Program-made: the position numbers and the translations under genes
Shown: piece after piece, positions 1 to 64,000 of the stretch
How positions within the stretch are numbered: the stretch's first letter is position 1
Layout of the letters: every line of letters begins with the position of its first letter
NCBI RefSeq assembly: GCF_013204825.1
Contig: NZ_JABMKV010000001.1
Coordinates: forward strand, 1,054,001-1,118,000
DNA: 64,000 nt
Source of the DNA: Pedobacter boryungensis
GTDB lineage: Bacteria > Bacteroidota > Bacteroidia > Sphingobacteriales > Sphingobacteriaceae
Direction: 5' to 3'
Notes under the pieces: model-generated
Database searches by the model: none
Seen by the model: only the letters and a program-made list of their open reading frames with translations
Told to the model about the DNA's origin: nothing

Positions 1-258
1 CAAGTAACACCTTCTATTCAATTCTTTTATGAAAAATCTGATGGAGAAACTTATAAAGGCGTTAAAACCGGTGAGCATGAAATGAATAATTTGATGGCTG
101 GTATCGGTGCAGATTTATATTATAAAAATATTGCATTAAATATCGGGCTACAGAAAAATGCTTGGGAAGCTAAAACAGATCACCCACAAAGTGCCGCCAA
201 AATATACTTAGGTGTCACTTACAATATCAATCAATTGTATTATTTACTAAAATCTTAA
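1..258 (+). CDS. C-terminal end of an outer-membrane beta-barrel-like protein (partial)
   Basis: The frame is open from base 1 and stops at TAA 256-258, so only the last 85 residues are visible. They show alternating polar and hydrophobic stretches (for example ADLYYKNIALNIGL and KIYLGVTYNI), as expected of antiparallel beta-strands in a barrel. The last residues are YYLLKS, without the usual terminal aromatic residue. The gene precedes a SCO/cytochrome c pair and is separated from it by a perfect hairpin, so it may be the last gene of its own transcript. No specific function can be given. Confidence 0.6.
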   Translation, partial: QVTPSIQFFYEKSDGETYKGVKTGEHEMNNLMAGIGADLYYKNIALNIGLQKNAWEAKTDHPQSAAKIYLGVTYNINQLYYLLKS

Positions 259-269
259 CAAATACATTC

Positions 270-305
270 ACATACGTTAAACATTATTTTGTGTTTAACG
301 TATGT
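270..305 (+). terminator. Perfect 14-bp hairpin after the first gene
   Basis: ACATACGTTAAACA (270-283) and its exact complement (292-305) flank the 8-nt loop TTATTTTG. No clear T-run follows, so termination is inferred from position 12 nt after a stop codon. The downstream arm contains the ATG at 302, which argues against that codon being the start of the next gene. Confidence 0.5.
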
Positions 306-325
306 TTGTATCAAATTCAATCATC

Positions 326-982
326 ATGATAAAATTTAAAAACATCAGTAGCATTACAGCATTAGCATTTTTAGTAATCAGCTTTACAGCTTGTACTAAT
401 GAAAAAAAATTACCTATTTACGGTCAGCGAGAAGCTAAAATAGTTAAGGGAGCAGATGGAACTGAAAGAGTAGATACGGTTTACCAAACTATTCCAGCAT
501 TCAGATTTTTAAATCAAGATAGTACATATATTACCCAATACATGTTTAAAGGGAAAATTTATGTGGCCGACTTCTTTTTCACTTCTTGTACTACAATTTG
601 CCCAACAATGCACAGAAATTTAAAAACTGTATATGAACAATATAAAGGCAATCCTGATATCTTATTCTTATCTCATACTATCGATTTTAAATACGACAAG
701 CCATCTGTATTAAAAAAATATGCACAAAAATTAGGTGTAGATGGACCGAAATGGCAATTTGTATATGGTAGTAAAGATGAAGTATACAATTTAGCCGAAA
801 AAAGTTATCTAACAGTTGTTAAAGAAGATAGTACTGCAACTGATGGATATATACACCAAGGTTGGTTGGTATTAATTGATAAAGAAAAGAGAATGCGTGG
901 TGCTTACGATGGTACCAAAACCGAAGAGGTAGAAAAATTAAAAAAAGATATAGTTACTTTATTAGCTGAAGAAAAGAAATAA
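326..982 (+). CDS. SCO1/SenC-family copper-binding thioredoxin-fold lipoprotein
   Basis: SCO proteins are membrane-anchored thioredoxin-fold proteins that bind copper and help assemble cytochrome oxidase CuA or related copper centres. The metal-binding CxxxC is present in FFTSCTTICPTMH, and a distal histidine occurs in IHQGWLVLID, as in the family. The N terminus from the ATG at 326 is a lipoprotein signal (hydrophobic ITALAFLVISFTAC), so the mature protein should be lipid-anchored in the periplasm. An upstream in-frame ATG at 302 lies inside a perfect hairpin and would add MFVSNSII before the signal, so 326 is preferred. The stop overlaps the next start (TAATG), which indicates translational coupling with the cytochrome c gene. 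Confidence 0.88.
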   Translation: MIKFKNISSITALAFLVISFTACTNEKKLPIYGQREAKIVKGADGTERVDTVYQTIPAFRFLNQDSTYITQYMFKGKIYVADFFFTSCTTICPTMHRNLKTVYEQYKGNPDILFLSHTIDFKYDKPSVLKKYAQKLGVDGPKWQFVYGSKDEVYNLAEKSYLTVVKEDSTATDGYIHQGWLVLIDKEKRMRGAYDGTKTEEVEKLKKDIVTLLAEEKK

Positions 983-1404
983 TGCGTAAAACTTTATTAT
1001 TTGTAGTTTTTTTTATCACAGTTTGTTGTATGATTTACTCTTGCCAAAATGCTGGTGAAATTGAGCAGGCAAAGTACATGACGGGTGGTAAAGATTTATA
1101 CACCGCCAATTGTCAAAATTGCCATGGTGCAAATGGAGAAGGTTTAGGAGAGTTAGCTCCACCTCTAACTGACACTACTTTTCTAAAGGAAAACAAGGTT
1201 AAATTGGCTTGTATTATTAAAAATGGATCGAGTGAAGGAGTTGTAATTAATGGAAAAAGCTATCAAGGTAAAATGCCAGCTTTTTCCAAACTACATGATA
1301 TTGATGTAGCGCAGTTGGTTGTTTACATCACTAATTCATTTAGTAACAAACAGGGAATGTATACCTACGAGCAAGTTGCGAAAGATTTAGAAAACTGCAA
1401 ATAA
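982..1404 (+). CDS. Class I c-type cytochrome, lipoprotein
   Basis: A 140-residue monohaem cytochrome c. The haem-binding motif CQNCH is at residues 44-48, and a Met in GKMPAF is a likely axial ligand. The N terminus is hydrophobic with Cys at positions 15, 16 and 21; MIYSC looks like a lipobox, so the protein is probably anchored facing the periplasm. It overlaps the SCO gene by one base, so the two are almost certainly cotranscribed. SCO plus a small cytochrome c suggests maturation of, or electron delivery to, a copper-containing respiratory enzyme encoded to the left. That partner is not visible here. Confidence 0.88.
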   Translation: MRKTLLFVVFFITVCCMIYSCQNAGEIEQAKYMTGGKDLYTANCQNCHGANGEGLGELAPPLTDTTFLKENKVKLACIIKNGSSEGVVINGKSYQGKMPAFSKLHDIDVAQLVVYITNSFSNKQGMYTYEQVAKDLENCK

Positions 1405-1448
1405 TTAATTTGATACCTTACGTAACTATAGACTATCGACTTTATTCC

Positions 1449-1456
1449 TACCTTTG
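1449..1456 (+). promoter_or_regulatory. -7 promoter element of rnpB
   Basis: TACCTTTG matches the Bacteroidota primary sigma -7 box TAnnTTTG. It ends 7 nt before the predicted 5' end of the RNase P RNA at 1463, which is the expected distance. No convincing -33 TTG was found at 19-20 nt. Confidence 0.6.
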
Positions 1457-1462
1457 TATAAA

Positions 1463-1830
1463 ATACAAGCTGTTCTATCGCCGCGATCTTGTATCGGGGA
1501 GGAAAGTCCGGGCAACATAGAGCATCTCGCTTCCTAACGGGAAGGCATTTGGGAATGAAGACCTAAATGACGGAAAGTGCCACAGAAAATATACCGTCTC
1601 AACGTAAAGTCGGGATAAGGGTGAAAACGTGAGGTAAGAGCTCACGAACTCGTTAAGTGATTAACGTTTTGGTAAACCTCGGGAGTTGAAAGACCAAATA
1701 GGCTAACGCATGTAGAGCTGCTCGCTCGATGTTAGTGGGTAGGTCGTTAGAGATAAATGGCAACGTTTATAGTAGATTAATGGTAGAATTTCGATTTATC
1801 GGAAACAGAACCCGGCTTACAGGCTTGTAT
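1463..1830 (+). ncRNA. rnpB: RNase P RNA, bacterial type A-like
   Basis: This is the catalytic RNA of RNase P, which trims tRNA 5' leaders. The conserved 5' core GAGGAAAGTCCGGGC is at 1499-1513 and the conserved 3' core ACAGAACCCGGCTTAC at 1805-1820. The outermost helix P1 is formed by ATACAAGC (1463-1470) and GCTTGTAT (1823-1830), which fixes the ends to within a few bases and gives about 368 nt. A T-run begins at 1831 (TTTTTTCTTAATTTTC), consistent with termination right after P1. Identification is by conserved cores; no covariance model was run. Confidence 0.96.
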
Positions 1831-2100
1831 TTTTTTCTTAATTTTCTTTAATGGTTTGAAGTTAACCAGTGTCGGCAATAGCCTGCATCACTTGATAAAC
1901 TTGCAGTTGATAGTCTGGAGCCTACGGCAGTAACAAAAAGCAGGGCTGTATTATCCAAATGCTAGTGACGTTCTTTTTCGAAATAATTAAGACTACATTA
2001 AAACCTTTAACTTACTTTAACGTTTATAAGCTGTATAAAAAACTATACAGTAAACAAAAAAATAATATATTAGCACTCTATTTAAAAAACTGAACAAACT
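1831..2100. other. Intergenic gap between rnpB and the response regulator
   Basis: No gene is seen. The T-run after rnpB is at its left. The sequence AAAAGCAGGGCTG at 1936-1948 is shared exactly with the right end of a palindromic repeat at 35306-35318, so this may be the remnant of an interspersed repeat. A dyad CTGTATA-N6-TATACAG lies at 2031-2050, 50 bp before the next start codon, and could be an operator. Confidence 0.5.
2031..2050. promoter_or_regulatory. Dyad CTGTATA-N6-TATACAG upstream of the NtrC-type gene
   Basis: Two perfect 7-bp arms are separated by AAAAAC, with the centre about 60 bp before the start codon at 2101. Its length and position fit a dimer-binding operator or a small 5' leader hairpin. 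No T-run follows, so it is not a terminator. Function is inferred from symmetry only. Confidence 0.35.
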
Positions 2101-3501
2101 ATGGCAAAACTGCTGATTATAGATGATGAGCGAGCAATACGAAGTACTTTACGTGAAATTTTAGAATATGAAAGTTATGAAGTTGATGACATTGATAATG
2201 GCATTGACGGATTAGAACTGATTAAGAAAAATAACTACGATTTGGTATTGTGCGATATCAAAATGAACAAAATGGATGGTATGGAGGTGCTAGAAAATGC
2301 ACTGATCTTAAAACCAGATCTTCCATTTATCATGATATCTGGTCATGGAACAGTAGAAACGGCTATTGAGGCTAGTAAAAAAGGTGCCTTTGATTTTGTT
2401 TCTAAACCACCTGATTTAAATAGGTTATTAATTACTGTTCGTAACGCATTAGATCGCGGAACGTTGGTAACTGAAACTAAGGTTTTAAAACGTAGGGTTA
2501 GTAAAACGCGTCATATTTTAGGTGAATCTGATAGTATTACTAAAATAAAAGAGACAATTGAACGTGTTGCTCCTACTGAAGCTCGTGTATTGGTTACTGG
2601 TGCTAATGGTAGTGGTAAAGAATTAGTTGCAAGATGGATCCATGAAAAATCGAATAGAGCTGACAGTCCTTTAATTGAAGTGAACTGTGCTGCTATTCCA
2701 TCAGAGTTAATCGAAAGTGAATTATTTGGCCATGAAAAAGGTTCATTTACATCTGCGGTTAAGCAAAGAATTGGAAAATTTGAATTGGCTAATGGCGGGA
2801 CTTTATTCTTAGATGAGATTGGTGACATGAGCATGTCTGCTCAGGCAAAAGTGCTTCGTGCTTTACAAGAACATAAAATTACCCGTGTTGGTGGCGAAAA
2901 AGAGTTAGATGTAAATGTTCGTGTAATTGCTGCAACAAATAAGGATTTGATGAAGGAGATTGAGGATGGGAATTTTAGAATGGACCTTTATCACCGTTTA
3001 AATGTAATTAATATTCATGTTCCGCATTTAACAGAACGTACGGATGATATACCTGAAATTGCACAGAACTTTTTAGAAGAAATTTGTGGTGATTATGGGA
3101 TGCCTGTTAAAAAAATTAGTGAGGGAGCAATGAATGCTTTAAAAGCTTTACCATGGACAGGAAATGTGCGTGAGTTACACAACATGATTGAACGTTTAAT
3201 TATTTTGAGTGATAAAATAATTACTGAAAATGATGTAATTGCTTTTGCTAATCCAAGTGGTGGTACAAATATTGGCGCTGCGAACAGTAATGCTGCTCCT
3301 ATTACAAATGGTGGAACTGCATTGAATTATGAAAAATTCTCAAACTTTCAGGACTATAAAGATTATGCTGAAAAGGAATTTATCAAATTCAAACTAGAAA
3401 AAAACAACTGGAATGTTTCTAAAACTGCCGATGACATTGAAATTCAACGCAGTCATTTATATAGTAAAATTGAAAAATTTGGCTTAAAGAGGGCTGAATA
3501 G
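2101..3501 (+). CDS. NtrC-family response regulator (receiver, AAA+, Fis HTH) with variant GAFTGA loop
   Basis: A 466-residue three-domain enhancer-binding regulator. The receiver domain (about 1-120) has the acidic DD pair at 8-9 and phospho-acceptor Asp52 in LCDIK. The AAA+ domain (about 140-380) has Walker A GANGSGKE at 167-174, Walker B LFLDEIGDM and a sensor region VRVIAATN. The C-terminal Fis-type helix-turn-helix is in the last 50 residues (NVSKTADDIEIQRSHLYSKI). The loop that normally reads GAFTGA and contacts sigma-54 reads GSFTSA at residues 214-219. No sensor kinase is adjacent, so its signal is unknown. It is monocistronic and followed by a hairpin terminator. Confidence 0.92.
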   Translation: MAKLLIIDDERAIRSTLREILEYESYEVDDIDNGIDGLELIKKNNYDLVLCDIKMNKMDGMEVLENALILKPDLPFIMISGHGTVETAIEASKKGAFDFVSKPPDLNRLLITVRNALDRGTLVTETKVLKRRVSKTRHILGESDSITKIKETIERVAPTEARVLVTGANGSGKELVARWIHEKSNRADSPLIEVNCAAIPSELIESELFGHEKGSFTSAVKQRIGKFELANGGTLFLDEIGDMSMSAQAKVLRALQEHKITRVGGEKELDVNVRVIAATNKDLMKEIEDGNFRMDLYHRLNVINIHVPHLTERTDDIPEIAQNFLEEICGDYGMPVKKISEGAMNALKALPWTGNVRELHNMIERLIILSDKIITENDVIAFANPSGGTNIGAANSNAAPITNGGTALNYEKFSNFQDYKDYAEKEFIKFKLEKNNWNVSKTADDIEIQRSHLYSKIEKFGLKRAE

Positions 3502-3516
3502 ATTAATAGGCGCTAT

Positions 3517-3566
3517 AAGTTGTATGATGTAAGCATAAGTATGTGGTTATATCATACAACTTTTTT
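3517..3566 (+). terminator. Rho-independent terminator after the NtrC-type regulator
   Basis: AAGTTGTATGAT (3517-3528) pairs perfectly with ATCATACAACTT (3551-3562) across a 22-nt loop, followed by a T-run to 3566. It lies between convergent genes and mainly serves the plus-strand one. Confidence 0.75.
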
Positions 3567-3574
3567 GTATAGCA

Positions 3575-5443
3575 TTATTTTTTCTTAGTAATTAACTGTC
3601 TGCCACGCACCAAAACTTTTTTTCGTTGTCTTGCAAGTGATAAGTTAGCTGTTTTTTCTTTGTCTTTTGACATATGTTGATTATAAGCACTCAATATATC
3701 CTTTTGAGAGATAAGACCTATAATTTCATTTTTACTTACAGCTAGAACTGGTGCGTATTCTTGTTTGTTGACAAACAAAACTTCTAAGGCTCGTTTAAGT
3801 GTATCTACATTGTTGATGTAGGCTAAATTTCGTTTTACGTTACTAGAAATAGCTTCTTGAGGATTTAGATTTTTGATAATCAGATTTTGAACATTTATAA
3901 CACCATTAAATGCTCCATTTACATCTTTAACTAAAAAGTGATTTTGTTTAACATGTTTATTCTTTAAAATATCCAATACACTTTGTATGGTATCTTCGCT
4001 GTTTAACACGAACTCATCTTTTTTAACAACTTGCTCTACATTTATTTTACTTAAAACATCTGGCTCGTAAGAATCGGGTGTGATAATTCCTCTTCTTGCA
4101 ATCTTTTCGGTCATTATTGTATTTTCCATAAAGAAAAAAGAAATTAAATAAGAGCCTGTACAAGCGCCAAGTAGTGGCAATAACGCATTTGATTGCATGG
4201 TCGCTTCTAATGCAAATGTAATGCTTGTTAAATATGCTCTTGAAGCTCCAGCAAACATAGCCGACATACCAATTAAAGCTGCCATTGGAATATTAACACC
4301 AGAATCTGGAAATACTAATACAACTAAACTACCTAACATTGCTCCAGCCGCACCACCAATAGTTAGTAATGGTGCTAGTGTACCGCCAGAAGTTCCGCTA
4401 CCCAATGCAATTGACCAAGATAAAAACTTAAAAAAACATAAACTTGCCATCAATATTAATGGAGTATTTCCTTCGAGCATGGTGGTAATATTATCATACC
4501 CTACCCCTAGTGTATGCGGAGAAAAATAACCAATTACACCTACCGCAATGCCTCCAACTGCTGGCCACCATACCCAATGTATAGGTATTCTTTCGAATGT
4601 ATCTTCTATAAAATATACGATTTTAGTTAAACCAATGGAGATAAAACCAATTACAATACCCATTGCACTGTAAATACCCAAAGCCAAATTAGAAGGAACT
4701 ATTAAATTAGCCATTTGAAAAACAGGACCAGATTCAAATAGCAAATGGTGACCGGCCGCACCTGTAATACAAGCTAAAGCTACTGGCAATATTGCTTTTG
4801 GCGAAAATTCAAATAATAATAATTCGATGGCTAAAAAGATTGCGGCAATTGGTGTTCCAAATACAGCTGTCATACCAGCGGTTGCTCCGGCTGCTAATAT
4901 TATTTTCCGTTCGTTAGAATCTATTTTAAATAATTGTCCTAAGGTTGAGCCTAATGCTCCACCTGTTGCAATAATTGGCCCTTCGGCGCCAAAAGGTCCT
5001 CCAGTTCCTATTGCAATAGCAGAGGAAAGTGGTTTTAAAATGGTGATTGAAGGTTTAATTTTACTCTGATTAACCAAAATTTGCTCCATTGCTTCAGGAA
5101 TACCATGTCCTCTAATTGCCTTTGAACCATACAGTGCCATGAAACCCACTATTATACCCCCAATTACAGGTATTACAATTACCCATAATCCTAAATTGTT
5201 AGCAGCTGGACTATGAAATTCTCCACTAAATAGACCGAAGAAAGAGATATTAGTAACTAGATTAATTAGATATATTAAGAATTTAGCGATTAAACTAATA
5301 AATACAGCTACCAAAATAGAAAGCGCAGAAATTTTAAGTAGACTTTTTTTTGCTATAAATGACCGTTTAGATGCAAATACTTTATTTTCTAAATTATCTA
5401 AGCTTGTGGAGATTGGAATACCAACATCGTTTTTATGTTTCAT
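3575..5443 (-). CDS. ClC-family chloride channel or transporter with C-terminal CBS domains
   Basis: A 622-residue inner-membrane protein. The first 450 residues have many hydrophobic segments and the ClC signatures: GHGIP (canonical GSGIP), GAEGP holding the gating glutamate (canonical GKEGP), and GTSGG in the third anion-binding stretch. Residues from about 450 to 610 carry two CBS-type motifs (DTIQSVLDILK and ALEVLFVNKQEYAPVLAV), as in the larger ClC proteins that sense adenine nucleotides. The retained gating Glu favours chloride/proton exchange over a passive channel, by family knowledge. The His in GHGIP replaces the usual Ser near the central anion site. It is divergent from the Crp/Fnr gene and has its own predicted promoter. 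Confidence 0.93.
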   Translation of the reverse strand: MKHKNDVGIPISTSLDNLENKVFASKRSFIAKKSLLKISALSILVAVFISLIAKFLIYLINLVTNISFFGLFSGEFHSPAANNLGLWVIVIPVIGGIIVGFMALYGSKAIRGHGIPEAMEQILVNQSKIKPSITILKPLSSAIAIGTGGPFGAEGPIIATGGALGSTLGQLFKIDSNERKIILAAGATAGMTAVFGTPIAAIFLAIELLLFEFSPKAILPVALACITGAAGHHLLFESGPVFQMANLIVPSNLALGIYSAMGIVIGFISIGLTKIVYFIEDTFERIPIHWVWWPAVGGIAVGVIGYFSPHTLGVGYDNITTMLEGNTPLILMASLCFFKFLSWSIALGSGTSGGTLAPLLTIGGAAGAMLGSLVVLVFPDSGVNIPMAALIGMSAMFAGASRAYLTSITFALEATMQSNALLPLLGACTGSYLISFFFMENTIMTEKIARRGIITPDSYEPDVLSKINVEQVVKKDEFVLNSEDTIQSVLDILKNKHVKQNHFLVKDVNGAFNGVINVQNLIIKNLNPQEAISSNVKRNLAYINNVDTLKRALEVLFVNKQEYAPVLAVSKNEIIGLISQKDILSAYNQHMSKDKEKTANLSLARQRKKVLVRGRQLITKKK

Positions 5444-5484
5444 AACTAGGGCTATATCAATTAATGATATACTTAAATATTTTG

Positions 5485-5515
5485 CAAAAGTAGATAATGA
5501 AAAGCGTTATTACAA
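5485..5515 (-). promoter_or_regulatory. Promoter of the ClC gene
   Basis: On the minus strand TACTTTTG (5492-5485) matches TAnnTTTG, and a TTG (5515-5513) lies 20 bp upstream. The start codon is 41 bp downstream. The -33 end lies within the overlapping inverted repeats described next. Confidence 0.6.
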
Positions 5516-5543
5516 TAAATTATATTGTAATAACAATATAATT
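5507..5543. promoter_or_regulatory. Two overlapping perfect inverted repeats between ClC and Crp/Fnr genes
   Basis: TTATTACAATA (5507-5517) and TATTGTAATAA (5523-5533) form an 11-bp dyad with a 5-nt spacer. AATTATATTGT (5518-5528) and ACAATATAATT (5533-5543) form a second with a 4-nt spacer. Inside the second lies ATTGT-N4-ACAAT, with the same 5-4-5 layout as FNR-type sites. The first dyad covers the -33 of the ClC promoter, so binding would be expected to repress it. Regulation by the adjacent Crp/Fnr protein is inference. Confidence 0.5.
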
Positions 5544-5650
5544 GGTCTAAATAATATTTTTAAAACCATAATAATATTGCATATTTAATAAAGCACAAAT
5601 AACATACTTAGTAATTATTAATGATTATTATTGCATTTTAATATCCCATA

Positions 5651-6376
5651 ATGAAATTAAGTTCTACAAAATGCGATCAGAGCACTTGCTTTTTGTGTCA
5701 GTTTGTTTTAAAAAGCTGGCAACCACTAATTGCTTTAAATAAGAAAAACTTTGAATTTAAAAAAGGACAGCAAATATTTAAGGAAGGAGATCCTGTAAAT
5801 GGTATCTACTTTGTTTACGAAGGTAAAGTGAAAGTTCACAAATATTGGGATGAAGAAAAAGAATTTATTGTTCGGTTTGCCAATAAAGGGGATATTTTAG
5901 GTCATTTAGGGTTGGGTACAGAAAATTTTTATCCAGTTTCTGCTACAGCGTTAGAAAAAGTTGTGGTTTGTTATTTAGAAATGGATTTCTTTGAATCTAC
6001 TTTAGAAGTAAACAATAAATTAACGTACAATTTAATGCATTTTTTTGCAAATGAGTTGCAAAACACTGATAGAAGAATGAGGGATTTAGCGCATATGACT
6101 GTGAAAGCTCGTATTGCTCAATCTTTTGTTTCACTTAAAAATCAATTTGGTGTAGACGAAAATAATTTTATCAATTTAGAAATTACTAGACAGGATTTAT
6201 CTGCTTTTTCGGGTGTTTCTTATGAAACGTTTTTTAAGGTTATGGTAGAATTAAACGAACAAAACTGTGTAGTTGCTGTAGATAAACGCTATAAAATTAT
6301 TAACGAACCTCTCTTATTGAAAATTATTCAGGATGATCAACAGAAACAAGATGCTAAAAGAAAACTTAAATTATAA
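5651..6376 (+). CDS. Crp/Fnr-family regulator with FNR-like cysteine pattern
   Basis: A 241-residue transcription factor: cyclic-nucleotide-binding fold at about 25-145 (FKKGQQIFKEGDPVNGIYFVYEGKVKV) and a C-terminal winged helix at about 165-230 (ITRQDLSAFSGVSYETFFKVM). Four cysteines, C8, C13, C16 and C107, resemble the three N-terminal plus one distal cysteine that hold the [4Fe-4S] cluster in FNR; the gap C16-C107 (91) is close to the 93 of E. coli FNR. The recognition helix reads YETFFK rather than the usual ExxSR, so the DNA site may differ. It is divergent from ClC across an operator-like region and convergent with the RluA-family gene. Confidence 0.9.
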   Translation: MKLSSTKCDQSTCFLCQFVLKSWQPLIALNKKNFEFKKGQQIFKEGDPVNGIYFVYEGKVKVHKYWDEEKEFIVRFANKGDILGHLGLGTENFYPVSATALEKVVVCYLEMDFFESTLEVNNKLTYNLMHFFANELQNTDRRMRDLAHMTVKARIAQSFVSLKNQFGVDENNFINLEITRQDLSAFSGVSYETFFKVMVELNEQNCVVAVDKRYKIINEPLLLKIIQDDQQKQDAKRKLKL

Positions 6377-6384
6377 ACTACCTT

Positions 6385-7107
6385 TTAAGAGTCGAACTTA
6401 TCTAAGAGTTTTAAAAGCGTGGTAAAGTCCTTAGGATAAGATGCTTCAATATGAATATCTTGTTCATCTAAACCTTTAAAAGTAATTTCTTTGGCATGAA
6501 GGGCAAAACGTTTCATAATAGGTTGCTCTTCTTCATCTTTAGCTAAACGATATCCTTTTTTAATAGCTGATAAATAGACTGGTTTACCCTTGTACATGTG
6601 ATCGCCGCAAATTGCAGCACGTTGTGTAGCAAGGTGAATACGAATTTGATGCATTCTTCCCGTTACTGGTTTACATTCTACCAACGTGTAATGCTTATAA
6701 TTTTTAATAGAGTTGAAATAGGTTTCGGCTCGTTTACCTTCAGCTCTATCAATCGTTACGTTCTTATTTCCGTCATTTAGTATAGGTAAATCGACAAATA
6801 GGTTATCAAATTGATATTGTCCATCTACAACAGCATGATAAATCTTTTTAACCTTTCTCCTTTCAAATTGCATAGATAAATTACGATATGCTTCAGGGTT
6901 TTTAGCAATTACAATTGCACCTGAGGTTTCTTTATCTAATCTGTGGCACACTTGCGCATCGGCTGAATATTGTTTTGCTAAACGCAAGATATTTACTTCG
7001 CCAGCTGCACTGCGTTCATCCAAAGAGGCAACAAAAGGAGGTTTATTTACAATGATATAATCATCGTTTTCAAAAATAATAAGATCTTTAAAATTAGGGT
7101 ATTTCAC
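6385..7107 (-). CDS. RluA-family RNA pseudouridine synthase
   Basis: A 240-residue enzyme that isomerises uridine to pseudouridine in rRNA or tRNA. The catalytic signature HRLDKETSG is present, with the Asp as nucleophile. Other family segments are IIVNKPPFVAS near the N terminus and VECKPVTGRMHQIRIHLA. There is no N-terminal S4 domain, so it belongs with the short RluA/RluC-like proteins; the target site cannot be told from sequence. The start at 7107 follows a TAnnTTTG box by about 20 bp. It is convergent with the Crp/Fnr gene, with only 8 bp between stops. Confidence 0.92.
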   Translation of the reverse strand: MKYPNFKDLIIFENDDYIIVNKPPFVASLDERSAAGEVNILRLAKQYSADAQVCHRLDKETSGAIVIAKNPEAYRNLSMQFERRKVKKIYHAVVDGQYQFDNLFVDLPILNDGNKNVTIDRAEGKRAETYFNSIKNYKHYTLVECKPVTGRMHQIRIHLATQRAAICGDHMYKGKPVYLSAIKKGYRLAKDEEEQPIMKRFALHAKEITFKGLDEQDIHIEASYPKDFTTLLKLLDKFDS

Positions 7108-7128
7108 TCTGTGTTATTAAGTATACTA

Positions 7129-7136
7129 CAAAAGTA
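7129..7136 (-). promoter_or_regulatory. -7 promoter element of the pseudouridine synthase gene
   Basis: The minus strand reads TACTTTTG, matching TAnnTTTG, 22 bp upstream of the start codon. No -33 TTG at the right distance was found. Confidence 0.45.
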
Positions 7137-7222
7137 CGAATATTTAAGGGCATTGGTAAAGATAGAAGAGGTAAATGGAAAATTGAATGGGCAATTCAAA
7201 GGTAAATCTAAATCCTTAACAC

Positions 7223-7251
7223 AAAAAAAGTCTTGGTTATACACCAAGACT
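7223..7251 (-). terminator. Rho-independent terminator of the OmpR/PhoB-type regulator
   Basis: AGTCTTGGT (7229-7237) and ACCAAGACT (7243-7251) form a perfect 9-bp stem with a 5-nt loop. On the minus strand it is followed by a T7 run (7229-7223). It lies 48 bp after the stop of the regulator gene. Confidence 0.85.
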
Positions 7252-7298
7252 AATTATATTTTGAAACCATATCTTTGTTTCTATATACTTTCTTACTA

Positions 7299-7988
7299 TT
7301 AACTTAACTCAAATTTATAGCCTACTCCTTTTACGGTAGCAACGTAGTTTTCGCCTAGTTTTTCACGTAGTTTACGAATATGCACATCGATTGTGCGGTT
7401 GGTTACTACAACTGAATCTTCCCAAATATTTTTAAGAATAGCTTCTCTTGTATAAACCTTACCTGGTTTTGATGCTAAAAGGTATAGTAATTCGAATTCT
7501 TTTTTGGCTAATACTACCTTCTCTCCATTTTGATAAACTAAATAAGCTTCTCTATCAATTATTAAATCTCCAATTTCAACTTTGTTATCAGAAACTTCTT
7601 CTCCACTCGAATTTCTACGCAGAATTGCATTGATACGACTTACTAAAGCTCTTGGTTTAATTGGTTTTGCGATATAATCATCTGCACCTACATTAAAACC
7701 GGCTATTTCAGAATACTCTTCACTCCTAGCTGTTAAAAACACCATAAACGTATTTTTGAACTCTGGAATAGCTCTCATTAAACGGCAAGCTTCAATTCCG
7801 TCCATTTTAGGCATCATAATGTCTAAAATTATTAAATCAGGATGAACTTTTTTCGCAACCGAAATTCCGTCTTGTCCATTACTTGCTAAAAATACTTGAT
7901 AACCTTCTTTTTTTAAGTTGTACTCAATCAGCTCTAAAATATCTGGTTCATCATCAACAATTAATATTTTTTGTTTCGCTGTACTCAT
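7299..7988 (-). CDS. OmpR/PhoB-type two-component response regulator
   Basis: A 229-residue regulator. The receiver domain (about 5-125) has acidic residues in VDDEPD, phospho-acceptor Asp in LIILDIMMPKMDG, the conserved Thr in FLTAR and the Lys in IAKPI. The winged-helix DNA-binding domain (about 135-229) ends with VTNRTIDVHIRKLREKLG and VATVKGVGYKF, typical of the PhoB/OmpR class. Phosphorylated dimers would bind direct repeats near promoters. No histidine kinase gene is adjacent on either side, so it is an orphan here; many Bacteroidota PhoB-like regulators are coupled to PhoR, which cannot be confirmed. Confidence 0.93.
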   Translation of the reverse strand: MSTAKQKILIVDDEPDILELIEYNLKKEGYQVFLASNGQDGISVAKKVHPDLIILDIMMPKMDGIEACRLMRAIPEFKNTFMVFLTARSEEYSEIAGFNVGADDYIAKPIKPRALVSRINAILRRNSSGEEVSDNKVEIGDLIIDREAYLVYQNGEKVVLAKKEFELLYLLASKPGKVYTREAILKNIWEDSVVVTNRTIDVHIRKLREKLGENYVATVKGVGYKFELS

Positions 7989-8093
7989 CGCTTATTTTAT
8001 TTGTTACGAAAGTAAGTATACTAATGCACTATTGAGTTAAAATGAAGTTAACAAATTGTTAAAACACGTAATAATTTTAACATGAAATTAGGT

Positions 8094-9203
8094 TTAAGGT
8101 AAGGTTTTGTTTAAAAAGTTATCCAATTCCTCCCCTCTCAAATTTTTGGCTATAATTTTTCCATTAGGATCTAAAAGAAATGATGCAGGTATAGCTTCTA
8201 CTTGATATAACCTAACTGTTGGTCCTTCAAAATCCGCTAATTCACTTGCATGGTTCCATGTTAAACCATCTTGCTGAATAGCCTGTGCCCAGGCCGCTTT
8301 ATCTTTATCTAGAGAAATACCCAGAATGGTAAAATTTCTATCCTTAAATTTATTGTATGCCTTAACTACATTAGGATTTTCATTTCTGCATGGTCCACAC
8401 CAAGAAGCCCAAAAATCAATTAATACATATTTACCTTTAAAATCCTTTAAATTGATTGTTTTACCATCAATAGAATTTATACTAAAATCTGGTGCTTGCT
8501 GACCAATTTGTACAGCTTTTAATTTAGAAACTTTTTCTACAAAGGATTTTACCGCTGGATTTTTTTTCAAGTTCTCATCCACTTTTTCTGCATAAGTTAC
8601 CATTGCTGCTTCATTTCCTGTCGGATTTACCAAGCTTATTGCATAAAAACTGACCAATGATTTCGTGTTGTCGTTTGCGAATTTGATAACTGCAGTGTTT
8701 AAATCTTGAATAGCTTTCATATATTGAGGCGTAATTTGTTGCACTAACGCTTCTCTACTATCAGGATTTGCAGCTACTTTTTGCTCGAAATCATTTTTTA
8801 TAGCTTCGATTTTTGCAGCATATGAATTTTTCAAGCTGTTAAATTCTTCTAATTTAACAGCGTCTTCAGCACCTTTCACTTTATATTCGTGATTTTTATT
8901 GGCTAAGTCTGCATTAAAAATAATTTCATCGCCATTTTTAGCAATGACCATATATTCGTTTGCACCAATATTAATGCGATAAAAATCTGCTTCTGGAGAA
9001 ACTTTTGAAAACTTAAATTCTCCTTTTTCAGATAAAATAGTCGAATCTAAAACAACCATATTGCTGCTTGCCATACCGTATAGGTAAACTTTTTTCTCTG
9101 TTCCAGGATTTTCAATTTTTCCGTCAATCGTAAATTTTGTTTTGTCTTTACATGCTGTTGCTAATGCTACAACAAAACATAAAATATAGCTTAATTTTCT
9201 CAT
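8094..9203 (-). CDS. TlpA/ResA-like thioredoxin-fold lipoprotein with DUF4369-type N terminus
   Basis: A 369-residue periplasmic disulfide reductase-like protein. The N terminus is a lipoprotein signal (FVVALATACKDK). Residues about 25-130 look like the DUF4369 domain of Bacteroidota thioredoxin proteins (FTIDGKIENPGTEKKVYLYG). After a helical linker the AhpC/TlpA thioredoxin domain spans about 235-369, with active site WASWCGPCRNENP. The final domain has the usual cis-Pro region (VEAIPASFLLDPNG). It starts 7 bp after the gatB stop and is probably cotranscribed. It may keep cytochrome c or other periplasmic cysteines reduced. Confidence 0.9.
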   Translation of the reverse strand: MRKLSYILCFVVALATACKDKTKFTIDGKIENPGTEKKVYLYGMASSNMVVLDSTILSEKGEFKFSKVSPEADFYRINIGANEYMVIAKNGDEIIFNADLANKNHEYKVKGAEDAVKLEEFNSLKNSYAAKIEAIKNDFEQKVAANPDSREALVQQITPQYMKAIQDLNTAVIKFANDNTKSLVSFYAISLVNPTGNEAAMVTYAEKVDENLKKNPAVKSFVEKVSKLKAVQIGQQAPDFSINSIDGKTINLKDFKGKYVLIDFWASWCGPCRNENPNVVKAYNKFKDRNFTILGISLDKDKAAWAQAIQQDGLTWNHASELADFEGPTVRLYQVEAIPASFLLDPNGKIIAKNLRGEELDNFLNKTLP

Positions 9204-9210
9204 CTGATTT

Positions 9211-10674
9211 CTATTTTAATTTTTCTAGTATTAAATCACTTATTTTTTTAGCATCCGCTTTGCCTTTTGCCAATTTCATCACCTCGCCAACAAACAAACC
9301 TAAAACGCCTTTTTTACCAGATTTGTATGCCTCTACTTGAGGTTTATATTTCCCTAAAACTTCGTCAATAAATTCATTAATCGCATCATTATCTTCAACT
9401 ATTAATAAATTTAATTCTGTAGCTAAGTTTTCTACAGATTTATTTTGATGAGCAACTAAAGCGGGTAAAAGTTGTTGCAAGGCATTTTGTTGACTTATTT
9501 TTTTATCATCTACAAAATTAATTACCTCTGCCAATTGAGCTGGTTTAACTTTATAATCAGCTATGCCAATTCCTTCTTCATTTAATAACGCTCGTATTGA
9601 ACCTAAAAGCCAGTTTACTAAACTTTTTTGATGGTTTACTTTAGTTTTTGCTGTATTAAAATAGTTAAACAAATCAATATCTTCTGCCAGCATATTCGCT
9701 TCTGCTTGGTTGACACCAAATTCTGTAACTAACTGTTTAGCAATTTCTTTTGGTAAAGCTGGCATTGCCGATTTAATTTCAACTAACCATTCATCGGAAA
9801 TAGAAATGGGTTGTAAATCTGGATCTGGAAAATAACGGTAATCATTTGCTTCTTCTTTTGTACGCATTGGCGATGTTGTACCTTTATCTGCATCAAAATT
9901 TAATGTACTCTGAATAATTTTTTCGCCATTCTCTATAACTTTAATTTGTCTGTGAAATTCAAACTCCATAGCTCTACGTACGTTTCTTATAGAGTTTAGG
10001 TTTTTTACCTCACAACGCGTTCCAAATTCTGTCGAACCATTTTCACGTATAGAAATATTTGCATCGCAACGTAAAGAACCTTCTTCCATATTACCATCGC
10101 TTACGTTTAAATGGCGTACTAATTTCCTAATTTCTATAAGCAAAGCTGATGCTTCTTCAGCACTGCGTATATCTGGTTCGGTTACAATTTCAATTAATGG
10201 AACTCCCGCTCTGTTTAAATCTACATATGAATATTTTGCATCTTGATCATGTAAACTTTTACCTGCATCTTCCTCTAAATGAATTCTATTTATACCAATC
10301 CGTTTTTCTTCGCCATTGGCTAACACCACATCTAAGTATCCATTTTTACAAATTGGACTATTATCTTGTGTAATTTGATATCCTTTTGGTAAATCTGCAT
10401 AAAAATAATTTTTACGATCAAAAAAATTATGCTGATTAATTTCACAATTTAAAGCTAAGCCAATTCTAATCGCTTTAGCAACTACTTCCTTATTTAATTT
10501 AGGCAATGCACCAGGTAAAGCAAGCGAAACAGGAGAAATATGTTCGTTGGGTCTAGCTCCGAAAGCAGCACTATCTGATGAAAATATTTTAGACTGTGTG
10601 TTTAACTGTACATGTATTTCTAAACCAGATACTAATTCGAAAGTCACATTTTCAGCTGCAGTTTTTGTACTCAT
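9211..10674 (-). CDS. gatB: Aspartyl/glutamyl-tRNA amidotransferase subunit B
   Basis: GatB is the kinase and tRNA-binding subunit of GatCAB, which converts Glu-tRNA(Gln) or Asp-tRNA(Asn) to the amidated form. At 487 residues it is full length. Family blocks are visible: FELVSGLEIHVQLNT at the N terminus, FFDRKNYFYADLPKGYQITQ, HLEEDAGKSLHD, VDLNRAGVPLIEIVTEPD and MRTKEEANDYRYFPDPDL. The C-terminal YqeY-like helical tail ends in KGKADAKKISDLILEKLK. gatA and gatC are not adjacent, which is common. A TATCTTTG box lies 42 bp upstream of the start. Confidence 0.97.
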   Translation of the reverse strand: MSTKTAAENVTFELVSGLEIHVQLNTQSKIFSSDSAAFGARPNEHISPVSLALPGALPKLNKEVVAKAIRIGLALNCEINQHNFFDRKNYFYADLPKGYQITQDNSPICKNGYLDVVLANGEEKRIGINRIHLEEDAGKSLHDQDAKYSYVDLNRAGVPLIEIVTEPDIRSAEEASALLIEIRKLVRHLNVSDGNMEEGSLRCDANISIRENGSTEFGTRCEVKNLNSIRNVRRAMEFEFHRQIKVIENGEKIIQSTLNFDADKGTTSPMRTKEEANDYRYFPDPDLQPISISDEWLVEIKSAMPALPKEIAKQLVTEFGVNQAEANMLAEDIDLFNYFNTAKTKVNHQKSLVNWLLGSIRALLNEEGIGIADYKVKPAQLAEVINFVDDKKISQQNALQQLLPALVAHQNKSVENLATELNLLIVEDNDAINEFIDEVLGKYKPQVEAYKSGKKGVLGLFVGEVMKLAKGKADAKKISDLILEKLK

Positions 10675-10715
10675 TTATTGGGTAATATGTATTAAAACAG
10701 TCATTTAAGACTTTT

Positions 10716-10723
10716 CAAAGATA
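10716..10723 (-). promoter_or_regulatory. -7 promoter element of the gatB transcript
   Basis: The minus strand reads TATCTTTG, an exact TAnnTTTG match, 42 bp before the gatB start. No -33 element at the expected spacing was recognised. Confidence 0.5.
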
Positions 10724-10744
10724 GGCAAATAATGTATCAATTCT

Positions 10745-10790
10745 ATTGTTAAATGGGTAACAATATGCTTGTGGCACAAAATTAGATTTG
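10745..10790 (+). promoter_or_regulatory. Dyad and -7 box upstream of the small secreted protein genes
   Basis: TAGATTTG at 10783-10790 matches TAnnTTTG and is 29 bp before the start at 10820. Upstream, ATTGTTA-N6-TAACAAT (10745-10764) is a perfect dyad whose centre is about 42 bp before the expected start of transcription, the position used by class II activators. No -33 TTG is at 19-20 bp, which fits an activator-dependent promoter (inference). Confidence 0.45.
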
Positions 10791-10819
10791 ATATTAATAC
10801 ACACATAAATTTTAGAACT

Positions 10820-11158
10820 ATGAAAAAGTTAATTATTGTAGCTGTGTTAGGAATTGCAGCAGCTACTTATCAACCCGCAAAAGCTCAAGTTAGTATTAGT
10901 TTAAACATAGGAACCCCTAATTACTACGGTTATAATTCGTATTATACCCCGCCTAGAGAAGTGGTTTATGTAGAAAGACATCACAACTATTATCCGAAAA
11001 GAAATGTAGTAGTGTATAGAGCACAACCACAAACTCGTCGTACGTATTACACTAATTATAGACCTGCAAACAGGTATTATTCTGTTAAAAAGGTAAATTA
11101 TAAACATTATAATAAACCTAATGGCCATTCAAAAGGTCATGGAAGAGGAAGACATTAA
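10820..11158 (+). CDS. Small secreted basic Tyr/His/Arg-rich protein
   Basis: A 112-residue protein from the ATG at 10820; an upstream in-frame ATG at 10769 is less likely because it precedes the predicted promoter box and would bury the signal peptide. Residues 1-21 are a signal peptide (MKKLIIVAVLGIAAATYQPAKAQ). The mature part is rich in Tyr, Asn, Arg and His, with a Gly/His-rich tail (NGHSKGHGRGRH). It shares the pattern AKAQVS-x-NIG after the signal, and a basic Gly-rich tail, with the next gene, so the two are probably diverged paralogues. No catalytic motif is seen; a surface or periplasmic structural role is a guess. Confidence 0.7.
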   Translation: MKKLIIVAVLGIAAATYQPAKAQVSISLNIGTPNYYGYNSYYTPPREVVYVERHHNYYPKRNVVVYRAQPQTRRTYYTNYRPANRYYSVKKVNYKHYNKPNGHSKGHGRGRH

Positions 11159-11181
11159 TTTCACAATCTAAATAACATAAA

Positions 11182-11688
11182 ATGAAAAAGTTAATTTTAG
11201 TAGCCTTACTTGGTTTTGTAACATTATTTCATAACAATGCAAAAGCCCAAGTTAGTTTAAATATTAATATTGGCTCCCAACCGTTATGGGGTCCAGTTGG
11301 ATATGATCACGTTGATTATTATTATTTACCAGATGTGGACAGCTATTATTCTGTTCCTAAACGTCAATTTGTTTATTTAGACAATGGAAATTGGGTTTTT
11401 AATAATTCATTACCGGCTAGATACAGCAATTACAATTTGTATAATGGTTACAAAGTTGTTATGAATGGAGACAGACCTTATTTAAATTATAAAAATGATA
11501 AGGTTAAATATGGTAAATATAAAAATTGGGGTGGCAAACAACTAGTTATTAAAAATAGTAATGATAAAAAATACTATGTTGTAAAAGGTCATCCACACGG
11601 AATGCCTCCTGGACAAGCGAAAAAAATGTACACAGGTAAAGGGAACAATGGCAATGGAAAGGGCCATAACGGTAAAGGAAAGCACTAG
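11182..11688 (+). CDS. Small secreted protein with Gly/Lys-rich tail
   Basis: A 168-residue protein with signal peptide MKKLILVALLGFVTLFHNNAKAQ and a start like that of its upstream neighbour (AQVSLNINIG). The middle is aromatic-rich with repeated Tyr and Asn residues; the tail (YTGKGNNGNGKGHNGKGKH) is low-complexity and basic. It contains a PPGQAKK segment that recurs in secreted Bacteroidota proteins of unknown function. It is 23 bp after the previous gene, so it is likely cotranscribed, and is followed by a strong terminator. Function unknown. Confidence 0.75.
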   Translation: MKKLILVALLGFVTLFHNNAKAQVSLNINIGSQPLWGPVGYDHVDYYYLPDVDSYYSVPKRQFVYLDNGNWVFNNSLPARYSNYNLYNGYKVVMNGDRPYLNYKNDKVKYGKYKNWGGKQLVIKNSNDKKYYVVKGHPHGMPPGQAKKMYTGKGNNGNGKGHNGKGKH

Positions 11689-11701
11689 TTAAAATGTTTC
11701 T

Positions 11702-11741
11702 AAAAAAAAGCCTCAATCCAATCGATTGAGGCTTTTTTTTT
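11702..11741. terminator. Bidirectional terminator between the small secreted gene and alaS
   Basis: GCCTCAATC (11710-11718) and GATTGAGGC (11724-11732) form a 9-bp stem with loop CAATC, flanked by an A-run on the left and a T-run on the right, so it can stop transcription from both convergent genes. Confidence 0.92.
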
Positions 11742-11760
11742 ATGGAATGAAACTCAATTT

Positions 11761-14391
11761 CTAACTTAAGAAATTCTTTGCTTTATCTAATACACTAGCC
11801 AAACCTGCTGCATTTTTACCACCAGCCGTTGCGTAAAATGGCTGTCCTCCTCCTCCACCTTGAATTTCTTTACCTAATTCTCGAACAATTTTTGCAGCGT
11901 TTAAATTATCTGACACTATATTTTCTGATATCATCACTGTAATTCCAGGTTTCTCATCAATTAATGTAGTAAATACTAAATACAAATTTGGCACTAAGGC
12001 TTTAACTTCAAACGCTAGATTTTTTACAGCTTCTGCATTTGGCAAATCAACTTGTGTTGCAATAAAGTTAATTCCATTAATATTTTCAGCTTTATCAGCA
12101 ATGGTTTGCTTCATATCTCCAGCTTTGGCTAAAATGCTTTTTTCTACTTCTTTCTTCAATTTCGCATTTTCATCCAATAAAGCTTGTACCGCAAGGCTGA
12201 TGTTTTGATTTCCTTTTAGTAAACCTTTTAACTGATTTAATTCTTTGCTTTGGTTCACAATAAATTGTTCTGCCTTTTCTGCTGTTATCGCTTCAATACG
12301 ACGAACACCAGCAGCCACAGCACTTTCTGAAACAATTTTGAAATAACCAATTTGTCCAGTTGCTTTTACGTGAGTACCACCACATAATTCTTTAGAAAAA
12401 TGATCATCAAATGTAATTACACGAACAAAATCACCATATTTTTCACCAAATAATGCAGTTACACCAGAGTTAATTGCTTCACCATAAGGAACATTTCTTT
12501 GTTCTTTTAAGTGAATATTTTCTCTAATTTTTTGATTTACGATGTGCTCAATTTGCGCTAAATTTTCTTCACTGATTTTTGCAAAGTGCGAAAAATCGAA
12601 ACGCAAGTTATCTGAGTTGACCAAACTTCCCTTTTGATTAACATGCGAACCCAAAACTTTCTTCAAAGCAGCATGTAATAAGTGGGTAGCTGAATGATTA
12701 TCTTCAGTTAAAACTCTTTTATCTTCATCAATTACGGCCCAAAATTTACCTTCCAAATCTGTTGGCAAAGTATCTGTATAATGAACAATTACTCCATTTT
12801 CTTTCTTGGTATCTGTAATTTCTACCCAAAACTGACGGCTATGATCTTCTAAACGACCAACATCTCCAACCTGACCACCACTCTCTGCATAAAAAGGTGT
12901 TTGTCGTAAAACGATTTGATATTGCTCTTTACCTTTTGCACTTACTTTGCGGTATTTTAAAATCTCAGTTTCAATCTCCGTTAAATCATAACCTACAAAT
13001 TCAGTATCATTATCCTTATTTACGATTACCCAATCTCCAGTATCTATGGCAGTTGCAGCACGAGAACGGTTTTTTTGTTCTGCTAAAGCTTTATTGAAAC
13101 CCTCCATATCAACAGTTAAGCCTTTTTCACGAGCCATCAACTCTGTTAAATCTATTGGAAAGCCAAAAGTATCATAAAGTTCAAAAGCAAAATTACCATC
13201 TATAATTTCATTTGTATCATATTTTTCAAAACGCTGAATTCCTGTAGCTAATGTTCTTAAAAACGAAACTTCTTCCTCTAAAACTACTTTCTGTACAAAA
13301 TCTTTTTGCAAATACAATTCATCAAAAACTCCTTTAAATTGTTCAGCTAAAACTGGCACCAATTGGTTTAAAAATGGTTCTTTTAAGTTTAGAAATGTAT
13401 AAGTATAACGAACTGCTCTACGCAAAATTCGACGAATTACATAGCCAGCTTTATTATTTGATGGTAATTGACCATCAGCTATAACAAAAGAAATTGCTCT
13501 GATGTGATCTGCCATTACCCGCATTGCTACAGCCTCATTCCATCCTTTGTCTCCAGGTTCAGCACTGCTATTATAGTCAAATCCAGATTTGTCTGAAATA
13601 AATTGAATTAAGGGTTGAAAAATATCCGTATCATAATTTGAAGTTTTGCCTTGCAATACACGAACTAAGCGTTCAAAACCCATTCCTGTATCTACATGTT
13701 GCGCAGGTAGAGGTTTTAATGAACCATCTTTAACACGGTTAAATTGCATAAATACATTATTCCAAATCTCAATTACTTGAGGATGATCTGCATTTACTAA
13801 ATCTTTTCCACTAGATGCGTTTCTTTCTGCTAAAGGGCGACAATCAACATGAATTTCAGAACAAGGTCCGCATGGGCCAGTATCTCCCATTTCCCAGAAA
13901 TTGTCCTTTTTATTTCCTAAGATGATCCTGTCTTCATCAACATATTGTTTCCACAATTCAAAAGCTTCGGTATCTCGTGGTAAACCTTCTTTTTCATCCC
14001 CTTCAAAAATAGAAACGTACAATTGGTCTTTTGGAATTTTATATACTTCTGTTAATAATTCCCAGCTCCATGCAATGGCTTCTTTCTTAAAATAATCACC
14101 AAAACTCCAATTACCCAACATTTCGAACATGGTATGATGATAAGTATCTATACCTACTTCTTCTAAATCATTGTGTTTTCCAGAAACACGTAAACATCGC
14201 TGAGTATCTGCAACACGAGGGTATTTTATGGCAGCTTCACCTAAAAACAAATCTTTAAACTGGTTCATACCGGCATTTGTAAACATTAAAGTAGGGTCGT
14301 TCTTAACCACAATTGGTGCCGATGCTACAATATGATGTTGTTTACTTTTGAAAAAATCTAAATAGGTTTGTCTTATTTCTTTTGCTGTCAT
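11761..14391 (-). CDS. alaS: Alanine-tRNA ligase
   Basis: AlaRS charges tRNA(Ala). At 876 residues it is full length. Class II motifs are near the N terminus (FTNAGMNQFKDLFLG and RVADTQRCLRVSGKHNDLE), followed by the tRNA-recognition region. The editing domain has its zinc and catalytic motifs SATHLLHAAL and CGGTH (about residues 565 and 665). The C-terminal part has a coiled coil and a DHHA1-type glycine-rich end (QGGGGGQPFYATAGGKN). It lies between a bidirectional terminator and a divergent MerR gene and appears monocistronic. Confidence 0.98.
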   Translation of the reverse strand: MTAKEIRQTYLDFFKSKQHHIVASAPIVVKNDPTLMFTNAGMNQFKDLFLGEAAIKYPRVADTQRCLRVSGKHNDLEEVGIDTYHHTMFEMLGNWSFGDYFKKEAIAWSWELLTEVYKIPKDQLYVSIFEGDEKEGLPRDTEAFELWKQYVDEDRIILGNKKDNFWEMGDTGPCGPCSEIHVDCRPLAERNASSGKDLVNADHPQVIEIWNNVFMQFNRVKDGSLKPLPAQHVDTGMGFERLVRVLQGKTSNYDTDIFQPLIQFISDKSGFDYNSSAEPGDKGWNEAVAMRVMADHIRAISFVIADGQLPSNNKAGYVIRRILRRAVRYTYTFLNLKEPFLNQLVPVLAEQFKGVFDELYLQKDFVQKVVLEEEVSFLRTLATGIQRFEKYDTNEIIDGNFAFELYDTFGFPIDLTELMAREKGLTVDMEGFNKALAEQKNRSRAATAIDTGDWVIVNKDNDTEFVGYDLTEIETEILKYRKVSAKGKEQYQIVLRQTPFYAESGGQVGDVGRLEDHSRQFWVEITDTKKENGVIVHYTDTLPTDLEGKFWAVIDEDKRVLTEDNHSATHLLHAALKKVLGSHVNQKGSLVNSDNLRFDFSHFAKISEENLAQIEHIVNQKIRENIHLKEQRNVPYGEAINSGVTALFGEKYGDFVRVITFDDHFSKELCGGTHVKATGQIGYFKIVSESAVAAGVRRIEAITAEKAEQFIVNQSKELNQLKGLLKGNQNISLAVQALLDENAKLKKEVEKSILAKAGDMKQTIADKAENINGINFIATQVDLPNAEAVKNLAFEVKALVPNLYLVFTTLIDEKPGITVMISENIVSDNLNAAKIVRELGKEIQGGGGGQPFYATAGGKNAAGLASVLDKAKNFLS

Positions 14392-14414
14392 TCTGTGTAG
14401 AAAATTTGGAAAAA

Positions 14415-14422
14415 CAAAATTA
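14415..14422 (-). promoter_or_regulatory. -7 promoter element of alaS
   Basis: The minus strand reads TAATTTTG, matching TAnnTTTG, 24 bp upstream of the alaS start. No clear -33 was found. Confidence 0.4.
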
Positions 14423-14455
14423 AAATTTTATTGCGGTATTCTACTAAAATCCCTT

Positions 14456-14463
14456 TACATTTG
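14456..14463 (+). promoter_or_regulatory. -7 promoter element of the MerR-type gene
   Basis: TACATTTG matches TAnnTTTG. An ATTG at 14430-14433 lies 22 bp upstream, slightly longer than the usual 19-20 bp; stretched spacers are a hallmark of MerR-controlled promoters, so autoregulation is possible. Confidence 0.45.
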
Positions 14464-14509
14464 GATACTTTAAGTAAAACCTACAAACAATTCATAATCA
14501 GATTAAAAC

Positions 14510-14845
14510 ATGCCGTACAAAGAGAGAGATATTAATAAAATGTATTATACCATGGGCGAGGTTACCGAAATGTTTGGCGTAAATGCATCGCAAATTAGAT
14601 TTTATGAAAAAGAATTTGATGTACTTCAACCAAAGAAAAACAAGAAAGGCAATCGTCTTTTTACTCCTGAGGATATTGAAAATTTAAAGATTATTTTTCA
14701 CCTAGTCGATGATAAAGGCTTCACACTAAAAGGCGCCAAAGACCATTTAAAAAATAACAATAGTGAAGTTAAAGAAAACCAAAAAGTTATTGCTTCGTTA
14801 GAAAAATTGAAGGATTTTTTATTGAAATTAAACGAAGAAATCTAA
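14510..14845 (+). CDS. MerR-family transcriptional regulator
   Basis: A 111-residue protein with an N-terminal MerR winged helix-turn-helix: YYTMGEVTEMFGVNASQIRFYEKEFDVL followed by GNRLFTPEDIENLKIIFHL. The remaining 40 residues are a short helical dimerisation segment; no C-terminal effector domain and no metal-binding cysteines are present. Short MerR proteins of this form are common and conserved in Bacteroidota, where their signal is mostly unknown. It is divergent from alaS with about 118 bp between, and convergent with the YceI-like gene. Confidence 0.88.
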   Translation: MPYKERDINKMYYTMGEVTEMFGVNASQIRFYEKEFDVLQPKKNKKGNRLFTPEDIENLKIIFHLVDDKGFTLKGAKDHLKNNNSEVKENQKVIASLEKLKDFLLKLNEEI

Positions 14846-14867
14846 TTCTAAATTAAATCATCTTAAT

Positions 14868-15494
14868 TTAATCCCTAGCACTTATAATAGTCATTTTGCT
14901 GTTATTAACTATAGTGTTATTTGAATAAAATTGATTGCTTTTAAAGATCAAATTCATATTAAGATTTACCTCATTATTTTTTGCAAGAGAAGCTAAGGCA
15001 AAATTTGGCTCTTTGTGATAATCACTTAATTTTATTGATTTGTAACCGCTCAATGTAATGCTTTCATCATTGTTCATTACAAAATTAAACTCTAAATCTG
15101 TTCTAGTACTTACACCACCAACATTTAAAATTCCTACTGCATGAATCATTTTCATCATTGGTAAAATCATTACATGTGTAAGTTTAAAGCTTATTCCTTC
15201 TTTATCTACAGTGTTATTTTTAGAGTTATTAGTTGCTATTGGCAAATCAAGTTCGAAAGAATTAATTTCATCTAACATCCCATCTTTAATGATAAAATTA
15301 CCTTCAGCACTTAGTGCACTCATTACATTTTGGCTTGAATCAATAGAAATTTTGATTTGAGAATCTCCTTCCACTTTATAAGGAGATTGTGCTTTAGTAA
15401 TTTGTGCACACAGCAAACCTGTTAATACAAGGAAAAATAAAGTAATGCTTTTATAACTTCTTAAATTTGATTCGGCATTGTAGTAGTTCTTCAT
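14868..15494 (-). CDS. YceI-like secreted protein
   Basis: A 208-residue protein with an N-terminal signal peptide whose hydrophobic core (SITLFFLVLTGLLCAQITKAQ) ends in AQ. The mature part resembles YceI-family lipocalin-like proteins: an opening strand KVEGDSQIKISIDSSQN, then EGNFIIKDGMLDEINSFELDLPI, and later TRTDLEFNFVMNNDESITLSGYKSIKLSDY. YceI proteins bind isoprenoid-type lipids in the periplasm. The match is by general pattern, so the assignment is moderate. It has a -7 box 78 bp upstream and no apparent operon partner. Confidence 0.65.
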   Translation of the reverse strand: MKNYYNAESNLRSYKSITLFFLVLTGLLCAQITKAQSPYKVEGDSQIKISIDSSQNVMSALSAEGNFIIKDGMLDEINSFELDLPIATNNSKNNTVDKEGISFKLTHVMILPMMKMIHAVGILNVGGVSTRTDLEFNFVMNNDESITLSGYKSIKLSDYHKEPNFALASLAKNNEVNLNMNLIFKSNQFYSNNTIVNNSKMTIISARD

Positions 15495-15571
15495 CTCTTT
15501 AATTTTATGGAATAAGCTTCAATGTGTTTATGTGGCATGAAGGAAATCAATTTTATATTTTCTCCGTGCCA

Positions 15572-15579
15572 CAAATCTA
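15572..15579 (-). promoter_or_regulatory. -7 promoter element of the YceI-like gene
   Basis: The minus strand reads TAGATTTG, matching TAnnTTTG. The leader would be about 70 nt and starts with GTGGCACG, which can pair with the complementary CATGCCAC further down (one wobble), so the leader may fold into a long hairpin. Confidence 0.45.
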
Positions 15580-15844
15580 ATATACCGTAAATATTTTATT
15601 ATTACACAAGTTTTATTTTAATTTTTTTATAAAAAAATTAAAATAATCTTTCGAATTAAGCCAAATAAGCTCATTATTAATAAATTATATTTTTAAAAAC
15701 TTTTAAAAAATATTTTATTAAATTAAGCAATTGAAAAAAATACAACATTGAATAATGAGGTGTTAATTCCCCAAATAGTGTAATTGCTGCCTGAATAAGG
15801 GTAAATTTTTCTACACATATCTAATACTCCAATTCTATTTATAT
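15580..15844. other. AT-rich intergenic stretch
   Basis: About 265 bp of very AT-rich sequence between the YceI-like promoter and the terminator of the small lipoprotein gene. No gene, tRNA or clear repeat was recognised. Confidence 0.5.
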
Positions 15845-15873
15845 AAAAAAATGCATAGGACATCCTACGCATT
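15845..15873 (-). terminator. Terminator of the small lipoprotein gene
   Basis: AATGCATAGGA and TCCTACGCATT form an 11-bp stem with one wobble and a 2-nt centre; on the minus strand it is followed by a T-run (complement of A6 at 15845-15850). It is 24 bp after the stop at 15897. Confidence 0.8.
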
Positions 15874-15896
15874 TCAATTATTATCATTAAGTTGTT

Positions 15897-16103
15897 CTAT
15901 TCGTGTTTAGTGGTATCTGGACGTTTTGTAGTATCTGGTAACATTTTACTGGTGTCACGAGCTAAGCTATCACGCATTAAACTATCTTTTCTAGCGCTAT
16001 CAATTGCCGTAGAATCCATTGTTCCATTACTATTTTTGCTTGAACTACATCCCCCTATTGCCATACCAGCAACTGCGAGGACTATTAAGAATTTGAATTT
16101 CAT
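15897..16103 (-). CDS. Small Asp/Ser/Thr-rich lipoprotein
   Basis: A 68-residue predicted lipoprotein: the signal MKFKFLIVLAVAGMAIGGC has a clear lipobox (IGGC), and the mature part is low-complexity with repeating DS/DT/RDSL units (DSARKDSLMRDSLARDTSK). Such short charged lipoproteins are frequent in Sphingobacteriaceae and have no assigned function. The lipobox and the terminator immediately downstream support a real gene. An open frame on the opposite strand over the same bases is its shadow. Confidence 0.75.
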   Translation of the reverse strand: MKFKFLIVLAVAGMAIGGCSSSKNSNGTMDSTAIDSARKDSLMRDSLARDTSKMLPDTTKRPDTTKHE

Positions 16104-16210
16104 TGTCTTTTTTATTAAGGTTAAATGTTCATTCCGTCAATGTTTAGTCAATGACCATATATTAAATAGCTTTTTAGTAAAAAAAGTTTTTAATATTTTA
16201 AAAACCTTAG

Positions 16211-16474
16211 TTAATGACCTACTACTAAGGAAGGCATAGATATTTCAGCATTATAAAACCTGTGTTCTAAAAATTTCCCGACACCATCTATAAATTCATT
16301 AGACATTTCTCTGCCACCTATTTGCTCCCAACCATTCGTCACTTTTTTTATTGTCCCTATTAATTGATCGCCAATGCAAACACAAAACACATCATTAACA
16401 TCAACTTGTAATAAGGTATAAAGATATGGGAGTTGATTTTCGAATATTTCGCACAAGTAATCAATTTTCAACAT
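16211..16474 (-). CDS. Hypothetical 87-residue protein
   Basis: The frame encodes a soluble, cysteine-containing protein (LQVDVNDVFCVCIGDQLIGTIKKVTNGWEQIGG) with no signal peptide or membrane segment. It does not overlap a better frame. The amino-acid composition is ordinary and it has a mid-length hydrophobic core, so it is probably translated. No family was recognised, and no promoter box was found. Confidence 0.5.
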   Translation of the reverse strand: MLKIDYLCEIFENQLPYLYTLLQVDVNDVFCVCIGDQLIGTIKKVTNGWEQIGGREMSNEFIDGVGKFLEHRFYNAEISMPSLVVGH

Positions 16475-16569
16475 AATACAAGTAAATTAATTTCCATTGA
16501 TAAGCCCTAATAGCAATAACCATAATTTAATTTAATTGTTTGTAAAAATCATTGTAATAATTGCTAACA

Positions 16570-17475
16570 TTACTCTACTCCTTTTACCAACATTGGCAAA
16601 ATATAAATGGAACTACCCGCTGTAATAAACAAGATGTTCCTATTTTTTCCAGCAAAACACAGATTAGATGTACGTGTTTTAGAAACATTGATATGCTCTA
16701 TTTGCACTCCTTCTTTATTAAAAATAGTAACACCGTTTCCTGTTAAATAAATATTACCTTTCTCATCTAATGTCATTCCATCGGAACCTTGATTAATGAG
16801 CAACACTTTATTTGTTAACGTACCATTAGGTTGAATAGAATATTGATAAATTTTACCTGCCTTTGCATCGGCCACATATAGTAATTTACCATCTGGAGTT
16901 CCAACAATTCCATTAGGCTTTTCTAAACCCTCTTCCACAATTTTAATTGGAGATTCTTCCTTATTTGGTATATAATATACTTTTTCACCAACTATAGCTG
17001 GAGTTTTTCTTGTCCAATAATTTCTTTGATAATAAGGATCAGTAAAGTAAATCCCGCCTTTTTTATCTATCCATAAATCATTTGGACCATTCAAATCATT
17101 TTCTTTTGGATTTTTATAAATGGATTTAGATATTCCATTTCTATCGAACGATAAAATTTGAAAATTTTCGTCTGCGCATGCTAGTAAATTCCCTTTTTTA
17201 TCGAAATAAGTACCATTAGCTCTTCCTGACTTATCTGTAAACAAAGATAAGTTTCCATCTACACTATATTTCCAAATGGTATTGCTAGGTTGATCGCTAA
17301 AAAATACATTTCCTTTTTTATCAACTGATGCACCTTCAGTAAATTTAAATTGAGAAGAAATAAGTTTTAAGCTATCCTTAAATAAAGGCTTATTAGTTTG
17401 CGCACTTACTGCAAATGAGAATAAAAAACAAACCAGAAATATTTTAATAAGGGAATAAAATTTTATCCTTTCCAT
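16570..17475 (-). CDS. SMP-30/gluconolactonase-like beta-propeller protein, secreted
   Basis: About 301 residues from the ATG at 17475, where a signal peptide begins (MERIKFYSLIKIFLVCFLFS, cleaved after VSAQ). A longer frame from 17544 would overlap the previous gene much further and lacks a signal start. The six-bladed propeller pattern is clear: FTEGASVDKKGNVFFSD, GRANGTYFDKKGNLLACAD, NDLNGPNDLWIDKKGGIYFTDP, EKPNGIVGTPDGKLLYVAD and QGSDGMTLDEKGNIYLTG. The Glu in FTEGA and the NGP/NDLW region match metal ligands of SMP-30 lactonases. It would act on a sugar lactone in the periplasm. It overlaps the ICMT-like gene by 13 bp, so they share a transcript. Confidence 0.85.
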   Translation of the reverse strand: MERIKFYSLIKIFLVCFLFSFAVSAQTNKPLFKDSLKLISSQFKFTEGASVDKKGNVFFSDQPSNTIWKYSVDGNLSLFTDKSGRANGTYFDKKGNLLACADENFQILSFDRNGISKSIYKNPKENDLNGPNDLWIDKKGGIYFTDPYYQRNYWTRKTPAIVGEKVYYIPNKEESPIKIVEEGLEKPNGIVGTPDGKLLYVADAKAGKIYQYSIQPNGTLTNKVLLINQGSDGMTLDEKGNIYLTGNGVTIFNKEGVQIEHINVSKTRTSNLCFAGKNRNILFITAGSSIYILPMLVKGVE

Positions 17476-18185
17476 GTACCGCTTTTCTTTAAATAACGGA
17501 TAGTAAGATAATAAATAGCTAATAAAATTGCAGCACCAATGCAAATTTTATTTCTTAAGTCTTCATTGCCATTTGTTAATTGTGGGTAGTAAAAGAGTAG
17601 GATTATGACTATGCCTGCCAACCAAATTGTTTGGGTATTATATTCTTTAATGAGCCATCTTTTCCCATTAAATGCCATACCATTTATGGTTTTCCCAAGG
17701 CCATTAAAATTTACCCACCAGCGATTAACACGAGCACAATAAGCCTCGAATTGCTTACCAAATTTATTTCTCAAAAAGTTCTCTTCAGCCAATACAATTG
17801 CTTGATAGATAAACAAAAACAAAGGAATAAAAATGATGATGAACAACAGAGAATTAATTAGAATACCTACTCCAACTAACATTAAAATATTACCTACGTA
17901 TAATGGATTACGACAATGACTGAAAAATCCTTCGACCACTAAGCGATCTGCATATACATTTTTATCTTTCCCTCCACGAACAATATATGCTAAAGCTATA
18001 GTAATCCCTCTAATTAATTGCCCTAATATGGTAATGAACAAACCTATAATTAAAGGATATTGATAGTATTTTGGCCCTAATACACTTTCAGTAAAAAGCT
18101 GTGGAGATGGAATAAACAAAGCGAGATACAAGAAAATAAACAAGAAATTTCTGTATTTAAAAAAGAAGTTACCTATTGCTATCAT
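17463..18185 (-). CDS. ICMT/PEMT-like integral membrane methyltransferase
   Basis: A 240-residue protein with about five to six hydrophobic segments. The signature of the isoprenylcysteine carboxyl methyltransferase/phospholipid methyltransferase group is present: SHCRNPLYVGNILMLVG and, after another membrane segment, EENFLRNKFGKQFEAYCARV. These motifs bind S-adenosylmethionine at the membrane face. The bacterial substrate is unknown; proteins of this class methylate small lipophilic or acidic acceptors. It starts 2 bp after the stop of the CmoA-like gene and overlaps the lactonase-like gene, so the three form one operon. Confidence 0.82.
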   Translation of the reverse strand: MIAIGNFFFKYRNFLFIFLYLALFIPSPQLFTESVLGPKYYQYPLIIGLFITILGQLIRGITIALAYIVRGGKDKNVYADRLVVEGFFSHCRNPLYVGNILMLVGVGILINSLLFIIIFIPLFLFIYQAIVLAEENFLRNKFGKQFEAYCARVNRWWVNFNGLGKTINGMAFNGKRWLIKEYNTQTIWLAGIVIILLFYYPQLTNGNEDLRNKICIGAAILLAIYYLTIRYLKKSGTWKG

Positions 18186-18186
18186 G

Positions 18187-18927
18187 TTAGTTTTTTACTG
18201 CGATAAAGCCTGTGAAATTATACCATTTAAAAAAGGTTTCGGTATGCGGAAAACCAGCTTCTTTGAGCATTTTAAAGTTTTCGCTTAATTTATAAGGTAT
18301 TAATACATTTTCTAACGCTTCTCTTTTTTGAGAAATTTCCATTTCACTATAATTATTACGACGCTTATAATCATAATAGTATTTAATGAAATTTCTATTG
18401 AATAAACTATCTTCTGCTAAGATTTTTTCTGAAATAATCAATACTCCACCAGGAACTAAACCATCATATATTTTCTTTAATAGTTTTTCGCGAAAAATTG
18501 GACGAACAAATTGTAGGGTTAAGCATAAAATAACTACAGATGCATTTTCGATCTTAATGTCTTCGTGTAAATCGGCCTGTACTAATTCGTAGTTTCTTTT
18601 AAAATCTGATTGTTTTAGTTTAACATCACATTTTTTAAGCATTTCAGCAGAATCATCTACTCCAATAAACTTAATGTTTTCTGCTACATATGGATTAAGG
18701 CCGATCATTGTTGTACCGGTCGAACATCCTAAATCTACCACATTAGTATCGGGTAAGGCATGCTCTACTGCTAATTCTATAATCATACGCTGTATTTCAT
18801 TATAGAAAGGTACAGAACGCTCTACCATATCATCAAAAGCATTGGCAACAGTAGCGCCAAACTTAAAATCAGATGGTTTTTTTATTTCTTCTTTAAAAAC
18901 ATTATCTAGGTTATCCCTTTTATCCAT
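18187..18927 (-). CDS. cmoA: CmoA-like carboxy-S-adenosylmethionine synthase
   Basis: CmoA makes carboxy-SAM from SAM and prephenate for the tRNA wobble modification cmo5U. From the ATG at 18927 the protein is 246 residues, the family length; an in-frame ATG at 19011 would add 28 residues without family similarity. Matches to E. coli CmoA are extensive: MVERSVPFYNEIQRMI, VVDLGCSTGTTMIGL, ENASVVILCLTLQF, LVPGGVLIISEK and NYSEMEISQKREALENVL. cmoB, the partner that uses carboxy-SAM, is not in the window. The next genes encode a membrane methyltransferase and a propeller protein, an unusual neighbourhood. Confidence 0.85.
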   Translation of the reverse strand: MDKRDNLDNVFKEEIKKPSDFKFGATVANAFDDMVERSVPFYNEIQRMIIELAVEHALPDTNVVDLGCSTGTTMIGLNPYVAENIKFIGVDDSAEMLKKCDVKLKQSDFKRNYELVQADLHEDIKIENASVVILCLTLQFVRPIFREKLLKKIYDGLVPGGVLIISEKILAEDSLFNRNFIKYYYDYKRRNNYSEMEISQKREALENVLIPYKLSENFKMLKEAGFPHTETFFKWYNFTGFIAVKN

Positions 18928-19125
18928 TAGTTCTGAATGAGTATTATTTACTCGCAATAAATCTAACAATGATTTATTACTAAATGATTGATAACATATA
19001 TAATAAAACAATGTTAACTTTCATTTAACACATAAAGCATTCAGTTTGTTCTTGAAGTTTTATTTTAAGAGGAATAGGTAATCTGATAGTATATTACTTT
19101 CAGTATTCTTTAAATTGATTAAAGC

Positions 19126-19434
19126 TTAACTTTGCTTGAACACATTAATAGCTAATGTTTTCCAGGGAATGTAATTTAATAATGCACAAATCTTAGCTAC
19201 TTCTATCTCTACAAAGCTAGGCACATCGTTTACAATTCTCCAACGGATAGTATATTTTGGATTATAACTAATGTAAACTACAACATCATCAGATAGTGGC
19301 TTAAGCGCAGAAAAACTTTTTAAATGAACATCCTGTAATTCAGCAGCTAAGCGAATTAATCGTTCCTTCATTACTTTCGCTAAAGAAGCATTATGATTAA
19401 ATTCATCAAATATAGCAAGGACAGTGACATTCAT
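19126..19434 (-). CDS. Hypothetical 102-residue protein
   Basis: A soluble protein with mixed alpha/beta pattern (MNVTVLAIFDEFNHNASLAK at the start, then VVVYISYNPKYTIRWRI) and no signal peptide. A TACATTTG box (19464-19471, minus strand) lies 30 bp before the start codon, which supports expression. No family was recognised. It is monocistronic and divergent from the TonB-dependent receptor gene. Confidence 0.6.
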   Translation of the reverse strand: MNVTVLAIFDEFNHNASLAKVMKERLIRLAAELQDVHLKSFSALKPLSDDVVVYISYNPKYTIRWRIVNDVPSFVEIEVAKICALLNYIPWKTLAINVFKQS

Positions 19435-19463
19435 ACGGCAGGAATAAATACTATTATTTTTAG

Positions 19464-19471
19464 CAAATGTA
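19464..19471 (-). promoter_or_regulatory. -7 promoter element of the 102-residue gene
   Basis: The minus strand reads TACATTTG, an exact TAnnTTTG match, 30 bp upstream of the start codon. Confidence 0.45.
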
Positions 19472-19636
19472 CTTAAATTATTTTACCGAAACGTGATAAA
19501 ATGTCAGAATTTGATCAGAATAATGAGTTTTTAAAATTTTACTTTCAAGATAGCTTCCAACTAAGTAACGTTTATTATTCACAAACTTATTGCAATTTTT
19601 CTTATATATTATTATTTAAAATAAGTCTAAATAAAA

Positions 19637-19667
19637 TTTGTGCTTTTCAATCCTCATCTTATCTTTG
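19637..19667 (+). promoter_or_regulatory. Full Bacteroidota promoter of the TonB-dependent receptor gene
   Basis: TTTG (19637-19640), a 19-bp spacer and TATCTTTG (19660-19667) form an exact copy of the Bacteroidota primary promoter TTTG-N19-TAnnTTTG. It is 31 bp before the start codon at 19698, the best promoter in the window. Confidence 0.8.
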
Positions 19668-19697
19668 CAGTAATTTAGAATTAATCCAAATAAATAT

Positions 19698-22148
19698 ATG
19701 CGTAAATTATTTACAAAATCTCTCAATTTAATAGCCCTATCTATTTTTTTCTTTGGAGCAGTGCAAGCTCAAAACAATTTTGGAATAGTAAAAGGAACAA
19801 TAAAAACAAGCGATGGTTTGCCTGTAGCTTATGTAAGTGTGGTTTTAAAAAACACCAACAAAACGTCTCAAACTAATGAAAATGGAAATTTCACAATCAA
19901 CAATATTTCTGCTGGAAATTATACTATTAGAATTTCTGCAGTAGGTTTAGTTTCTCAAGAGAAATCAATTGTGGTAACTCAAGGACAAACCACTGAAATA
20001 AATTTCTTGACTACAGAATCCGCTTCTCAATTAGCTGAGGTAGCGGTTACAGGTTATAAAACTCCCAACAAAAAGCCAGTCAATTTGGGTAAAATAGCAA
20101 TCGCACCTATAGATTTGCCTCAATCTGTTCAGATCATTGGTAATCAGGTTATTACTGATCAACAAGCTAATCGTTTAAGCGATGTTTTGAAAAACGTAAA
20201 TGGTGTTGCTTTTGGCGAAAACCGGGGCTCTGTAAGTGGTGAAACTTTCTTTGCTAGAGGATATAGTTTAGGTACAAATAATGTATTTAAAAACGGTGCC
20301 CGTGCAAACAGTGGCGGTATGCCAGAAGCCAGTACATTGGAGTCTGTTGAGGTATTAAAAGGTAGCGCAGCATTATTATATGGTGGAATTACTGGTGGCG
20401 CAGTTGTAAACTTGGTAACTAAAAAACCAAAATTCGAATATGGTGGTGAAGTAGCTATGCGTAGTGGTAGTTATAATTTATACAAACCAACTGGCGACAT
20501 TTATGGCCCTATTACAAAGAACTTAGCTTTTCGCGTAATTGGTACTTTTGAAGATGCAGGTAGTTTTAGAAAAAGTGTAAATACCAAAAGAACCTACGTA
20601 AACCCATCTCTATTATACAAAATAAGCGAGAAAACGGATATTTTGCTTCAAGGCGATTACCTGAAAAGTGATTACACTCCAGATTTTGGTATAGGTTCTG
20701 TGGATAATAAAATTGTAAACATTGGCAGAAGCACCTATTTAAATGCACCAGGAGCATATAATAAAACTAATACTACGAGTACTCAATTAAATGTAAATCA
20801 TAAATTTAACGACAACTGGAAATTAAATGTGATTGCTAGTTTGCAGTCTTATAACAGAAATTATTATAGCGCAGAGCGCCCTTTTGCAAATGCTGCAGGT
20901 GTTGCTGCTAGAAACCTTACTCGTTCTAAAACAGAAGAATTTACTTATAACCAACAAATTAATATTAACGGTAATTTTAAAACAGGTAGCATTACACACA
21001 CTTTATTAGTTGGTGCAGATGCCGATCAGTCTAGGGTAACTTCGAATGCTTTTGCTTATCCAGGTGGTGCCACAACTTATAATTATGGTAATATTAACTT
21101 ATTAAATCCTAATAGTTTTAATAATAATGCACCTTTACCAACAACAACTGCTATTTCTGAAACCTTTGCACCAGTTTACCGAATGGGTACTTTTGTGCAA
21201 GACTTAGTTTCTCTAACAGAACAATTTAAAGTTTTAGCTGGAGTTCGTTATACTTTCCAAAAAACACCTAGAACAGTAACTACTTCATTTGCTACAGGTG
21301 CTAAAACTTTAAGCAATAATATTATTGGAAAGTCTAAGGTCGAAACTGCTTTTTCTCCAAAATTCGCATTGATTTATCAGCCCTTAAAAGCAACTTCACT
21401 TTATGTAAGTTATGCGAATAATTTCATTTCAAATGCTGGAATGGATATATACAGTGCACCATTAGATCCTTCAATAGTTGATCAGTATGAAGCTGGTATC
21501 AAAAACGATTTATTAGATGGAAAACTATCTGCAAACATTACGGTATATAGAATTATCAATAATAAATTTGCACAACAGGCTTTGCTTAAAGCTGATGGCA
21601 CACCAAACGGCGATACTAATGTGAAAGAATTAAGTGGAAAAACAGCAAGTGATGGTATTGAGTTTGATTTAACAGGAACTATTATCAAAGGTTTAAACTT
21701 CATTGCTGGATATAGCTATAATTTTATCCGCTACACAGAAACCCTAGACAAAACCACAATTACCTCTGGTACAACAACCACAACAATTGGTGGTATTGTT
21801 GAAGGGCAACGACTAGTGGGTTCGACCAAAAACACAGCTAATGGAACCTTATTCTATACCTTCCAAAATGGAAGTGTTAAAGGTCTAAAATTAGGTGCAT
21901 CCGCTTATTACACGGGAAATCGAAATGGAGGTTATAACGACAGCAAAACCGGAACTCCAAGCAGATTAATTCCCTTAAGTGATTTTACAACATTTGATTT
22001 ATCAGCAGGATACGCTTGGAGAAAGCTTTCTTTATTAGCAAAAGTAGCCAACATTACAAACGAGTTAAATTATTTCGTTCATGAGAATTACAGCGTAAAC
22101 CCAATTCCACCTCGTCAGTTTATAACTACACTTTCTTATAAATTCTAA
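19698..22148 (+). CDS. TonB-dependent siderophore-type outer-membrane receptor
   Basis: An 816-residue receptor that imports a ligand, typically a ferric siderophore, using TonB energy. The signal peptide ends at VQAQ (about residue 25). A carboxypeptidase-regulatory-like domain follows (FGIVKGTIKTSDGLPVAYVSV, about 28-110), then the plug (PQSVQIIGNQVITDQQANRLSDVL; VLKGSAALLYGG; GGAVVNLVTKKP) and a 22-strand barrel ending in SYKF with a terminal Phe. The plug wording matches the siderophore-receptor class rather than SusC. No biosynthesis or iron-uptake genes are adjacent. It has its own promoter and terminator. Confidence 0.92.
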   Translation: MRKLFTKSLNLIALSIFFFGAVQAQNNFGIVKGTIKTSDGLPVAYVSVVLKNTNKTSQTNENGNFTINNISAGNYTIRISAVGLVSQEKSIVVTQGQTTEINFLTTESASQLAEVAVTGYKTPNKKPVNLGKIAIAPIDLPQSVQIIGNQVITDQQANRLSDVLKNVNGVAFGENRGSVSGETFFARGYSLGTNNVFKNGARANSGGMPEASTLESVEVLKGSAALLYGGITGGAVVNLVTKKPKFEYGGEVAMRSGSYNLYKPTGDIYGPITKNLAFRVIGTFEDAGSFRKSVNTKRTYVNPSLLYKISEKTDILLQGDYLKSDYTPDFGIGSVDNKIVNIGRSTYLNAPGAYNKTNTTSTQLNVNHKFNDNWKLNVIASLQSYNRNYYSAERPFANAAGVAARNLTRSKTEEFTYNQQININGNFKTGSITHTLLVGADADQSRVTSNAFAYPGGATTYNYGNINLLNPNSFNNNAPLPTTTAISETFAPVYRMGTFVQDLVSLTEQFKVLAGVRYTFQKTPRTVTTSFATGAKTLSNNIIGKSKVETAFSPKFALIYQPLKATSLYVSYANNFISNAGMDIYSAPLDPSIVDQYEAGIKNDLLDGKLSANITVYRIINNKFAQQALLKADGTPNGDTNVKELSGKTASDGIEFDLTGTIIKGLNFIAGYSYNFIRYTETLDKTTITSGTTTTTIGGIVEGQRLVGSTKNTANGTLFYTFQNGSVKGLKLGASAYYTGNRNGGYNDSKTGTPSRLIPLSDFTTFDLSAGYAWRKLSLLAKVANITNELNYFVHENYSVNPIPPRQFITTLSYKF

Positions 22149-22166
22149 TTATAAACCATCAAAAAA

Positions 22167-22202
22167 GCCTCGATCATTAAAATGGTCGAGGCTTTTTTTT
22201 GT
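22167..22202 (+). terminator. Terminator of the TonB-dependent receptor gene
   Basis: GCCTCGATCATT (22167-22178) pairs with AATGGTCGAGGC (22181-22192) with one wobble pair, flanked by an A-run and followed by T8. It is 19 bp after the stop codon. Confidence 0.92.
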
Positions 22203-22263
22203 AATTAAATTAATACAGAAATTGAATAATTAAATCTCAAAAATTAGCTCGAATTATCCAAAT

Positions 22264-22286
22264 ATTCAGCAATATTGGCATTAATA
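22264..22286 (+). promoter_or_regulatory. Shared motif, copy upstream of the AraC-family gene
   Basis: The core CAGCAATATTGGCATTAA lies 61-83 bp upstream of the AraC start. Over 23 positions it matches the copy at 32670 in 20, the copy at 43521 in 18 and the copy at 55134 in 15. Presence before both the regulator and PUL genes suggests an operator that includes autoregulation (inference). Confidence 0.5.
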
Positions 22287-22346
22287 TGAAAGATAGTATA
22301 ATTATACTGTATATTTAATTGACCAATTATAAACCACTGTACTAAC

Positions 22347-23225
22347 ATGAAACCTCAATTATTAAAAGTTTCAACTGGGCCTGCTCAGTCATTTAGTGTA
22401 AGAAGAGATTTAGTTCCTTACATGAACAATAAATGGCATTATCATCCAGAGGTTGAACTTATCCATTTAAAAAAAGGTGTCGGAACTCAATTTATAGGTG
22501 ATAGCATTAAAGGCTTTCGTTCAGGCGACATCGTATTAGTAGGCGCTCATTTAGCTCATTATTGGAGATTTGACGACATGTACTTCAATGACCAATCGAA
22601 AGCTTGTGCCGATGTTAGAGTTGCCCATTTCAGCGAAAATTTTTGGGGTGATCAATTCTTAAATCTTCCAGAAAATAAGGCGATTAAATCATTACTTGAA
22701 AATAGCAGAAGAGGTTTACAAATAAACGGCAAAGTAAAAATAAAAGTGGCCGATTTATTAGAGCAAATGTTAACTGCTGAAGGAACTCAACGCATTGTTT
22801 TGTTAATAGAAGCACTTTCTCTTATTGCTAATTGCAACCAAACCGTAAAGCTTTCCTCAATTGGCTTTAAACAAGATTATGATGAATCTGAGAATATACG
22901 CATTAATGCCATTTACGATTATACCTTGAGTAATTTTAGAAGAAAAATTCATCTAGAAGAAATTGCTAATGTAGCGGTAATTAGCCCAAATTCTTTCTGT
23001 AGATACTTTAAATCTAAAACCCGTAAAACATATTCCAGATTTTTAACAGAAATAAAAGTGGGCCATGCTTGTAAACTATTAATGGAAAATAAATTAAACA
23101 TTAAGCAATTATGCTACGAAAGTGGATTTAACAATTTAGCCAGCTTTCACAAATATTTCAAAATAACAACTGGTAAAAGCCCATTAAACTATCAAAAAGA
23201 ATTTATTTCACACCATAACAATTAA
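22347..23225 (+). CDS. AraC-family regulator with N-terminal cupin domain
   Basis: A 292-residue regulator. The N-terminal half is a cupin-type ligand domain (WHYHPEVELIHLKKGVGTQF; GDIVLVGAHLAHYW), the form that senses sugars or their derivatives. The C-terminal AraC double helix-turn-helix covers about 190-290 (IHLEEIANVAVISPNSFCRYF; LNIKQLCYESGFNNLASFHKYF; GKSPLNYQKEF). It sits directly before lutABC and near the PUL. A motif upstream of its own gene recurs before susC, GH31, GH105 and the beta-helix gene, so it is the best candidate regulator of the locus in this window (inference). Confidence 0.93.
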   Translation: MKPQLLKVSTGPAQSFSVRRDLVPYMNNKWHYHPEVELIHLKKGVGTQFIGDSIKGFRSGDIVLVGAHLAHYWRFDDMYFNDQSKACADVRVAHFSENFWGDQFLNLPENKAIKSLLENSRRGLQINGKVKIKVADLLEQMLTAEGTQRIVLLIEALSLIANCNQTVKLSSIGFKQDYDESENIRINAIYDYTLSNFRRKIHLEEIANVAVISPNSFCRYFKSKTRKTYSRFLTEIKVGHACKLLMENKLNIKQLCYESGFNNLASFHKYFKITTGKSPLNYQKEFISHHNN

Positions 23226-23271
23226 ATAGATTTTATTTAATTGCTCTTAAATCCTAGCTCTTGCCATTTTT

Positions 23272-24012
23272 ATGAAGGTTGCCCTCTTTATTCCGTGTTA
23301 TGTAGATCAATTTTATCCGCAAGTGGCAATTGCTACTTTAGAGTTATTAGAAAATTTAGGAATTGATGTGACTTATCCAAGCTCTCAAACGTGTTGTGGA
23401 CAACCAATGGCAAATTCTGGTTTTGAGCATTTAACTGGCGGATGTAATTCTCTTTTTGTTAAAAATTTTAGTGGTTTCGATTATATCGTCGCTCCTTCTG
23501 GTAGCTGTGTTTTACATATTAGGGAACATCTACATGATGAAAATGAACCTGAATTAGCTAAACATATTGCAGCAACAACTTATGAATTAACTTCATTTTT
23601 GACTGATATTCTGAAAGTAGATGTCTTAAAAAGTAGTTTCCCTCATAAAGTTGGAATGCACCAAAGTTGTCATGGACAAAGAGGCTTAAAGCTGTCGCAG
23701 ATGACCGAATTAAATGCCCCTGATTTCTCTAAACCAGGACAGCTTTTAAATTTAGTAAAAGATATAGAATTAGTAGAACTAGATCGGAAAGATGAATGTT
23801 GCGGTTTTGGCGGCACTTTTTGTGTAGCTGAGGAGACAGTTTCTGTTAAAATGGGAAAAGACAGAGTAAAGGATCACGCTAAACATCATGTAGAATACAT
23901 TACTGGCGTAGATTTGTCGTGTTTAATGCACATGGAAGGAATTTTAAACAGACAACAAAGTCCGATCAAAATAATTCATATTGCAGAAATTTTAAATGGA
24001 GTAAAAGCATGA
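23272..24012 (+). CDS. lutA: L-lactate oxidation complex subunit A (Fe-S oxidoreductase)
   Basis: LutA is one of three subunits of the LutABC/LldEFG complex that oxidises L-lactate to pyruvate. At 246 residues it has the usual length and two CCG domains with cysteine motifs CCGQPMANSG, then HQSCHGQRGL and CCGFGGTFC, which bind iron-sulfur centres. It begins 47 bp after the AraC gene and overlaps lutB by the ATGA junction at 24009-24012. Lactate is a product of L-fucose and L-rhamnose breakdown, which fits the fucosidase-rich neighbour locus. Confidence 0.92.
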   Translation: MKVALFIPCYVDQFYPQVAIATLELLENLGIDVTYPSSQTCCGQPMANSGFEHLTGGCNSLFVKNFSGFDYIVAPSGSCVLHIREHLHDENEPELAKHIAATTYELTSFLTDILKVDVLKSSFPHKVGMHQSCHGQRGLKLSQMTELNAPDFSKPGQLLNLVKDIELVELDRKDECCGFGGTFCVAEETVSVKMGKDRVKDHAKHHVEYITGVDLSCLMHMEGILNRQQSPIKIIHIAEILNGVKA

Positions 24013-25385
24013 AAATTCTAGATCATGCTGAAAGAGCGGATATCTTTAACGAAGATGAAAAAAGAGTAGATTGGCACGATGAAACCCTATGGTGGATTAG
24101 ACAGAAAAGAGATAAGTCTGCACATCAAATTCCAGAATGGGAGAATTTGCGCAATGCTGCATCAGCTATTAAATCAAATACACTTTCTAATTTACACGAC
24201 TATTTACTTGAGTTTGAAAAAAATGCATTAAAGAATGGTATCATCATCCATTGGGCAGTTGACGCTAAAGAACATAACGAGATTGTACATCGCTTGTTAA
24301 AGGAAAAAGGCATCAATAAAATGGTGAAAAGTAAATCAATGTTGACTGAAGAATGCCATTTAAATGAATATTTGGAGCAAAATGGAATAGAAGTCATAGA
24401 TTCTGATTTAGGAGAACGCATTGTACAATTGGCAAAAGAACCACCAAGCCATATTGTTTTACCTTGTATTCATAAAAAGAAAGAAGAAATTGGCGAATTA
24501 TTTCACGAACATTTAGGTACACCAAAAGGAAATGCAGATCCACAAACACTTACAGAAGCTGCTCGTGTACATTTAAGAGATACTTTTTTAACTCGAAGAG
24601 CTGCGCTAACAGGTGTTAATTTTGCAGTTGCAGAAACAGGAGAAATTGTAATCTGTACTAACGAGGGCAATGCCGACATGGGAGCGCATTTAGCTGATAT
24701 TCATATTGCTTGTATGGGCATAGAGAAAATCATCCCAAAACGTGAGCATCTTTCTGTGTTTCTAAGATTATTGGCCAGGAGTGCAACCGGACAACCGATT
24801 ACCACCTATTCTAGCCATTTTGCTAAACCAAGAGATGGCAAAGAATTACATATCATTTTGGTAGATAACGGTAGAACTCGTCAGTTGGGTAGAGAAGAAT
24901 TTAGAAATTCATTAAAATGCATTCGTTGTGGAGCTTGTATGAATACCTGCCCGGTGTATAGACGTAGTGGAGGACATAGTTATCATAATGCCATTTCTGG
25001 GCCAATTGGAGCTATTTTAGCACCAAATTTAGACATGAAACAGTATGCAGATTTACCTTTTGCATCCACTTTGTGTGGTTCGTGCTCAAATGTTTGTCCG
25101 GTTAAAATTGATATACATGATCAACTTTACAAATGGCGACAAGTATTAGTAAAAGAAGGTTACGCTACCACAGCTAAGGAAATTGCAATGAAAACTATGG
25201 CCACTACCCTGTCTTCGCCTACACTTTATAAAATAGCCGGAAAAGCTGCAAGAACAACACTTAAATATGCACCATTAATAATAAACAATAAGTTTAATGC
25301 TTGGTATTTACAAAGAGAAATGCCCAAGGTACCAAAAAGTTCATTTGGAGAATGGTATAAAATCAATAGAAAGAATAATGAATAG
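24009..25385 (+). CDS. lutB: L-lactate oxidation complex subunit B (double [4Fe-4S] protein)
   Basis: The start at 24009 (MKILDHAERADIF) gives 458 residues and an ATGA overlap with lutA; a longer frame from 23919 runs through lutA and is unlikely. The N-terminal LUD-type domain is followed by two ferredoxin-like clusters, CIRCGACMNTCPVYRR and CGSCSNVCPVKIDIHDQLYKW. These segments match LutB/LldF, the electron-transfer subunit. The three lut genes overlap one another, so translation is coupled. Confidence 0.93.
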   Translation: MKILDHAERADIFNEDEKRVDWHDETLWWIRQKRDKSAHQIPEWENLRNAASAIKSNTLSNLHDYLLEFEKNALKNGIIIHWAVDAKEHNEIVHRLLKEKGINKMVKSKSMLTEECHLNEYLEQNGIEVIDSDLGERIVQLAKEPPSHIVLPCIHKKKEEIGELFHEHLGTPKGNADPQTLTEAARVHLRDTFLTRRAALTGVNFAVAETGEIVICTNEGNADMGAHLADIHIACMGIEKIIPKREHLSVFLRLLARSATGQPITTYSSHFAKPRDGKELHIILVDNGRTRQLGREEFRNSLKCIRCGACMNTCPVYRRSGGHSYHNAISGPIGAILAPNLDMKQYADLPFASTLCGSCSNVCPVKIDIHDQLYKWRQVLVKEGYATTAKEIAMKTMATTLSSPTLYKIAGKAARTTLKYAPLIINNKFNAWYLQREMPKVPKSSFGEWYKINRKNNE

Positions 25386-25965
25386 TAGAGATCAGATTTT
25401 AGCAGCTGTTAAAGCAAATCAACCAGAATTAACTTTATTGCCTCAGCTCGATTCTTTTTTTCAAGGACAAGAAACTGCTTTAATCGAAAAATTCACTCAA
25501 GTTTTAACTGGAATTGGAGGAAAAGTAACAGTTGTAGCGGATACTACTGAGATTATCTCCTTATTAAAAGCAAACTATTCATTAGACCAAATCAGAGTGA
25601 TTTCGCCTTTATCTACTATGCAAGAAATCGCCATTAATGCTATTGACAATCGTCATCCACATGAGCTACAAAATGTTGAACTTGCTATTTTACCTGCTCA
25701 TTTCGCAGTAGCGGAAAATGGGGCATGTTGGTTAAGTGAAGCAATGTTATTGGATAGGGTTTTGCCTTTTATTACACAACATTTAATTTTGATTGTTAAT
25801 AAAATCGATATTTTACCAACCATGCATCATGCGTATGAAAAAATTGGAAATGAGCATTATGGTTATGGCACTTTTATCGCTGGGCCATCAAAAACTGCCG
25901 ATATAGAGCAGAGTTTAGTACTTGGTGCACATGGCGCAAGATCGCTCTGGGTATTTTTAATTTAA
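25378..25965 (+). CDS. lutC: L-lactate oxidation complex subunit C (LUD domain)
   Basis: The start at 25378 (MNSRDQILAAVKANQPE) overlaps the lutB end by 8 bp and gives 195 residues, near the usual LutC length; the longer frame from 25297 is inside lutB. The LUD domain shows VAENGACWLSEAM and an Ile/Leu-rich core, followed by YGTFIAGPSKTADIEQSLVLGAHG at the C terminus, the most conserved stretch of the family. It closes the lut operon, 83 bp before the GH36 gene on the same strand. Confidence 0.92.
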   Translation: MNSRDQILAAVKANQPELTLLPQLDSFFQGQETALIEKFTQVLTGIGGKVTVVADTTEIISLLKANYSLDQIRVISPLSTMQEIAINAIDNRHPHELQNVELAILPAHFAVAENGACWLSEAMLLDRVLPFITQHLILIVNKIDILPTMHHAYEKIGNEHYGYGTFIAGPSKTADIEQSLVLGAHGARSLWVFLI

Positions 25966-26048
25966 TGTCAAATTAATTGAGTAGCTAGCTAATAACAACT
26001 ACTTAAATAGCCGTTAGAATTGTTTCTTTTATATCAGAACTAAAATAT

Positions 26049-28205
26049 ATGAATCCGAAAATTATACTCTTTAGCATTTCTTTATTTTGCTCATCCTTTT
26101 TATGGGCACAAAATCGTACTCCAATTGTTATCGAAACTCAAAATACTAGTTTAGTTTTTGCTGGCGATGAAGGTGGAAAATTATTCCAACGTTATTTCGG
26201 AAAAGCATTATCAAAAGATACGTATGCGAAATTAAGAAACGGTATGGAAGCCTATATTGGTGCTGGCATGGAAGATGTTTTCGAACCTGCTATTCGTATG
26301 GTACATGCTGATGGAAATCCATCTTTAGATTTGCGGTTTAACAAAGTAGAAACCAAAAAATTAGATGATGATATCACTCAAACTGATATCTATTTAAAAG
26401 ATCCAGTTTATCAAACCGAAGTTATTTTACATTTCAAAGCGGCCTTTAAATCGAATGTATTAAGCAGTTCGACAGAAATCATCAATAAAGAAAAAAATAG
26501 CGTTGTTTTAAGTAATTATGCTTCTTCTATGTTACATTTTGATGCTTCAAATTATTTTCTCACTCAATTTCATGGAGATTGGGCTCGTGAAATGGATATG
26601 CAAGAAAGTCAATTAACGAGTGGCATTAAAATAATTGATAGCAAATTAGGCAGTAGAGCAAATATGTATCAAAGTCCGGTGTTTTTTTTAGCACCAAATA
26701 AAATATCGACAGAAACAGAAGGCGAAGTAATTGCTGGCACAATTGCATGGACAGGTAATTTTCAGTTTGTATTTGAAGTAGATAGAACGAATAAATTAAG
26801 GATAATTTCGGGCATTAACCCTTATGCTTCTACTCTTACTTTAAAAGCTGGTGAACATTTTATGACTCCAGAATTTATATTTACATATAGTGCCAATGGT
26901 AAAGGCCAGGCCAGTAGAAATTTACATACATGGGCTCGTGTTTATGGAGTTTTAGATGGTTTAAAACCTCGAATGACCTTATTAAACAATTGGGAAGCCA
27001 CACATGTGAAATTTGACCAAGAAAAATTGGTTGAATTATTTGATGGATCGAAAAAATTAGGGCTTGATTTATTCTTGTTAGATGACGGTTGGTTTGGGAA
27101 TAAATATCCTAGAAATGATGATAAGGCTGGTTTGGGTGATTGGCAAGAAGATCGTAAAAAACTGCCAAATGGAATAGGTTATTTGGTAAAAGAGGCAACT
27201 AAAAAAGGAATCAAATTTGGTATTTGGTTAGAGCCAGAAATGGTAAATCCTAAAAGTGAGTTGTACGAAAAACATCCAGATTGGGTTTTAAAACTTCCAA
27301 ATAGGGCTGAAAATTACCAACGTAATCAGTTGATTTTAGATTTGATTAATCCAAAAGTTCAAGATTTTGTATTTAATCTCGTAGATAAAATGATGACCGA
27401 AAATCCTGGTTTAGGCTATATTAAATGGGATAACAATCGATTCATGTCAAATACTTATTCTCCTTATTTAGGTAAAGATCAATCGCGTTTATTTATTGAT
27501 TATACAGAGAGTTTCTATAAAGTAATGCAACGTATTAGAGGTAAATATCCTCATTTAGGTATTATGTTATGTTCTGGTGGCGGTGGACGAACAGATTATG
27601 GTGCACTTAAGTATTTCGATTCGTTTTGGCCAAGTGATAATACTGATGCCGCCGAACGTGTATTTATTCAATGGGGTTATTCTTATTTCTTCCCTTCTAA
27701 TACTATTTCTAGTCATGTAACTTCTATGGGTAAGCAAACTCTTAAATTTAGAACAGATGTAGCGATGATGAGCAAATTGGGTTATGATATTAGTGTGGAT
27801 AAAATGACGCCTGAAGAAATTAACTTCAGCAGTGCTGCTATTGCAAATTATAACCGATTAAACCCTATTATTTGGTATGGTGATTTATATCGTTTAGTAT
27901 CTCCGTATGATGAAGATAGAGCAGTATTAATGTATAGTGATTCGACTAAAAATAAGGCCGTTTTGTTTAGCTATAATTTAAATTTAAGGAAGAAACAAAT
28001 TTTCGGAAAAGTAAAACTTCAAGGTTTAAATCCTGATCAAGAATACACTATTACAGAAACTAATTTGATTCCGGGAGCAGCAGCAGAAAGTCCTGAAAAT
28101 GGCAAAGTTTATACAGGAAGTTATTTAATGGAAATTGGTTTAAATGTTTCTCCTGCTAAATTAAGACCATTGAGCAGTATTGTTTTAGAAATTACAAGCA
28201 AATAA
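26049..28205 (+). CDS. GH36 alpha-galactosidase
   Basis: A 718-residue secreted enzyme that removes terminal alpha-D-galactose. The signal peptide ends after FLWAQ. GH36 landmarks are clear: LFLLDDGWFG and DWQEDRKKLPNGIGYL in the barrel, GIWLEPEMVNP, the nucleophile region YIKWDNNR, LCSGGGGR, and the acid/base region FWPSDNTDAAERV. Length and layout match the bacterial GH36 group with N-terminal beta-sandwich and C-terminal beta-domain. It is the first PUL gene on the left and the only catabolic hydrolase on this strand besides the beta-helix protein. It may share a transcript with lutABC. Confidence 0.94.
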   Translation: MNPKIILFSISLFCSSFLWAQNRTPIVIETQNTSLVFAGDEGGKLFQRYFGKALSKDTYAKLRNGMEAYIGAGMEDVFEPAIRMVHADGNPSLDLRFNKVETKKLDDDITQTDIYLKDPVYQTEVILHFKAAFKSNVLSSSTEIINKEKNSVVLSNYASSMLHFDASNYFLTQFHGDWAREMDMQESQLTSGIKIIDSKLGSRANMYQSPVFFLAPNKISTETEGEVIAGTIAWTGNFQFVFEVDRTNKLRIISGINPYASTLTLKAGEHFMTPEFIFTYSANGKGQASRNLHTWARVYGVLDGLKPRMTLLNNWEATHVKFDQEKLVELFDGSKKLGLDLFLLDDGWFGNKYPRNDDKAGLGDWQEDRKKLPNGIGYLVKEATKKGIKFGIWLEPEMVNPKSELYEKHPDWVLKLPNRAENYQRNQLILDLINPKVQDFVFNLVDKMMTENPGLGYIKWDNNRFMSNTYSPYLGKDQSRLFIDYTESFYKVMQRIRGKYPHLGIMLCSGGGGRTDYGALKYFDSFWPSDNTDAAERVFIQWGYSYFFPSNTISSHVTSMGKQTLKFRTDVAMMSKLGYDISVDKMTPEEINFSSAAIANYNRLNPIIWYGDLYRLVSPYDEDRAVLMYSDSTKNKAVLFSYNLNLRKKQIFGKVKLQGLNPDQEYTITETNLIPGAAAESPENGKVYTGSYLMEIGLNVSPAKLRPLSSIVLEITSK

Positions 28206-28207
28206 CT

Positions 28208-28345
28208 ATGGAAAAAAATGGTAAGGTAGAAACTTTGCTTGATAGCCTTTAACCAAGAGTAAATACTGTTGATTTAGCATACGATGCTGCAAAAAAGATA
28301 CTTTATGTACTTTCTTTCAACAATAAAATTGTAACCACTTATTAG
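28208..28345 (+). pseudogene. C-terminal remnant of a beta-propeller (SMP-30-like) gene
   Basis: Reading from ATG 28208, the frame gives MEKNGKVETLLDSL, an in-frame TAA at 28250-28252, then PRVNTVDLAYDAAKKILYV and LSFNNKIVTTY before a second stop. The pattern DLAYDAAKKILYV...FNNKIV resembles the last blade of SMP-30/gluconolactonase-like propellers of Bacteroidota. The rest of such a gene is missing, so this is a decayed fragment lying 2 bp after the GH36 stop. Confidence 0.5.
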
Positions 28346-28511
28346 TTAAAGTAGTAGTTAGAAATGCCCTCACGTTCGTCAATCAAATCCGATTGGAAAA
28401 ACGATGTGTTCAGCGAGCTAAATCTTAAATATCATAAGGGGTCATGCATTAAGATTCCTGTCTTCACGGGAATGACGAACTAAAATATTATCTAACTGGT
28501 TACAACCACAA
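28346..28511. other. Convergent gap with repeat debris
   Basis: Between the pseudogene and the end of the minus-strand lyase-like gene there is no further frame. It contains the hairpin repeat described at 28455-28476 and otherwise no recognisable element. Confidence 0.4.
28455..28476. repeat. Short interspersed hairpin repeat, copy 1
   Basis: TTCCTGT-CTTC-ACGGGAA followed by TGAC. Over 26 positions it agrees in 22 with the copy starting at 35086. Elements with TTCCCGC..GCGGGAATGACG are dispersed in many bacterial genomes. Confidence 0.6.
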
Positions 28512-29396
28512 CTACTCACAAACTGCATCACCTTCGGCAATACAGAAATCAGCAAATCGTACTGCTTCATCTTTTATGTACGATTTATTATTCAAACTTC
28601 TATATATCCCCCATTTTGGGCGACAAAAAGTAGTTCCTGTTCTCCATAAATCGATATTATTAGTTGCATAGTTTAACAACAAAGCACCATCGCTTACATT
28701 TTTTATGTTAATCTCGTAGGTACCGTTGGTTCCGTATTTAATTTTCTCTATTACCTCAACCCAATTACCTTTAAATGGTGCAAGGTTTACTGTTTTTAAT
28801 TTTCCTAAGCTGGTCGCCGCCGAACCTGCGGTATGAATAATTTCAAGTTGATCTGGATTACCATATCGTGGAGTAATGGTGATTAAAGGCGAACCATCGT
28901 CACCATCCCCAGCTTTAATTTGATGAATATGTGTAAAACTTGGTGAGGGTTTAAAGCCTGCATCCAATTTAAATTTCCATCTGTAAGTTACTGTTTCTCC
29001 AATTGTTCCCTTTACATTATCTGGCGATGGACCATAACTTTTAATTTCATTTCGCTGTCTATCTGTTGAGCCATTGCAACGATCATCATCAGGTGTAACA
29101 TGCATATAAAACTCGAATACATTTTTCTTTAATATATCATCATATACTTCTGCAATATGACGACCAAAAGCAGCGTGTCCACAATCTGGAGTTTCTTCTG
29201 CATTGCTACCTAATTTACTGTTAATCAATTCATACGTATTTCCAGGTCCGTCAGCTTGTAACAATATGCCTAACTTTGGTGCAGTAACAGGTGGCTTTAT
29301 AATTTCAGGTTCAGGTTGTACATCAGGTGTTTTCTTTTTACAGTAAACTATTGAAAAAGAGCCCAAGATTAACAGTAGGATTATTTTTTCTTTCAT
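28512..29396 (-). CDS. Jelly-roll polysaccharide-lyase-like lipoprotein
   Basis: About 294 residues from the ATG at 29396, which overlaps the stop of the upstream gene as TAATG; an in-frame ATG at 29414 is the alternative. The N terminus is a lipoprotein signal (LLLILGSFSIVYC) followed by a Pro-rich linker. The mature domain looks like a concanavalin-type jelly roll of the lyase-like group: DRQRNEIKSYGPSP, TYRWKFKLDAGFKPS, FTHIHQIKAGDGDDGSP, FKGNWVEVIEKIKYG and RPKWGIYRS. Lyases of this fold cleave glucuronan, alginate or heparin-like chains. The exact family is not certain. It is likely the anchored endo-acting enzyme supplying substrates to GH105 nearby. Confidence 0.6.
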   Translation of the reverse strand: MKEKIILLLILGSFSIVYCKKKTPDVQPEPEIIKPPVTAPKLGILLQADGPGNTYELINSKLGSNAEETPDCGHAAFGRHIAEVYDDILKKNVFEFYMHVTPDDDRCNGSTDRQRNEIKSYGPSPDNVKGTIGETVTYRWKFKLDAGFKPSPSFTHIHQIKAGDGDDGSPLITITPRYGNPDQLEIIHTAGSAATSLGKLKTVNLAPFKGNWVEVIEKIKYGTNGTYEINIKNVSDGALLLNYATNNIDLWRTGTTFCRPKWGIYRSLNNKSYIKDEAVRFADFCIAEGDAVCE

Positions 29397-31447
29397 TACA
29401 ATACTACTTTGCAAGTAGCTCCATCTTTAATTAAATAGGTTTTAGTTTTCTTTCCAGCTTGGCTTACACTTACTTTTAATTGATTTGAACCTGCTCTTGA
29501 TATCGATAAATCAAATTCACCACCAAAAGCATTAATTTTATTCAAAGCCATTTCATTCCAGTCTTTTGGCAAACGTGGCGTACAATCAAACGTATTAAAT
29601 CCTGTTGGTCGCATGCCAAATAAACCTTCTATATAAATTCGGCAATACAATCCGCTTTCAGCAGATAAATGTCTTTGGTTTCCTTCTGGATAAGCTTCAA
29701 CAGCATAAGGCACGTGTTCACCTAGTAATCTTCTTTGAGAATAATATTTTAAGAAGTCCATTGCTTTTTCTGTTTCGCCAGCTGCAAAAACTCCACGCAA
29801 AGCGTAAAGTGTAGATCTATCCCAAAAAGTAATTTTACCAGCTTCAGTAGCTAAACCATCTGCAGTCCATAACCGTGGGGAAAATAATGCATCTATTGTT
29901 CCTTTTTTTCGATCAAAAATCCCAACAGTTAACGGCATACAAATCCAAGCCCGTAAAGTAGTATTGGTTTCGTAATATTTATAGGTATCAAAGCCTTCTA
30001 CGTTAGCTCCAAAATACTTTTCCATATTTGCTTTTAAATCATCGGCTTGTTTGGTGTAGGTATTTGTTTGGCTTGCTGGCTTATTTAGTAATTTACCTAA
30101 CATAGTTGCAGAACGAAGTGCATCATAATACAAGCTATTGGTAGATAAGTTTGCTTTACCTGCCGGAAAACGATTTTCTAGTTCATCTGCATCAGAATTT
30201 ACAACTCCATCTGCATTTAACTTTCTATGACTATATTCTAAACACCATTCTATTAAGGGCCACAGTACTTTAGCCGAATCAATGTTTCCATATGTTAAGG
30301 CATATCTCGAAGCGCCATAAGCAATCATCGCTTGATCTCCTCTATCACCAGCTCCTTTCCAAACCGCATCACCTTCGGCAACTATCGAACTTGGGATGGG
30401 TTTGTAATCTGGATTCATGTATTTTGCAAACCATCGGTAAGCATTCATAGCCGATTGATTTCCTACATTATCGCCCAAAAAAGCAAAAAATGGATTTACA
30501 TATTCAGCCTGATCATTTGCCCAAATTGCTGCATAATAAGCCAAACCTCCTGGTCCATGCATGTAACCACCTTTTGTTTTATAAATACTCTCTGTAGCTC
30601 TAATTTTTGCAAAATCGAATGTGGTATTTAAAATTTTATCGGGCGTTACCAATTGTAATCTATCCATTAAACCTGCGACACGATTAATTCTGGCAGTTTC
30701 TTCAACATCTGGATTTATGTTTAACACCTGACTAGAATTATCCGTAGCCATATAATAAACCGTAAATGTGATAGATTTACCTGGCGAAACCACTTTGTTC
30801 CCAGCACCAATGGTTCCAGTTAGAATGCTATGCTGTTTACCTTTACTTCTAGCGCTATCCGTTCTAATTTCCTTTCTCAAATATTCCATAGCGAATGTCA
30901 CGTCTTTATCCGTTACATTCGTAAAAACGAATTTTTCAAATGCCATTGGCTGATTTACTGAAGGATAAAATTTCCGTTGTATTTTTGCTAAAACTGGAGT
31001 CCCAGATTCAGCATTAACCGTCATCACTCCTTTTTGTGTAATGCCTGTTATTTTGTAAGATAAATCTCCCGATTTACCACTTTTAGCCAAATTTGTTTTA
31101 AGTAATCTGTTGTTGATGTAAAAACGAGGTAAATCGTTATCGGTAAACGAATAAGAAATATGTGTTCTCGTGGCATCTGGCAACATTCTAAATGTTGGAA
31201 AAACAATAGTTCTGTTAATCGTCGATTTACTTGCACTATCTATACCATACTCCACCCACATCGATACTTTTTCACCACTCATTTCTATATGATCGGTATG
31301 AGGTAGTCTTTTATCCAATTTCCAGTTTATACTTCCATCCGCTTGGATAATCCATCGATCTTGCTGTGGCGTTAATTTTACTTGAGCCAAAGCAACCGCA
31401 CTAATTCCTATAAAAACACAAAAGGAAACAACAGTTAATAATCTCAT
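29396..31447 (-). CDS. Secreted (alpha/alpha)6 six-hairpin glycosidase-like enzyme, family unassigned
   Basis: A 683-residue protein with signal peptide (cleavage near ALAQ), an N-terminal beta-sandwich (about 25-255), an (alpha/alpha)6-barrel (about 260-610) and a short C-terminal beta-domain. Candidate catalytic positions lie in IWANDQAEY, WKGAGDRGDQAM, NSDADELENRF and ITFWDRSTL, and the barrel ends with PEGNQRHLSAESGLYCRI. The layout resembles bacterial rhamnosidase- or arabinofuranosidase-like clan members, but I could not place it in a GH family. It is coupled to the lyase-like gene and follows GH105, so an exo-acting role on lyase products or side chains is likely. Confidence 0.6.
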   Translation of the reverse strand: MRLLTVVSFCVFIGISAVALAQVKLTPQQDRWIIQADGSINWKLDKRLPHTDHIEMSGEKVSMWVEYGIDSASKSTINRTIVFPTFRMLPDATRTHISYSFTDNDLPRFYINNRLLKTNLAKSGKSGDLSYKITGITQKGVMTVNAESGTPVLAKIQRKFYPSVNQPMAFEKFVFTNVTDKDVTFAMEYLRKEIRTDSARSKGKQHSILTGTIGAGNKVVSPGKSITFTVYYMATDNSSQVLNINPDVEETARINRVAGLMDRLQLVTPDKILNTTFDFAKIRATESIYKTKGGYMHGPGGLAYYAAIWANDQAEYVNPFFAFLGDNVGNQSAMNAYRWFAKYMNPDYKPIPSSIVAEGDAVWKGAGDRGDQAMIAYGASRYALTYGNIDSAKVLWPLIEWCLEYSHRKLNADGVVNSDADELENRFPAGKANLSTNSLYYDALRSATMLGKLLNKPASQTNTYTKQADDLKANMEKYFGANVEGFDTYKYYETNTTLRAWICMPLTVGIFDRKKGTIDALFSPRLWTADGLATEAGKITFWDRSTLYALRGVFAAGETEKAMDFLKYYSQRRLLGEHVPYAVEAYPEGNQRHLSAESGLYCRIYIEGLFGMRPTGFNTFDCTPRLPKDWNEMALNKINAFGGEFDLSISRAGSNQLKVSVSQAGKKTKTYLIKDGATCKVVL

Positions 31448-31468
31448 TCTAGATTTATTGATTATAAA

Positions 31469-32599
31469 TTAATTCATTAATGCTGCAGCTGTCCATAAAA
31501 TTGGTGCTTGCCCATGTAAATCTCCAACTATTCTTTTCCTATCCAAATAATATTGTTTATCATTTTTCTTGTTGGTTCCTTCACAAACATCTTTCACATC
31601 AGCATTTTCGTCAATATAAGAAACCAAACCTAACCAAGCTTTTCGTGCAGCTGGGGTATATGTTTTTTTATCTAACCATCCTTTTTTAACACCTACCACC
31701 ATAGCATAGGTAAACATTCCAGTCGAAGAACTTTCTTCCCAAGCAGTTGGTTCATCAATCAATTGTCTCCATAAACCAGATGGCGCTTGATATTTTAATA
31801 AAGAAGCCATCATTGTTTTATAGCCTTTCATAATACGTGGACGATCGGGATTGTTTTCTGGCAAAGAACTTAAAATCTCAGCCATTCCAGCTGCCATCCA
31901 TCCATCTCCTCTACCCCAAAAGAAAGGAACATCAGGTGCATGATAGAATAAGCCATTTGGTTTTTGTAGTGAATCTAAGTACAAGACCATTTCCTTGGCT
32001 GCTCTATTAATGTATTTTGCATCCCCAGTTGCTCTATAAGCCTGAGTTTGCAATGCAGTAATCATAAACATGTCATCTATCCACATGCGTGTATGCCAAG
32101 AATATCCTCTTTCGAATGCCGCTGTTTGCTCTGGTTTCATCTTCGCCTTTTGCGCTTCATCAGGTGTAGCCCATTGTTTATCGGCAATGGTTTGTCCAAT
32201 TTCTAAATATCTTTTATCTTTAGTTTGAATATATAGCTGCAATGGAACTGAACCAAAAACAGCCCAATCTACATTCGTAACTGGCGGAATTAATTTAGCT
32301 TCTGTTGTAAACATCGGTTCAAATCTTTTAATCAATTCATTTTTCAAGACATCATTACCAGTAGCTTTAGAGAACTTTAATGCGCCATACCATGCACAAC
32401 TTTCAGGATAAGTGATTACTGATGGTGGTGTAGGTCTATTAAAATTTGTATGCGGTGTAGCTACAAATCTAGCTGCAACTCTTTTGCCCACTTCTTCTGG
32501 TGAAGAGCCTTTTGGCCATGTAGTTAAATTTGCTGATTGAGAAAAACATGCGATTGAACAAGCGAATAGTAAACCTAAAATTACTGGCGATTTTTTCAT
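31469..32599 (-). CDS. GH105 unsaturated rhamnogalacturonyl/uronyl hydrolase
   Basis: A 376-residue secreted enzyme (signal MKKSPVILGLLFACSIACFSQ) that hydrates and releases the 4,5-unsaturated uronic acid left by polysaccharide lyases. The (alpha/alpha)6 pattern and family motifs are present: CAWYGALKFSKATG, YSWHTRMWIDDMFMI with the catalytic Asp pair, and FWGRGDGWMAAGMAEIL. It heads the three-gene minus-strand group GH105, six-hairpin enzyme, lyase-like protein. A copy of the shared motif lies 71-93 bp upstream of its start. Confidence 0.92.
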   Translation of the reverse strand: MKKSPVILGLLFACSIACFSQSANLTTWPKGSSPEEVGKRVAARFVATPHTNFNRPTPPSVITYPESCAWYGALKFSKATGNDVLKNELIKRFEPMFTTEAKLIPPVTNVDWAVFGSVPLQLYIQTKDKRYLEIGQTIADKQWATPDEAQKAKMKPEQTAAFERGYSWHTRMWIDDMFMITALQTQAYRATGDAKYINRAAKEMVLYLDSLQKPNGLFYHAPDVPFFWGRGDGWMAAGMAEILSSLPENNPDRPRIMKGYKTMMASLLKYQAPSGLWRQLIDEPTAWEESSSTGMFTYAMVVGVKKGWLDKKTYTPAARKAWLGLVSYIDENADVKDVCEGTNKKNDKQYYLDRKRIVGDLHGQAPILWTAAALMN

Positions 32600-32669
32600 G
32601 ATTTAATTGATTTGGTTAATGCAATAAACAAAAATTGATGCTATAGATTATTTCCTGTATTGGCTACTC

Positions 32670-32692
32670 ATTCAGCAATTTTAGCATTAAAA
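32670..32692 (+). promoter_or_regulatory. Shared motif, copy upstream of GH105
   Basis: Core CAGCAATTTTAGCATTAA; 20 of 23 positions match the copy before the AraC gene. A weaker half-site TATTGGCTA (32659-32667) lies exactly 21 bp, two helical turns, to the left of TTTAGCATT. Two half-sites on one DNA face suit an AraC-type protein (inference). Confidence 0.5.
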
Positions 32693-32755
32693 CTATTTAT
32701 GTGACTAAAGATTTGTATAGGCGATTGATTTTTTATTTGAGGGATAAATTAAAGA

Positions 32756-32778
32756 CTTTATTGCCAATATTAGCTTAG
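32756..32778 (-). promoter_or_regulatory. Shared motif, inverted copy upstream of the beta-helix gene
   Basis: The minus strand reads CTAATATTGGCAATAAA; the core AATATTGGCA is identical to that of the copy at 22264, and 14 of 23 positions agree overall. It points the other way from the copy at 32670, matching the divergent genes it lies between. Confidence 0.4.
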
Positions 32779-32825
32779 CATTTATTGCTCATTCTTATTA
32801 ATTTAGCTTTTAACCTATTTTATAA

Positions 32826-34343
32826 ATGATGAAAAAAATACTCTTATTAAGCGCCGCTGCCATCTTACTTATATCTTTTAAACCCGTAGTTAAAAAACTA
32901 TGGGAATCAAAGTATATAAAAGTAAATGCAGATGGTTCTTTAAAATATATTCCAGATGCCAAGGGCAATGTTATTCCAGATTTTAGTCGTGTGGGTTATC
33001 ATCAAGGTGATAAAAATATAGTGAATGTTGCGGTTGTTAAAACGATAAATGCCAACGAAAATGGAGATAGCGAGCAGCTTTTGCAAAGCGCAATTGATGA
33101 GGTAGCTCAATTACCAATAAATAAAGATGGATTTAGAGGAGCTATTCTGCTTAAAAAAGGGGTATATAAAATTCCAGGCACTATTCATATTACCAAAAGC
33201 GGAATTATTTTAAGAGGCGAAGGAGAAAACGCCACGAAATTAATTGCTACAGGTAAAGGCCAACGATCTTTAATTGTTTTTAGTGGTGATGGGGCATTGA
33301 AAGAAATCCCTAATACTAGAGTGAAAATAGAAGACAAATTTGTGCCGGTTGGTACGTTTTCATTTACGGTAAGTGATGCTAGTAAATTTAAAACTGGAGA
33401 TGATATTGTGGTGTATAGACCTGGCACTGATAGCTGGATTAAAGATTTGCAAATGGACAGAATTGAAGCAAGAGATGGAACTAAACAATGGCAGCCTAAT
33501 GAATATAATTTACAATTTGAAAGAGAGATTACGAAAATTGAAGGTAATAAGATTACGATCGATAATCCTATTGTGATGGAAATGGAAAAGAAATATGGTG
33601 GTGCTGAAATTTTTAAGGCTTCTTTTAATGGAAGGATTAATGAGGTTGGAATTGAAAACATGTACATCGAATCGGAATATGCAACTGATATTGATGAAGA
33701 CCATGGTTGGGTTGCTGTTGAGTTTAACAAAGTTGAAAATGCTTGGGTAAGGAATATAACTACAAGGTATTTTGGTTATGCAGCAGTAAGTATTAAATCA
33801 AACTCAAAGCAGATTACCGTTAAAGATTCGAAATGCTTAGATGCAAAATCAATTATTACTGGCGGAAGAAGATATTCATTTAACAATGATGGACAGCTTA
33901 ATTTATTCATGAATTTAGAATCAACTGAAGCTAGACATGATTATGTTACCGGTGCTAAAACTTTAGGCCCTAATGTTTTTTATAATTGTAAAGCCACTAA
34001 AACTCATGCAGATATTGGTCCGCACCACCGTTGGGCAGTAGGTACTTTATTTGACAATATTAATACTGATGGTGAGATTAATGTTCAAGATAGAGGTAAT
34101 TGGGGAAGTGGACATGGTTGGGCTGGCGTAACACAAGTATTATGGAATTGTAAGGTTAAAAGAGCAGCGGTTCAAAACCCTTGGGCTGGTGGACAAAACT
34201 ATAGTTTAGGTACACAAGGTGAAAAATACGATGGTCGCCTAAAAGGCAGGCCTGATGGTGTTTGGGAGAACCAAAACCAAGCTGGTATTAACCCAAAATC
34301 ATTGTATTTAGCACAGCTTCAAAATAGGAAGAAGGTTAAATAA
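32826..34343 (+). CDS. Parallel beta-helix (pectate-lyase-like) protein, secreted
   Basis: A 505-residue protein with a hydrophobic N-terminal segment (ILLLSAAAILLISFK). Residues 75-150 have the opening of pectate-lyase superfamily proteins (SEQLLQSAIDEVAQLP; GAILLKKGVYKI; SGIILRGEGENATKL). The rest shows repeated short beta-strand coils (GIENMYIESEY; AWVRNITTRYFGYAAVSIKSNSK), with a His/Trp-rich end (DIGPHHRWAVG, GNWGSGHGWAGVTQVLW). This is a right-handed beta-helix likely to act on a uronic-acid polysaccharide, as lyase or hydrolase; family not recognised. It is divergent from GH105 and isolated on the plus strand. Confidence 0.65.
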   Translation: MMKKILLLSAAAILLISFKPVVKKLWESKYIKVNADGSLKYIPDAKGNVIPDFSRVGYHQGDKNIVNVAVVKTINANENGDSEQLLQSAIDEVAQLPINKDGFRGAILLKKGVYKIPGTIHITKSGIILRGEGENATKLIATGKGQRSLIVFSGDGALKEIPNTRVKIEDKFVPVGTFSFTVSDASKFKTGDDIVVYRPGTDSWIKDLQMDRIEARDGTKQWQPNEYNLQFEREITKIEGNKITIDNPIVMEMEKKYGGAEIFKASFNGRINEVGIENMYIESEYATDIDEDHGWVAVEFNKVENAWVRNITTRYFGYAAVSIKSNSKQITVKDSKCLDAKSIITGGRRYSFNNDGQLNLFMNLESTEARHDYVTGAKTLGPNVFYNCKATKTHADIGPHHRWAVGTLFDNINTDGEINVQDRGNWGSGHGWAGVTQVLWNCKVKRAAVQNPWAGGQNYSLGTQGEKYDGRLKGRPDGVWENQNQAGINPKSLYLAQLQNRKKVK

Positions 34344-34380
34344 TTTCTTTAACCAAAAGATCAAGGCGTTGTAATGCAGG

Positions 34381-34426
34381 AGCTTTGTCAAACTTCTTTG
34401 CAGCTTGTTAAAAGTTTGACAAAGCT
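34381..34426. repeat. Perfect 15-bp inverted repeat after the beta-helix gene
   Basis: AGCTTTGTCAAACTT (34381-34395) and AAGTTTGACAAAGCT (34412-34426) are exact complements with a 16-nt loop. It could act as terminator for the plus-strand gene ending 37 bp before, but no T-run follows, and the sequence looks like a dispersed palindrome. Confidence 0.65.
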
Positions 34427-34503
34427 AAACTTGTTCAGGGTGCTACAAGGTTGTATTGCCTTTTTGGGATTGGGTTATGGTTTTGAGAAAGTAGAGAGGT
34501 GTT

Positions 34504-35027
34504 AGATTTCTTTTTTACATAGCCAGATCTCTTTTTGACACACTTAGTTTTTCTTTTCACATAGCTGGATTTCCTTTTTACATGGCTAAGTTTCTTTTTG
34601 ACATACGTCGATTTCCTTTTTACATTGACAGTTTTCTTTTTTACATAGATAGGTTTCCTTTTTACATTGATAGTTTTCCTTTTTAAATAGGCAGATTTCC
34701 TTTTTACATAGCGAGATTTCTTTTTGACATACGTTGATTTCCTTTTGACATAGTCAATTTTCTTTTTTACATAGATAGGTTTCCTTTTTACATTGATAGT
34801 TTTCCTTTTTAAATAGGCAGATTTCCTTTTGACATAGTCAATTTTCCTTTTTACATAGCTAGGTTTCCTTTTCACATAGTTAAATTTCTTTTTGACATAC
34901 GTCGATTTCCTTTTTACATTGATAGGTTTCTTTTTTACATTGATAGTTTTCTTTTTTACATAGCTGGATTTCTTTTTGACATAGTCAATTTTCCTTTTAC
35001 ATTGCTAGGTTTCTCTTTGACATAGGG
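34504..35027. repeat. Minisatellite: 25 tandem copies of a 21-bp unit
   Basis: The plus strand carries 24 units of exactly 21 bp and one of 20 bp (34987-35006) with no spacers. The typical unit is AGATTTCCTTTTTACATAGC plus one base. Every unit has a TTTC[C/T]TTTT tract and most have ACAT. Read on the minus strand, each full unit is seven codons with consensus x-Y-V-K-K/R-K-x, open through 23 units. The variable base of the Val codon is always synonymous, while other changes are K/R or Y/N. No ATG starts the frame (first usable start is GTG 34875) and the 20-bp unit brings a stop. The 21-bp period is two helical turns, so the T-tracts are in phase and the DNA should curve. Confidence 0.95.
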
Positions 35028-35037
35028 ATGTTGCGTC

Positions 35038-35108
35038 ATACCCAACTTTATTGGGTATCGTAATGCAATTTAATAGGCTTTAGGGTTCCCGCCTTCGCGG
35101 GAATGACG
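35038..35108. repeat. Two short palindromes, including interspersed hairpin repeat copy 2
   Basis: ATACCCAA-CTTTA-TTGGGTAT is a perfect 8-bp hairpin at 35038-35058. TTCCCGC-CTTC-GCGGGAA at 35086-35103, followed by TGACG, is the second and less decayed copy of the repeat at 28455. Confidence 0.7.
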
Positions 35109-35188
35109 AGCGAGGCGATAAGGGTATTGGTTCCAGTAGCAACTCCAGTTATTTATAGGAACTGATTACTGATGCGTTGAGTTTTTTA

Positions 35189-35320
35189 AACCTGATTGAA
35201 ATGGAAATCCTTTTTTTGTTGCAGCTATTATTGAGATTGCACGTAGCTGCACTTCGCAAAGACGAGCATAGGATTTGTGGTTGTGCTTAAAAAAAGATTG
35301 TAATGAAAAGCAGGGCTGGC
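35189..35320. repeat. Long imperfect palindromic repeat element (about 130 bp)
   Basis: The left end CCTGATTGAAATGGAAATCC then T7, and the right end A7-GATTG then TAATGAAAAGCAGGGCTG, are imperfect inverted copies. The T7 and A7 tracts face each other across a G/C-richer centre that itself contains GCAGCTA and TAGCTGC arms. Elements of this shape are dispersed in many Bacteroidota genomes. Its last 13 bases recur at 1936-1948. A frame through it on the minus strand is a shadow. Confidence 0.6.
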
Positions 35321-35378
35321 TTTGATGTGGAATGTTGATTTTGCTTTCTGAGAAAATACAAGATAGTTTTAAAGCCAC

Positions 35379-35413
35379 AAATGCGCAGATTAAATAAATT
35401 AATCTGCGCATTT
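35379..35413 (-). terminator. Perfect 15-bp hairpin ending the minus-strand PUL block
   Basis: AAATGCGCAGATTAA (35379-35393) and its exact complement (35399-35413) flank a 5-nt loop. It starts 32 bp after the GH29 stop at 35445. The T-run on the minus strand is short (TTT), so termination is probable but not certain. Confidence 0.65.
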
Positions 35414-35444
35414 GCTGCTTATTTTAGTTTTTGTTATTTAGCAA

Positions 35445-36881
35445 TTAATCTATAGCGCCTGTTTTCATTTTTTCTTTACCAGACTCGCCAAACCATGTTT
35501 GCATATTTCCTTTTACTTCTACTTTAATTACACTAGCTACTGCATTTGGAGCTGTTGCTGGCAATTTTAAAGTTACTTGGTCTGCTGCTTTATTGAACGT
35601 TACTTTATTTCCGTTGTTTAGTAATTGAGCTGATAATACTTCATTTGATAAGCCTTTCACTACCAATTCGCCGTTTTTGGGCCATTCAAAAACCGAAAGG
35701 TATAAAGTTGTATTACCATTTGCATGATCTTTTCTGGTTACTCTGCCCCAAGTTTGGGCTTGAATAGGACTAGCGTGGGTAGCATAAATGGCCTCATTGT
35801 ATGTTTTCATCCAAGCACCTAAATCTTTTAAACGTTCTACACTTGCTTCTGGAAATGAGCCATCAGGTTTTGGGCCTATGTTTAATAAGTAATTCCCTCC
35901 TTTTGAAGCAATATCTACCAGATTACGGATTAATGTGGTTGAAGATTTCCAATTGGTATCTGAGTTTCTGAAACCCCAGGTTCCATTCATAGTCATACAG
36001 GTTTCCCAATCTTTACCATCTAACTCACTTAAGTTTGGTATTTTTTGTTCTGGGGTTTTGGTATCTCCAGGAAAATTAGGACGTTTTAATCGATCATTTG
36101 TAATGATGTTTGGTTGTGATTTTAAGGCTGCTTGGAGTTTTAAAGCTGCTGCGTCGGTCATATTTGTTGGGGTATCCCACCATAATACTGCAATATCACC
36201 GTAATTAGTCATTAATTCTTTAACCTGAGGTACTGATACTCTATCTATATATTGATCAAAAGTAGATGTTTCTTGAACTGGATCCCAATGACCTTTGTGT
36301 GCTTCGGTATAAGCGTTAATTTTAGTGCTATCTGGATTTGGCCAACCTTCTGCCATTACTTTTCTCGCCACAGCACCGCCTGCATTTCCCCAATCTTGTG
36401 CTTGAGAATAATAAAAACCTAATTTGATGCCGTATTTTTTACAAGCTGCTGCCAAGGGTTTCAACAAATCCTTTTTATACGGTGTTGCATCTACGATATC
36501 CCAATCACTTGCTTTTGAATCAAATAGTGCAAAACCATCATGGTGTTTTGCTGTAATAATCAGGTATTTCATACCTGCATCTTTTGCCATCTTTACCCAT
36601 TCATCGGCATTAAATTTTACAGGATTAAACTGTTTTGCCACTTCTTTATATACTGAAACAGGAACTTTCATTCTATTCATAATCCACTCTGCACCACCCC
36701 TAGCTTGTTGGTAACCGTTATATTCGCCAGCCATTTGTGCATACACTCCAAAGTGAATAAACATTCCGAAACGGGCTTCTCGCCACCATTCCATTTTTTT
36801 ATCGTGCTCGGTTTGTTGTGCATTGCTAAAGCTGTAAACGCAGCATAATAGTAATGCGAAGAATATTTTTTTAGATTTCAT
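35445..36881 (-). CDS. GH29 alpha-L-fucosidase (1)
   Basis: About 478 residues from the ATG at 36881, where a signal peptide starts (MKSKKIFFALLLCCVYSFSNAQ); an upstream ATG at 36911 is less likely. GH29 enzymes remove alpha-L-fucose with retention. The N-terminal signature WWREARFGMFIHFGVYA, KYLIITAKHHDGFALFDSK and DWDIVDATPYKKD are present. The nucleophile Asp is in IAVLWWDTP. A C-terminal beta-domain starts at about 370. It ends the minus-strand hydrolase block, before a hairpin terminator. Linkage preference cannot be read from sequence. Confidence 0.93.
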   Translation of the reverse strand: MKSKKIFFALLLCCVYSFSNAQQTEHDKKMEWWREARFGMFIHFGVYAQMAGEYNGYQQARGGAEWIMNRMKVPVSVYKEVAKQFNPVKFNADEWVKMAKDAGMKYLIITAKHHDGFALFDSKASDWDIVDATPYKKDLLKPLAAACKKYGIKLGFYYSQAQDWGNAGGAVARKVMAEGWPNPDSTKINAYTEAHKGHWDPVQETSTFDQYIDRVSVPQVKELMTNYGDIAVLWWDTPTNMTDAAALKLQAALKSQPNIITNDRLKRPNFPGDTKTPEQKIPNLSELDGKDWETCMTMNGTWGFRNSDTNWKSSTTLIRNLVDIASKGGNYLLNIGPKPDGSFPEASVERLKDLGAWMKTYNEAIYATHASPIQAQTWGRVTRKDHANGNTTLYLSVFEWPKNGELVVKGLSNEVLSAQLLNNGNKVTFNKAADQVTLKLPATAPNAVASVIKVEVKGNMQTWFGESGKEKMKTGAID

Positions 36882-36911
36882 GTGGTTTATGTTTTTAATT
36901 GTATTGTTCAT

Positions 36912-37028
36912 CGATTTAATGTTATATCTAAAACTTTAAGATTACTCTTACTATGTTTATTGTTTTATTAGTATTCGTGAGCTCTCTATGTACGGTTTGC
37001 TTCATGCCTCGCAATGACGATATGCTTT
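36912..37028. other. Gap between GH88 and GH29 genes with a repeat remnant
   Basis: The stretch GCTTCATGCCTCGCAATGACGA (ending 37020) resembles the end of dispersed repeats with CTCGCAATGACG and shares AATGACGA with the copy at 28455. No promoter was recognised, though the 117-bp gap leaves room for one. Confidence 0.4.
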
Positions 37029-38225
37029 TTATTTGGTTGATTTATAGTTTTTGTATCTTAATAAGGCTTCTAGGTAATAGTAATCGGCATAGTTAAGAGG
37101 ACCATCAACCTCACTATTTGAGGGCTTTGAACCTGTGCTATGTAATAATATAAAACCTTTAGCTGTGCCAATTGGTGCTATATATGCGGTACTTAGACTG
37201 TTTAAAATTTTGTTTGCTTTCTTATAATAATCGCTTCCTTGTTTGCTGTATTTACTTAATTCGTATAAACCTGAAGCAATAACAGCAGCAGCTGATGCAT
37301 CTCTTGGTTCATTAGGAATTTGAGGTGCATTGAAATCCCAATACGGCACTAAGTCTTTTGGCATATTTGGATTGTTAAAAATGAATTTGGCAATATTTTC
37401 TGCCTGCTTTAAGTAAATTGGATTTTTTGTATAGCGATAACACATGGTGTAACCGTATAAACCCCACGCTTGTCCACGTGCCCAAGCAGATGAGTTGCTA
37501 TAGCCTTGATGTGTTGTTTTCTTTAATATTTCGCCAGTTTTAGGATCGTAATCTACTACGTGATAGGAGCTAAAATCTTCACGGAAATGATTTTTCATTG
37601 TCGTATTGGCATGACTTACTGCAATTTTATAGAATGATGAATCGCCTGTTAGTTTAGTGGCTTCGAATAGCAATTCTAAGTTCATCATGTTATCTATAAT
37701 TACTGGATTTACCCATTTATCACGACTGTGATCCCAAGATAATATTACGCCCGTTTTAGGATTAAAACGAGTAGCCAATGTTTTTGCAGCTTCTATAATT
37801 ACGTCTTTATCGTGAGCACTTCCTGTCAAACGAAATGCATTGCCAACGCTACAAAAAACTTTAAAACCCATGTCGTGTGTGGTGCCATTGGTTTTTTCCT
37901 TTTCCATATAGGTAGTGAATTTTTGGGCAGCTGATTTCCATTGAGCTGTTTTATAATATTCATCTAAATACCAAAGCACCCCCGGAAAAAATCCACTTGT
38001 CCAATCTCTAGTAGCAACTAGTTTTAGGTTTCCATGATCTAATGTTCTTGGCGAAATTAGTTCTGGTTTAGCGGGATCGGCAGCTTTCTCTACTTCTTGT
38101 AATAACAACGTTGTTTGGGTAGCTGCATGTTGAAATGCTTTTTTTACGTTTACTTCTTGTGCAGAAACAGTAGTTTGTAATGCCAGTAAAGCTATTGTAA
38201 TAATGCTATAATTTACTTTCTTCAT
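37029..38225 (-). CDS. GH88 unsaturated glucuronyl hydrolase
   Basis: A 398-residue secreted enzyme (signal cleaved near VSAQ) that removes the 4,5-unsaturated uronic acid from lyase-made oligosaccharides. The (alpha/alpha)6 pattern with GH88 motifs is present: WTSGFFPGVLWYLDEYY, DMGFKVFCSVGNAFRLTG, VIIDNMMNLELLF holding one catalytic Asp, QGYSNSSAWARGQAWGLYGY and PRDASAAAVIASGLYEL holding the second Asp region. It lies 3 bp from the GH29 upstream and complements the alginate-lyase-like enzyme two genes away. Confidence 0.93.
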   Translation of the reverse strand: MKKVNYSIITIALLALQTTVSAQEVNVKKAFQHAATQTTLLLQEVEKAADPAKPELISPRTLDHGNLKLVATRDWTSGFFPGVLWYLDEYYKTAQWKSAAQKFTTYMEKEKTNGTTHDMGFKVFCSVGNAFRLTGSAHDKDVIIEAAKTLATRFNPKTGVILSWDHSRDKWVNPVIIDNMMNLELLFEATKLTGDSSFYKIAVSHANTTMKNHFREDFSSYHVVDYDPKTGEILKKTTHQGYSNSSAWARGQAWGLYGYTMCYRYTKNPIYLKQAENIAKFIFNNPNMPKDLVPYWDFNAPQIPNEPRDASAAAVIASGLYELSKYSKQGSDYYKKANKILNSLSTAYIAPIGTAKGFILLHSTGSKPSNSEVDGPLNYADYYYLEALLRYKNYKSTK

Positions 38226-38227
38226 AT

Positions 38228-40099
38228 TTAATTTATAGGGATTAACTGCACTTCTAATAGTTTCATTAATTCAGTTTTGGAAATGGTAGTTGGGGTAATG
38301 GTAATGTGATGTATGCCTTTTGCTAATTGTATTTCACTAATGTTTTGTAAAACAACTTTCGCATCGCCAATTACTACGTTTTGTTTAATTTCTTGTTGAT
38401 CAATTTTAAAAGTATAGCTGCCTCCGCTGTCTTTACCCGCTAAATATTTGATGATGATTTTAAACTTTTGTGGAAACGTTGTCCTAAAATCCCATTTCAC
38501 TTCTTGCTCTTTTTTCTCCCAACCTTCTACATAAAAACGATCTGTTTTTCCATCTCCAAACTTAAATCCTTTACTTAAATCAGCATCAAAGGCCAATAAT
38601 CTGGTTAAACCAGCATTTGCACTTACATACCGTAAGTTATCGGTTTTGAGTTTGCCATTTAAAGGAAGTACAATTACAGTATTGGCAGTATCAGGGGCGT
38701 TTTTTGGAACATTGATGTAGAAATCATTATCGCCAATCGGCTGAATTGATAATTTAGATTTTTTAGAATCAGTTAGGAAGTACGCATTAGTTAGTTTTGA
38801 TTTTAAACCTCCAACATATAATTTTCCATCTTTAGGCCAATTAAATACATGTAAATACAGTTTCTTTTCATTTTGTGTAGTTACGCCCCAACTTTGTAAT
38901 GGCAAACTCGTTTTATGAGTTTTGTAAATACTTTCTGAATTTTTTGCTACCCATTTTTCAATTCCACTTAGTATTTTAGAATCCTTTGTATCAAAAGAAC
39001 CATCTCCCTTGGGCCCAATATTTAATAGAAGATTTCCATCTCTTGAAGCGGCTTTGGCTAAAAGCTGAATAAAAAATCCTGATGATTTATGTGAGTCATC
39101 GTATTTACTGTAGCCATACGATTCATTTGTAGTAGGAATAGCTTCCCAATCACCATCAACAGGGTAAAATTCTGCTGGTCTATCGGCAGTATTTTTATAA
39201 TCTCCAAAATTAGCATTGGCATTTCTTACCAATCTTCCATTTACTACAACATTTGGGTCAGCCTCTCTGATTGCTTTTAAAATTCTTATATTTTCTGAGA
39301 GTGGTAATTTTTGTGGTGTATCAAACCATAAAATATCTGGGTGGTACTTCGTCAACAATTCTTTAATCTGCGGAATTGCTTTTTCATCCACATATTTAAC
39401 TGCCTTTTGCAATAATTCTGGATGTTCTGTGTACCAATTTACGCCGCCGTATAATCCTAAATCTCCTCCTGGATTTTTGTATTCCCAATCATTTCCTGGT
39501 GCATCTGGATGCTCCCAATCAAAAGCATGAGAGTAGTAAAAACCAAACTTCATTCCGTGTCTTTTAGCTGCAGCGGCTAATTCTGCCATTGGATCTCTTT
39601 TAAATGGAGTTTGCGCCATAATATTAAAATCCGATACTTTAGAATCAAACATGGCGAAACCATCATGGTGTTTTGCAGTGATGATGAAATAATTCATTCC
39701 CGCTTTTTTAGCATCTAAAATCCATTTATCTGCATCAAAAAGAACTGGATTAAACTGATGAGCAACATCCAAATATTCTTTTCGAGTTATTTTTTCTTTG
39801 CGCATTAAGTGCTCTGCATAACCACCTACTTTTTTACCTTTCCATTCTCCGGCAGGTAAAGAATAAATACCCCAATGTACAAACATCCCAAACTTGGCAT
39901 CTCTCCACCATTGAATACGTTGTTCGTGTGTTTTCATTGAAGCTGTCCACCAGGTATTTACTGCATCATCAATTGCTTTTTGATCACGGTTTTTAGACTG
40001 GTTAAACATTTCTTTGTCTTCATCGCCTGCTACCTGACTAAAAGCCATGAAATGAAGGGACAACAAGGTTAAAAGAATAAGGGATTTCTTGAATTTCAT
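38228..40099 (-). CDS. GH29 alpha-L-fucosidase (2), with extra C-terminal domain
   Basis: A 623-residue secreted enzyme, about 140 residues longer than the first GH29. The catalytic barrel has WWRDAKFGMFVHWGIYS, YFIITAKHHDGFAMFDSKVSDF and the nucleophile Asp in DILWFDTP. After the usual beta-domain (about 400-500) there is an additional beta-rich segment (VKWDFRTTFPQKFKIIIKYLAG, GIHHITITP) that looks carbohydrate-binding or structural. It lies 3 bp before GH88 and 11 bp after the alginate-lyase-like gene, so all three share a transcript. Confidence 0.93.
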   Translation of the reverse strand: MKFKKSLILLTLLSLHFMAFSQVAGDEDKEMFNQSKNRDQKAIDDAVNTWWTASMKTHEQRIQWWRDAKFGMFVHWGIYSLPAGEWKGKKVGGYAEHLMRKEKITRKEYLDVAHQFNPVLFDADKWILDAKKAGMNYFIITAKHHDGFAMFDSKVSDFNIMAQTPFKRDPMAELAAAAKRHGMKFGFYYSHAFDWEHPDAPGNDWEYKNPGGDLGLYGGVNWYTEHPELLQKAVKYVDEKAIPQIKELLTKYHPDILWFDTPQKLPLSENIRILKAIREADPNVVVNGRLVRNANANFGDYKNTADRPAEFYPVDGDWEAIPTTNESYGYSKYDDSHKSSGFFIQLLAKAASRDGNLLLNIGPKGDGSFDTKDSKILSGIEKWVAKNSESIYKTHKTSLPLQSWGVTTQNEKKLYLHVFNWPKDGKLYVGGLKSKLTNAYFLTDSKKSKLSIQPIGDNDFYINVPKNAPDTANTVIVLPLNGKLKTDNLRYVSANAGLTRLLAFDADLSKGFKFGDGKTDRFYVEGWEKKEQEVKWDFRTTFPQKFKIIIKYLAGKDSGGSYTFKIDQQEIKQNVVIGDAKVVLQNISEIQLAKGIHHITITPTTISKTELMKLLEVQLIPIN

Positions 40100-40109
40100 T
40101 ACGTGTGTT

Positions 40110-41285
40110 TTATAACCAAATCAATGGATTTCTTATGGGTAAGTTTCGTATCACTTCTTCAACTTTTGGTTGATGGTCTAATTTTTTCCATGTGTTTAGC
40201 CATGCATCATTTTTAAATTGTTTTGCGCCAAATATTAAGAAAGGTTGTGCTACGGGCCAATTATCCCAATACATTACATCTTTAGGAAAAGGCCATGTCG
40301 ATTTATCTGCAACAAAAGGATACATGTATTCAATTCCTTTTTTCATGGTTCTTCCATCTGGAAGTTTAAACGCAAATAAATCATTTTCTTTATCAGACAA
40401 TATTTGGCAAAGCGTGGTCATTGCATCTAAATTAAATAATGAATACCCATAAGGTTTTGTACGTTTTAGCTCTCTCGGAAAACTGCCATCTGTTGCCATT
40501 TGATTTGGTAAAAGCACTGTTTTAAAACGTTCTCTACAAAAATTAAGTAACTCCTTATTTTCAGTCAACTTAGCAAATGATGCAACTTGCATGGTCCAAC
40601 ACGTTCCGTGATTATTCTCTGCATTCATTTCATCTTTACCGTATTGATGGGTAGTTAGCCATATTAAATAGTTAGCAAACCACTTTTTAATTTCTGCAAG
40701 TGCTGCTTTATCTACAACTTTTGAGTTTTGCATGACCCAAACGCCTTGCGCAACTTCCATTAATTGAATGGTATCGATAATTCCAATTCCTCTTCCCGTA
40801 AATCTTCCTTGTATCGCTTGTGCGAATAAAAGATTAGGGTTCATTAAGGTTTCAGCATTTACAAACCATGCTTTTAAATGCACAAACGCATGTTTAACAT
40901 ATTTTTCATCTCCTGTAATTTTATAGGCTGATGCTAGTGCTCCGATAACTTTACTAAAACGGATCATTGCTAAACGATGTGCTACAAAATTATCTGGATT
41001 AGTTAATCCATCTTTTTGAATATAAGGTCCTTTTGGATTACTTGGATCTGGCCACCAATAATCTCCTTCTGAAAAAAAATCATGTTTAGTTCCTGCGCTT
41101 CTTGGCGAGGTTTCTGCAGTAACTGTTATTGGTGATTGCGATAATGCCCAATTTGCTTCTGCTAAAATTTGCTTTCTCAGTACCTTACTTACTTCAGCAG
41201 TATATTTATCATCTTTCTGATCTGCCTTAGCTGTAAAAGCAAAAACAAAAAATAAAAACAGCAAATGGTTAATTTTTAACGTCAT
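40110..41285 (-). CDS. Alginate-lyase-like (alpha/alpha)6 enzyme, PL38-type
   Basis: A 391-residue secreted protein with the alginate_lyase fold. Motifs are YWWPDPSNPKGPYIQKDG near residue 75, LFAQAIQGRFTGRGIGIIDT, and ENNHGTCWTMQVASFAKL with the Asn-His pair that neutralises the substrate carboxylate in related lyases. The YWWPDP/NNHG combination is like PL38, in which glucuronan lyase activity is known. It would cut uronate-containing chains by beta-elimination and create the unsaturated ends used by GH88 and GH105. It starts 2 bp after GH31. Confidence 0.8.
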   Translation of the reverse strand: MTLKINHLLFLFFVFAFTAKADQKDDKYTAEVSKVLRKQILAEANWALSQSPITVTAETSPRSAGTKHDFFSEGDYWWPDPSNPKGPYIQKDGLTNPDNFVAHRLAMIRFSKVIGALASAYKITGDEKYVKHAFVHLKAWFVNAETLMNPNLLFAQAIQGRFTGRGIGIIDTIQLMEVAQGVWVMQNSKVVDKAALAEIKKWFANYLIWLTTHQYGKDEMNAENNHGTCWTMQVASFAKLTENKELLNFCRERFKTVLLPNQMATDGSFPRELKRTKPYGYSLFNLDAMTTLCQILSDKENDLFAFKLPDGRTMKKGIEYMYPFVADKSTWPFPKDVMYWDNWPVAQPFLIFGAKQFKNDAWLNTWKKLDHQPKVEEVIRNLPIRNPLIWL

Positions 41286-41286
41286 G

Positions 41287-43434
41287 TTATTTCGTCATAA
41301 ATGTGAAACTTACTTTACCAATGGTATTTGGTTTTCCTTTTTCAGGCGCAGAAATACTGCCTTTCAATTGACCATTTTTCAAGCGTTCGACCTTAATTTT
41401 TCGCCAAGATAATTGTCCCTTTTCAAAACCAAAGGTTTCTCCATCATCGTCATATAAGTTATACTCATTCGTTTTTTCTCCATAATGACGGATTTCTAAA
41501 TCTACTTTCTCACCTAATTTAGGTGCATGCAATACAGCGGGCATCATCGGAATAATTCCGCCATCTTTAACGTATACTGGTATTTTATCTAAGCCCGGTG
41601 TAACGGTTATTATTTGTCCATCGCCAACAAAAGCACCTGTGTAAAAATCATACCATTTTCCCTTTGGTAAAACTACTTTACGCTGCGTTTGGCCAGTAAA
41701 CATCGGTGCAACCAATAAATACTCTCCAGCCATATATTGATCTTTTATTTCTTTAGAAACAGCTTCCGCATAAGGATTTTCTTCTAAATTAACGTTGCCA
41801 GTTTCTACTTTTACTTCTTGTTTAAAACCATCTTCTAAACTCATTGCTCTAAAAGGCGGTGTGCCTTCAAAATGATATTTAGCAAATTCGGTATACCAAT
41901 ATGGCATCATCCTCATTCTTAATAAAGCATACTCTTTTACTTGTTTTTCTACGTCAGGATAGGTCCATGGTTTAGTGCCGCTTGCCCATGCATTAATCAT
42001 TGCCATAGGCGAAAAAACATTAGATTGAAATCTTCTCAACCATTCTTCTCCAGTTTTTGAAGCCCTAACTTCAGGGGTCCACAGTACGCCAGCGAAACCG
42101 CTGTTAATGAGTGCTGTGATAAAATCTTCATGATTATAATAATCATTATAGATTACATAAGGAAATGAAGTCCCCCCGCCGTTAGACGCTCTTACTAAAC
42201 CAAAAGTGCGTTTATTACTATTTTTAAACATTTCTGCAGAGTATCGCTGCATTAATAATCCGTAGGTTTGGCGCATTTGTTCGGCACTAATTCCCGATGG
42301 GAAAGTTGCCACATCTGGCCATAAATAGTGATCATAACCATCAACTTCGTCAATTTTATATCCGCTTATACCAATATCAACTTGATCTTTTTTTAGCTGA
42401 TTGAAGAATAGATTTTGTGCTTTAGGGAGTGTAAAGTCTGGAACTGCGCCTAGCCAAACGGTATGCGAACCTGTTAATGGTCTAATATCTTTATAAAAAG
42501 GAGCATCTGGAGATACATACGGATTGATCCAAAGATTTAATCGAATACCTTTTGCCAACATGCTTTTCACAAAACTAGCGGGTTCAGCGAATCTGTTTTT
42601 ATCCCATGAAAAAGTTCCTGGATAGGCTTTACTTTGCCAGCCTGGCTCTAATCCTATAAAATCTAGCGGATATCCTTTTTCTTCAAAACTATTTACTTCT
42701 TTTTCTACATCAGCTGCAGTTGAACGGGTCATGACACGTTGCGTAAAACCTAAACCCCATCTTGGTGGTAAATACCCACCTCCATTAAATAAATTATATC
42801 TTTTAATGGCATCCAAAGGCTTTGGTCCTCCAAAAACGTAAAATTCTATCCCTGCAGAAGGCACTAAAATTTCTACTTCATCGCCATTGTTTCGGGAAGA
42901 CCATGTTTTATCAGAATTTCTATCTTTTGGTGTAGGGAAATTTTTACTGTCTTTTCGCATTCCAGTACCCGTCCAAACTTTAAGATATCTGGCCGAATTG
43001 ATAAAAACCCCATATCCATTAGAAGAAATATAGAAAGGTGTTGGCGCATGCGTTCTGCCATTGTCTTTACCTCCGTAATGGTCTACATGCAATTCTAATA
43101 TCTTTCCTCTTTGATGTACGGTTTGAAAATTTAAACCAAAACCATATAACTGTTCGGTTTTATCTAGCGGAATTCTTAAATAGGTTTTTCCATCTATTAG
43201 TTGTGCTACGATTGATTGGTGTGCAAAAGGAAATGGAGTTGAACCTAATTTAGTAAGTGATTCGTGGTTTGGTGTAGCACCTGATGCTTTTAATAAATCG
43301 TATGCTTCGGGAGTACCAAATACACCTTTCCAAACTCCAGGTTCAACCTGTGTCCATGCTATTTCTTGTGCGTTTCCATTAAAAATTGTTGCAAAAAAAA
43401 GTATACAAGAGAATAGTACAATTCTAAGTTTCAT
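41287..43434 (-). CDS. GH31 alpha-glycosidase (possibly alpha-galactosidase)
   Basis: About 715 residues from the ATG at 43434, where a signal peptide starts (MKLRIVLFSCILFFATIFNGNAQ). GH31 pattern: LGFTQRVMTRSTAADVEKEV, DFIGLEPGWQSKAYPGTF, GIRLNLWINPYVSP, and nucleophile region ISGYKIDEVDGYD. The usual acid/base motif GD-S-W is not seen; the region reads YNDYYNHEDF, so the acid Asp lies in a different setting. Besides alpha-glucosidases and alpha-xylosidases, GH31 includes alpha-galactosidases such as PsGal31A of Pseudopedobacter saltans, and the fucosidase neighbours fit that better. A copy of the shared motif lies upstream. Confidence 0.88.
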   Translation of the reverse strand: MKLRIVLFSCILFFATIFNGNAQEIAWTQVEPGVWKGVFGTPEAYDLLKASGATPNHESLTKLGSTPFPFAHQSIVAQLIDGKTYLRIPLDKTEQLYGFGLNFQTVHQRGKILELHVDHYGGKDNGRTHAPTPFYISSNGYGVFINSARYLKVWTGTGMRKDSKNFPTPKDRNSDKTWSSRNNGDEVEILVPSAGIEFYVFGGPKPLDAIKRYNLFNGGGYLPPRWGLGFTQRVMTRSTAADVEKEVNSFEEKGYPLDFIGLEPGWQSKAYPGTFSWDKNRFAEPASFVKSMLAKGIRLNLWINPYVSPDAPFYKDIRPLTGSHTVWLGAVPDFTLPKAQNLFFNQLKKDQVDIGISGYKIDEVDGYDHYLWPDVATFPSGISAEQMRQTYGLLMQRYSAEMFKNSNKRTFGLVRASNGGGTSFPYVIYNDYYNHEDFITALINSGFAGVLWTPEVRASKTGEEWLRRFQSNVFSPMAMINAWASGTKPWTYPDVEKQVKEYALLRMRMMPYWYTEFAKYHFEGTPPFRAMSLEDGFKQEVKVETGNVNLEENPYAEAVSKEIKDQYMAGEYLLVAPMFTGQTQRKVVLPKGKWYDFYTGAFVGDGQIITVTPGLDKIPVYVKDGGIIPMMPAVLHAPKLGEKVDLEIRHYGEKTNEYNLYDDDGETFGFEKGQLSWRKIKVERLKNGQLKGSISAPEKGKPNTIGKVSFTFMTK

Positions 43435-43520
43435 GACAGGTTTATACATTTGGTTGTTCGACTAAAGATAAGCAAGTAAAGAATTTTTACCCTCTTTTCA
43501 TTCCATCTACTATACACTTT

Positions 43521-43543
43521 ATTCAATTATTTTGGCATCAATA
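43521..43543 (+). promoter_or_regulatory. Shared motif, copy upstream of GH31
   Basis: Core ATTCAATTATTTTGGCAT; 18 of 23 positions match the copy before the AraC gene, and 12 in a row (TTATTTTGGCAT) match the copy before susC. It lies 87-109 bp before the GH31 start, inside a 150-bp gap between GH95 and GH31, which implies an internal promoter. A near-match -7 box TATCTTTA is at 43468-43461 on the minus strand. Confidence 0.5.
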
Positions 43544-43583
43544 AAAGATGGATTTCAAATAATAGGAGTATATAGTTGAATGA

Positions 43584-46127
43584 CTACAACGGTATAATTG
43601 TGTACGATTTACCTTTAATTGTATCAAAATCAATCACATAACTTTTAGCAATAGCTAAATCTACTAATTTAGCAGTTCCATTTTTCTTAAACTCTTCTGC
43701 TTTTGCAAAACTATTGAGTTGATTTGAATTTACCCCTGTGGCTGTATGAGCTGTTGTTTCTACAACTTTAACTGGAATTGTTGTTCTTAATCTGCAATTA
43801 CCGCCCATATTAGAAACAATAACAGCTTTCGTTATTTTATTGTCTTTCCAATTTATATTTACTGTAAAGTTACCTCTTGCTTTAATCCCATTAATTGCAC
43901 CTACATTCCATTCTTTTGGCAAAGCTGGCAATAGATAAAGTTCGCCATTCTGGCTTTGCAACAGCATTTCGGTAATACCAGCAGTTGCCCCAAAGTTGCC
44001 ATCAATTTGAAATGGTGGATGCGCATCAAATAAATTCGGATAAGTTCCCCCTCCTGTCATGGCTACTTCTGTACTTTTAACAGGATCTATTAAGGTTAAA
44101 CCTGTTTTTAAAATTTTTAACGCATGATCTCCATCAAACAATCTTGCCCACCAATTAATTTTCCAAGCCATAGACCAACCTGTGCTTACATCACCTCTGT
44201 GTAGTAAGGATTGTTTGGCTGCAGCTGCCAATTCGGGTGTTTTTAATGGGTTAATTTGTTGACCAGGATATAAGCCAAATAAATGTGATAAATGCCTATG
44301 TGTATCTTTCGGATTATCTACATCATTAAACCATTCTTGCAATTGCCCGTATTGCCCGATGTGAAAAGGGTATAATTTTGCTTTCGCCTTAATTAATCGA
44401 TCAGTAAACTCGTTGTCTATGCCTAACGCTTTGGCAGATGAAATACAATCGGCAAAAAGTTCTCTAATGATACTCATATCCATGGTTGTAGCCATGCTTA
44501 TCTCAAAATCTTTTCCATTTAGATTAAAAACATTTTCTGGCGAAGTAGAAGGATTAGTAACCAAATAGCCATTTTTGTCTTCCACTAACCAATTGAGCAT
44601 AAATTCTGCGGCACCTTTCATTAAAGGATACCCTTTTTCTTTTAGGAAAACTTTATCGCCAGTAAAAAGATAATGTTCATATAAATGAGTACTTAACCAA
44701 GCGCCACCCATTGGCCATGCCGACCAGCGAGCTGCTGATTTAGGATCCCAATCGTATCCGCCACTTGGTGATGTTTTAGCCCAAATATCACTGTTATGAT
44801 GAACCACCCACCCGCTATTAATATCGTAATTTACTTTTGCTGTTACTGCTCCATTCTTAGCTAGTCGACCAATAAAATCGAGTAAGGGTTGATGCAATTC
44901 TGATAAATTGGTATTTTCAGCTAACCAATAATTCATTTGCGTATTGGCGTTTACAGTATAATTACTTCCCCATGGTGGCTGAACTGCATCATTCCAAATC
45001 CCTTGTAAATTTGTTGCCTGACTTCCTTGTCTAGAGCTGGCAATCATTAAATACCTTCCAAATTGATAATAAAGTGTGTGTAAACCCTGATCATTTCCGA
45101 TTTGTCCTTGTTGTGATAAGCGAATATTTGTCGGCAATTTGCTCAAATTAGCATCCGCATTTAAATTAAAACTTACTCTATTAAACAATTTCTGATAATC
45201 CGCCAGATGCGCAGCTTTTATAGTCGAAAATGATTTAAGTTCTGCATTTTTTAAATTTGCTTTCGCTTCAATAGATGGATTCACTCCTGCTAAACCAGGT
45301 GATTTATCAAAGCCATTGAAACTCGTTCCATTTGTTAAATAAATGGTAACTGCATTTGCTTTCGAAACCTTAATCTCATTACCCGAAGGCATCACAGTTC
45401 CACCTTCATTTTTGATTTTAACATGAACTTCAAAGGTCATTCCCTCTTTATCATCGTACACAATTTGTTGAGGTTCGGTAGTACGATGTGCAACATGTTT
45501 AGGTGCTTTTCCTTTTAAAACAAGATAATTTGGCTGGATTGCATTGGTTTGATAACGTAATTTGCTGGTTAAACTTGTTGTAAAACTAATAGCATTCTTT
45601 TGATCGGCAGTAATTCTAATTACCAGCACACGATCTGGATAACTCACCAACGTTTCTCTTTTATAGTTTATCCCGTTAATTTGATAGGTTACTGTATGAA
45701 CCGCAGTATTTAAATCTAAAGTTCTGTTGTAATTGATAGCAGTTGAGTCTTTTAACCCAAAATCCAAAAATAGATCGGCCATGGTTAAATACCTTGCAGA
45801 ATACGTTCCCTGCATATTTTTCCAATACGTTGCAGCTTGACCATAATCTCCATTGGTAACTGCCTGGCGAACTTTTGGTAAAAATTCCTTTCCTTTTGGA
45901 TTATTACCTCCATCGGGATAACCAGACCAAAGTGTTGCATTATTTAACTGAATCCGTTCTTTATTAACTCGACCAAAAACCATAGCTCCAGTTTTTCCAT
46001 TCCCCAGAGCCAACGCTTCTTCCCAAACTCTTGCTGGTGCAGTATACCAAAGTTTAAGTGGGTCTTTTACTTGTGCTGATGCAGAAAATGTAAAAAATAC
46101 TAAGGCTAGAAAAAGGAAACGTTTCAT
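43584..46127 (-). CDS. GH95 alpha-L-fucosidase/alpha-L-galactosidase (1)
   Basis: An 847-residue secreted inverting enzyme. N-terminal beta-domain starts WYTAPARVWEEALALGNGKTGAMVFG. In the barrel, the water-activating Asn pair lies in TVNANTQMNYW, the WSAWPMGGAW stretch lines the active site, and the base Asp is in PPFQIDGNFGATAGI. Family members act on alpha-1,2-L-fucose, with some preferring L-galactose; the choice depends on few residues I cannot judge. It starts 4 bp after the other GH95. Confidence 0.94.
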   Translation of the reverse strand: MKRFLFLALVFFTFSASAQVKDPLKLWYTAPARVWEEALALGNGKTGAMVFGRVNKERIQLNNATLWSGYPDGGNNPKGKEFLPKVRQAVTNGDYGQAATYWKNMQGTYSARYLTMADLFLDFGLKDSTAINYNRTLDLNTAVHTVTYQINGINYKRETLVSYPDRVLVIRITADQKNAISFTTSLTSKLRYQTNAIQPNYLVLKGKAPKHVAHRTTEPQQIVYDDKEGMTFEVHVKIKNEGGTVMPSGNEIKVSKANAVTIYLTNGTSFNGFDKSPGLAGVNPSIEAKANLKNAELKSFSTIKAAHLADYQKLFNRVSFNLNADANLSKLPTNIRLSQQGQIGNDQGLHTLYYQFGRYLMIASSRQGSQATNLQGIWNDAVQPPWGSNYTVNANTQMNYWLAENTNLSELHQPLLDFIGRLAKNGAVTAKVNYDINSGWVVHHNSDIWAKTSPSGGYDWDPKSAARWSAWPMGGAWLSTHLYEHYLFTGDKVFLKEKGYPLMKGAAEFMLNWLVEDKNGYLVTNPSTSPENVFNLNGKDFEISMATTMDMSIIRELFADCISSAKALGIDNEFTDRLIKAKAKLYPFHIGQYGQLQEWFNDVDNPKDTHRHLSHLFGLYPGQQINPLKTPELAAAAKQSLLHRGDVSTGWSMAWKINWWARLFDGDHALKILKTGLTLIDPVKSTEVAMTGGGTYPNLFDAHPPFQIDGNFGATAGITEMLLQSQNGELYLLPALPKEWNVGAINGIKARGNFTVNINWKDNKITKAVIVSNMGGNCRLRTTIPVKVVETTAHTATGVNSNQLNSFAKAEEFKKNGTAKLVDLAIAKSYVIDFDTIKGKSYTIIPL

Positions 46128-46130
46128 CTG

Positions 46131-48605
46131 TTAAAAATTAAAAGTATACGTTTTACCGGCTACAGTTGGTAAATCATAATCGGTTGATTTAGGGATAAGT
46201 ACTTTATTTAGTTTAGCTTCTTTTGAAATTAACGGCATTTTGATTTGCGGCATTTCATAAAAAGCATTTGAATTCTTATCCTTTGCTAATTTAAATGGAA
46301 TTTTACTTTTATCTATTTGAGAATCATTTAACCGTAAGCGACAATTGCCTCCTAATTTAGATTGAATTTTTAATTGAGCTATCCGTCCATTTTTCCAAGC
46401 AATTGCAATTTCAAAACCGCCACGAGCAATTAAACCACTAATTTCTCCATTAGCCCACACATCAGGCAATGCCGGTAAAATATACACTGCGCCATCATGA
46501 GATTGTAGCAACATTTCGGCTATACCAGCTGTACAACCAAAATTTCCATCAATTTGAAATGGTGGATGAGCATCTAATAAATTTGGATACGTACCTCCAC
46601 CCTTTGTGTTTACCGTATCGAGTTTACTCCCCACTAATCTTAATTGATCTGCAATGAGTTTGTAGGCATGATTTCCCTCTAAAAACCTTGCCCATAAATT
46701 TACTTTCCAGCCCATAGACCATCCTGTTGCTGGATCACCACGATATAATAAAGAAGTTTTTGCAGCATCAAATAATTCTGGTGTACGGTTTGGCGAAATC
46801 TGATTACTTGGATATACACCATAAAGATGTGATACATGACGGTGTTTATCATCAACACGATCTAAATCAGTTAGCCATTCTTGTAGCTGACCATATTTTC
46901 CAATTTGCATTGGTGCTAATCTATCTAGTGTCGAACCTAATTTCTTTCTAAAATCAGCATCTAAATTTAAGATTGATGCCGCTTTACTCGTTTTAGTAAA
47001 TAAATCGAATAACAATTGATTATCCATTGTTGTACCAGCTGAAATAGATATTCTTTTGCCTTCCACATACGTATTCTCTGGCGAAACTGAAGGTACAACT
47101 ACCAGCCATTTATGAGAAGGCTCTTCTTGTAAAATAGCTAAATAAAATTCGCAAGCGCTTTTTAACACTGGATAATATTGCTTTAGAAAATTTTTATCGC
47201 CCGTAAATTGATAATGATCCCATAAATGTTGGCTCAACCAATTTCCACCCATAGGCCATAAACCTGGAAAAACACGATCAACAGGTCCTGTAATTCTAAA
47301 TAAGTCTGTATTATGATGTGTAACCCAACCTTTAGCGCCATACATTACTTTCGCCGTTTCTTGTCCGGTGATGGATAAATCTTTTACCATTTTAAATAAA
47401 GGATCATGCAGTTCGGTTAAATTGGTAACCTCGGCAGGCCAATAATTCATTTCTGTATTGATATTAATGGTGTATTTACTATCCCAAGGAGGAAGTAATT
47501 TATCATTCCATATTCCTTGTAAAGTAGCTGGCTGAGTACCTGGTTGTGAACTAGAAATCAATAAATATCGTCCGTACTGAAAGTAAAGCGCAGCTAAATG
47601 CGGATCATTCGACTTTGCAAATTCTAAAATACGTTGGTCGGTAGGTTTATTTACCGCAGCAGAAACACCAAGATTTAATTTTACGCGATTAAAGTATTTT
47701 TGATAGAATTGAATATGCTCTTTTAAGGCTACATCATAATTTTTAAGCACAGCTTTGTTTAAAAATTTCGCCGCTTTCTCTGCTGCATTTCCACTGAGAT
47801 CATTATACTTTTTAAAATTAGTAGCGATAGAAATATAGACAATAGCAGAATTGGCATTTTTGACTTCGTAGGTATTGTTTTTTGCTGTAATAGTACCGCC
47901 TTGGTTAACAACTTTAACTTGCGATTCGAATTTAATCTGTCCTTTTTCTCCTTCGTGATCTGATGTTATTCCATTTAAAATTAACTTGCTATTGCTTATT
48001 TTTTGTTCACTTTTTTGTGGCGAAGCTAGCGAAGAGGTAAAAGAAATTTGCCCAGGTTTACTGGCTGTTAATCTAACAATCATTACTTGATCTGTAAAAG
48101 ATGAAAATATTTCTCTTTTATAATGTACACCATTCAAATCGTAAGTAACTGTTGCTACCGCTTTTTCGATATTTAAATCCCGATAATAGTTTTTAGCTTT
48201 TTCATGACCTTTAAAATCAAGAAACAAATCCCCTACGGTTTGATACACCATTCCACTGTTTTTTTTCGGGAACATTTTCACATCAGCAATTGCTTGTGCC
48301 TCTTCAAATTTCCCTTCAAAAATCAATTTTCTCAATTCAGGGATTGCTGCTCCAGATTCTGCAGTAATATTCTGATTAGGCCCACCCGACCACACTGTCT
48401 CTTCGTTTAATTGCAATTGTTCTTTAGCTGGATTACCAAAAACCATTGCTCCTAACCTGCCATTTCCAATTGGCAATGCTTCATTCCAATTCGCAGCGGG
48501 TGCTGAATACCATAACTTTAGAGCAGCATCATTTTGTTTGTTTTGCGCAAAAACAGAAACAGAAAGGCAAATCCAAATGCCAAAAACTAAGGTCTTTTTT
48601 AACAT
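46131..48605 (-). CDS. GH95 alpha-L-fucosidase/alpha-L-galactosidase (2)
   Basis: An 824-residue secreted paralogue of the neighbouring GH95, clearly diverged. It has WYSAPAANWNEALPIGNGRL at the start of the mature protein, YTININTEMNYWPAEVTNLTE with the Asn pair, LWPMGGNWLSQHLWDHY, and PPFQIDGNFGCTAGIAEML with the base Asp. The signal peptide is ICLSVSVFAQ-type. Two GH95 side by side suggests two different fucose or galactose linkages in one substrate. An intrinsic terminator lies just upstream, between it and the beta-barrel gene. Confidence 0.94.
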   Translation of the reverse strand: MLKKTLVFGIWICLSVSVFAQNKQNDAALKLWYSAPAANWNEALPIGNGRLGAMVFGNPAKEQLQLNEETVWSGGPNQNITAESGAAIPELRKLIFEGKFEEAQAIADVKMFPKKNSGMVYQTVGDLFLDFKGHEKAKNYYRDLNIEKAVATVTYDLNGVHYKREIFSSFTDQVMIVRLTASKPGQISFTSSLASPQKSEQKISNSKLILNGITSDHEGEKGQIKFESQVKVVNQGGTITAKNNTYEVKNANSAIVYISIATNFKKYNDLSGNAAEKAAKFLNKAVLKNYDVALKEHIQFYQKYFNRVKLNLGVSAAVNKPTDQRILEFAKSNDPHLAALYFQYGRYLLISSSQPGTQPATLQGIWNDKLLPPWDSKYTININTEMNYWPAEVTNLTELHDPLFKMVKDLSITGQETAKVMYGAKGWVTHHNTDLFRITGPVDRVFPGLWPMGGNWLSQHLWDHYQFTGDKNFLKQYYPVLKSACEFYLAILQEEPSHKWLVVVPSVSPENTYVEGKRISISAGTTMDNQLLFDLFTKTSKAASILNLDADFRKKLGSTLDRLAPMQIGKYGQLQEWLTDLDRVDDKHRHVSHLYGVYPSNQISPNRTPELFDAAKTSLLYRGDPATGWSMGWKVNLWARFLEGNHAYKLIADQLRLVGSKLDTVNTKGGGTYPNLLDAHPPFQIDGNFGCTAGIAEMLLQSHDGAVYILPALPDVWANGEISGLIARGGFEIAIAWKNGRIAQLKIQSKLGGNCRLRLNDSQIDKSKIPFKLAKDKNSNAFYEMPQIKMPLISKEAKLNKVLIPKSTDYDLPTVAGKTYTFNF

Positions 48606-48645
48606 ATTAATGATTTAATAAAAACTAGTAGCTAGTAGCCATACT

Positions 48646-48674
48646 AAAAAGGCCACCTAATGGGCGGCCTTTTT
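48646..48674 (-). terminator. Intrinsic terminator inside the PUL, after the beta-barrel gene
   Basis: AAAAAGGCC (48646-48654) and GGCCTTTTT (48666-48674) form a 9-bp stem with an 11-nt loop, and on the minus strand a T5 run closes it. It lies between the SusCD/FAS1/barrel genes and the hydrolase genes, so it would lower readthrough into the GH block. Confidence 0.8.
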
Positions 48675-48690
48675 GCTAAAATAATTAATT

Positions 48691-49356
48691 TTAAAATAGA
48701 TATCCCAGTGAAAATCCGGCTACTCTATTATGTGATTTAAAGTTATCATTATTACTAATGTTGGCTAAACCGAATCCATAATTTAAGTCAATAAACATTC
48801 CGTTCTTCAATCTGAAACCCGCTAAAGCATTAAGCCCATAATCTCCAGATTTTAACTCGGTTGGTTGATCGCCAAATTCTATACTTTCTGCACTACCTCT
48901 TTTAATGTAGATATCTCTTTTGTCAATTGATCTTATTCTACCTCCGATAGCATATGCGCCATAAACTCCGCCACCTATATATACTGTTCCTAAATTAACT
49001 TCTTTATTGTAAAGCAAGTTAACAGGAAGTTCTAAATAAGCTAAGTTGATATTACGCTCAGTAGTGTATGGCACTGGGTAACCGAAAGAAATACTATTAT
49101 GTTGTTCTACTGATTTATTTCCTTTTACTGAAAAATTTAAACCAGTTTGTAAAGTTGTGGCTTTGCCAACAGGGGTAGTTGTAAAAACTCCAAGTAAAAA
49201 TTTAGCACTTATTTTATACTCTGAAGAGGGACTAAAACTAGTTCTAGGTTGTAAGGATGGGAAATTTAAACCAGCTCTTACACCAAACTTTGTCTTTTGG
49301 GCCATTAAGCTATGACCAGCTATTAGTATGGTTATGAGGATTAAAAGTTTTTTCAT
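48691..49356 (-). CDS. Small outer-membrane beta-barrel protein (porin-family PF13568-like)
   Basis: A 221-residue protein: signal peptide MKKLLILITILIAGHSLMAQ, then KTKFGVRAGLNFPSLQ, a typical start of 8-strand Bacteroidota barrels. Strand-rich segments follow (LQTGLNFSVKGNK; LAYLELPVNLLYN; GTVYIGGGVYGAYAIGG; LNALAGFRLKNGMFIDLNYGFGL) and the C terminus is GFSLGYLF, ending in Phe as outer-membrane barrels do. It probably sits in the outer membrane beside the SusCD complex. Its role in uptake is unknown. Confidence 0.85.
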   Translation of the reverse strand: MKKLLILITILIAGHSLMAQKTKFGVRAGLNFPSLQPRTSFSPSSEYKISAKFLLGVFTTTPVGKATTLQTGLNFSVKGNKSVEQHNSISFGYPVPYTTERNINLAYLELPVNLLYNKEVNLGTVYIGGGVYGAYAIGGRIRSIDKRDIYIKRGSAESIEFGDQPTELKSGDYGLNALAGFRLKNGMFIDLNYGFGLANISNNDNFKSHNRVAGFSLGYLF

Positions 49357-49381
49357 TTGTTTATATTTTAATTAAAATGAA

Positions 49382-50233
49382 TTATCTAGATGGACGAACT
49401 GTAACTCCCCAAACATGTATAGTGCCATTGGTACACTTATAGTTCGATGATCTTACGATTAAACCTCCGTTAAAAAACACTTTAGAATCTGCCGTATTAG
49501 ACACCTTTAAATTAAACTTACCTTCTGGATCAAAACCTGTAGGTGCTGTTCCTGTACCAGTATAATTAAAAGCAAATACTGCAGGTGTGCCTGTACTTGC
49601 CGTTGTAAAACCAGGAGTAGTGGATGGTGTAACCATATATCCTAATCGGGTTTCTTTTGTTGCAACACTACCAGCAGGCAGTAATGACTGAATATCTACA
49701 CCTGATGGGGTTAGGTTATCATAATTATAATCTCCTAATCCAATTAGATACAATAGATATTTCCTCACCGTTTCTTTATCATAATCTTTCCAGCTTTTAG
49801 TACCAGCTGAAGTAGTTGGAATGCCAGAAGTAGGTGTAGTGAATTTTATAGTTCCATCTGGATTTTTAACTATTGTCGGATAATCGATAAAAAAACAGTT
49901 TGATTGTAAGGTTTGTGAACCATTTACTCTTCTAATTGCATCGTTATGTAAAAAGATATATGTTCTATTTGGTTTTGTATATTCCAACGTATCAATTTCA
50001 GAATAATCAATTGCTTTCTTCATCCATCTAAAAACGGTATCATTTGGATTATTTCCATCCGCTCTCGATTTCAAATAGGCCCATGCAGTCATGTTCACAT
50101 TTTCTTGAAGGATTGATTTTTTATAATCATAATCTTGTTGAAGATCTAAACCAAACATGCTACATCCCGATATAAATAAACTAAGAGCAACCAGCACCAC
50201 TAGTCTATTAAATGTTATTTTTATTTTTTTCAT
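49382..50233 (-). CDS. FAS1 (fasciclin)-like surface lipoprotein
   Basis: A 283-residue protein with a lipoprotein signal (LVALSLFISGCS). The mature part looks like a FAS1 domain with an insert: NVNMTAWAYLKSRADGN and FRWMKKAIDYSEIDTLEYTK, then RTYIFLHNDAIRR (first FAS1 strand), a variable middle, and NGTIHVWGVTVRPSR at the end, like the NG-IH motif. FAS1 lipoproteins next to SusD are common in PULs and are thought to be surface glycan-binding or adhesion proteins. It lies between SusD (12-bp gap) and the barrel protein. Confidence 0.7.
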   Translation of the reverse strand: MKKIKITFNRLVVLVALSLFISGCSMFGLDLQQDYDYKKSILQENVNMTAWAYLKSRADGNNPNDTVFRWMKKAIDYSEIDTLEYTKPNRTYIFLHNDAIRRVNGSQTLQSNCFFIDYPTIVKNPDGTIKFTTPTSGIPTTSAGTKSWKDYDKETVRKYLLYLIGLGDYNYDNLTPSGVDIQSLLPAGSVATKETRLGYMVTPSTTPGFTTASTGTPAVFAFNYTGTGTAPTGFDPEGKFNLKVSNTADSKVFFNGGLIVRSSNYKCTNGTIHVWGVTVRPSR

Positions 50234-50245
50234 GATATAAATTTC

Positions 50246-51808
50246 TTAGTCTGTATATGGTGCATTTTGAGTTAATAAAGAGTTAGAGTTTAGCACGTTT
50301 CTGTTTAATGGCCACAGATATTTTCTTTTATCTGTACCAAAACCGGTAGCATCTGCAGGTAATACTCCAGCTCTTACTTGACGAGCTTTAATTATTGGAT
50401 CCATTACCTGAATTACTCTATCTGTACGTACTAAATCAAACCATCTTTTTCCTTCTGCAAAAAGTTCATATTGTCTTTCCTGAATAATTGCATCTTCTAA
50501 TTTAGTTTCATCTAATACACCAGGTGTTACCGAAACTTCTGGACTACTTGTTGTATAAACAGGTATCATTGCTCTTGTACGAATGAAGTTTAAATATTTT
50601 AAAGAGTTGGTTTTGTCGCCAGTTTTATTTAACAGCTCTGCATATAATAAATATATATCCGCTAGTCTATACATAGAAAGATAAACAACAGAATTGTTCG
50701 CATCTCTATCAGCTGCAGCTACGGTATACGTAGTTGTACCTATAGTTCCGGTTCCTTTATAAAACTTCCAAACGCGATCTCTAGCATCAGTTTTGGCAAT
50801 ATCATAAGTTGCTCTATGTCTAATATCTGTAGGATATTTCAAAGGCCAATCGTAAAAAATGCCATAATCGATTACTAAAGGCGAATTATTTGGAGAAGTA
50901 GAAACTCCAGCCATACAAGGGCAACCATTTACAACATTATCCCAATGAATATTCCATATAGCTTCAATGCTATTCGATGGGTCGGTAAACATTTTATTCC
51001 AGTTAGCAGTAGGTTCTAAATCTGTAATTGCTGTACCACCATAAGTAGCTTTTGCAGGTGCTTTAGCAGTTCCTAATAATGTAAACCATTTTTTAGCATT
51101 TACATAATCTTTACGCCACATGTAAACATCCATTAATGCTGCACAAGCTGCTCCTCTACTAAATTTAAATACACTATAATTTGCAGTATTTACATTGTTA
51201 TAAGCGAATTCCAAATCAGGGATAATTACAGTATCGAAAATTTTATCTACACCGTCTCTAGCTTGTTTTGCATCTAAAGTAGCATCCTCAAAAGGAGTTA
51301 GTTTAATCGGTGCATCCCCCCAAGTTCTTACAATATAAAAGTAAGCCATTGCTCTTAGAGCTCTACTTTGTGCGATATTATCATTAATAATTAATGGTGT
51401 AACTAATGCCGGATTAATTTCTGTCTTAGCAATACCTGGAAAATATTTAAGATTTAAATTGGCAATGTTAATTACCTTAAACATACTAGACCAATCTGAA
51501 AATGGATTACCAGCTGTTAACCCATTTAATTGTAGTTCTGCATAAGTAGAATTTGAGTTGCCCCCTCTTTCAAAATTATCCGAACGAGCTTCACCCCACA
51601 TGGTGTATTTATTGTTAAACTGTGATTCTCCAACCATTGCTTGTTGAAAATTCCCATATAATGAAGCCATTGCACCAGTCATATCTTTGGCCGATTTGTA
51701 AAAATCTTCTGCCCTGATGGCAGTTACGGGCGGAACTTCTAAAAACTTTTTACAGCTTCCTAACATTATCATTACTGTTAAAAAAGCAATACTTGCTATC
51801 TTTTTCAT
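50246..51808 (-). CDS. SusD/RagB-family glycan-binding lipoprotein
   Basis: A 520-residue surface lipoprotein that lids the SusC transporter and binds oligosaccharides. The lipobox is MLGSC at residues 15-19, and the SusD start KKFLEVPPVTAIRAEDFYKSAKDM is typical. TPR-like helices occur through the middle (LRAMAYFYIVRTWGDAPI; YLLYAELLNKTGD) and the C terminus has the family pattern RQYELFAEGKRWFDLVRTDR and YLWPLNRNVLNSNSLL. It starts 8 bp after susC. Confidence 0.96.
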   Translation of the reverse strand: MKKIASIAFLTVMIMLGSCKKFLEVPPVTAIRAEDFYKSAKDMTGAMASLYGNFQQAMVGESQFNNKYTMWGEARSDNFERGGNSNSTYAELQLNGLTAGNPFSDWSSMFKVINIANLNLKYFPGIAKTEINPALVTPLIINDNIAQSRALRAMAYFYIVRTWGDAPIKLTPFEDATLDAKQARDGVDKIFDTVIIPDLEFAYNNVNTANYSVFKFSRGAACAALMDVYMWRKDYVNAKKWFTLLGTAKAPAKATYGGTAITDLEPTANWNKMFTDPSNSIEAIWNIHWDNVVNGCPCMAGVSTSPNNSPLVIDYGIFYDWPLKYPTDIRHRATYDIAKTDARDRVWKFYKGTGTIGTTTYTVAAADRDANNSVVYLSMYRLADIYLLYAELLNKTGDKTNSLKYLNFIRTRAMIPVYTTSSPEVSVTPGVLDETKLEDAIIQERQYELFAEGKRWFDLVRTDRVIQVMDPIIKARQVRAGVLPADATGFGTDKRKYLWPLNRNVLNSNSLLTQNAPYTD

Positions 51809-51816
51809 ATCTAATT

Positions 51817-54800
51817 TTATAAGCTAATGTTTATACCAAAACCAAATTCTCTACGCTTAGGATATTTACCACCATCGGTTCCTGGCGTTAATGGATTATC
51901 GTTACTAAATTCTGGATCAAAACCTGAGTAATTTGTCCATGTTAATAGATTGGTACCATAAACAAATAATGAAAGCGCTTTCAACTTATATTTATTAATT
52001 AACGCAGGTTGGAATGAGTAATTTAATCTTGCACTTGATAATCTTACAAATGAAGCATCTTCTAAATAATAGCTATTTACACCTCTTTTTTGATTTCCAT
52101 TATTGTCTTTTGTTGGGAAATATGGATAAATCGCAATATCTCCTTCTTTTCTCCATGCGCCGTAAATAGCTTCAGGAAATGCAGTTCCATTTGTAGAGCC
52201 AAAAGTTGAAAAACTCTCTTTAAATGAGTTATAGATTTGTCCACCAATAGTAGCATTTAACATTACGTTTAATGAAAATCTTTTATAACTGAAAGTGTTA
52301 GATAAACCTAGGTAAAAATCTGGTGTTGCATTACCAATAATGCTACGATCAGCATCATCAATTAAACCATCTTTGTTTACATCTAACCATTCTGTATCTC
52401 CACCTTTAAGAAAACCTGCAGGACCACTCACTTTTTGAATAGCACCGGTATAACGTTGTCCATTTAAAGTATAATATTCAGCAGATTGCCCATCTGGAGC
52501 AACATTTACTGGTTCTAATCTAGTCCAGTCTGAAGAATAAGCATTAGATGCAGTCCATCTGTAAATACCTAACTGTTTATAGCCATAAAAATCTCCTAAC
52601 CTACCACCTGGTGTAATTAGATATCTAGTACCTGCAATAAATGGCTCATTTTTGAACAGGCTTTTAACTCTTCCTTGTTCAAACGAGATATTCGCATTTA
52701 CAAACCAAGTAAAATTAGGTTTTGCAACTGGTGTACCAGAAAGTGAAAATTCAGCACCATTGGTATACAAATCACCAGCATTTACCCGTACTGTTTGGAA
52801 ACCAGTTTCTTTTGGCAATAAGTTATCCATTAACAATTTGTTAGTTGCTTTATGGTAATAATCAACTACCAATAGTAACCTTCCACCAAACATACTAATA
52901 TCAGTTCCTAAATTGGTTTGAACTGTATTTTCCCATTGAATTTCTGGATTACCTAATCTATTTGAAATTACGGCACCTGCATCTCCTAAATAACTTACAT
53001 CTCCGAAGCTTACTAAAGTAGCATCTTCATTATCACCAATACCATTGTTTCCTTGCTGCCCAATACTTACTCTAATTTTTGCATCATTTAACACTTTTCC
53101 TTTAGCCCATGACATAAATTTCTCATCAGATAAACGCCATGCCAATGAACCAGATAAGAAATTACCCCATTTATTATCAGTACCAAACTTAGATGATCCA
53201 TCTCTTCTAAATGTGCTATTAAGAATATATCTACCTTTGTAATTATAACCTACACGAGCAAACAACGAGGCTAATGAATTACCACCGCCACCAGAGTTAC
53301 TATTTCTAATATCTATATTACTTAAGTTAAAATTGGTAATTTGCTCATTTACAAAAGAGCCAGGTAATGCTTGTAACTTTAAAGATCTATTATCAACTCT
53401 CGACGATTCTACACCTAACGTTGCATTAATAACATGATCTTTTCCAATGGTTTTATCATAATTTAAGAAAGATTGTAATGTCCAGTTAAAACGTATCGCA
53501 GAAGTTTGATTTCCTCTATTCTCATTTCCATTGTCATCTAAAAACTCCGGTTGAAAATACTTTGTGTTGTTATTGGTTAATGATCCACTTCCAATTGCTG
53601 TAAATCTTAAATCTTTATAAATTTTATATTCAAGATTATTGGTAATGGCCGCCCCATAACCATCAGCTATATTGGTTTCTAGTAAAGCATTTGCAATTGG
53701 ATTACGTTTACTTGAGGTATAACTTGTTAATGAACCATCTGGTAAGTAAATCCTCAAGTTATTTGGTCTATCAAATACGGGATTTAAAGAGTTATTTGTA
53801 CTCCATGTAGATTTTTTATTCCAGTTAAAGGTAATATTGGTATTATTTCTGAGTTTAGGAGTTACTTGAAAATCGATATTCATCCTTCCTTGCAATCTTT
53901 TAGACCATGTATTTAATACACTTCCTTTATCATCCAAATAATTTAAACTCGAATAATAAGTTAAGCCTTTTTGTCCACCACTAATACCTAATTTAATATC
54001 ATTTAAAATAGCTGTATTACCTAATAACATATCTTCTAAATAGTTATCAGCATTGTAAGCAATGTTTAATGAATCGGTATTGCTACCTGAGCTTGGGTTA
54101 TTATTGTTTTGAATTTGTCTCCATAAACGTAAATCTTTTGAATTTGCTTGTTGTATAGTATGCGCAATGTTACCTATTTTACGACCATAAGAAACATCTA
54201 CTCTTGGTTTACCTACCTGACCTCTTTTAGTGGTTACTAAAACAACTCCATTTGCCGCTCTAGTTCCGTAAATAGCAGTAGATGCAGCATCTTTTAAAAT
54301 TTCGATGTTTTGAATATCGTTAGGATTAATAGCAGAAATTCCTCCTTCGCTAACAACACCATCAATAACAAACAATGGATTATTACCAGCCGCACTAAAG
54401 GTAGAAGCTCCACGAATTTGAATAGAACCTTCAGCACCTGGTTCTCCATTATCGTTAATTACTAATACACCAGATGCCTGACCTTGAATGGCATCATATA
54501 TATTAGTAGGTTGGCGTTCTGCAATTTGAGCAGCATTAATAGAAACAGTAGATCCTGTTAAATCTGATTTTTTAGAAGAACCACCATATCCTTGAACTAC
54601 TACCTCTGTTAAAGCAGCAATATTTTCTTGCAACACAATAGAAAGTACTTTTCTATCGCCTACCAGTTCTTCGTAAGGATTATAACCGATATAACTGAAT
54701 ATCAACTTTGCTTTTTGATCTGGAACTTTAATCGAGAATTTTCCATCCTTATCAGTTAGTGTAGAGGTAGTTCCATCTTTTACTTTAATACCTACACCTG

Positions 54801-54942
54801 GAATTGTTTCTCCTTTGCTGTCTTTAACTGTACCTGTAACAGTAATTGTTTGTGCAAATGAAACAATTGGAGACATAAGCAGTAAGAAAACGAATGTTTT
54901 CCAAATGTTATGGTTAATGAGTTTTGTAAATGTCTTGTCCAT
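51817..54942 (-). CDS. SusC/RagA-family TonB-dependent oligosaccharide transporter
   Basis: A 1041-residue outer-membrane transporter. After the signal (LLMSPIVSFAQ) comes a carboxypeptidase-regulatory-like domain (TVTGTVKDSKGETIPGVGIKVKD), the plug with FVIDGVVSEGGISAINPNDI and IEILKDAASTAIYGTRAANGVVLVTTKRG, and a barrel ending RREFGFGINISL. The plug wording is the SusC signature. It is the first gene of the minus-strand locus, has a 538-bp upstream gap and no ECF sigma or anti-sigma gene beside it. A shared-motif copy lies 192-214 bp before the start. Confidence 0.97.
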   Translation of the reverse strand: MDKTFTKLINHNIWKTFVFLLLMSPIVSFAQTITVTGTVKDSKGETIPGVGIKVKDGTTSTLTDKDGKFSIKVPDQKAKLIFSYIGYNPYEELVGDRKVLSIVLQENIAALTEVVVQGYGGSSKKSDLTGSTVSINAAQIAERQPTNIYDAIQGQASGVLVINDNGEPGAEGSIQIRGASTFSAAGNNPLFVIDGVVSEGGISAINPNDIQNIEILKDAASTAIYGTRAANGVVLVTTKRGQVGKPRVDVSYGRKIGNIAHTIQQANSKDLRLWRQIQNNNNPSSGSNTDSLNIAYNADNYLEDMLLGNTAILNDIKLGISGGQKGLTYYSSLNYLDDKGSVLNTWSKRLQGRMNIDFQVTPKLRNNTNITFNWNKKSTWSTNNSLNPVFDRPNNLRIYLPDGSLTSYTSSKRNPIANALLETNIADGYGAAITNNLEYKIYKDLRFTAIGSGSLTNNNTKYFQPEFLDDNGNENRGNQTSAIRFNWTLQSFLNYDKTIGKDHVINATLGVESSRVDNRSLKLQALPGSFVNEQITNFNLSNIDIRNSNSGGGGNSLASLFARVGYNYKGRYILNSTFRRDGSSKFGTDNKWGNFLSGSLAWRLSDEKFMSWAKGKVLNDAKIRVSIGQQGNNGIGDNEDATLVSFGDVSYLGDAGAVISNRLGNPEIQWENTVQTNLGTDISMFGGRLLLVVDYYHKATNKLLMDNLLPKETGFQTVRVNAGDLYTNGAEFSLSGTPVAKPNFTWFVNANISFEQGRVKSLFKNEPFIAGTRYLITPGGRLGDFYGYKQLGIYRWTASNAYSSDWTRLEPVNVAPDGQSAEYYTLNGQRYTGAIQKVSGPAGFLKGGDTEWLDVNKDGLIDDADRSIIGNATPDFYLGLSNTFSYKRFSLNVMLNATIGGQIYNSFKESFSTFGSTNGTAFPEAIYGAWRKEGDIAIYPYFPTKDNNGNQKRGVNSYYLEDASFVRLSSARLNYSFQPALINKYKLKALSLFVYGTNLLTWTNYSGFDPEFSNDNPLTPGTDGGKYPKRREFGFGINISL

Positions 54943-55133
54943 ATAATGAATATTTTGTTAGGTTAAATTTTGATTTTTGTGAAATGATCAAAATTCATTC
55001 ATGTTGGATAAGCATTTAAGGATGCGATTAAACGCATACTTTTGCGGTTTGGTGTCATAGTTGAATAGTTTATAATTGGTTATACAATAGAAAGAAATTC
55101 TCAACTTCCTTTAGTGAATGTTTTTAGCGTATT

Positions 55134-55156
55134 AATCAGTTATTTTGGCATACCTT
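55134..55156 (+). promoter_or_regulatory. Shared motif, copy upstream of susC
   Basis: Core ATCAGTTATTTTGGCAT; it shares TTATTTTGGCAT with the copy before GH31. A second half-site TTTTAGCGTA (55122-55131) lies exactly 21 bp to the left of TTTTGGCATA, with 8 of 10 bases equal. This direct repeat at two helical turns is the typical layout of an AraC-family site. Confidence 0.55.
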
Positions 55157-55443
55157 AAATAAATATTAAACTAAACATGCTTAAAAAGTTGATAACATTT
55201 TTAACCAAATAAGGCTTATTTCCCTGAAAATCCAAACTTTATCTTTCGTAAAAAATGCGCTATTTGTATATTTCAGCAACAAATTCTTTCTATTTTTTAA
55301 TAATAACATCATATTAGAAAACTTGAAATTACAGGAATTCTTATAAGACATTTTTCTATGTAAATGAATTGTTTAAAATAGTTTTATGCCAATTTTATTG
55401 TATAAAAAGCCAATTACTAACAATTATGCCTTTTTGTATGCAT

Positions 55444-55451
55444 TAGATTTG
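55444..55451 (+). promoter_or_regulatory. -7 promoter element of the sugar dehydrogenase gene
   Basis: TAGATTTG matches TAnnTTTG and lies 29 bp before the start codon at 55481. No -33 TTG at the right spacing was found. Confidence 0.45.
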
Positions 55452-55480
55452 AAATACTAATTATGTTAATCCCTAAATAA

Positions 55481-56776
55481 ATGAGAGTTAAAACTATTAT
55501 CCTACGCTATTTTGCATGCTTTTTACTAATAGGCGCATTATTATCTTTTATATACAAGCACACAAATGAAATCACTCCGTTTAAACCTGATACTGATAAT
55601 GCTGGTTTAAAATTAGCTGATGGTTTTGGAGCTAATAAGATTGCTGATAACATTGGCAGAGCTAGACATATTATAGTAACAAAGGACGGTAGCATATACA
55701 TTAAGCTTTTTAGATTGGTTAATGGAAAAGGTATTCTCTTTCTTCAGGATAACGATAAAGATGGAAAATACGAAACCCAATTAGCATTTGGCGATTACGC
55801 CGGAACTGGAATAACAATTAAGAAAGGTTATTTATATGCTTCTTCCGACAAAGAGATTTTCCGTTATAAGTTAGATGATGCCGAAAAGGTAATTGATCCT
55901 ACCAAACCAGAAAAAATAATAACAGGCTTAATAGCGGGCAGGCAACATCAAACTAAATCTATTGTTTTAGATAACGATGATCATATTTATGTGAATATTG
56001 GTTCCCCATCTAATTCTTGTCAAGAAATGGATCGTGGTTTAGAATCAAAAGGAAAAGCAGGTTGCCCAATATTAGATTCTGCTGGCGGAATTTGGCAATT
56101 TAAAGCAGACAAGTTAAATCAAACCTATGTTGATGGTGTAAAATATGCTACTGGCTTAAGAAATGTAATGGGCTTAGATTGGAATACTCAAAATAATACA
56201 CTTTATGTAATGCAACATGGCAGAGATAATTTAAGTTCATCATGGCCAAAATTATATACCGATAAACAATCTGCAGAATTACCTGCTGAAGTAATGTATA
56301 TGTTAAAAAAGGGTGATAATGCAGGCTGGCCTTACACCTATTATGATCCATTTTTAAACAAAAAAATTCTTGCACCAGAGTATGGTGGCGATGGTAAAAT
56401 AGAAGGAAGTAAAGAATTTATTGATCCTATTGTGGCTTTCCCTGCGCACATGGCGCCTAATGCATTGTTATTTTATACTGGCAATATGTTTCCTGAAAGA
56501 TATAAAAATGGTGCTTTTGTTGCTTTTCATGGTTCTTGGAATAGAGCACCAGAAAAACAAGCTGGTTATTTTGTGGTTTTTGTTCCTTTTAAAGATGGAA
56601 AACCTACTGGCAAATGGGAAGTATTTGCAGATAATTTTTCTGGTCAGGCAGAAATTATGGCACCAAAAGAAGCTATACATAGACCTTGCGGATTAGCTCA
56701 AGGTCCTGATGGTTCTTTATTTGTTACAGATGATGTAAAAGGTGCTGTTTATAGAATTGGTTATACTAAAAAATAA
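55481..56776 (+). CDS. PQQ-dependent sugar dehydrogenase (sorbosone dehydrogenase-like)
   Basis: A 431-residue protein with one N-terminal hydrophobic segment (ILRYFACFLLIGALLSFIY), so anchored or exported to the periplasm. The six-bladed propeller shows ADNIGRARHIIVTKDGSIYI, RQHQTKSIVLDNDDHIYVNIGSPSN, GLRNVMGLDWNTQNNTLYVM, GDNAGWPYTYYDP and HRPCGLAQGPDGSLFVTDD, the pattern of soluble glucose/L-sorbosone dehydrogenases that use PQQ. It would oxidise an aldose, giving a lactone and passing electrons to the c-type cytochrome encoded 5 bp downstream. The sugar substrate is not known; L-fucose or L-galactose are plausible from context. Confidence 0.82.
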   Translation: MRVKTIILRYFACFLLIGALLSFIYKHTNEITPFKPDTDNAGLKLADGFGANKIADNIGRARHIIVTKDGSIYIKLFRLVNGKGILFLQDNDKDGKYETQLAFGDYAGTGITIKKGYLYASSDKEIFRYKLDDAEKVIDPTKPEKIITGLIAGRQHQTKSIVLDNDDHIYVNIGSPSNSCQEMDRGLESKGKAGCPILDSAGGIWQFKADKLNQTYVDGVKYATGLRNVMGLDWNTQNNTLYVMQHGRDNLSSSWPKLYTDKQSAELPAEVMYMLKKGDNAGWPYTYYDPFLNKKILAPEYGGDGKIEGSKEFIDPIVAFPAHMAPNALLFYTGNMFPERYKNGAFVAFHGSWNRAPEKQAGYFVVFVPFKDGKPTGKWEVFADNFSGQAEIMAPKEAIHRPCGLAQGPDGSLFVTDDVKGAVYRIGYTKK

Positions 56777-56781
56777 AATGT

Positions 56782-57216
56782 ATGAAGAAGATAATTTTTG
56801 CTGCACTTTTAACAATTGGGTGCGTATTGAGCTTAAGTGCTCAAACTAAAAAAATCCAAACTAAAGCTAAATCTGCTGTTCCTGCACCATCCATTGTAAA
56901 TGGCAAATTGGTTTACACTAAATACTGCATGGTTTGTCATCAGGTAGATGGTGGTGGTGTAATGGGTTTAAATCCTCCTTTAAGTAAAACTGAATATGTT
57001 TTAGGGGATCAAAAAAGATTAATTAATATTATTTTAAAGGGTTTTAATAAAGAGATTGAAATTGATGGAGATACCTACGCTAACCCAATGCCTGGATTAG
57101 GCCATCTTAGCGATCAGCAAGTTGCAGATGTGTTGAGTTTTGTTCGCAACAGTTTCGGAAATAAAGCAAGCTTAATTACTCCAGCTCAGGTTAAAGCTGT
57201 TAGAGGGGATAAATAA
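56782..57216 (+). CDS. c-type cytochrome paired with the sugar dehydrogenase
   Basis: A 144-residue secreted monohaem cytochrome c. The signal ends near SLSAQ, and the haem motif CMVCH lies in YTKYCMVCHQVDGGGVMG. A Met in NPMPGLGHL is the probable axial ligand. It is 5 bp after the dehydrogenase and so its likely electron acceptor, leading to the respiratory chain. A bidirectional terminator follows. Confidence 0.9.
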   Translation: MKKIIFAALLTIGCVLSLSAQTKKIQTKAKSAVPAPSIVNGKLVYTKYCMVCHQVDGGGVMGLNPPLSKTEYVLGDQKRLINIILKGFNKEIEIDGDTYANPMPGLGHLSDQQVADVLSFVRNSFGNKASLITPAQVKAVRGDK

Positions 57217-57227
57217 TGATTACTAAT

Positions 57228-57260
57228 AAAAAAGGCTATTTCTTTGAGAATAGCCTTTTT
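57228..57260. terminator. Bidirectional terminator between cytochrome c and GH43-like genes
   Basis: GGCTATT (57234-57240) and AATAGCC (57249-57255) form a stem with an 8-nt loop, flanked by A6 on the left and T5 on the right. It serves both convergent genes. Confidence 0.88.
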
Positions 57261-57284
57261 CTTTGAATTATGGTAATCATAGGA

Positions 57285-58256
57285 TTATTTTATCTCCTTT
57301 GGAACATATTTATTTACAGGATTTACTTCAATCCATGATTTTTCACTACCATCTTTAGCTTGGGTTAAACATGAAGTGAAAAATGCGGTTACTTGTTCTT
57401 TTTCATTTACATAGACAAACGGTCTTTCTCTTCTTCTAAATGTTTGTTCGGTGCCATCATCATACTTTACAGTTTTAGTATAAACAGACTCTTTAGACAC
57501 TAATATATAGTTAATTCCATCTTTTGATGCATATTGTGCGCCATTTTTACCTGTACCTGTGGCATCTCCTCTAAAATCACTTAGGATAACATTGTATTGA
57601 TTTTTTGCCCACCATATTGTTGGATCTTCTAATTGATTTTTATCTGGCAGTAAGTTATATTGATTGCTAACCTGTGTATAATTTCCATTAAAAGTTGGTG
57701 CCTGGTAGGCTTGTGCAATGCGGATGTTATCTACCGATTTTCTTCCAAAAACATACACACTTCCATCCTTTTTAACGAGTGGCGCTGGATTAGAAAATGG
57801 CATTGCTAATTTATCCGTTCTTGTCCATGGACCGGTTATGGATTTACTATAAGCGTAACCGGTTTCATTTGCTGACGAGATATAATACAGCACGTACGTA
57901 TCTCCTGCCTTTACAATTTTAGGGTTATGTGCTCGATCATTATCCCAGAAATCTGGTCTTTTTTGTATGACTACCTCTTGGAATTCATAAGGACCGTATA
58001 AGCTTTTTGAAGTTGCTCTTACAATTTCCGAATAGGTTGTCCATCCACCCAAACCATATTTATCTGGCCAGCGAGAAGCAAACATATGGTAGGTATCTCC
58101 TACTTTTATAACCGATGGACACCATAAAATATAGCCTTCCATTTTAAAACCTCCGTTTTTTACGGCAGGCTGCATAGCATCTTTAAGTGTTTGCGCTTTA
58201 GCTTGACTAAACACCAAGCAAATTAAAAGTGCGGCTATGGTTGTAATTTTTCTCAT
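57285..58256 (-). CDS. GH43-like five-bladed beta-propeller glycosidase
   Basis: A 323-residue secreted protein (signal ends SQAKAQ). The propeller pattern of GH43-type enzymes is visible: ILWCPSVIKVGDTYHMFASRW, HNPKIVKAGDTYVLYYISS and NQLEDPTIWWAKNQYNVILSD with candidate catalytic acidic residues, including the Glu-Asp in LEDPT. The first-blade Asp common in GH43 is not obvious, so it may belong to a related propeller family. GH43 enzymes remove arabinose, xylose or galactose. It lies 3 bp after the GH29 gene and closes its operon. Confidence 0.7.
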   Translation of the reverse strand: MRKITTIAALLICLVFSQAKAQTLKDAMQPAVKNGGFKMEGYILWCPSVIKVGDTYHMFASRWPDKYGLGGWTTYSEIVRATSKSLYGPYEFQEVVIQKRPDFWDNDRAHNPKIVKAGDTYVLYYISSANETGYAYSKSITGPWTRTDKLAMPFSNPAPLVKKDGSVYVFGRKSVDNIRIAQAYQAPTFNGNYTQVSNQYNLLPDKNQLEDPTIWWAKNQYNVILSDFRGDATGTGKNGAQYASKDGINYILVSKESVYTKTVKYDDGTEQTFRRRERPFVYVNEKEQVTAFFTSCLTQAKDGSEKSWIEVNPVNKYVPKEIK

Positions 58257-58258
58257 AT

Positions 58259-60049
58259 CTATTTAACAGGTTCTAGTATAACGGATTTTAACTTAAAAAG
58301 CTCTTTTCCATTTTGTAATGGATGAATTTTAATTTGATATATTCCTGGTTTTGAAAACGTAGTAGTTGCAACGGTGTGTTTAATGAACAATAAAGGTGAA
58401 CTTTTATCAAATTCGGATGTGCGCAAGGTTCTAAATAGAAACTCTTGATTGTTAACACTTAAACTACCTTCCAATTTCACACTTTCTTGTGGGCAACTGT
58501 ATTCAACTTTAATGTGATAATCGCCTGGCTCGGTTACGTTAATGGTAAATGTAGCTTGGTCCGTACTATCTTTCATATTGGTTACACAGGTGGTGTGTTT
58601 CCAATCGCCGTAATAATGGCTATAGGTAAGTGATTGAATTTTTGTATTCCCAGTAGCTTGAGCAAAAACAGCATCTACATTATTTTCATCAAATTGACCA
58701 GATACTGTAATTGGAGTTTGCAAGCTATAATCAGTAACCGTTCCAGAATATTCGACCACAAAAACAGTATTTACAGAATCTTGATTAAATAATGGTAAAT
58801 TAATAACTACTGCTTTTCCGTTTTTTTTAAACGATAGTTCTTTTTTATCTGTCAGGGCATAAACTTTTTTAATGGCTACGTTAAAATCTGGAATGAATAA
58901 TTTTCCATTTTTTGGTCGGTTCATGACGTGTAAATATTGTTTACCCGGTTTAGATGTACTAACTCCCCAAGGTTGAGTAGGAATTAAACCGTAGGTTGTA
59001 CCGTAAATACTTTCGCCATTTAATTTAAGCCAGTTACCTGTTTGTTGTAAAAATTTAACCGAATATTCCGGTATTTTTCCATTTCCATCTGGACCAACAT
59101 TTAACATCAGGTTTCCACCTTTTGAAGCTACGTTTGCAAGCAGTTGAATAATTTCCTTACTGCTTTTAAAATTCATGTCGTGTTTAATGTAACCCCACGA
59201 ATCGTTGTGCGTGTAGATGGATTCCCAAGCTCCTTTAATTGGCGTGTTAGGTACTTCAGAATCTCCGAAATCTTTATAATCGCCAAGACCCTGTCCCACT
59301 CTGCTACTAAACAATGTTTTTGGCTGCAATACTCTTAACTCATTTACAAACGACTGGGTTTGTTCTTTAGTCATCCCACCAGGTGTATCGAACCAAACAA
59401 TGCCTAACGGACCATAATTTGTTAATAACTCTTTTAATTGAGGAATTGCTTTTTCTCTATAATATGCTTGATAATCTTTCTTTGATTCATCGAAATCCCA
59501 GGTATTTCTTCCACCATTAGGTTCATGCCAATCTTGAAATTGCGAATAATAAAATCCGAATTGAATGCCACGTTTACGATTAGCTTCTGCCAATGCTTTC
59601 ATCGGGTCTTTTTTATAAGGTGTAGCATCAACTATGTTAAAATCGCTCACGTTAGATTTGTACATAGAAAAACCTTCGTGGTGTTTAGCAGTAATCACCA
59701 TGTATTTAATACCTGCATCTGCAGCCAACTGCGACCATTCCTCAGCATTAAAACCTATTGGATTAAAGGTTGAAGCTACTTTATTGTAATCAGCTACTTT
59801 GATTTTGGCTTGGTTCATGATCCATTCGCCACTACCGTAATAACGTTTCCCATTCCATTCTCCTGCAATTTTTGAATACAGACCCCAGTGGATAAACATA
59901 CCAAACTTAGCATCCTTAAACCATTGCAAATTTGGATTTTCTTTTCCCGAAACACTGCTATCCCACATTTGATCCATGGTTTGACCGAAACTACGTATGG
60001 GGAATTGGAGGATTGCTAACAACGTCAATAAATAAAAAGTCTTCTTCAT
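58259..60049 (-). CDS. GH29 alpha-L-fucosidase (3)
   Basis: About 596 residues from the ATG at 60049, where the signal peptide starts (MKKTFYLLTLLAILQFPIRS); an in-frame ATG at 60070 would overlap the upstream gene by 19 bp. Catalytic-domain motifs are LQWFKDAKFGMFIHWGLYS, YMVITAKHHEGFSMYKSNVSDF and the nucleophile Asp in GIVWFDTPGG. A long C-terminal beta-rich part (about 430-600) ends with YQIKIHPLQNGKELFKLKSV, like the second GH29. It is separated by 2 bp from the esterase gene upstream. Confidence 0.93.
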   Translation of the reverse strand: MKKTFYLLTLLAILQFPIRSFGQTMDQMWDSSVSGKENPNLQWFKDAKFGMFIHWGLYSKIAGEWNGKRYYGSGEWIMNQAKIKVADYNKVASTFNPIGFNAEEWSQLAADAGIKYMVITAKHHEGFSMYKSNVSDFNIVDATPYKKDPMKALAEANRKRGIQFGFYYSQFQDWHEPNGGRNTWDFDESKKDYQAYYREKAIPQLKELLTNYGPLGIVWFDTPGGMTKEQTQSFVNELRVLQPKTLFSSRVGQGLGDYKDFGDSEVPNTPIKGAWESIYTHNDSWGYIKHDMNFKSSKEIIQLLANVASKGGNLMLNVGPDGNGKIPEYSVKFLQQTGNWLKLNGESIYGTTYGLIPTQPWGVSTSKPGKQYLHVMNRPKNGKLFIPDFNVAIKKVYALTDKKELSFKKNGKAVVINLPLFNQDSVNTVFVVEYSGTVTDYSLQTPITVSGQFDENNVDAVFAQATGNTKIQSLTYSHYYGDWKHTTCVTNMKDSTDQATFTINVTEPGDYHIKVEYSCPQESVKLEGSLSVNNQEFLFRTLRTSEFDKSSPLLFIKHTVATTTFSKPGIYQIKIHPLQNGKELFKLKSVILEPVK

Positions 60050-60051
60050 AA

Positions 60052-61569
60052 TTAATTTTTGGTTGTCCAATTATCTGTTCTAAAAGGCGAGGCTGGTAAA
60101 CCTGCGGCGTTGTATAAGTTTGGTCTACAGAAATTCTTCCAAGCAAAACGAACTGCTATTGGTTTTTTAATTGATGGGCTTGACACCCAAATTTCATCTC
60201 CTTTTATTACCGCTGTTGCTGGTATAAATTGTTGATTGCTATTTGCAATGGTGAATTCGGTCAGTGTATCGCCTTTGGCTAGTAAACCATCTGCATATCT
60301 AAATTTGAGGATGATGTTATTTCCTTCAACTCTCATCGATTGATAAAGAGGCCCGCTATACACCAATTGTGTTTGATTGTAAGTTTTAGCCAACGCCCAA
60401 AGTGCCAAACGATGACCTGGAACTTCTTTATTTGTAGGGTGAATATTCAATGAATCACCTACATCAGTAATTACAGCCATGCCCGTTTGTGGAGTAGACT
60501 GCATGGTAAATAATTGCGCTTCTCTAATTTCTGGAAGTTGCTGGTAATGCACAGCGATTTGAACGAAATAAAAAGGAAAATCTGTCTTCCAATCTGATCT
60601 CCAAGAATTGATTAACGCCGGAAATAATTTTCTATACTGATATGCCCTTCCGGAATTCGACTCTCCTTGATACCAAATAACGCCTTTAATGGTAAATGGA
60701 ATTAAAGGTGCAATCATTCCATTGTATAGTTTTGTTGCTGATTTTGAGTTTTTAGTAGGTTCTACTGGCTTTTTTGGGGCAACAACTGTTGAAGATGGAT
60801 TTTTCGCTTTATCCTCCTTCCACTTTGTTAAAGCATTTTGATAAGTAGAATCAACAGCTTTATAGCTTCTAACGTCTTTATCGTAGTTGGTTAAAATTGA
60901 TATAAGTGCAGTATCTTTTTCCAACACTTCTTTTTTAACCCACGATTCTGCTGGCGTGCCACCCCAAGACGAATGAATTAAACCAATCGGACAATTTAAT
61001 GATCTGGTTAGTTCGAGACCAAAATAATAAGCCACTGCCGAAAACTTCCCAGCAGTTGCTGGACTACATACTTCCCATTTTCCCTCCACATCTTGTTGAG
61101 GTTCTTGTGCTACAGTTTGCTTTACCGTAAACATTCTTATGTTGGGATAATTAGCTTTGGCTATTTCGCTTTCATAGTTAACAATACCTGTTTTCCATGA
61201 AGGTGTTGTTTTTTGCAACGGAAATTCCATATTCGATTGCCCAGAGCATAACCAAACCTCGCCGACAAGTACATTCTTAATTTCTATTTTATTAGTACCA
61301 CTAATTGTTATAGTAAACGGACCACCAGCTGTTGGCGTTTTTAATTTAACTAACCATTCGCCATTAGTATTCGTTATCACTTCAGCTTTTTGATGATCCC
61401 AACTTGCTACAACTGTTATTTTTTCATCTGGGTTTGCCCATCCCCATAAAGAAATCGATGATTTCTGTTGTAAAACCATTCCATCCGCAATTAAAGAAGG
61501 TAATTTAACTTCTGCTGAAGCTATAAAAGGCAAGATCAACAAAAGGATAATCCAAATTTTACTTTTCAT
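60052..61569 (-). CDS. Sialate O-acetylesterase-type SGNH esterase
   Basis: A 505-residue secreted enzyme. The SASA-type pattern is WLCSGQSNMEFPLQKT with the catalytic Ser, GLIHSSWGGTPAESWV, KGVIWYQGESNSGRAYQYR, and DSLNIHPTNKEVPGHRLALWAL with the Asp/His pair. Such enzymes remove acetyl groups from sugars; in plant-glycan PULs they act on acetylated pectin or hemicellulose. It overlaps the two-domain esterase by 11 bp and the following GH29 is 2 bp away, so coupled translation is likely. Confidence 0.88.
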   Translation of the reverse strand: MKSKIWIILLLILPFIASAEVKLPSLIADGMVLQQKSSISLWGWANPDEKITVVASWDHQKAEVITNTNGEWLVKLKTPTAGGPFTITISGTNKIEIKNVLVGEVWLCSGQSNMEFPLQKTTPSWKTGIVNYESEIAKANYPNIRMFTVKQTVAQEPQQDVEGKWEVCSPATAGKFSAVAYYFGLELTRSLNCPIGLIHSSWGGTPAESWVKKEVLEKDTALISILTNYDKDVRSYKAVDSTYQNALTKWKEDKAKNPSSTVVAPKKPVEPTKNSKSATKLYNGMIAPLIPFTIKGVIWYQGESNSGRAYQYRKLFPALINSWRSDWKTDFPFYFVQIAVHYQQLPEIREAQLFTMQSTPQTGMAVITDVGDSLNIHPTNKEVPGHRLALWALAKTYNQTQLVYSGPLYQSMRVEGNNIILKFRYADGLLAKGDTLTEFTIANSNQQFIPATAVIKGDEIWVSSPSIKKPIAVRFAWKNFCRPNLYNAAGLPASPFRTDNWTTKN

Positions 61570-63517
61570 TACTATTCACTAAAAAATGTACAATTCTACA
61601 GGCATTGCCCAAAGATTTTTCATTATGATTTGCTAAGACTTTTATAGTCAAAACGTGCTTGCCTTTTGCAAGCTCATCACCCAATACCAAGTACCAAGGC
61701 AAATGAAGATTTTTGCTCCATTGTGTATAAAGGTCTACTATCTTAGGATTTTTTCCATCGATCGTATAGCTGATTGTTCCAGCATCTGGACCTGCTAAAA
61801 TGGCAATTCCAACTGCATTACCTGTAAATGAAAACGAGAGTTCTGCATCAGGATTTGTGCTTGATAAAACTGGAACATTTACAAAACCAGGTCTGGTATT
61901 TACTTTATTTTTGGGTTTCCAAGAAGGATCTAACACAAAGTCTTTTTTAATTACTGCTTTTTCTACGCCAACATAATCACCTTTGGTATACGCATATTTT
62001 TGAATTGCTAAAGGCAATTTAAAAGCTGTTAGCTGTGTAGTTAAATTATCTTTAATTCCTTTTCTAATTAAAGTTTTGATTTCAGAGAAGTAAATTTCTT
62101 GTCCAAATGGTGATGGATGGAGGTTTTTGAAATCGCCATCCCATGTAAATTCTCCTGCTTCAATGCGTCTACTTACAGCCTCAGCTAAATTGATAAATGG
62201 AATTTGATAATGTTTGGCAATATCTTGATGCACTTTTACCTCTACCGGAATTTTATTTACTTTGTAATCTGCAATTTTATCTTCATCAACAAAAGCCATC
62301 ATGATCATGTTGATGTTGGGGTTAACTTGATAAGCATGTCGAACAATACCCTCCAATGCTTTTCTTTGTTGTTGTTCTGAAGTTCCATTTCCATAATCAT
62401 TTACTGCCGATTCGATAAACATTAGATCAATTCTTCCCTTATCTAATACATCATTTTTTAATCTGAAAACATGTGGAACACTTCCTAACGAAGGAATACC
62501 TGCATTGATAAATGTAAAATCAGTTTCTGGATACAATTCTTTTAAATAGGTACAAACTTTATCTCGCCAACCCTTCATATTAGTTATAGAACCACCTAAA
62601 AAGGCAACTGTAGCTTTCTTTTCTTTTTTAATGCGGTAAGCTATATTAGAAAGCTGACCAAACATCTGTATAAAATCTTCATCTTTCAATTTAGGAATAA
62701 CAGGCATACTATTCTGATAGATAAAGTCGGCTAGTTTTTCTGGACCCTCTATGGAAAAATGATGTCCACTAAGCGTTTGCTTTCCTTTTGTCATGGGAAC
62801 TACTGTTGCTGGTCCACCTTTGCTGATATAATTTTTAACTAAAACATCAGTATTCTCTACCGGTGGAGCAAGGCTATCCTGCAAACCAATTACATGCAAA
62901 ATAGGAACTTTATACGCAGCCAAACCGTCGAGATTATTGATAGGTAAATCATCGTATTTTAAAGCTTCTTCTTCTGTAAGATGATATACTTCTAAAAGCT
63001 TTGCCCAATCTTTAGGCGAACCTTTTCCAATCCCTTTACCTCCCGGCCAACTCTTAAAATCTAAAACTGGTGTCTCTGTGTAAATGCAGCTTACCTTAGC
63101 TGGATTTCTTTTTGCCCAACCATATACATACAAACCGCCTCGGCTTACCCCTTCTAAAGCCACTTTTGGCGCAAAGTTTCTTTCCTTTACTAAATAATTA
63201 TAAAAATCATCCCAAATCATCATCGCCTTTGGATGTCCAAATAAATCATTGGTGTTAATATAGGCAACATAAAAGCCTCTTTCTAACAAAACACTATCCA
63301 TTTCGGTATGCCAGCTAGGAAAATGTGCTCGCCAAACCCAAGGATTTCCTTTAGCTGCAACTGATGGTTTTACATACCACGCTTCTATCCCATTAAATTT
63401 AAAGGCTACTTTTTCAAATTTATTCCAAGTACTGGTTTTCTCTTCTGTAATGTTTGCCTGAGCAAAAGCATTATGACTTAATAAGAAAAGTATTACGAGT
63501 TGAATGAGTTTCTTCAT
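61559..63517 (-). CDS. Two-domain esterase: alpha/beta hydrolase fused to SGNH/GDSL hydrolase
   Basis: A 652-residue secreted protein with two separate serine-hydrolase domains. The first (about 30-280) is alpha/beta hydrolase with nucleophile GVSRGG, the acidic region HVIGLQDSLAPP and His in LSGHHFSIEGP. The second (about 290-500) is SGNH: block I FLGGSITNMKGW, block II NAGIPSLGS, block III ESAVNDYGN and block V DFKNLHPSPFGQ. A C-terminal beta-sandwich follows (about 535-650; VSFTGNAVGIAILAGPDAG). Both active sites look intact, so it could remove two different esters, such as acetyl and feruloyl or methyl. It overlaps GH28 by 4 bp (ATGA). Confidence 0.8.
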   Translation of the reverse strand: MKKLIQLVILFLLSHNAFAQANITEEKTSTWNKFEKVAFKFNGIEAWYVKPSVAAKGNPWVWRAHFPSWHTEMDSVLLERGFYVAYINTNDLFGHPKAMMIWDDFYNYLVKERNFAPKVALEGVSRGGLYVYGWAKRNPAKVSCIYTETPVLDFKSWPGGKGIGKGSPKDWAKLLEVYHLTEEEALKYDDLPINNLDGLAAYKVPILHVIGLQDSLAPPVENTDVLVKNYISKGGPATVVPMTKGKQTLSGHHFSIEGPEKLADFIYQNSMPVIPKLKDEDFIQMFGQLSNIAYRIKKEKKATVAFLGGSITNMKGWRDKVCTYLKELYPETDFTFINAGIPSLGSVPHVFRLKNDVLDKGRIDLMFIESAVNDYGNGTSEQQQRKALEGIVRHAYQVNPNINMIMMAFVDEDKIADYKVNKIPVEVKVHQDIAKHYQIPFINLAEAVSRRIEAGEFTWDGDFKNLHPSPFGQEIYFSEIKTLIRKGIKDNLTTQLTAFKLPLAIQKYAYTKGDYVGVEKAVIKKDFVLDPSWKPKNKVNTRPGFVNVPVLSSTNPDAELSFSFTGNAVGIAILAGPDAGTISYTIDGKNPKIVDLYTQWSKNLHLPWYLVLGDELAKGKHVLTIKVLANHNEKSLGNACRIVHFLVNSNEK

Positions 63518-64000
63518 TTTATGGTTTCTACTTCCTTTTTAATAGATGGCATTGTGTTTTTAGCAGCCTTAATTGATGCACTGTTAGCTCCTTCTACTCT
63601 TACCAATGCTTGTGCTTCTCCTGGTACAGTTAAGGCGTTAATATTTGCCCCTAATACATTTTCTAAACGAACAATAGCCTCTGCACCTTTAGTTTCTGGT
63701 AAATTCCAGTTGGTTACTAGTATATCTTTACCATCTTCGCAAACCAGTGCTGGACGTAGATCGTTACTATCTAAATTAAATTTCACATTAATTAACTTTA
63801 GACCTTTTACATGTCGAGCCCAAACACCATAAGCTGGAATTTTTGGACCAAAAGTTTTTACCTCAGGGTATTGATCTATTGCTTCGGGAACTGCTTTACG
63901 TGAATCCTCTGCGGTACCACCTCCAGCTAAAGTGATTTCGATATTTTCTAAAGTCAAATTGGTAATATCATGCCCAGGTACGCCAGTAATTAAAATTCCA
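63514..64000 (-). CDS. GH28 polygalacturonase-family protein, C-terminal part (partial)
   Basis: The frame runs in from the right edge without a start and ends at 63514, giving about 162 visible residues. GILITGVPGHDITNLTLENI is the beta-helix coil pattern with the GH28 G-PGHDI-N stretch, and further coils follow (VWARHVKGLKLINVKFNLD; DILVTNWNLPETKGAEAIV). The catalytic Asp region lies beyond the edge. A TTG at 63957 is not a true start, since the family sequence continues upstream of it. GH28 enzymes cut galacturonan or rhamnogalacturonan and would mark the locus as pectin-related. Confidence 0.8.
   Translation of the reverse strand, partial: GILITGVPGHDITNLTLENIEITLAGGGTAEDSRKAVPEAIDQYPEVKTFGPKIPAYGVWARHVKGLKLINVKFNLDSNDLRPALVCEDGKDILVTNWNLPETKGAEAIVRLENVLGANINALTVPGEAQALVRVEGANSASIKAAKNTMPSIKKEVETIK

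Follow-up and report, generated by a model that had tools for sequence, protein, structure and literature searches.

The E. coli AraC protein acts at araI1-araI2, where two half-sites are placed 21 bp apart, the promoter-distal one strong and the promoter-proximal one weak. The locus described here displays the same arrangement of half-sites, but with a Bacteroidota -7-like box and with many target units.

In Bacteroides thetaiotaomicron most PULs are attributed to sensors of the HTCS and SusR-like types, and the monosaccharides released to separate regulators (PMC3878776). FucR of this species resembles the present regulator in being sugar-specific and placed over fucose catabolism. As listed in that source, however, FucR is a GntR protein with a one-operon regulon and the PULs have separate HTCS/SusR sensors, whereas here one soluble AraC protein would span both (PMC3878776). 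An NrtR-family AraR is listed for arabinose and arabinan (PMC3878776); thus control of both layers is not without precedent. The RhaR regulons of Bacteroides and others share with this system the AraC family and the catabolism of a deoxysugar. Their described targets are rhamnose catabolic genes (PMC3870299), whereas here seven PUL units, including susCD, and an unlinked oxidative fucose operon appear to be involved. The CgrA protein of the Zobellia carrageenan PUL is also of the AraC family, is needed for normal growth on the PUL substrate and has distal regulon members, but the substrate differs (PMC5698469). The non-phosphorylative fucose locus of C. jejuni is alike in its SDR dehydrogenase, amidohydrolase, altronate-hydrolase-like fuconate dehydratase (a function hypothesised in that source) and sugar transporter, but its regulator differs from the present AraC (PMC12566272). 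Among the papers listed by searches of the open-licence PMC literature, none was on an AraC-type fucose regulator of Bacteroidota with a motif such as the one below.

The window, i.e. the whole stretch of 64,000 nucleotides analysed, carries an AraC-type regulator gene (araC) next to a PUL. The same two-part site precedes araC and no fewer than six nearby gene groups for enzymes and transport. This motif is probably the operator of the AraC protein (we put the probability at about 0.78), a predicted PUL activator that would respond to L-fucose or to an intermediate of fucose oxidation. The features are as follows; scores are dimer scores unless otherwise noted, gene assignments are from Pfam and transcription units from gene order, and "phased" refers to the -7-like box, treated below.

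22251..22283, + strand, operator in the gap upstream of araC (score 35.3, the highest of the 74-kb locus)
22310..22321, + strand, candidate araC -7 element (TATATTTAATTG), with its TTG at operator position 68
22347..23225, + strand, AraC-family regulator, 292 aa, with a modelled cupin-like N-terminal sensor and a double HTH at the C-terminus
23272..25965, + strand, lutA, lutB and lutC, L-lactate oxidation (CCG, LUD_dom, Fer4, LutB_C)
25963..25995, - strand, operator before GH36 (score 16.9; 1 mismatch in the whole-genome dimer search)
26049..28205, + strand, GH36 alpha-galactosidase (Melibiase, GH36 N and C)
28512..32599, - strand, transcription unit: GH88/GH105 family protein (31469-32599), 683-aa protein, PF14099 polysaccharide lyase
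32622..32628, - strand, -7-like element TTTATTG of the GH105 promoter, at the fixed position from the operator
32657..32689, + strand, operator before the GH88/GH105, 683-aa, PF14099 lyase unit (score 34.1, phased)
32756..32778, - strand, doubtful copy claimed for a beta-helix gene (score 3.0 with the relatives' matrix)
35445..43449, - strand, transcription unit: GH31, PF05426 alginate-lyase-family, GH29, GH88/105, GH29
43473..43480, - strand, -7-like element TTTACTTG of the GH31 promoter, placed by its position from the operator
43508..43540, + strand, operator before the GH31 unit (score 19.5, phased)
43584..54942, - strand, transcription unit: susC, susD, 283 aa, OMP barrel, GH95, GH95
55085..55093, - strand, -7-like element TTTCTATTG of the susC promoter, placed by its position from the operator
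55121..55153, + strand, operator before susC (score 27.9, 0 mismatches in the whole-genome dimer search, phased)
55384..55416, - strand, operator before GSDH (score 20.6, phased)
55444..55451, + strand, exact -7 element TAGATTTG of the GSDH promoter, placed by its position from the operator
55481..57216, + strand, sorbosone-dehydrogenase-like protein and cytochrome c (GSDH, Cytochrom_C)
57285..64000, - strand, 323 aa, GH29, SASA esterase, GDSL lipase and the 3' part of a GH28 gene that continues beyond the window
65166 in window coordinates (C1:1119166), outside the window, operator of the GH28 unit (score 28.7, phased)
69191 in window coordinates (C1:1123191), weaker site before a chondroitinase-B-like gene (score 10.8 against a background maximum of 15.6, not phased)

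The susC and susD genes are adjacent and lie together with glycan-degrading enzymes, as is typical of a PUL. The initial annotation described this PUL as lacking a local HTCS or ECF regulator, and in agreement with this a Pfam scan of the open reading frames from 15892 onward, apart from some small ones, gave no hybrid sensor kinase or ECF sigma factor.

The C-terminus of the regulator matches HTH_18 (66.4 bits) and HTH_AraC (36.7 bits), both above the Pfam cut-offs, i.e. it has the double HTH of the AraC type. The same Pfam scan of the 22347..23225 product gave no match in the N-terminal part. The AlphaFold model (pLDDT 84.8, pTM only 0.56) displays beta strands between positions 16 and 95, and a Foldseek search with it yielded ToxT and the regulatory domains of RhaR (5u93) and AraC (2arc). 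The model thus points to an N-terminal cupin sensor domain, which resembles those of RhaR and sugar-bound AraC.

The initial annotation quoted a 15-mer as the motif core, with five copies. Four of these (22264+, 32670+, 43521+ and 55134+) are found in intergenic gaps as described, but the fifth (32756, inverted) is doubtful. The 15-mer itself does not hold up as a core: it is exact at only one copy (43527) and has 2-3 mismatches at the rest. With up to 3 mismatches it gives 45 matches in the window against 37.3 expected, and thus is not enriched. The coordinates agree instead with a longer 21-mer, ATTCAGYWATWTTGGCATNAA, which has 16 matches with up to 3 mismatches in the whole 3.5-Mb genome, compared with 4 for a reversed control. 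The four best are at 22264, 32670, 43521 and C1:1119179, the last 1.2 kb beyond the window end. In the stretches fetched around the matches outside the locus, most of these matches lie in coding sequence. The proposed beta-helix target is weak: its copy scores 3.0 with a matrix from relatives and for this reason was taken out of the own-site set used for the phase test.

The operator is about 29 bp long, ATTGGCTA-N3-ATTCAGCAATTTTGGCAT, and consists of two direct half-sites 21 bp apart. A second half-site at this distance had been reported for two copies; it is visible by eye at 32658 and 55122, and the period holds across relatives. The B-box score has its maximum at exactly -21; for 44 non-AraC sites z is 4.3, whereas the 50 AraC-gap sites reach only 1.4. 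A direct repeat with a 21-bp period is the form of AraC/XylS operators.

A matrix was derived by EM on the AraC promoters of 79 relatives, with the window and its near-twin excluded from training. At a score of at least 17 this relatives-only matrix finds 5 sites in the 74-kb locus, all in gaps and none coding, and no site in 400 kb of unselected sequence from the same genome; the next match in the locus, just under 17, is coding. Thus good hits are not scattered at random over coding sequence. In the background, a score of at least 13 is reached nowhere in 39 kb of gap sequence, and all 5 background matches are coding. A weak match at 48670 (13.9) was set aside because it is weak and runs in the opposite direction.

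A whole-genome search for the dimer yields 8 places with at most 2 mismatches; this 47-kb locus contains 7 of them, each in a gap. Overall the pattern gives 37 matches, against 21 for the reversed control. Among the first 30 of the 37, the other 23 places are coding in 22 cases and a gap in one. One of the 22 coding places is a good-looking site (24.6) at 30515, inside the 683-aa gene. Strong operator matches are confined to this locus; the fucose operon has a weak one.

The sites could in principle have arisen by chance, or represent a promoter element found generally in AT-rich gaps, and the lack of enrichment of the 15-mer might be read in that way. This is very improbable in view of the empty background gaps, the gap enrichment in relatives (about 39-fold, see below) and the fixed 21-bp and -7 spacings.

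Sites overlooked in the initial annotation are 25963- and 55384- in the window, and C1:1119166 and the weaker C1:1123191 just outside; the larger regulon and its ties to L-fucose catabolism and lutABC also went unseen there. In the GH36 operator the half-site TTAGCTA is placed 21 bp from TTGACAT; this operator overlaps the final bases of lutC at its end and shows no TTG phase. The GH31 operator has a good strong half-site and a poor near one, and is absent from the whole-genome dimer pattern matches.

The loci of the 79 relatives show 29 non-AraC gap matches in 152 kb and 7 coding matches in 1,433 kb, about a 39-fold difference, although the relatives share ancestry and their counts are not independent. 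Several of the same genes carry the operator, each in some relatives: susC, GH31, GH36, GSDH, GH29/fucosidase, lutA and genes of fucose-operon size. The site is found before GH31 in L018, L023 and L024, and at the same place before susC in L018, L019, L023 and L024; in L088, L092 and L093, which have araC immediately ahead of susC, no match precedes susC. In P. planticolens the core at 22251..22283 is wholly kept and the GH105 operator at 32657..32689 mostly kept. A site is present in the araC gap of orthologues in 43/79 relatives. The other 36 have no araC-gap site of score 16 or above despite a nearly identical HTH, and the HTH recognition segments show almost no variation among orthologues. 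The proposal that one operator ties this AraC gene to several PUL transcription units is thus upheld, in its own genome and in related PULs.

Another owner of the operator is conceivable, with the site near this araC by coincidence. One candidate is a paralogous AraC protein (C3:181885, 57% identical), whose HTH segments are similar; another is a global regulator, for example the Crp-like protein at 5651, since a table for Bacteroides names Crp for multiple sugars (PMC3878776). We consider this unlikely. The motif is not palindromic but a direct repeat with a 21-bp period, as described for other AraC regulators (PMC3870299); its strong matches keep to this locus and it recurs in the gap of the orthologues; and the 500 bp upstream of the C3:181885 paralogue contain no operator.

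The -7 consensus of Bacteroidota is given as TAnnTTTG (PMC9723704). Of 75 gap sites left after de-duplication, 57, when read toward the gene, have the TTG of a -7-like box at position 65 or 66, about 32 bp from the operator end. The fullest TTG column holds 30, compared with 9 at most in 1000 circular shifts. TTG at 65 is found in 3/11 coding matches; two weak coding matches in the locus are phased too, as are 2/16 matches in selected stretches. The genome's own sites that are not phased are 22251, 25963 and 69191. The operator thus lies at a fixed place directly upstream of a predicted core promoter, as in class II AraC-type activation. There is a small chance that the AraC protein is instead a repressor relieved by its ligand: the araC operator is opposite in direction to the seven target sites, which might suit autorepression. 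The target operators, however, do not overlap the -7-like box but precede it at a constant distance, which is the geometry of an activator.

The araC-gap site was at first read as simply autoregulatory. This was revised because a divergent upstream neighbour is present in 40/43 relatives that have an araC-gap site compared with 18/36 of those without, and because 19/24 araC-gap sites have a phased -7 box on the divergent side. The operator at 22251..22283 reads toward araC, the orientation for a divergent promoter, but the genome no longer has that promoter here and keeps the corresponding operon at another place; a TTG phase was not found on the divergent side of this operator. A second, weaker phase toward araC exists, chiefly within one clade: after de-duplication, 6 of 24 araC gaps, mostly from that clade, have the TTG at operator position 68, and none of 1000 shifts reaches 6. 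The distance from araC to lutA is 46 bp; araC and lutABC are likely to form one operon.

The fucose operon of this genome is about 240 kb away. Its weak operator copy (13.2), which the dimer pattern does not detect, has the correct phase. The permease promoters of such operons, which were outside the matrix training, are phased in 23/30 Pedobacter loci, including its own. The oxidative L-fucose set (dehydrogenase, lactonase, dehydratase, second SDR, FAH hydrolase, mutarotase, permease; Pfam) is present as one operon at L121 and at L073. Among the neighbours of 80 AraC loci, fucose-oxidation genes are found at 36 (at least 3 in 21), lut genes at 15 and GH29/95 at 25; 0/20 background stretches hold any of these classes. 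The GH29/GH95 neighbours and the parallel with C. jejuni suggest that the operon substrate is L-fucose, and the predicted PUL target is a fucose-containing polysaccharide.

GH95 enzymes can also act on L-galactose. With the same regulator and operator, the inducer could be L-galactose, L-rhamnose, another deoxy- or L-sugar, or an oligosaccharide or uronate derived from the polymer. The operon mutarotase matches a model named for rhamnose mutarotase, the NCBIfam RhaS model aligns weakly with the regulator (positions 29-283, score far under the cut-off), and GH88/105, GH28 and lyase-family genes are present in the locus. This reading is less favoured, since GH29 and GH95 are found in the locus and in many orthologue loci, and since altronate-hydrolase-like dehydratase, SDR, amidohydrolase and transporter form the set described for the C. 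jejuni fucose locus (PMC12566272).

With L-fucose or an oxidation intermediate as ligand, we infer that the AraC protein binds the operator and activates transcription. Good operators have the strong half-site (TTCAGCAATTTTGGCAT) far from the promoter and the weaker one (ATTGGCTA) near it, 21 bp apart. By analogy with E. coli AraC, a ligand-bound dimer would contact RNA polymerase at the usual place of the -33 element. Such a soluble activator would drive the PUL, fucose oxidation and perhaps lactate oxidation, lutABC being induced together with araC to burn the L-lactate left from fucose oxidation.

In a wider reading, given even odds here, a single soluble L-fucose-sensing AraC regulon extends from Pedobacter out to Chitinophagaceae and joins three layers: import across the outer membrane together with the cutting of glycans, fucose oxidation by its operon, and the oxidation of L-lactate, with its operator phase-locked to the Bacteroidota -7 box; in the lineage of the window the fucose operon moved about 240 kb and left its operator in the araC gap.

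As the site lies before araC and the PUL units and is kept in relatives, the regulator likely co-switches polysaccharide breakdown and sugar use. For environmental Bacteroidota, the analysis thus supplies at once an operator, a regulator, a likely inducer and some nine target promoters. The idea of a monosaccharide-sensing AraC protein commanding a whole PUL is therefore reducible to a few reporter and footprint tests, and the operator-to--7 rule offers a handle on further AraC-run promoters within the phylum.

The initial annotation described a 15-nt motif in five copies, upstream of the regulator gene araC and of four PUL units. The 15-mer as quoted is not enriched (45 matches at up to three mismatches, 37.3 expected). 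Its coordinates do mark a motif, however a longer one, ATTCAGYWATWTTGGCATNAA. In the P. boryungensis genome (3.5 Mb, nine contigs) this 21-mer occurs 16 times with three mismatches or fewer, versus 4 for the reversed control, and the best four matches are three of the sites first described and one located 1.2 kb beyond the window end. Four of the five places were confirmed and the remaining one was not; the site set has also been extended.

AraC orthologue loci were collected as the best 80 of 456 relatives. A matrix was trained by EM on the sequences upstream of araC in 79 relatives (the top 40 rows in each round, seeds from one relative), with the window and its near-twin excluded. This gave the motif AATATTCAGCAATTTTGGCAT. 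On the window plus flank (C1:1054001–1128000, the locus) there are five matches with a score of at least 17, at 22261, 32667, 43518, 55131 and 65176, all in gaps, and none in 400 kb of unselected sequence from this genome (twenty 20-kb stretches). The next-best match in the locus falls just short of 17 and lies within coding sequence (30517). At a score of 13 or more, the locus has 7 matches (2 coding) versus 5 in the background stretches (5 coding). Across the loci of the 79 relatives, a cut-off of 16 leaves 48 matches for araC gaps (these are partly training data), 29 for the 152 kb of other gaps and 7 for the 1,433 kb of coding sequence. Few coding matches and conservation in related loci had been expected, and both are borne out. 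The interpretation that one operator ties araC to the PUL units is supported, after tests able to fail.

Twenty-seven of the other-gap matches have a gene within 400 bp. The nearest gene is SusC in 6 (from five loci), a beta-helix protein in 4, GH31 in 3, a 552- or 553-aa gene (dehydratase size) in 3, and a PF05426 lyase, a 110-aa gene (mutarotase size) and GH29 in 2 each, those with GH29 both in one locus. GSDH, GH36, LutA, a 683-aa protein and a 335-aa gene account for one each. In orientation, 21 of the 27 point away from the nearest gene.

The proposed second half-site 21 bp away was recovered in an alignment of 94 sites, nine from P. boryungensis: TTGGC is found at exactly −21 (z = 4.3 in 44 non-AraC sites, 1.4 in 50 AraC-gap sites). 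The weak half-site is the gene-proximal one, reading toward the target gene. A 33-column dimer matrix was built from 35 relatives' non-AraC sites; its background maximum is 15.6.

Operators in the locus: position, dimer score, and downstream transcription unit as inferred from gene order
22251, 35.3, gap; araC-lutABC
25963, 16.9, gap; GH36
32657, 34.1, gap; GH88/105-683 aa-PF14099 lyase
43508, 19.5, gap, near half-site poor; GH31-lyase-GH29-GH88/105-GH29
55121, 27.9, gap; susC-susD-283 aa-OMP-GH95-GH95
55384, 20.6, gap; GSDH-cytochrome c
65166, 28.7, gap; GH28-GDSL-SASA-GH29-323 aa
69191, only 10.8 (below the background maximum), weak; chondroitinase-B-like unit

A whole-genome dimer pattern, drawn up only once the sites were already known, gives 37 matches versus 21 for the reversed control. 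With two mismatches or fewer there are eight places, seven of them inside the locus; 43508 is absent from the pattern matches. An operator-like match (17.3) is present at C1:1144870 near the start of a 792-aa open reading frame, and is coding if the longest start is correct. Outside the window (C1:1119270–1119560), imperfect ~21-bp repeats of the ACCCAAACGNAAAGCCTTTCG type immediately precede the GH28 operator.

Counted from the operator start and reading toward the target gene, a TTG begins at position 65 (n = 27) or 66 (n = 30) in 57 of the 75 gap sites left after de-duplication; circular shifts give a largest column of 9 or less, versus 30 observed. The letters around it are similar to the Bacteroidota −7 box, TAnnTTTG (PMC9723704). 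Five of the eight sites in the locus are phased (32657, 43508, 55121, 55384, 65166), and 22251, 25963 and 69191 show no phased TTG. TTG at 65 also occurs in 3 of 11 coding matches. Among weaker matches (score of at least 8), phasing is seen in 0 of 15 from the background and in 2 of 16 from stretches picked for earlier matches; two weak coding matches in the locus, 44312 and 62253, are phased. A coding match of 24.6 within the 683-aa gene (30515–30547) has no phased −7 box. Operator plus predicted −7-like box are arranged as for an AraC-type activator adjoining the core promoter.

The AraC protein is 292 aa long, shares 99% identity with its P. planticolens counterpart and has a double HTH of AraC type (Pfam). 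In a structure model built from 40 orthologues, beta strands form the sensor domain and seven helices the DNA-binding domain; the model has structural matches to ToxT, Rns, RhaR and AraC, including AraC with L-arabinose and with D-fucose. The recognition segments are nearly invariant across orthologues; this fits the conserved operator, and altered specificity thus does not account for the lack of a site before some araC genes. No operator was found in the 500 bp upstream of a 57% identical paralogue (C3:181885–182739). In P. insulae a single contig carries two copies of this AraC gene, separated by ~33 kb; one adjoins PUL and fucose genes and the other precedes lutABC.

A site scoring at least 16 is present in the araC gap of 43 of the 79 relatives, on the same strand every time. 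The upstream neighbour is divergent in 40 of these 43, versus 18 of the 36 without a site; 19 of the 40 divergent neighbours are a fucose gene. The window's araC gap has neither a divergent gene nor a phased TTG on the divergent side. P. planticolens retains an intact operator core there. A second −7-like element, facing araC, is kept within the window's clade. Autoregulation of araC is thus plausible, but the site probably originated as the operator of the fucose operon.

The gene set adjoining some AraC orthologues comprises a permease, rhaM-type mutarotase, GD_AH dehydratase, SDR, FAH hydrolase, amidohydrolase and second SDR. It has Pfam support in Olivibacter (seven genes) and in one other Pedobacter (three genes); BLAST against the P. 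boryungensis operon places such genes beside araC in, e.g. Mucilaginibacter, Ginsengibacter and Flavihumibacter. At 40% identity, 36 of the 80 AraC loci have at least one and 21 at least three; lut genes occur in 15 and GH29/GH95 relatives in 25. Eleven have none of the main classes, and a GH29 relative (32%–33% identity) follows araC in nine of these. A further locus of this type, outside the eleven, has a Pfam-confirmed GH29 (L059). None of the 20 background stretches shows any of the gene classes.

The full fucose-type operon of P. boryungensis is at C1:827–837 kb; in the gap upstream of it, TTTATTTG stands in correct phase with a weak operator (13.2). Permease loci were taken from 60 genomes of the same genus. 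In the 30 that scored best, that of P. boryungensis included, the dehydratase adjoins the permease in 27, the best site is phased in 23 and unphased in 7, and 19 score at least 13. Fucose oxidation would yield pyruvate and L-lactate. The L-lactate left may explain why lutABC adjoins araC.

A sorbosone-dehydrogenase-like protein and a cytochrome c (55481–57216) have an operator of their own, which suggests a periplasmic sugar oxidation step within the regulon. The regulator belongs to a known family and the arrangement is AraC-like. In the literature searched, neither the regulon, nor its operator, nor the connection with fucose oxidation turned up. The system is ordinary in kind, yet unusually complete and open to direct testing.
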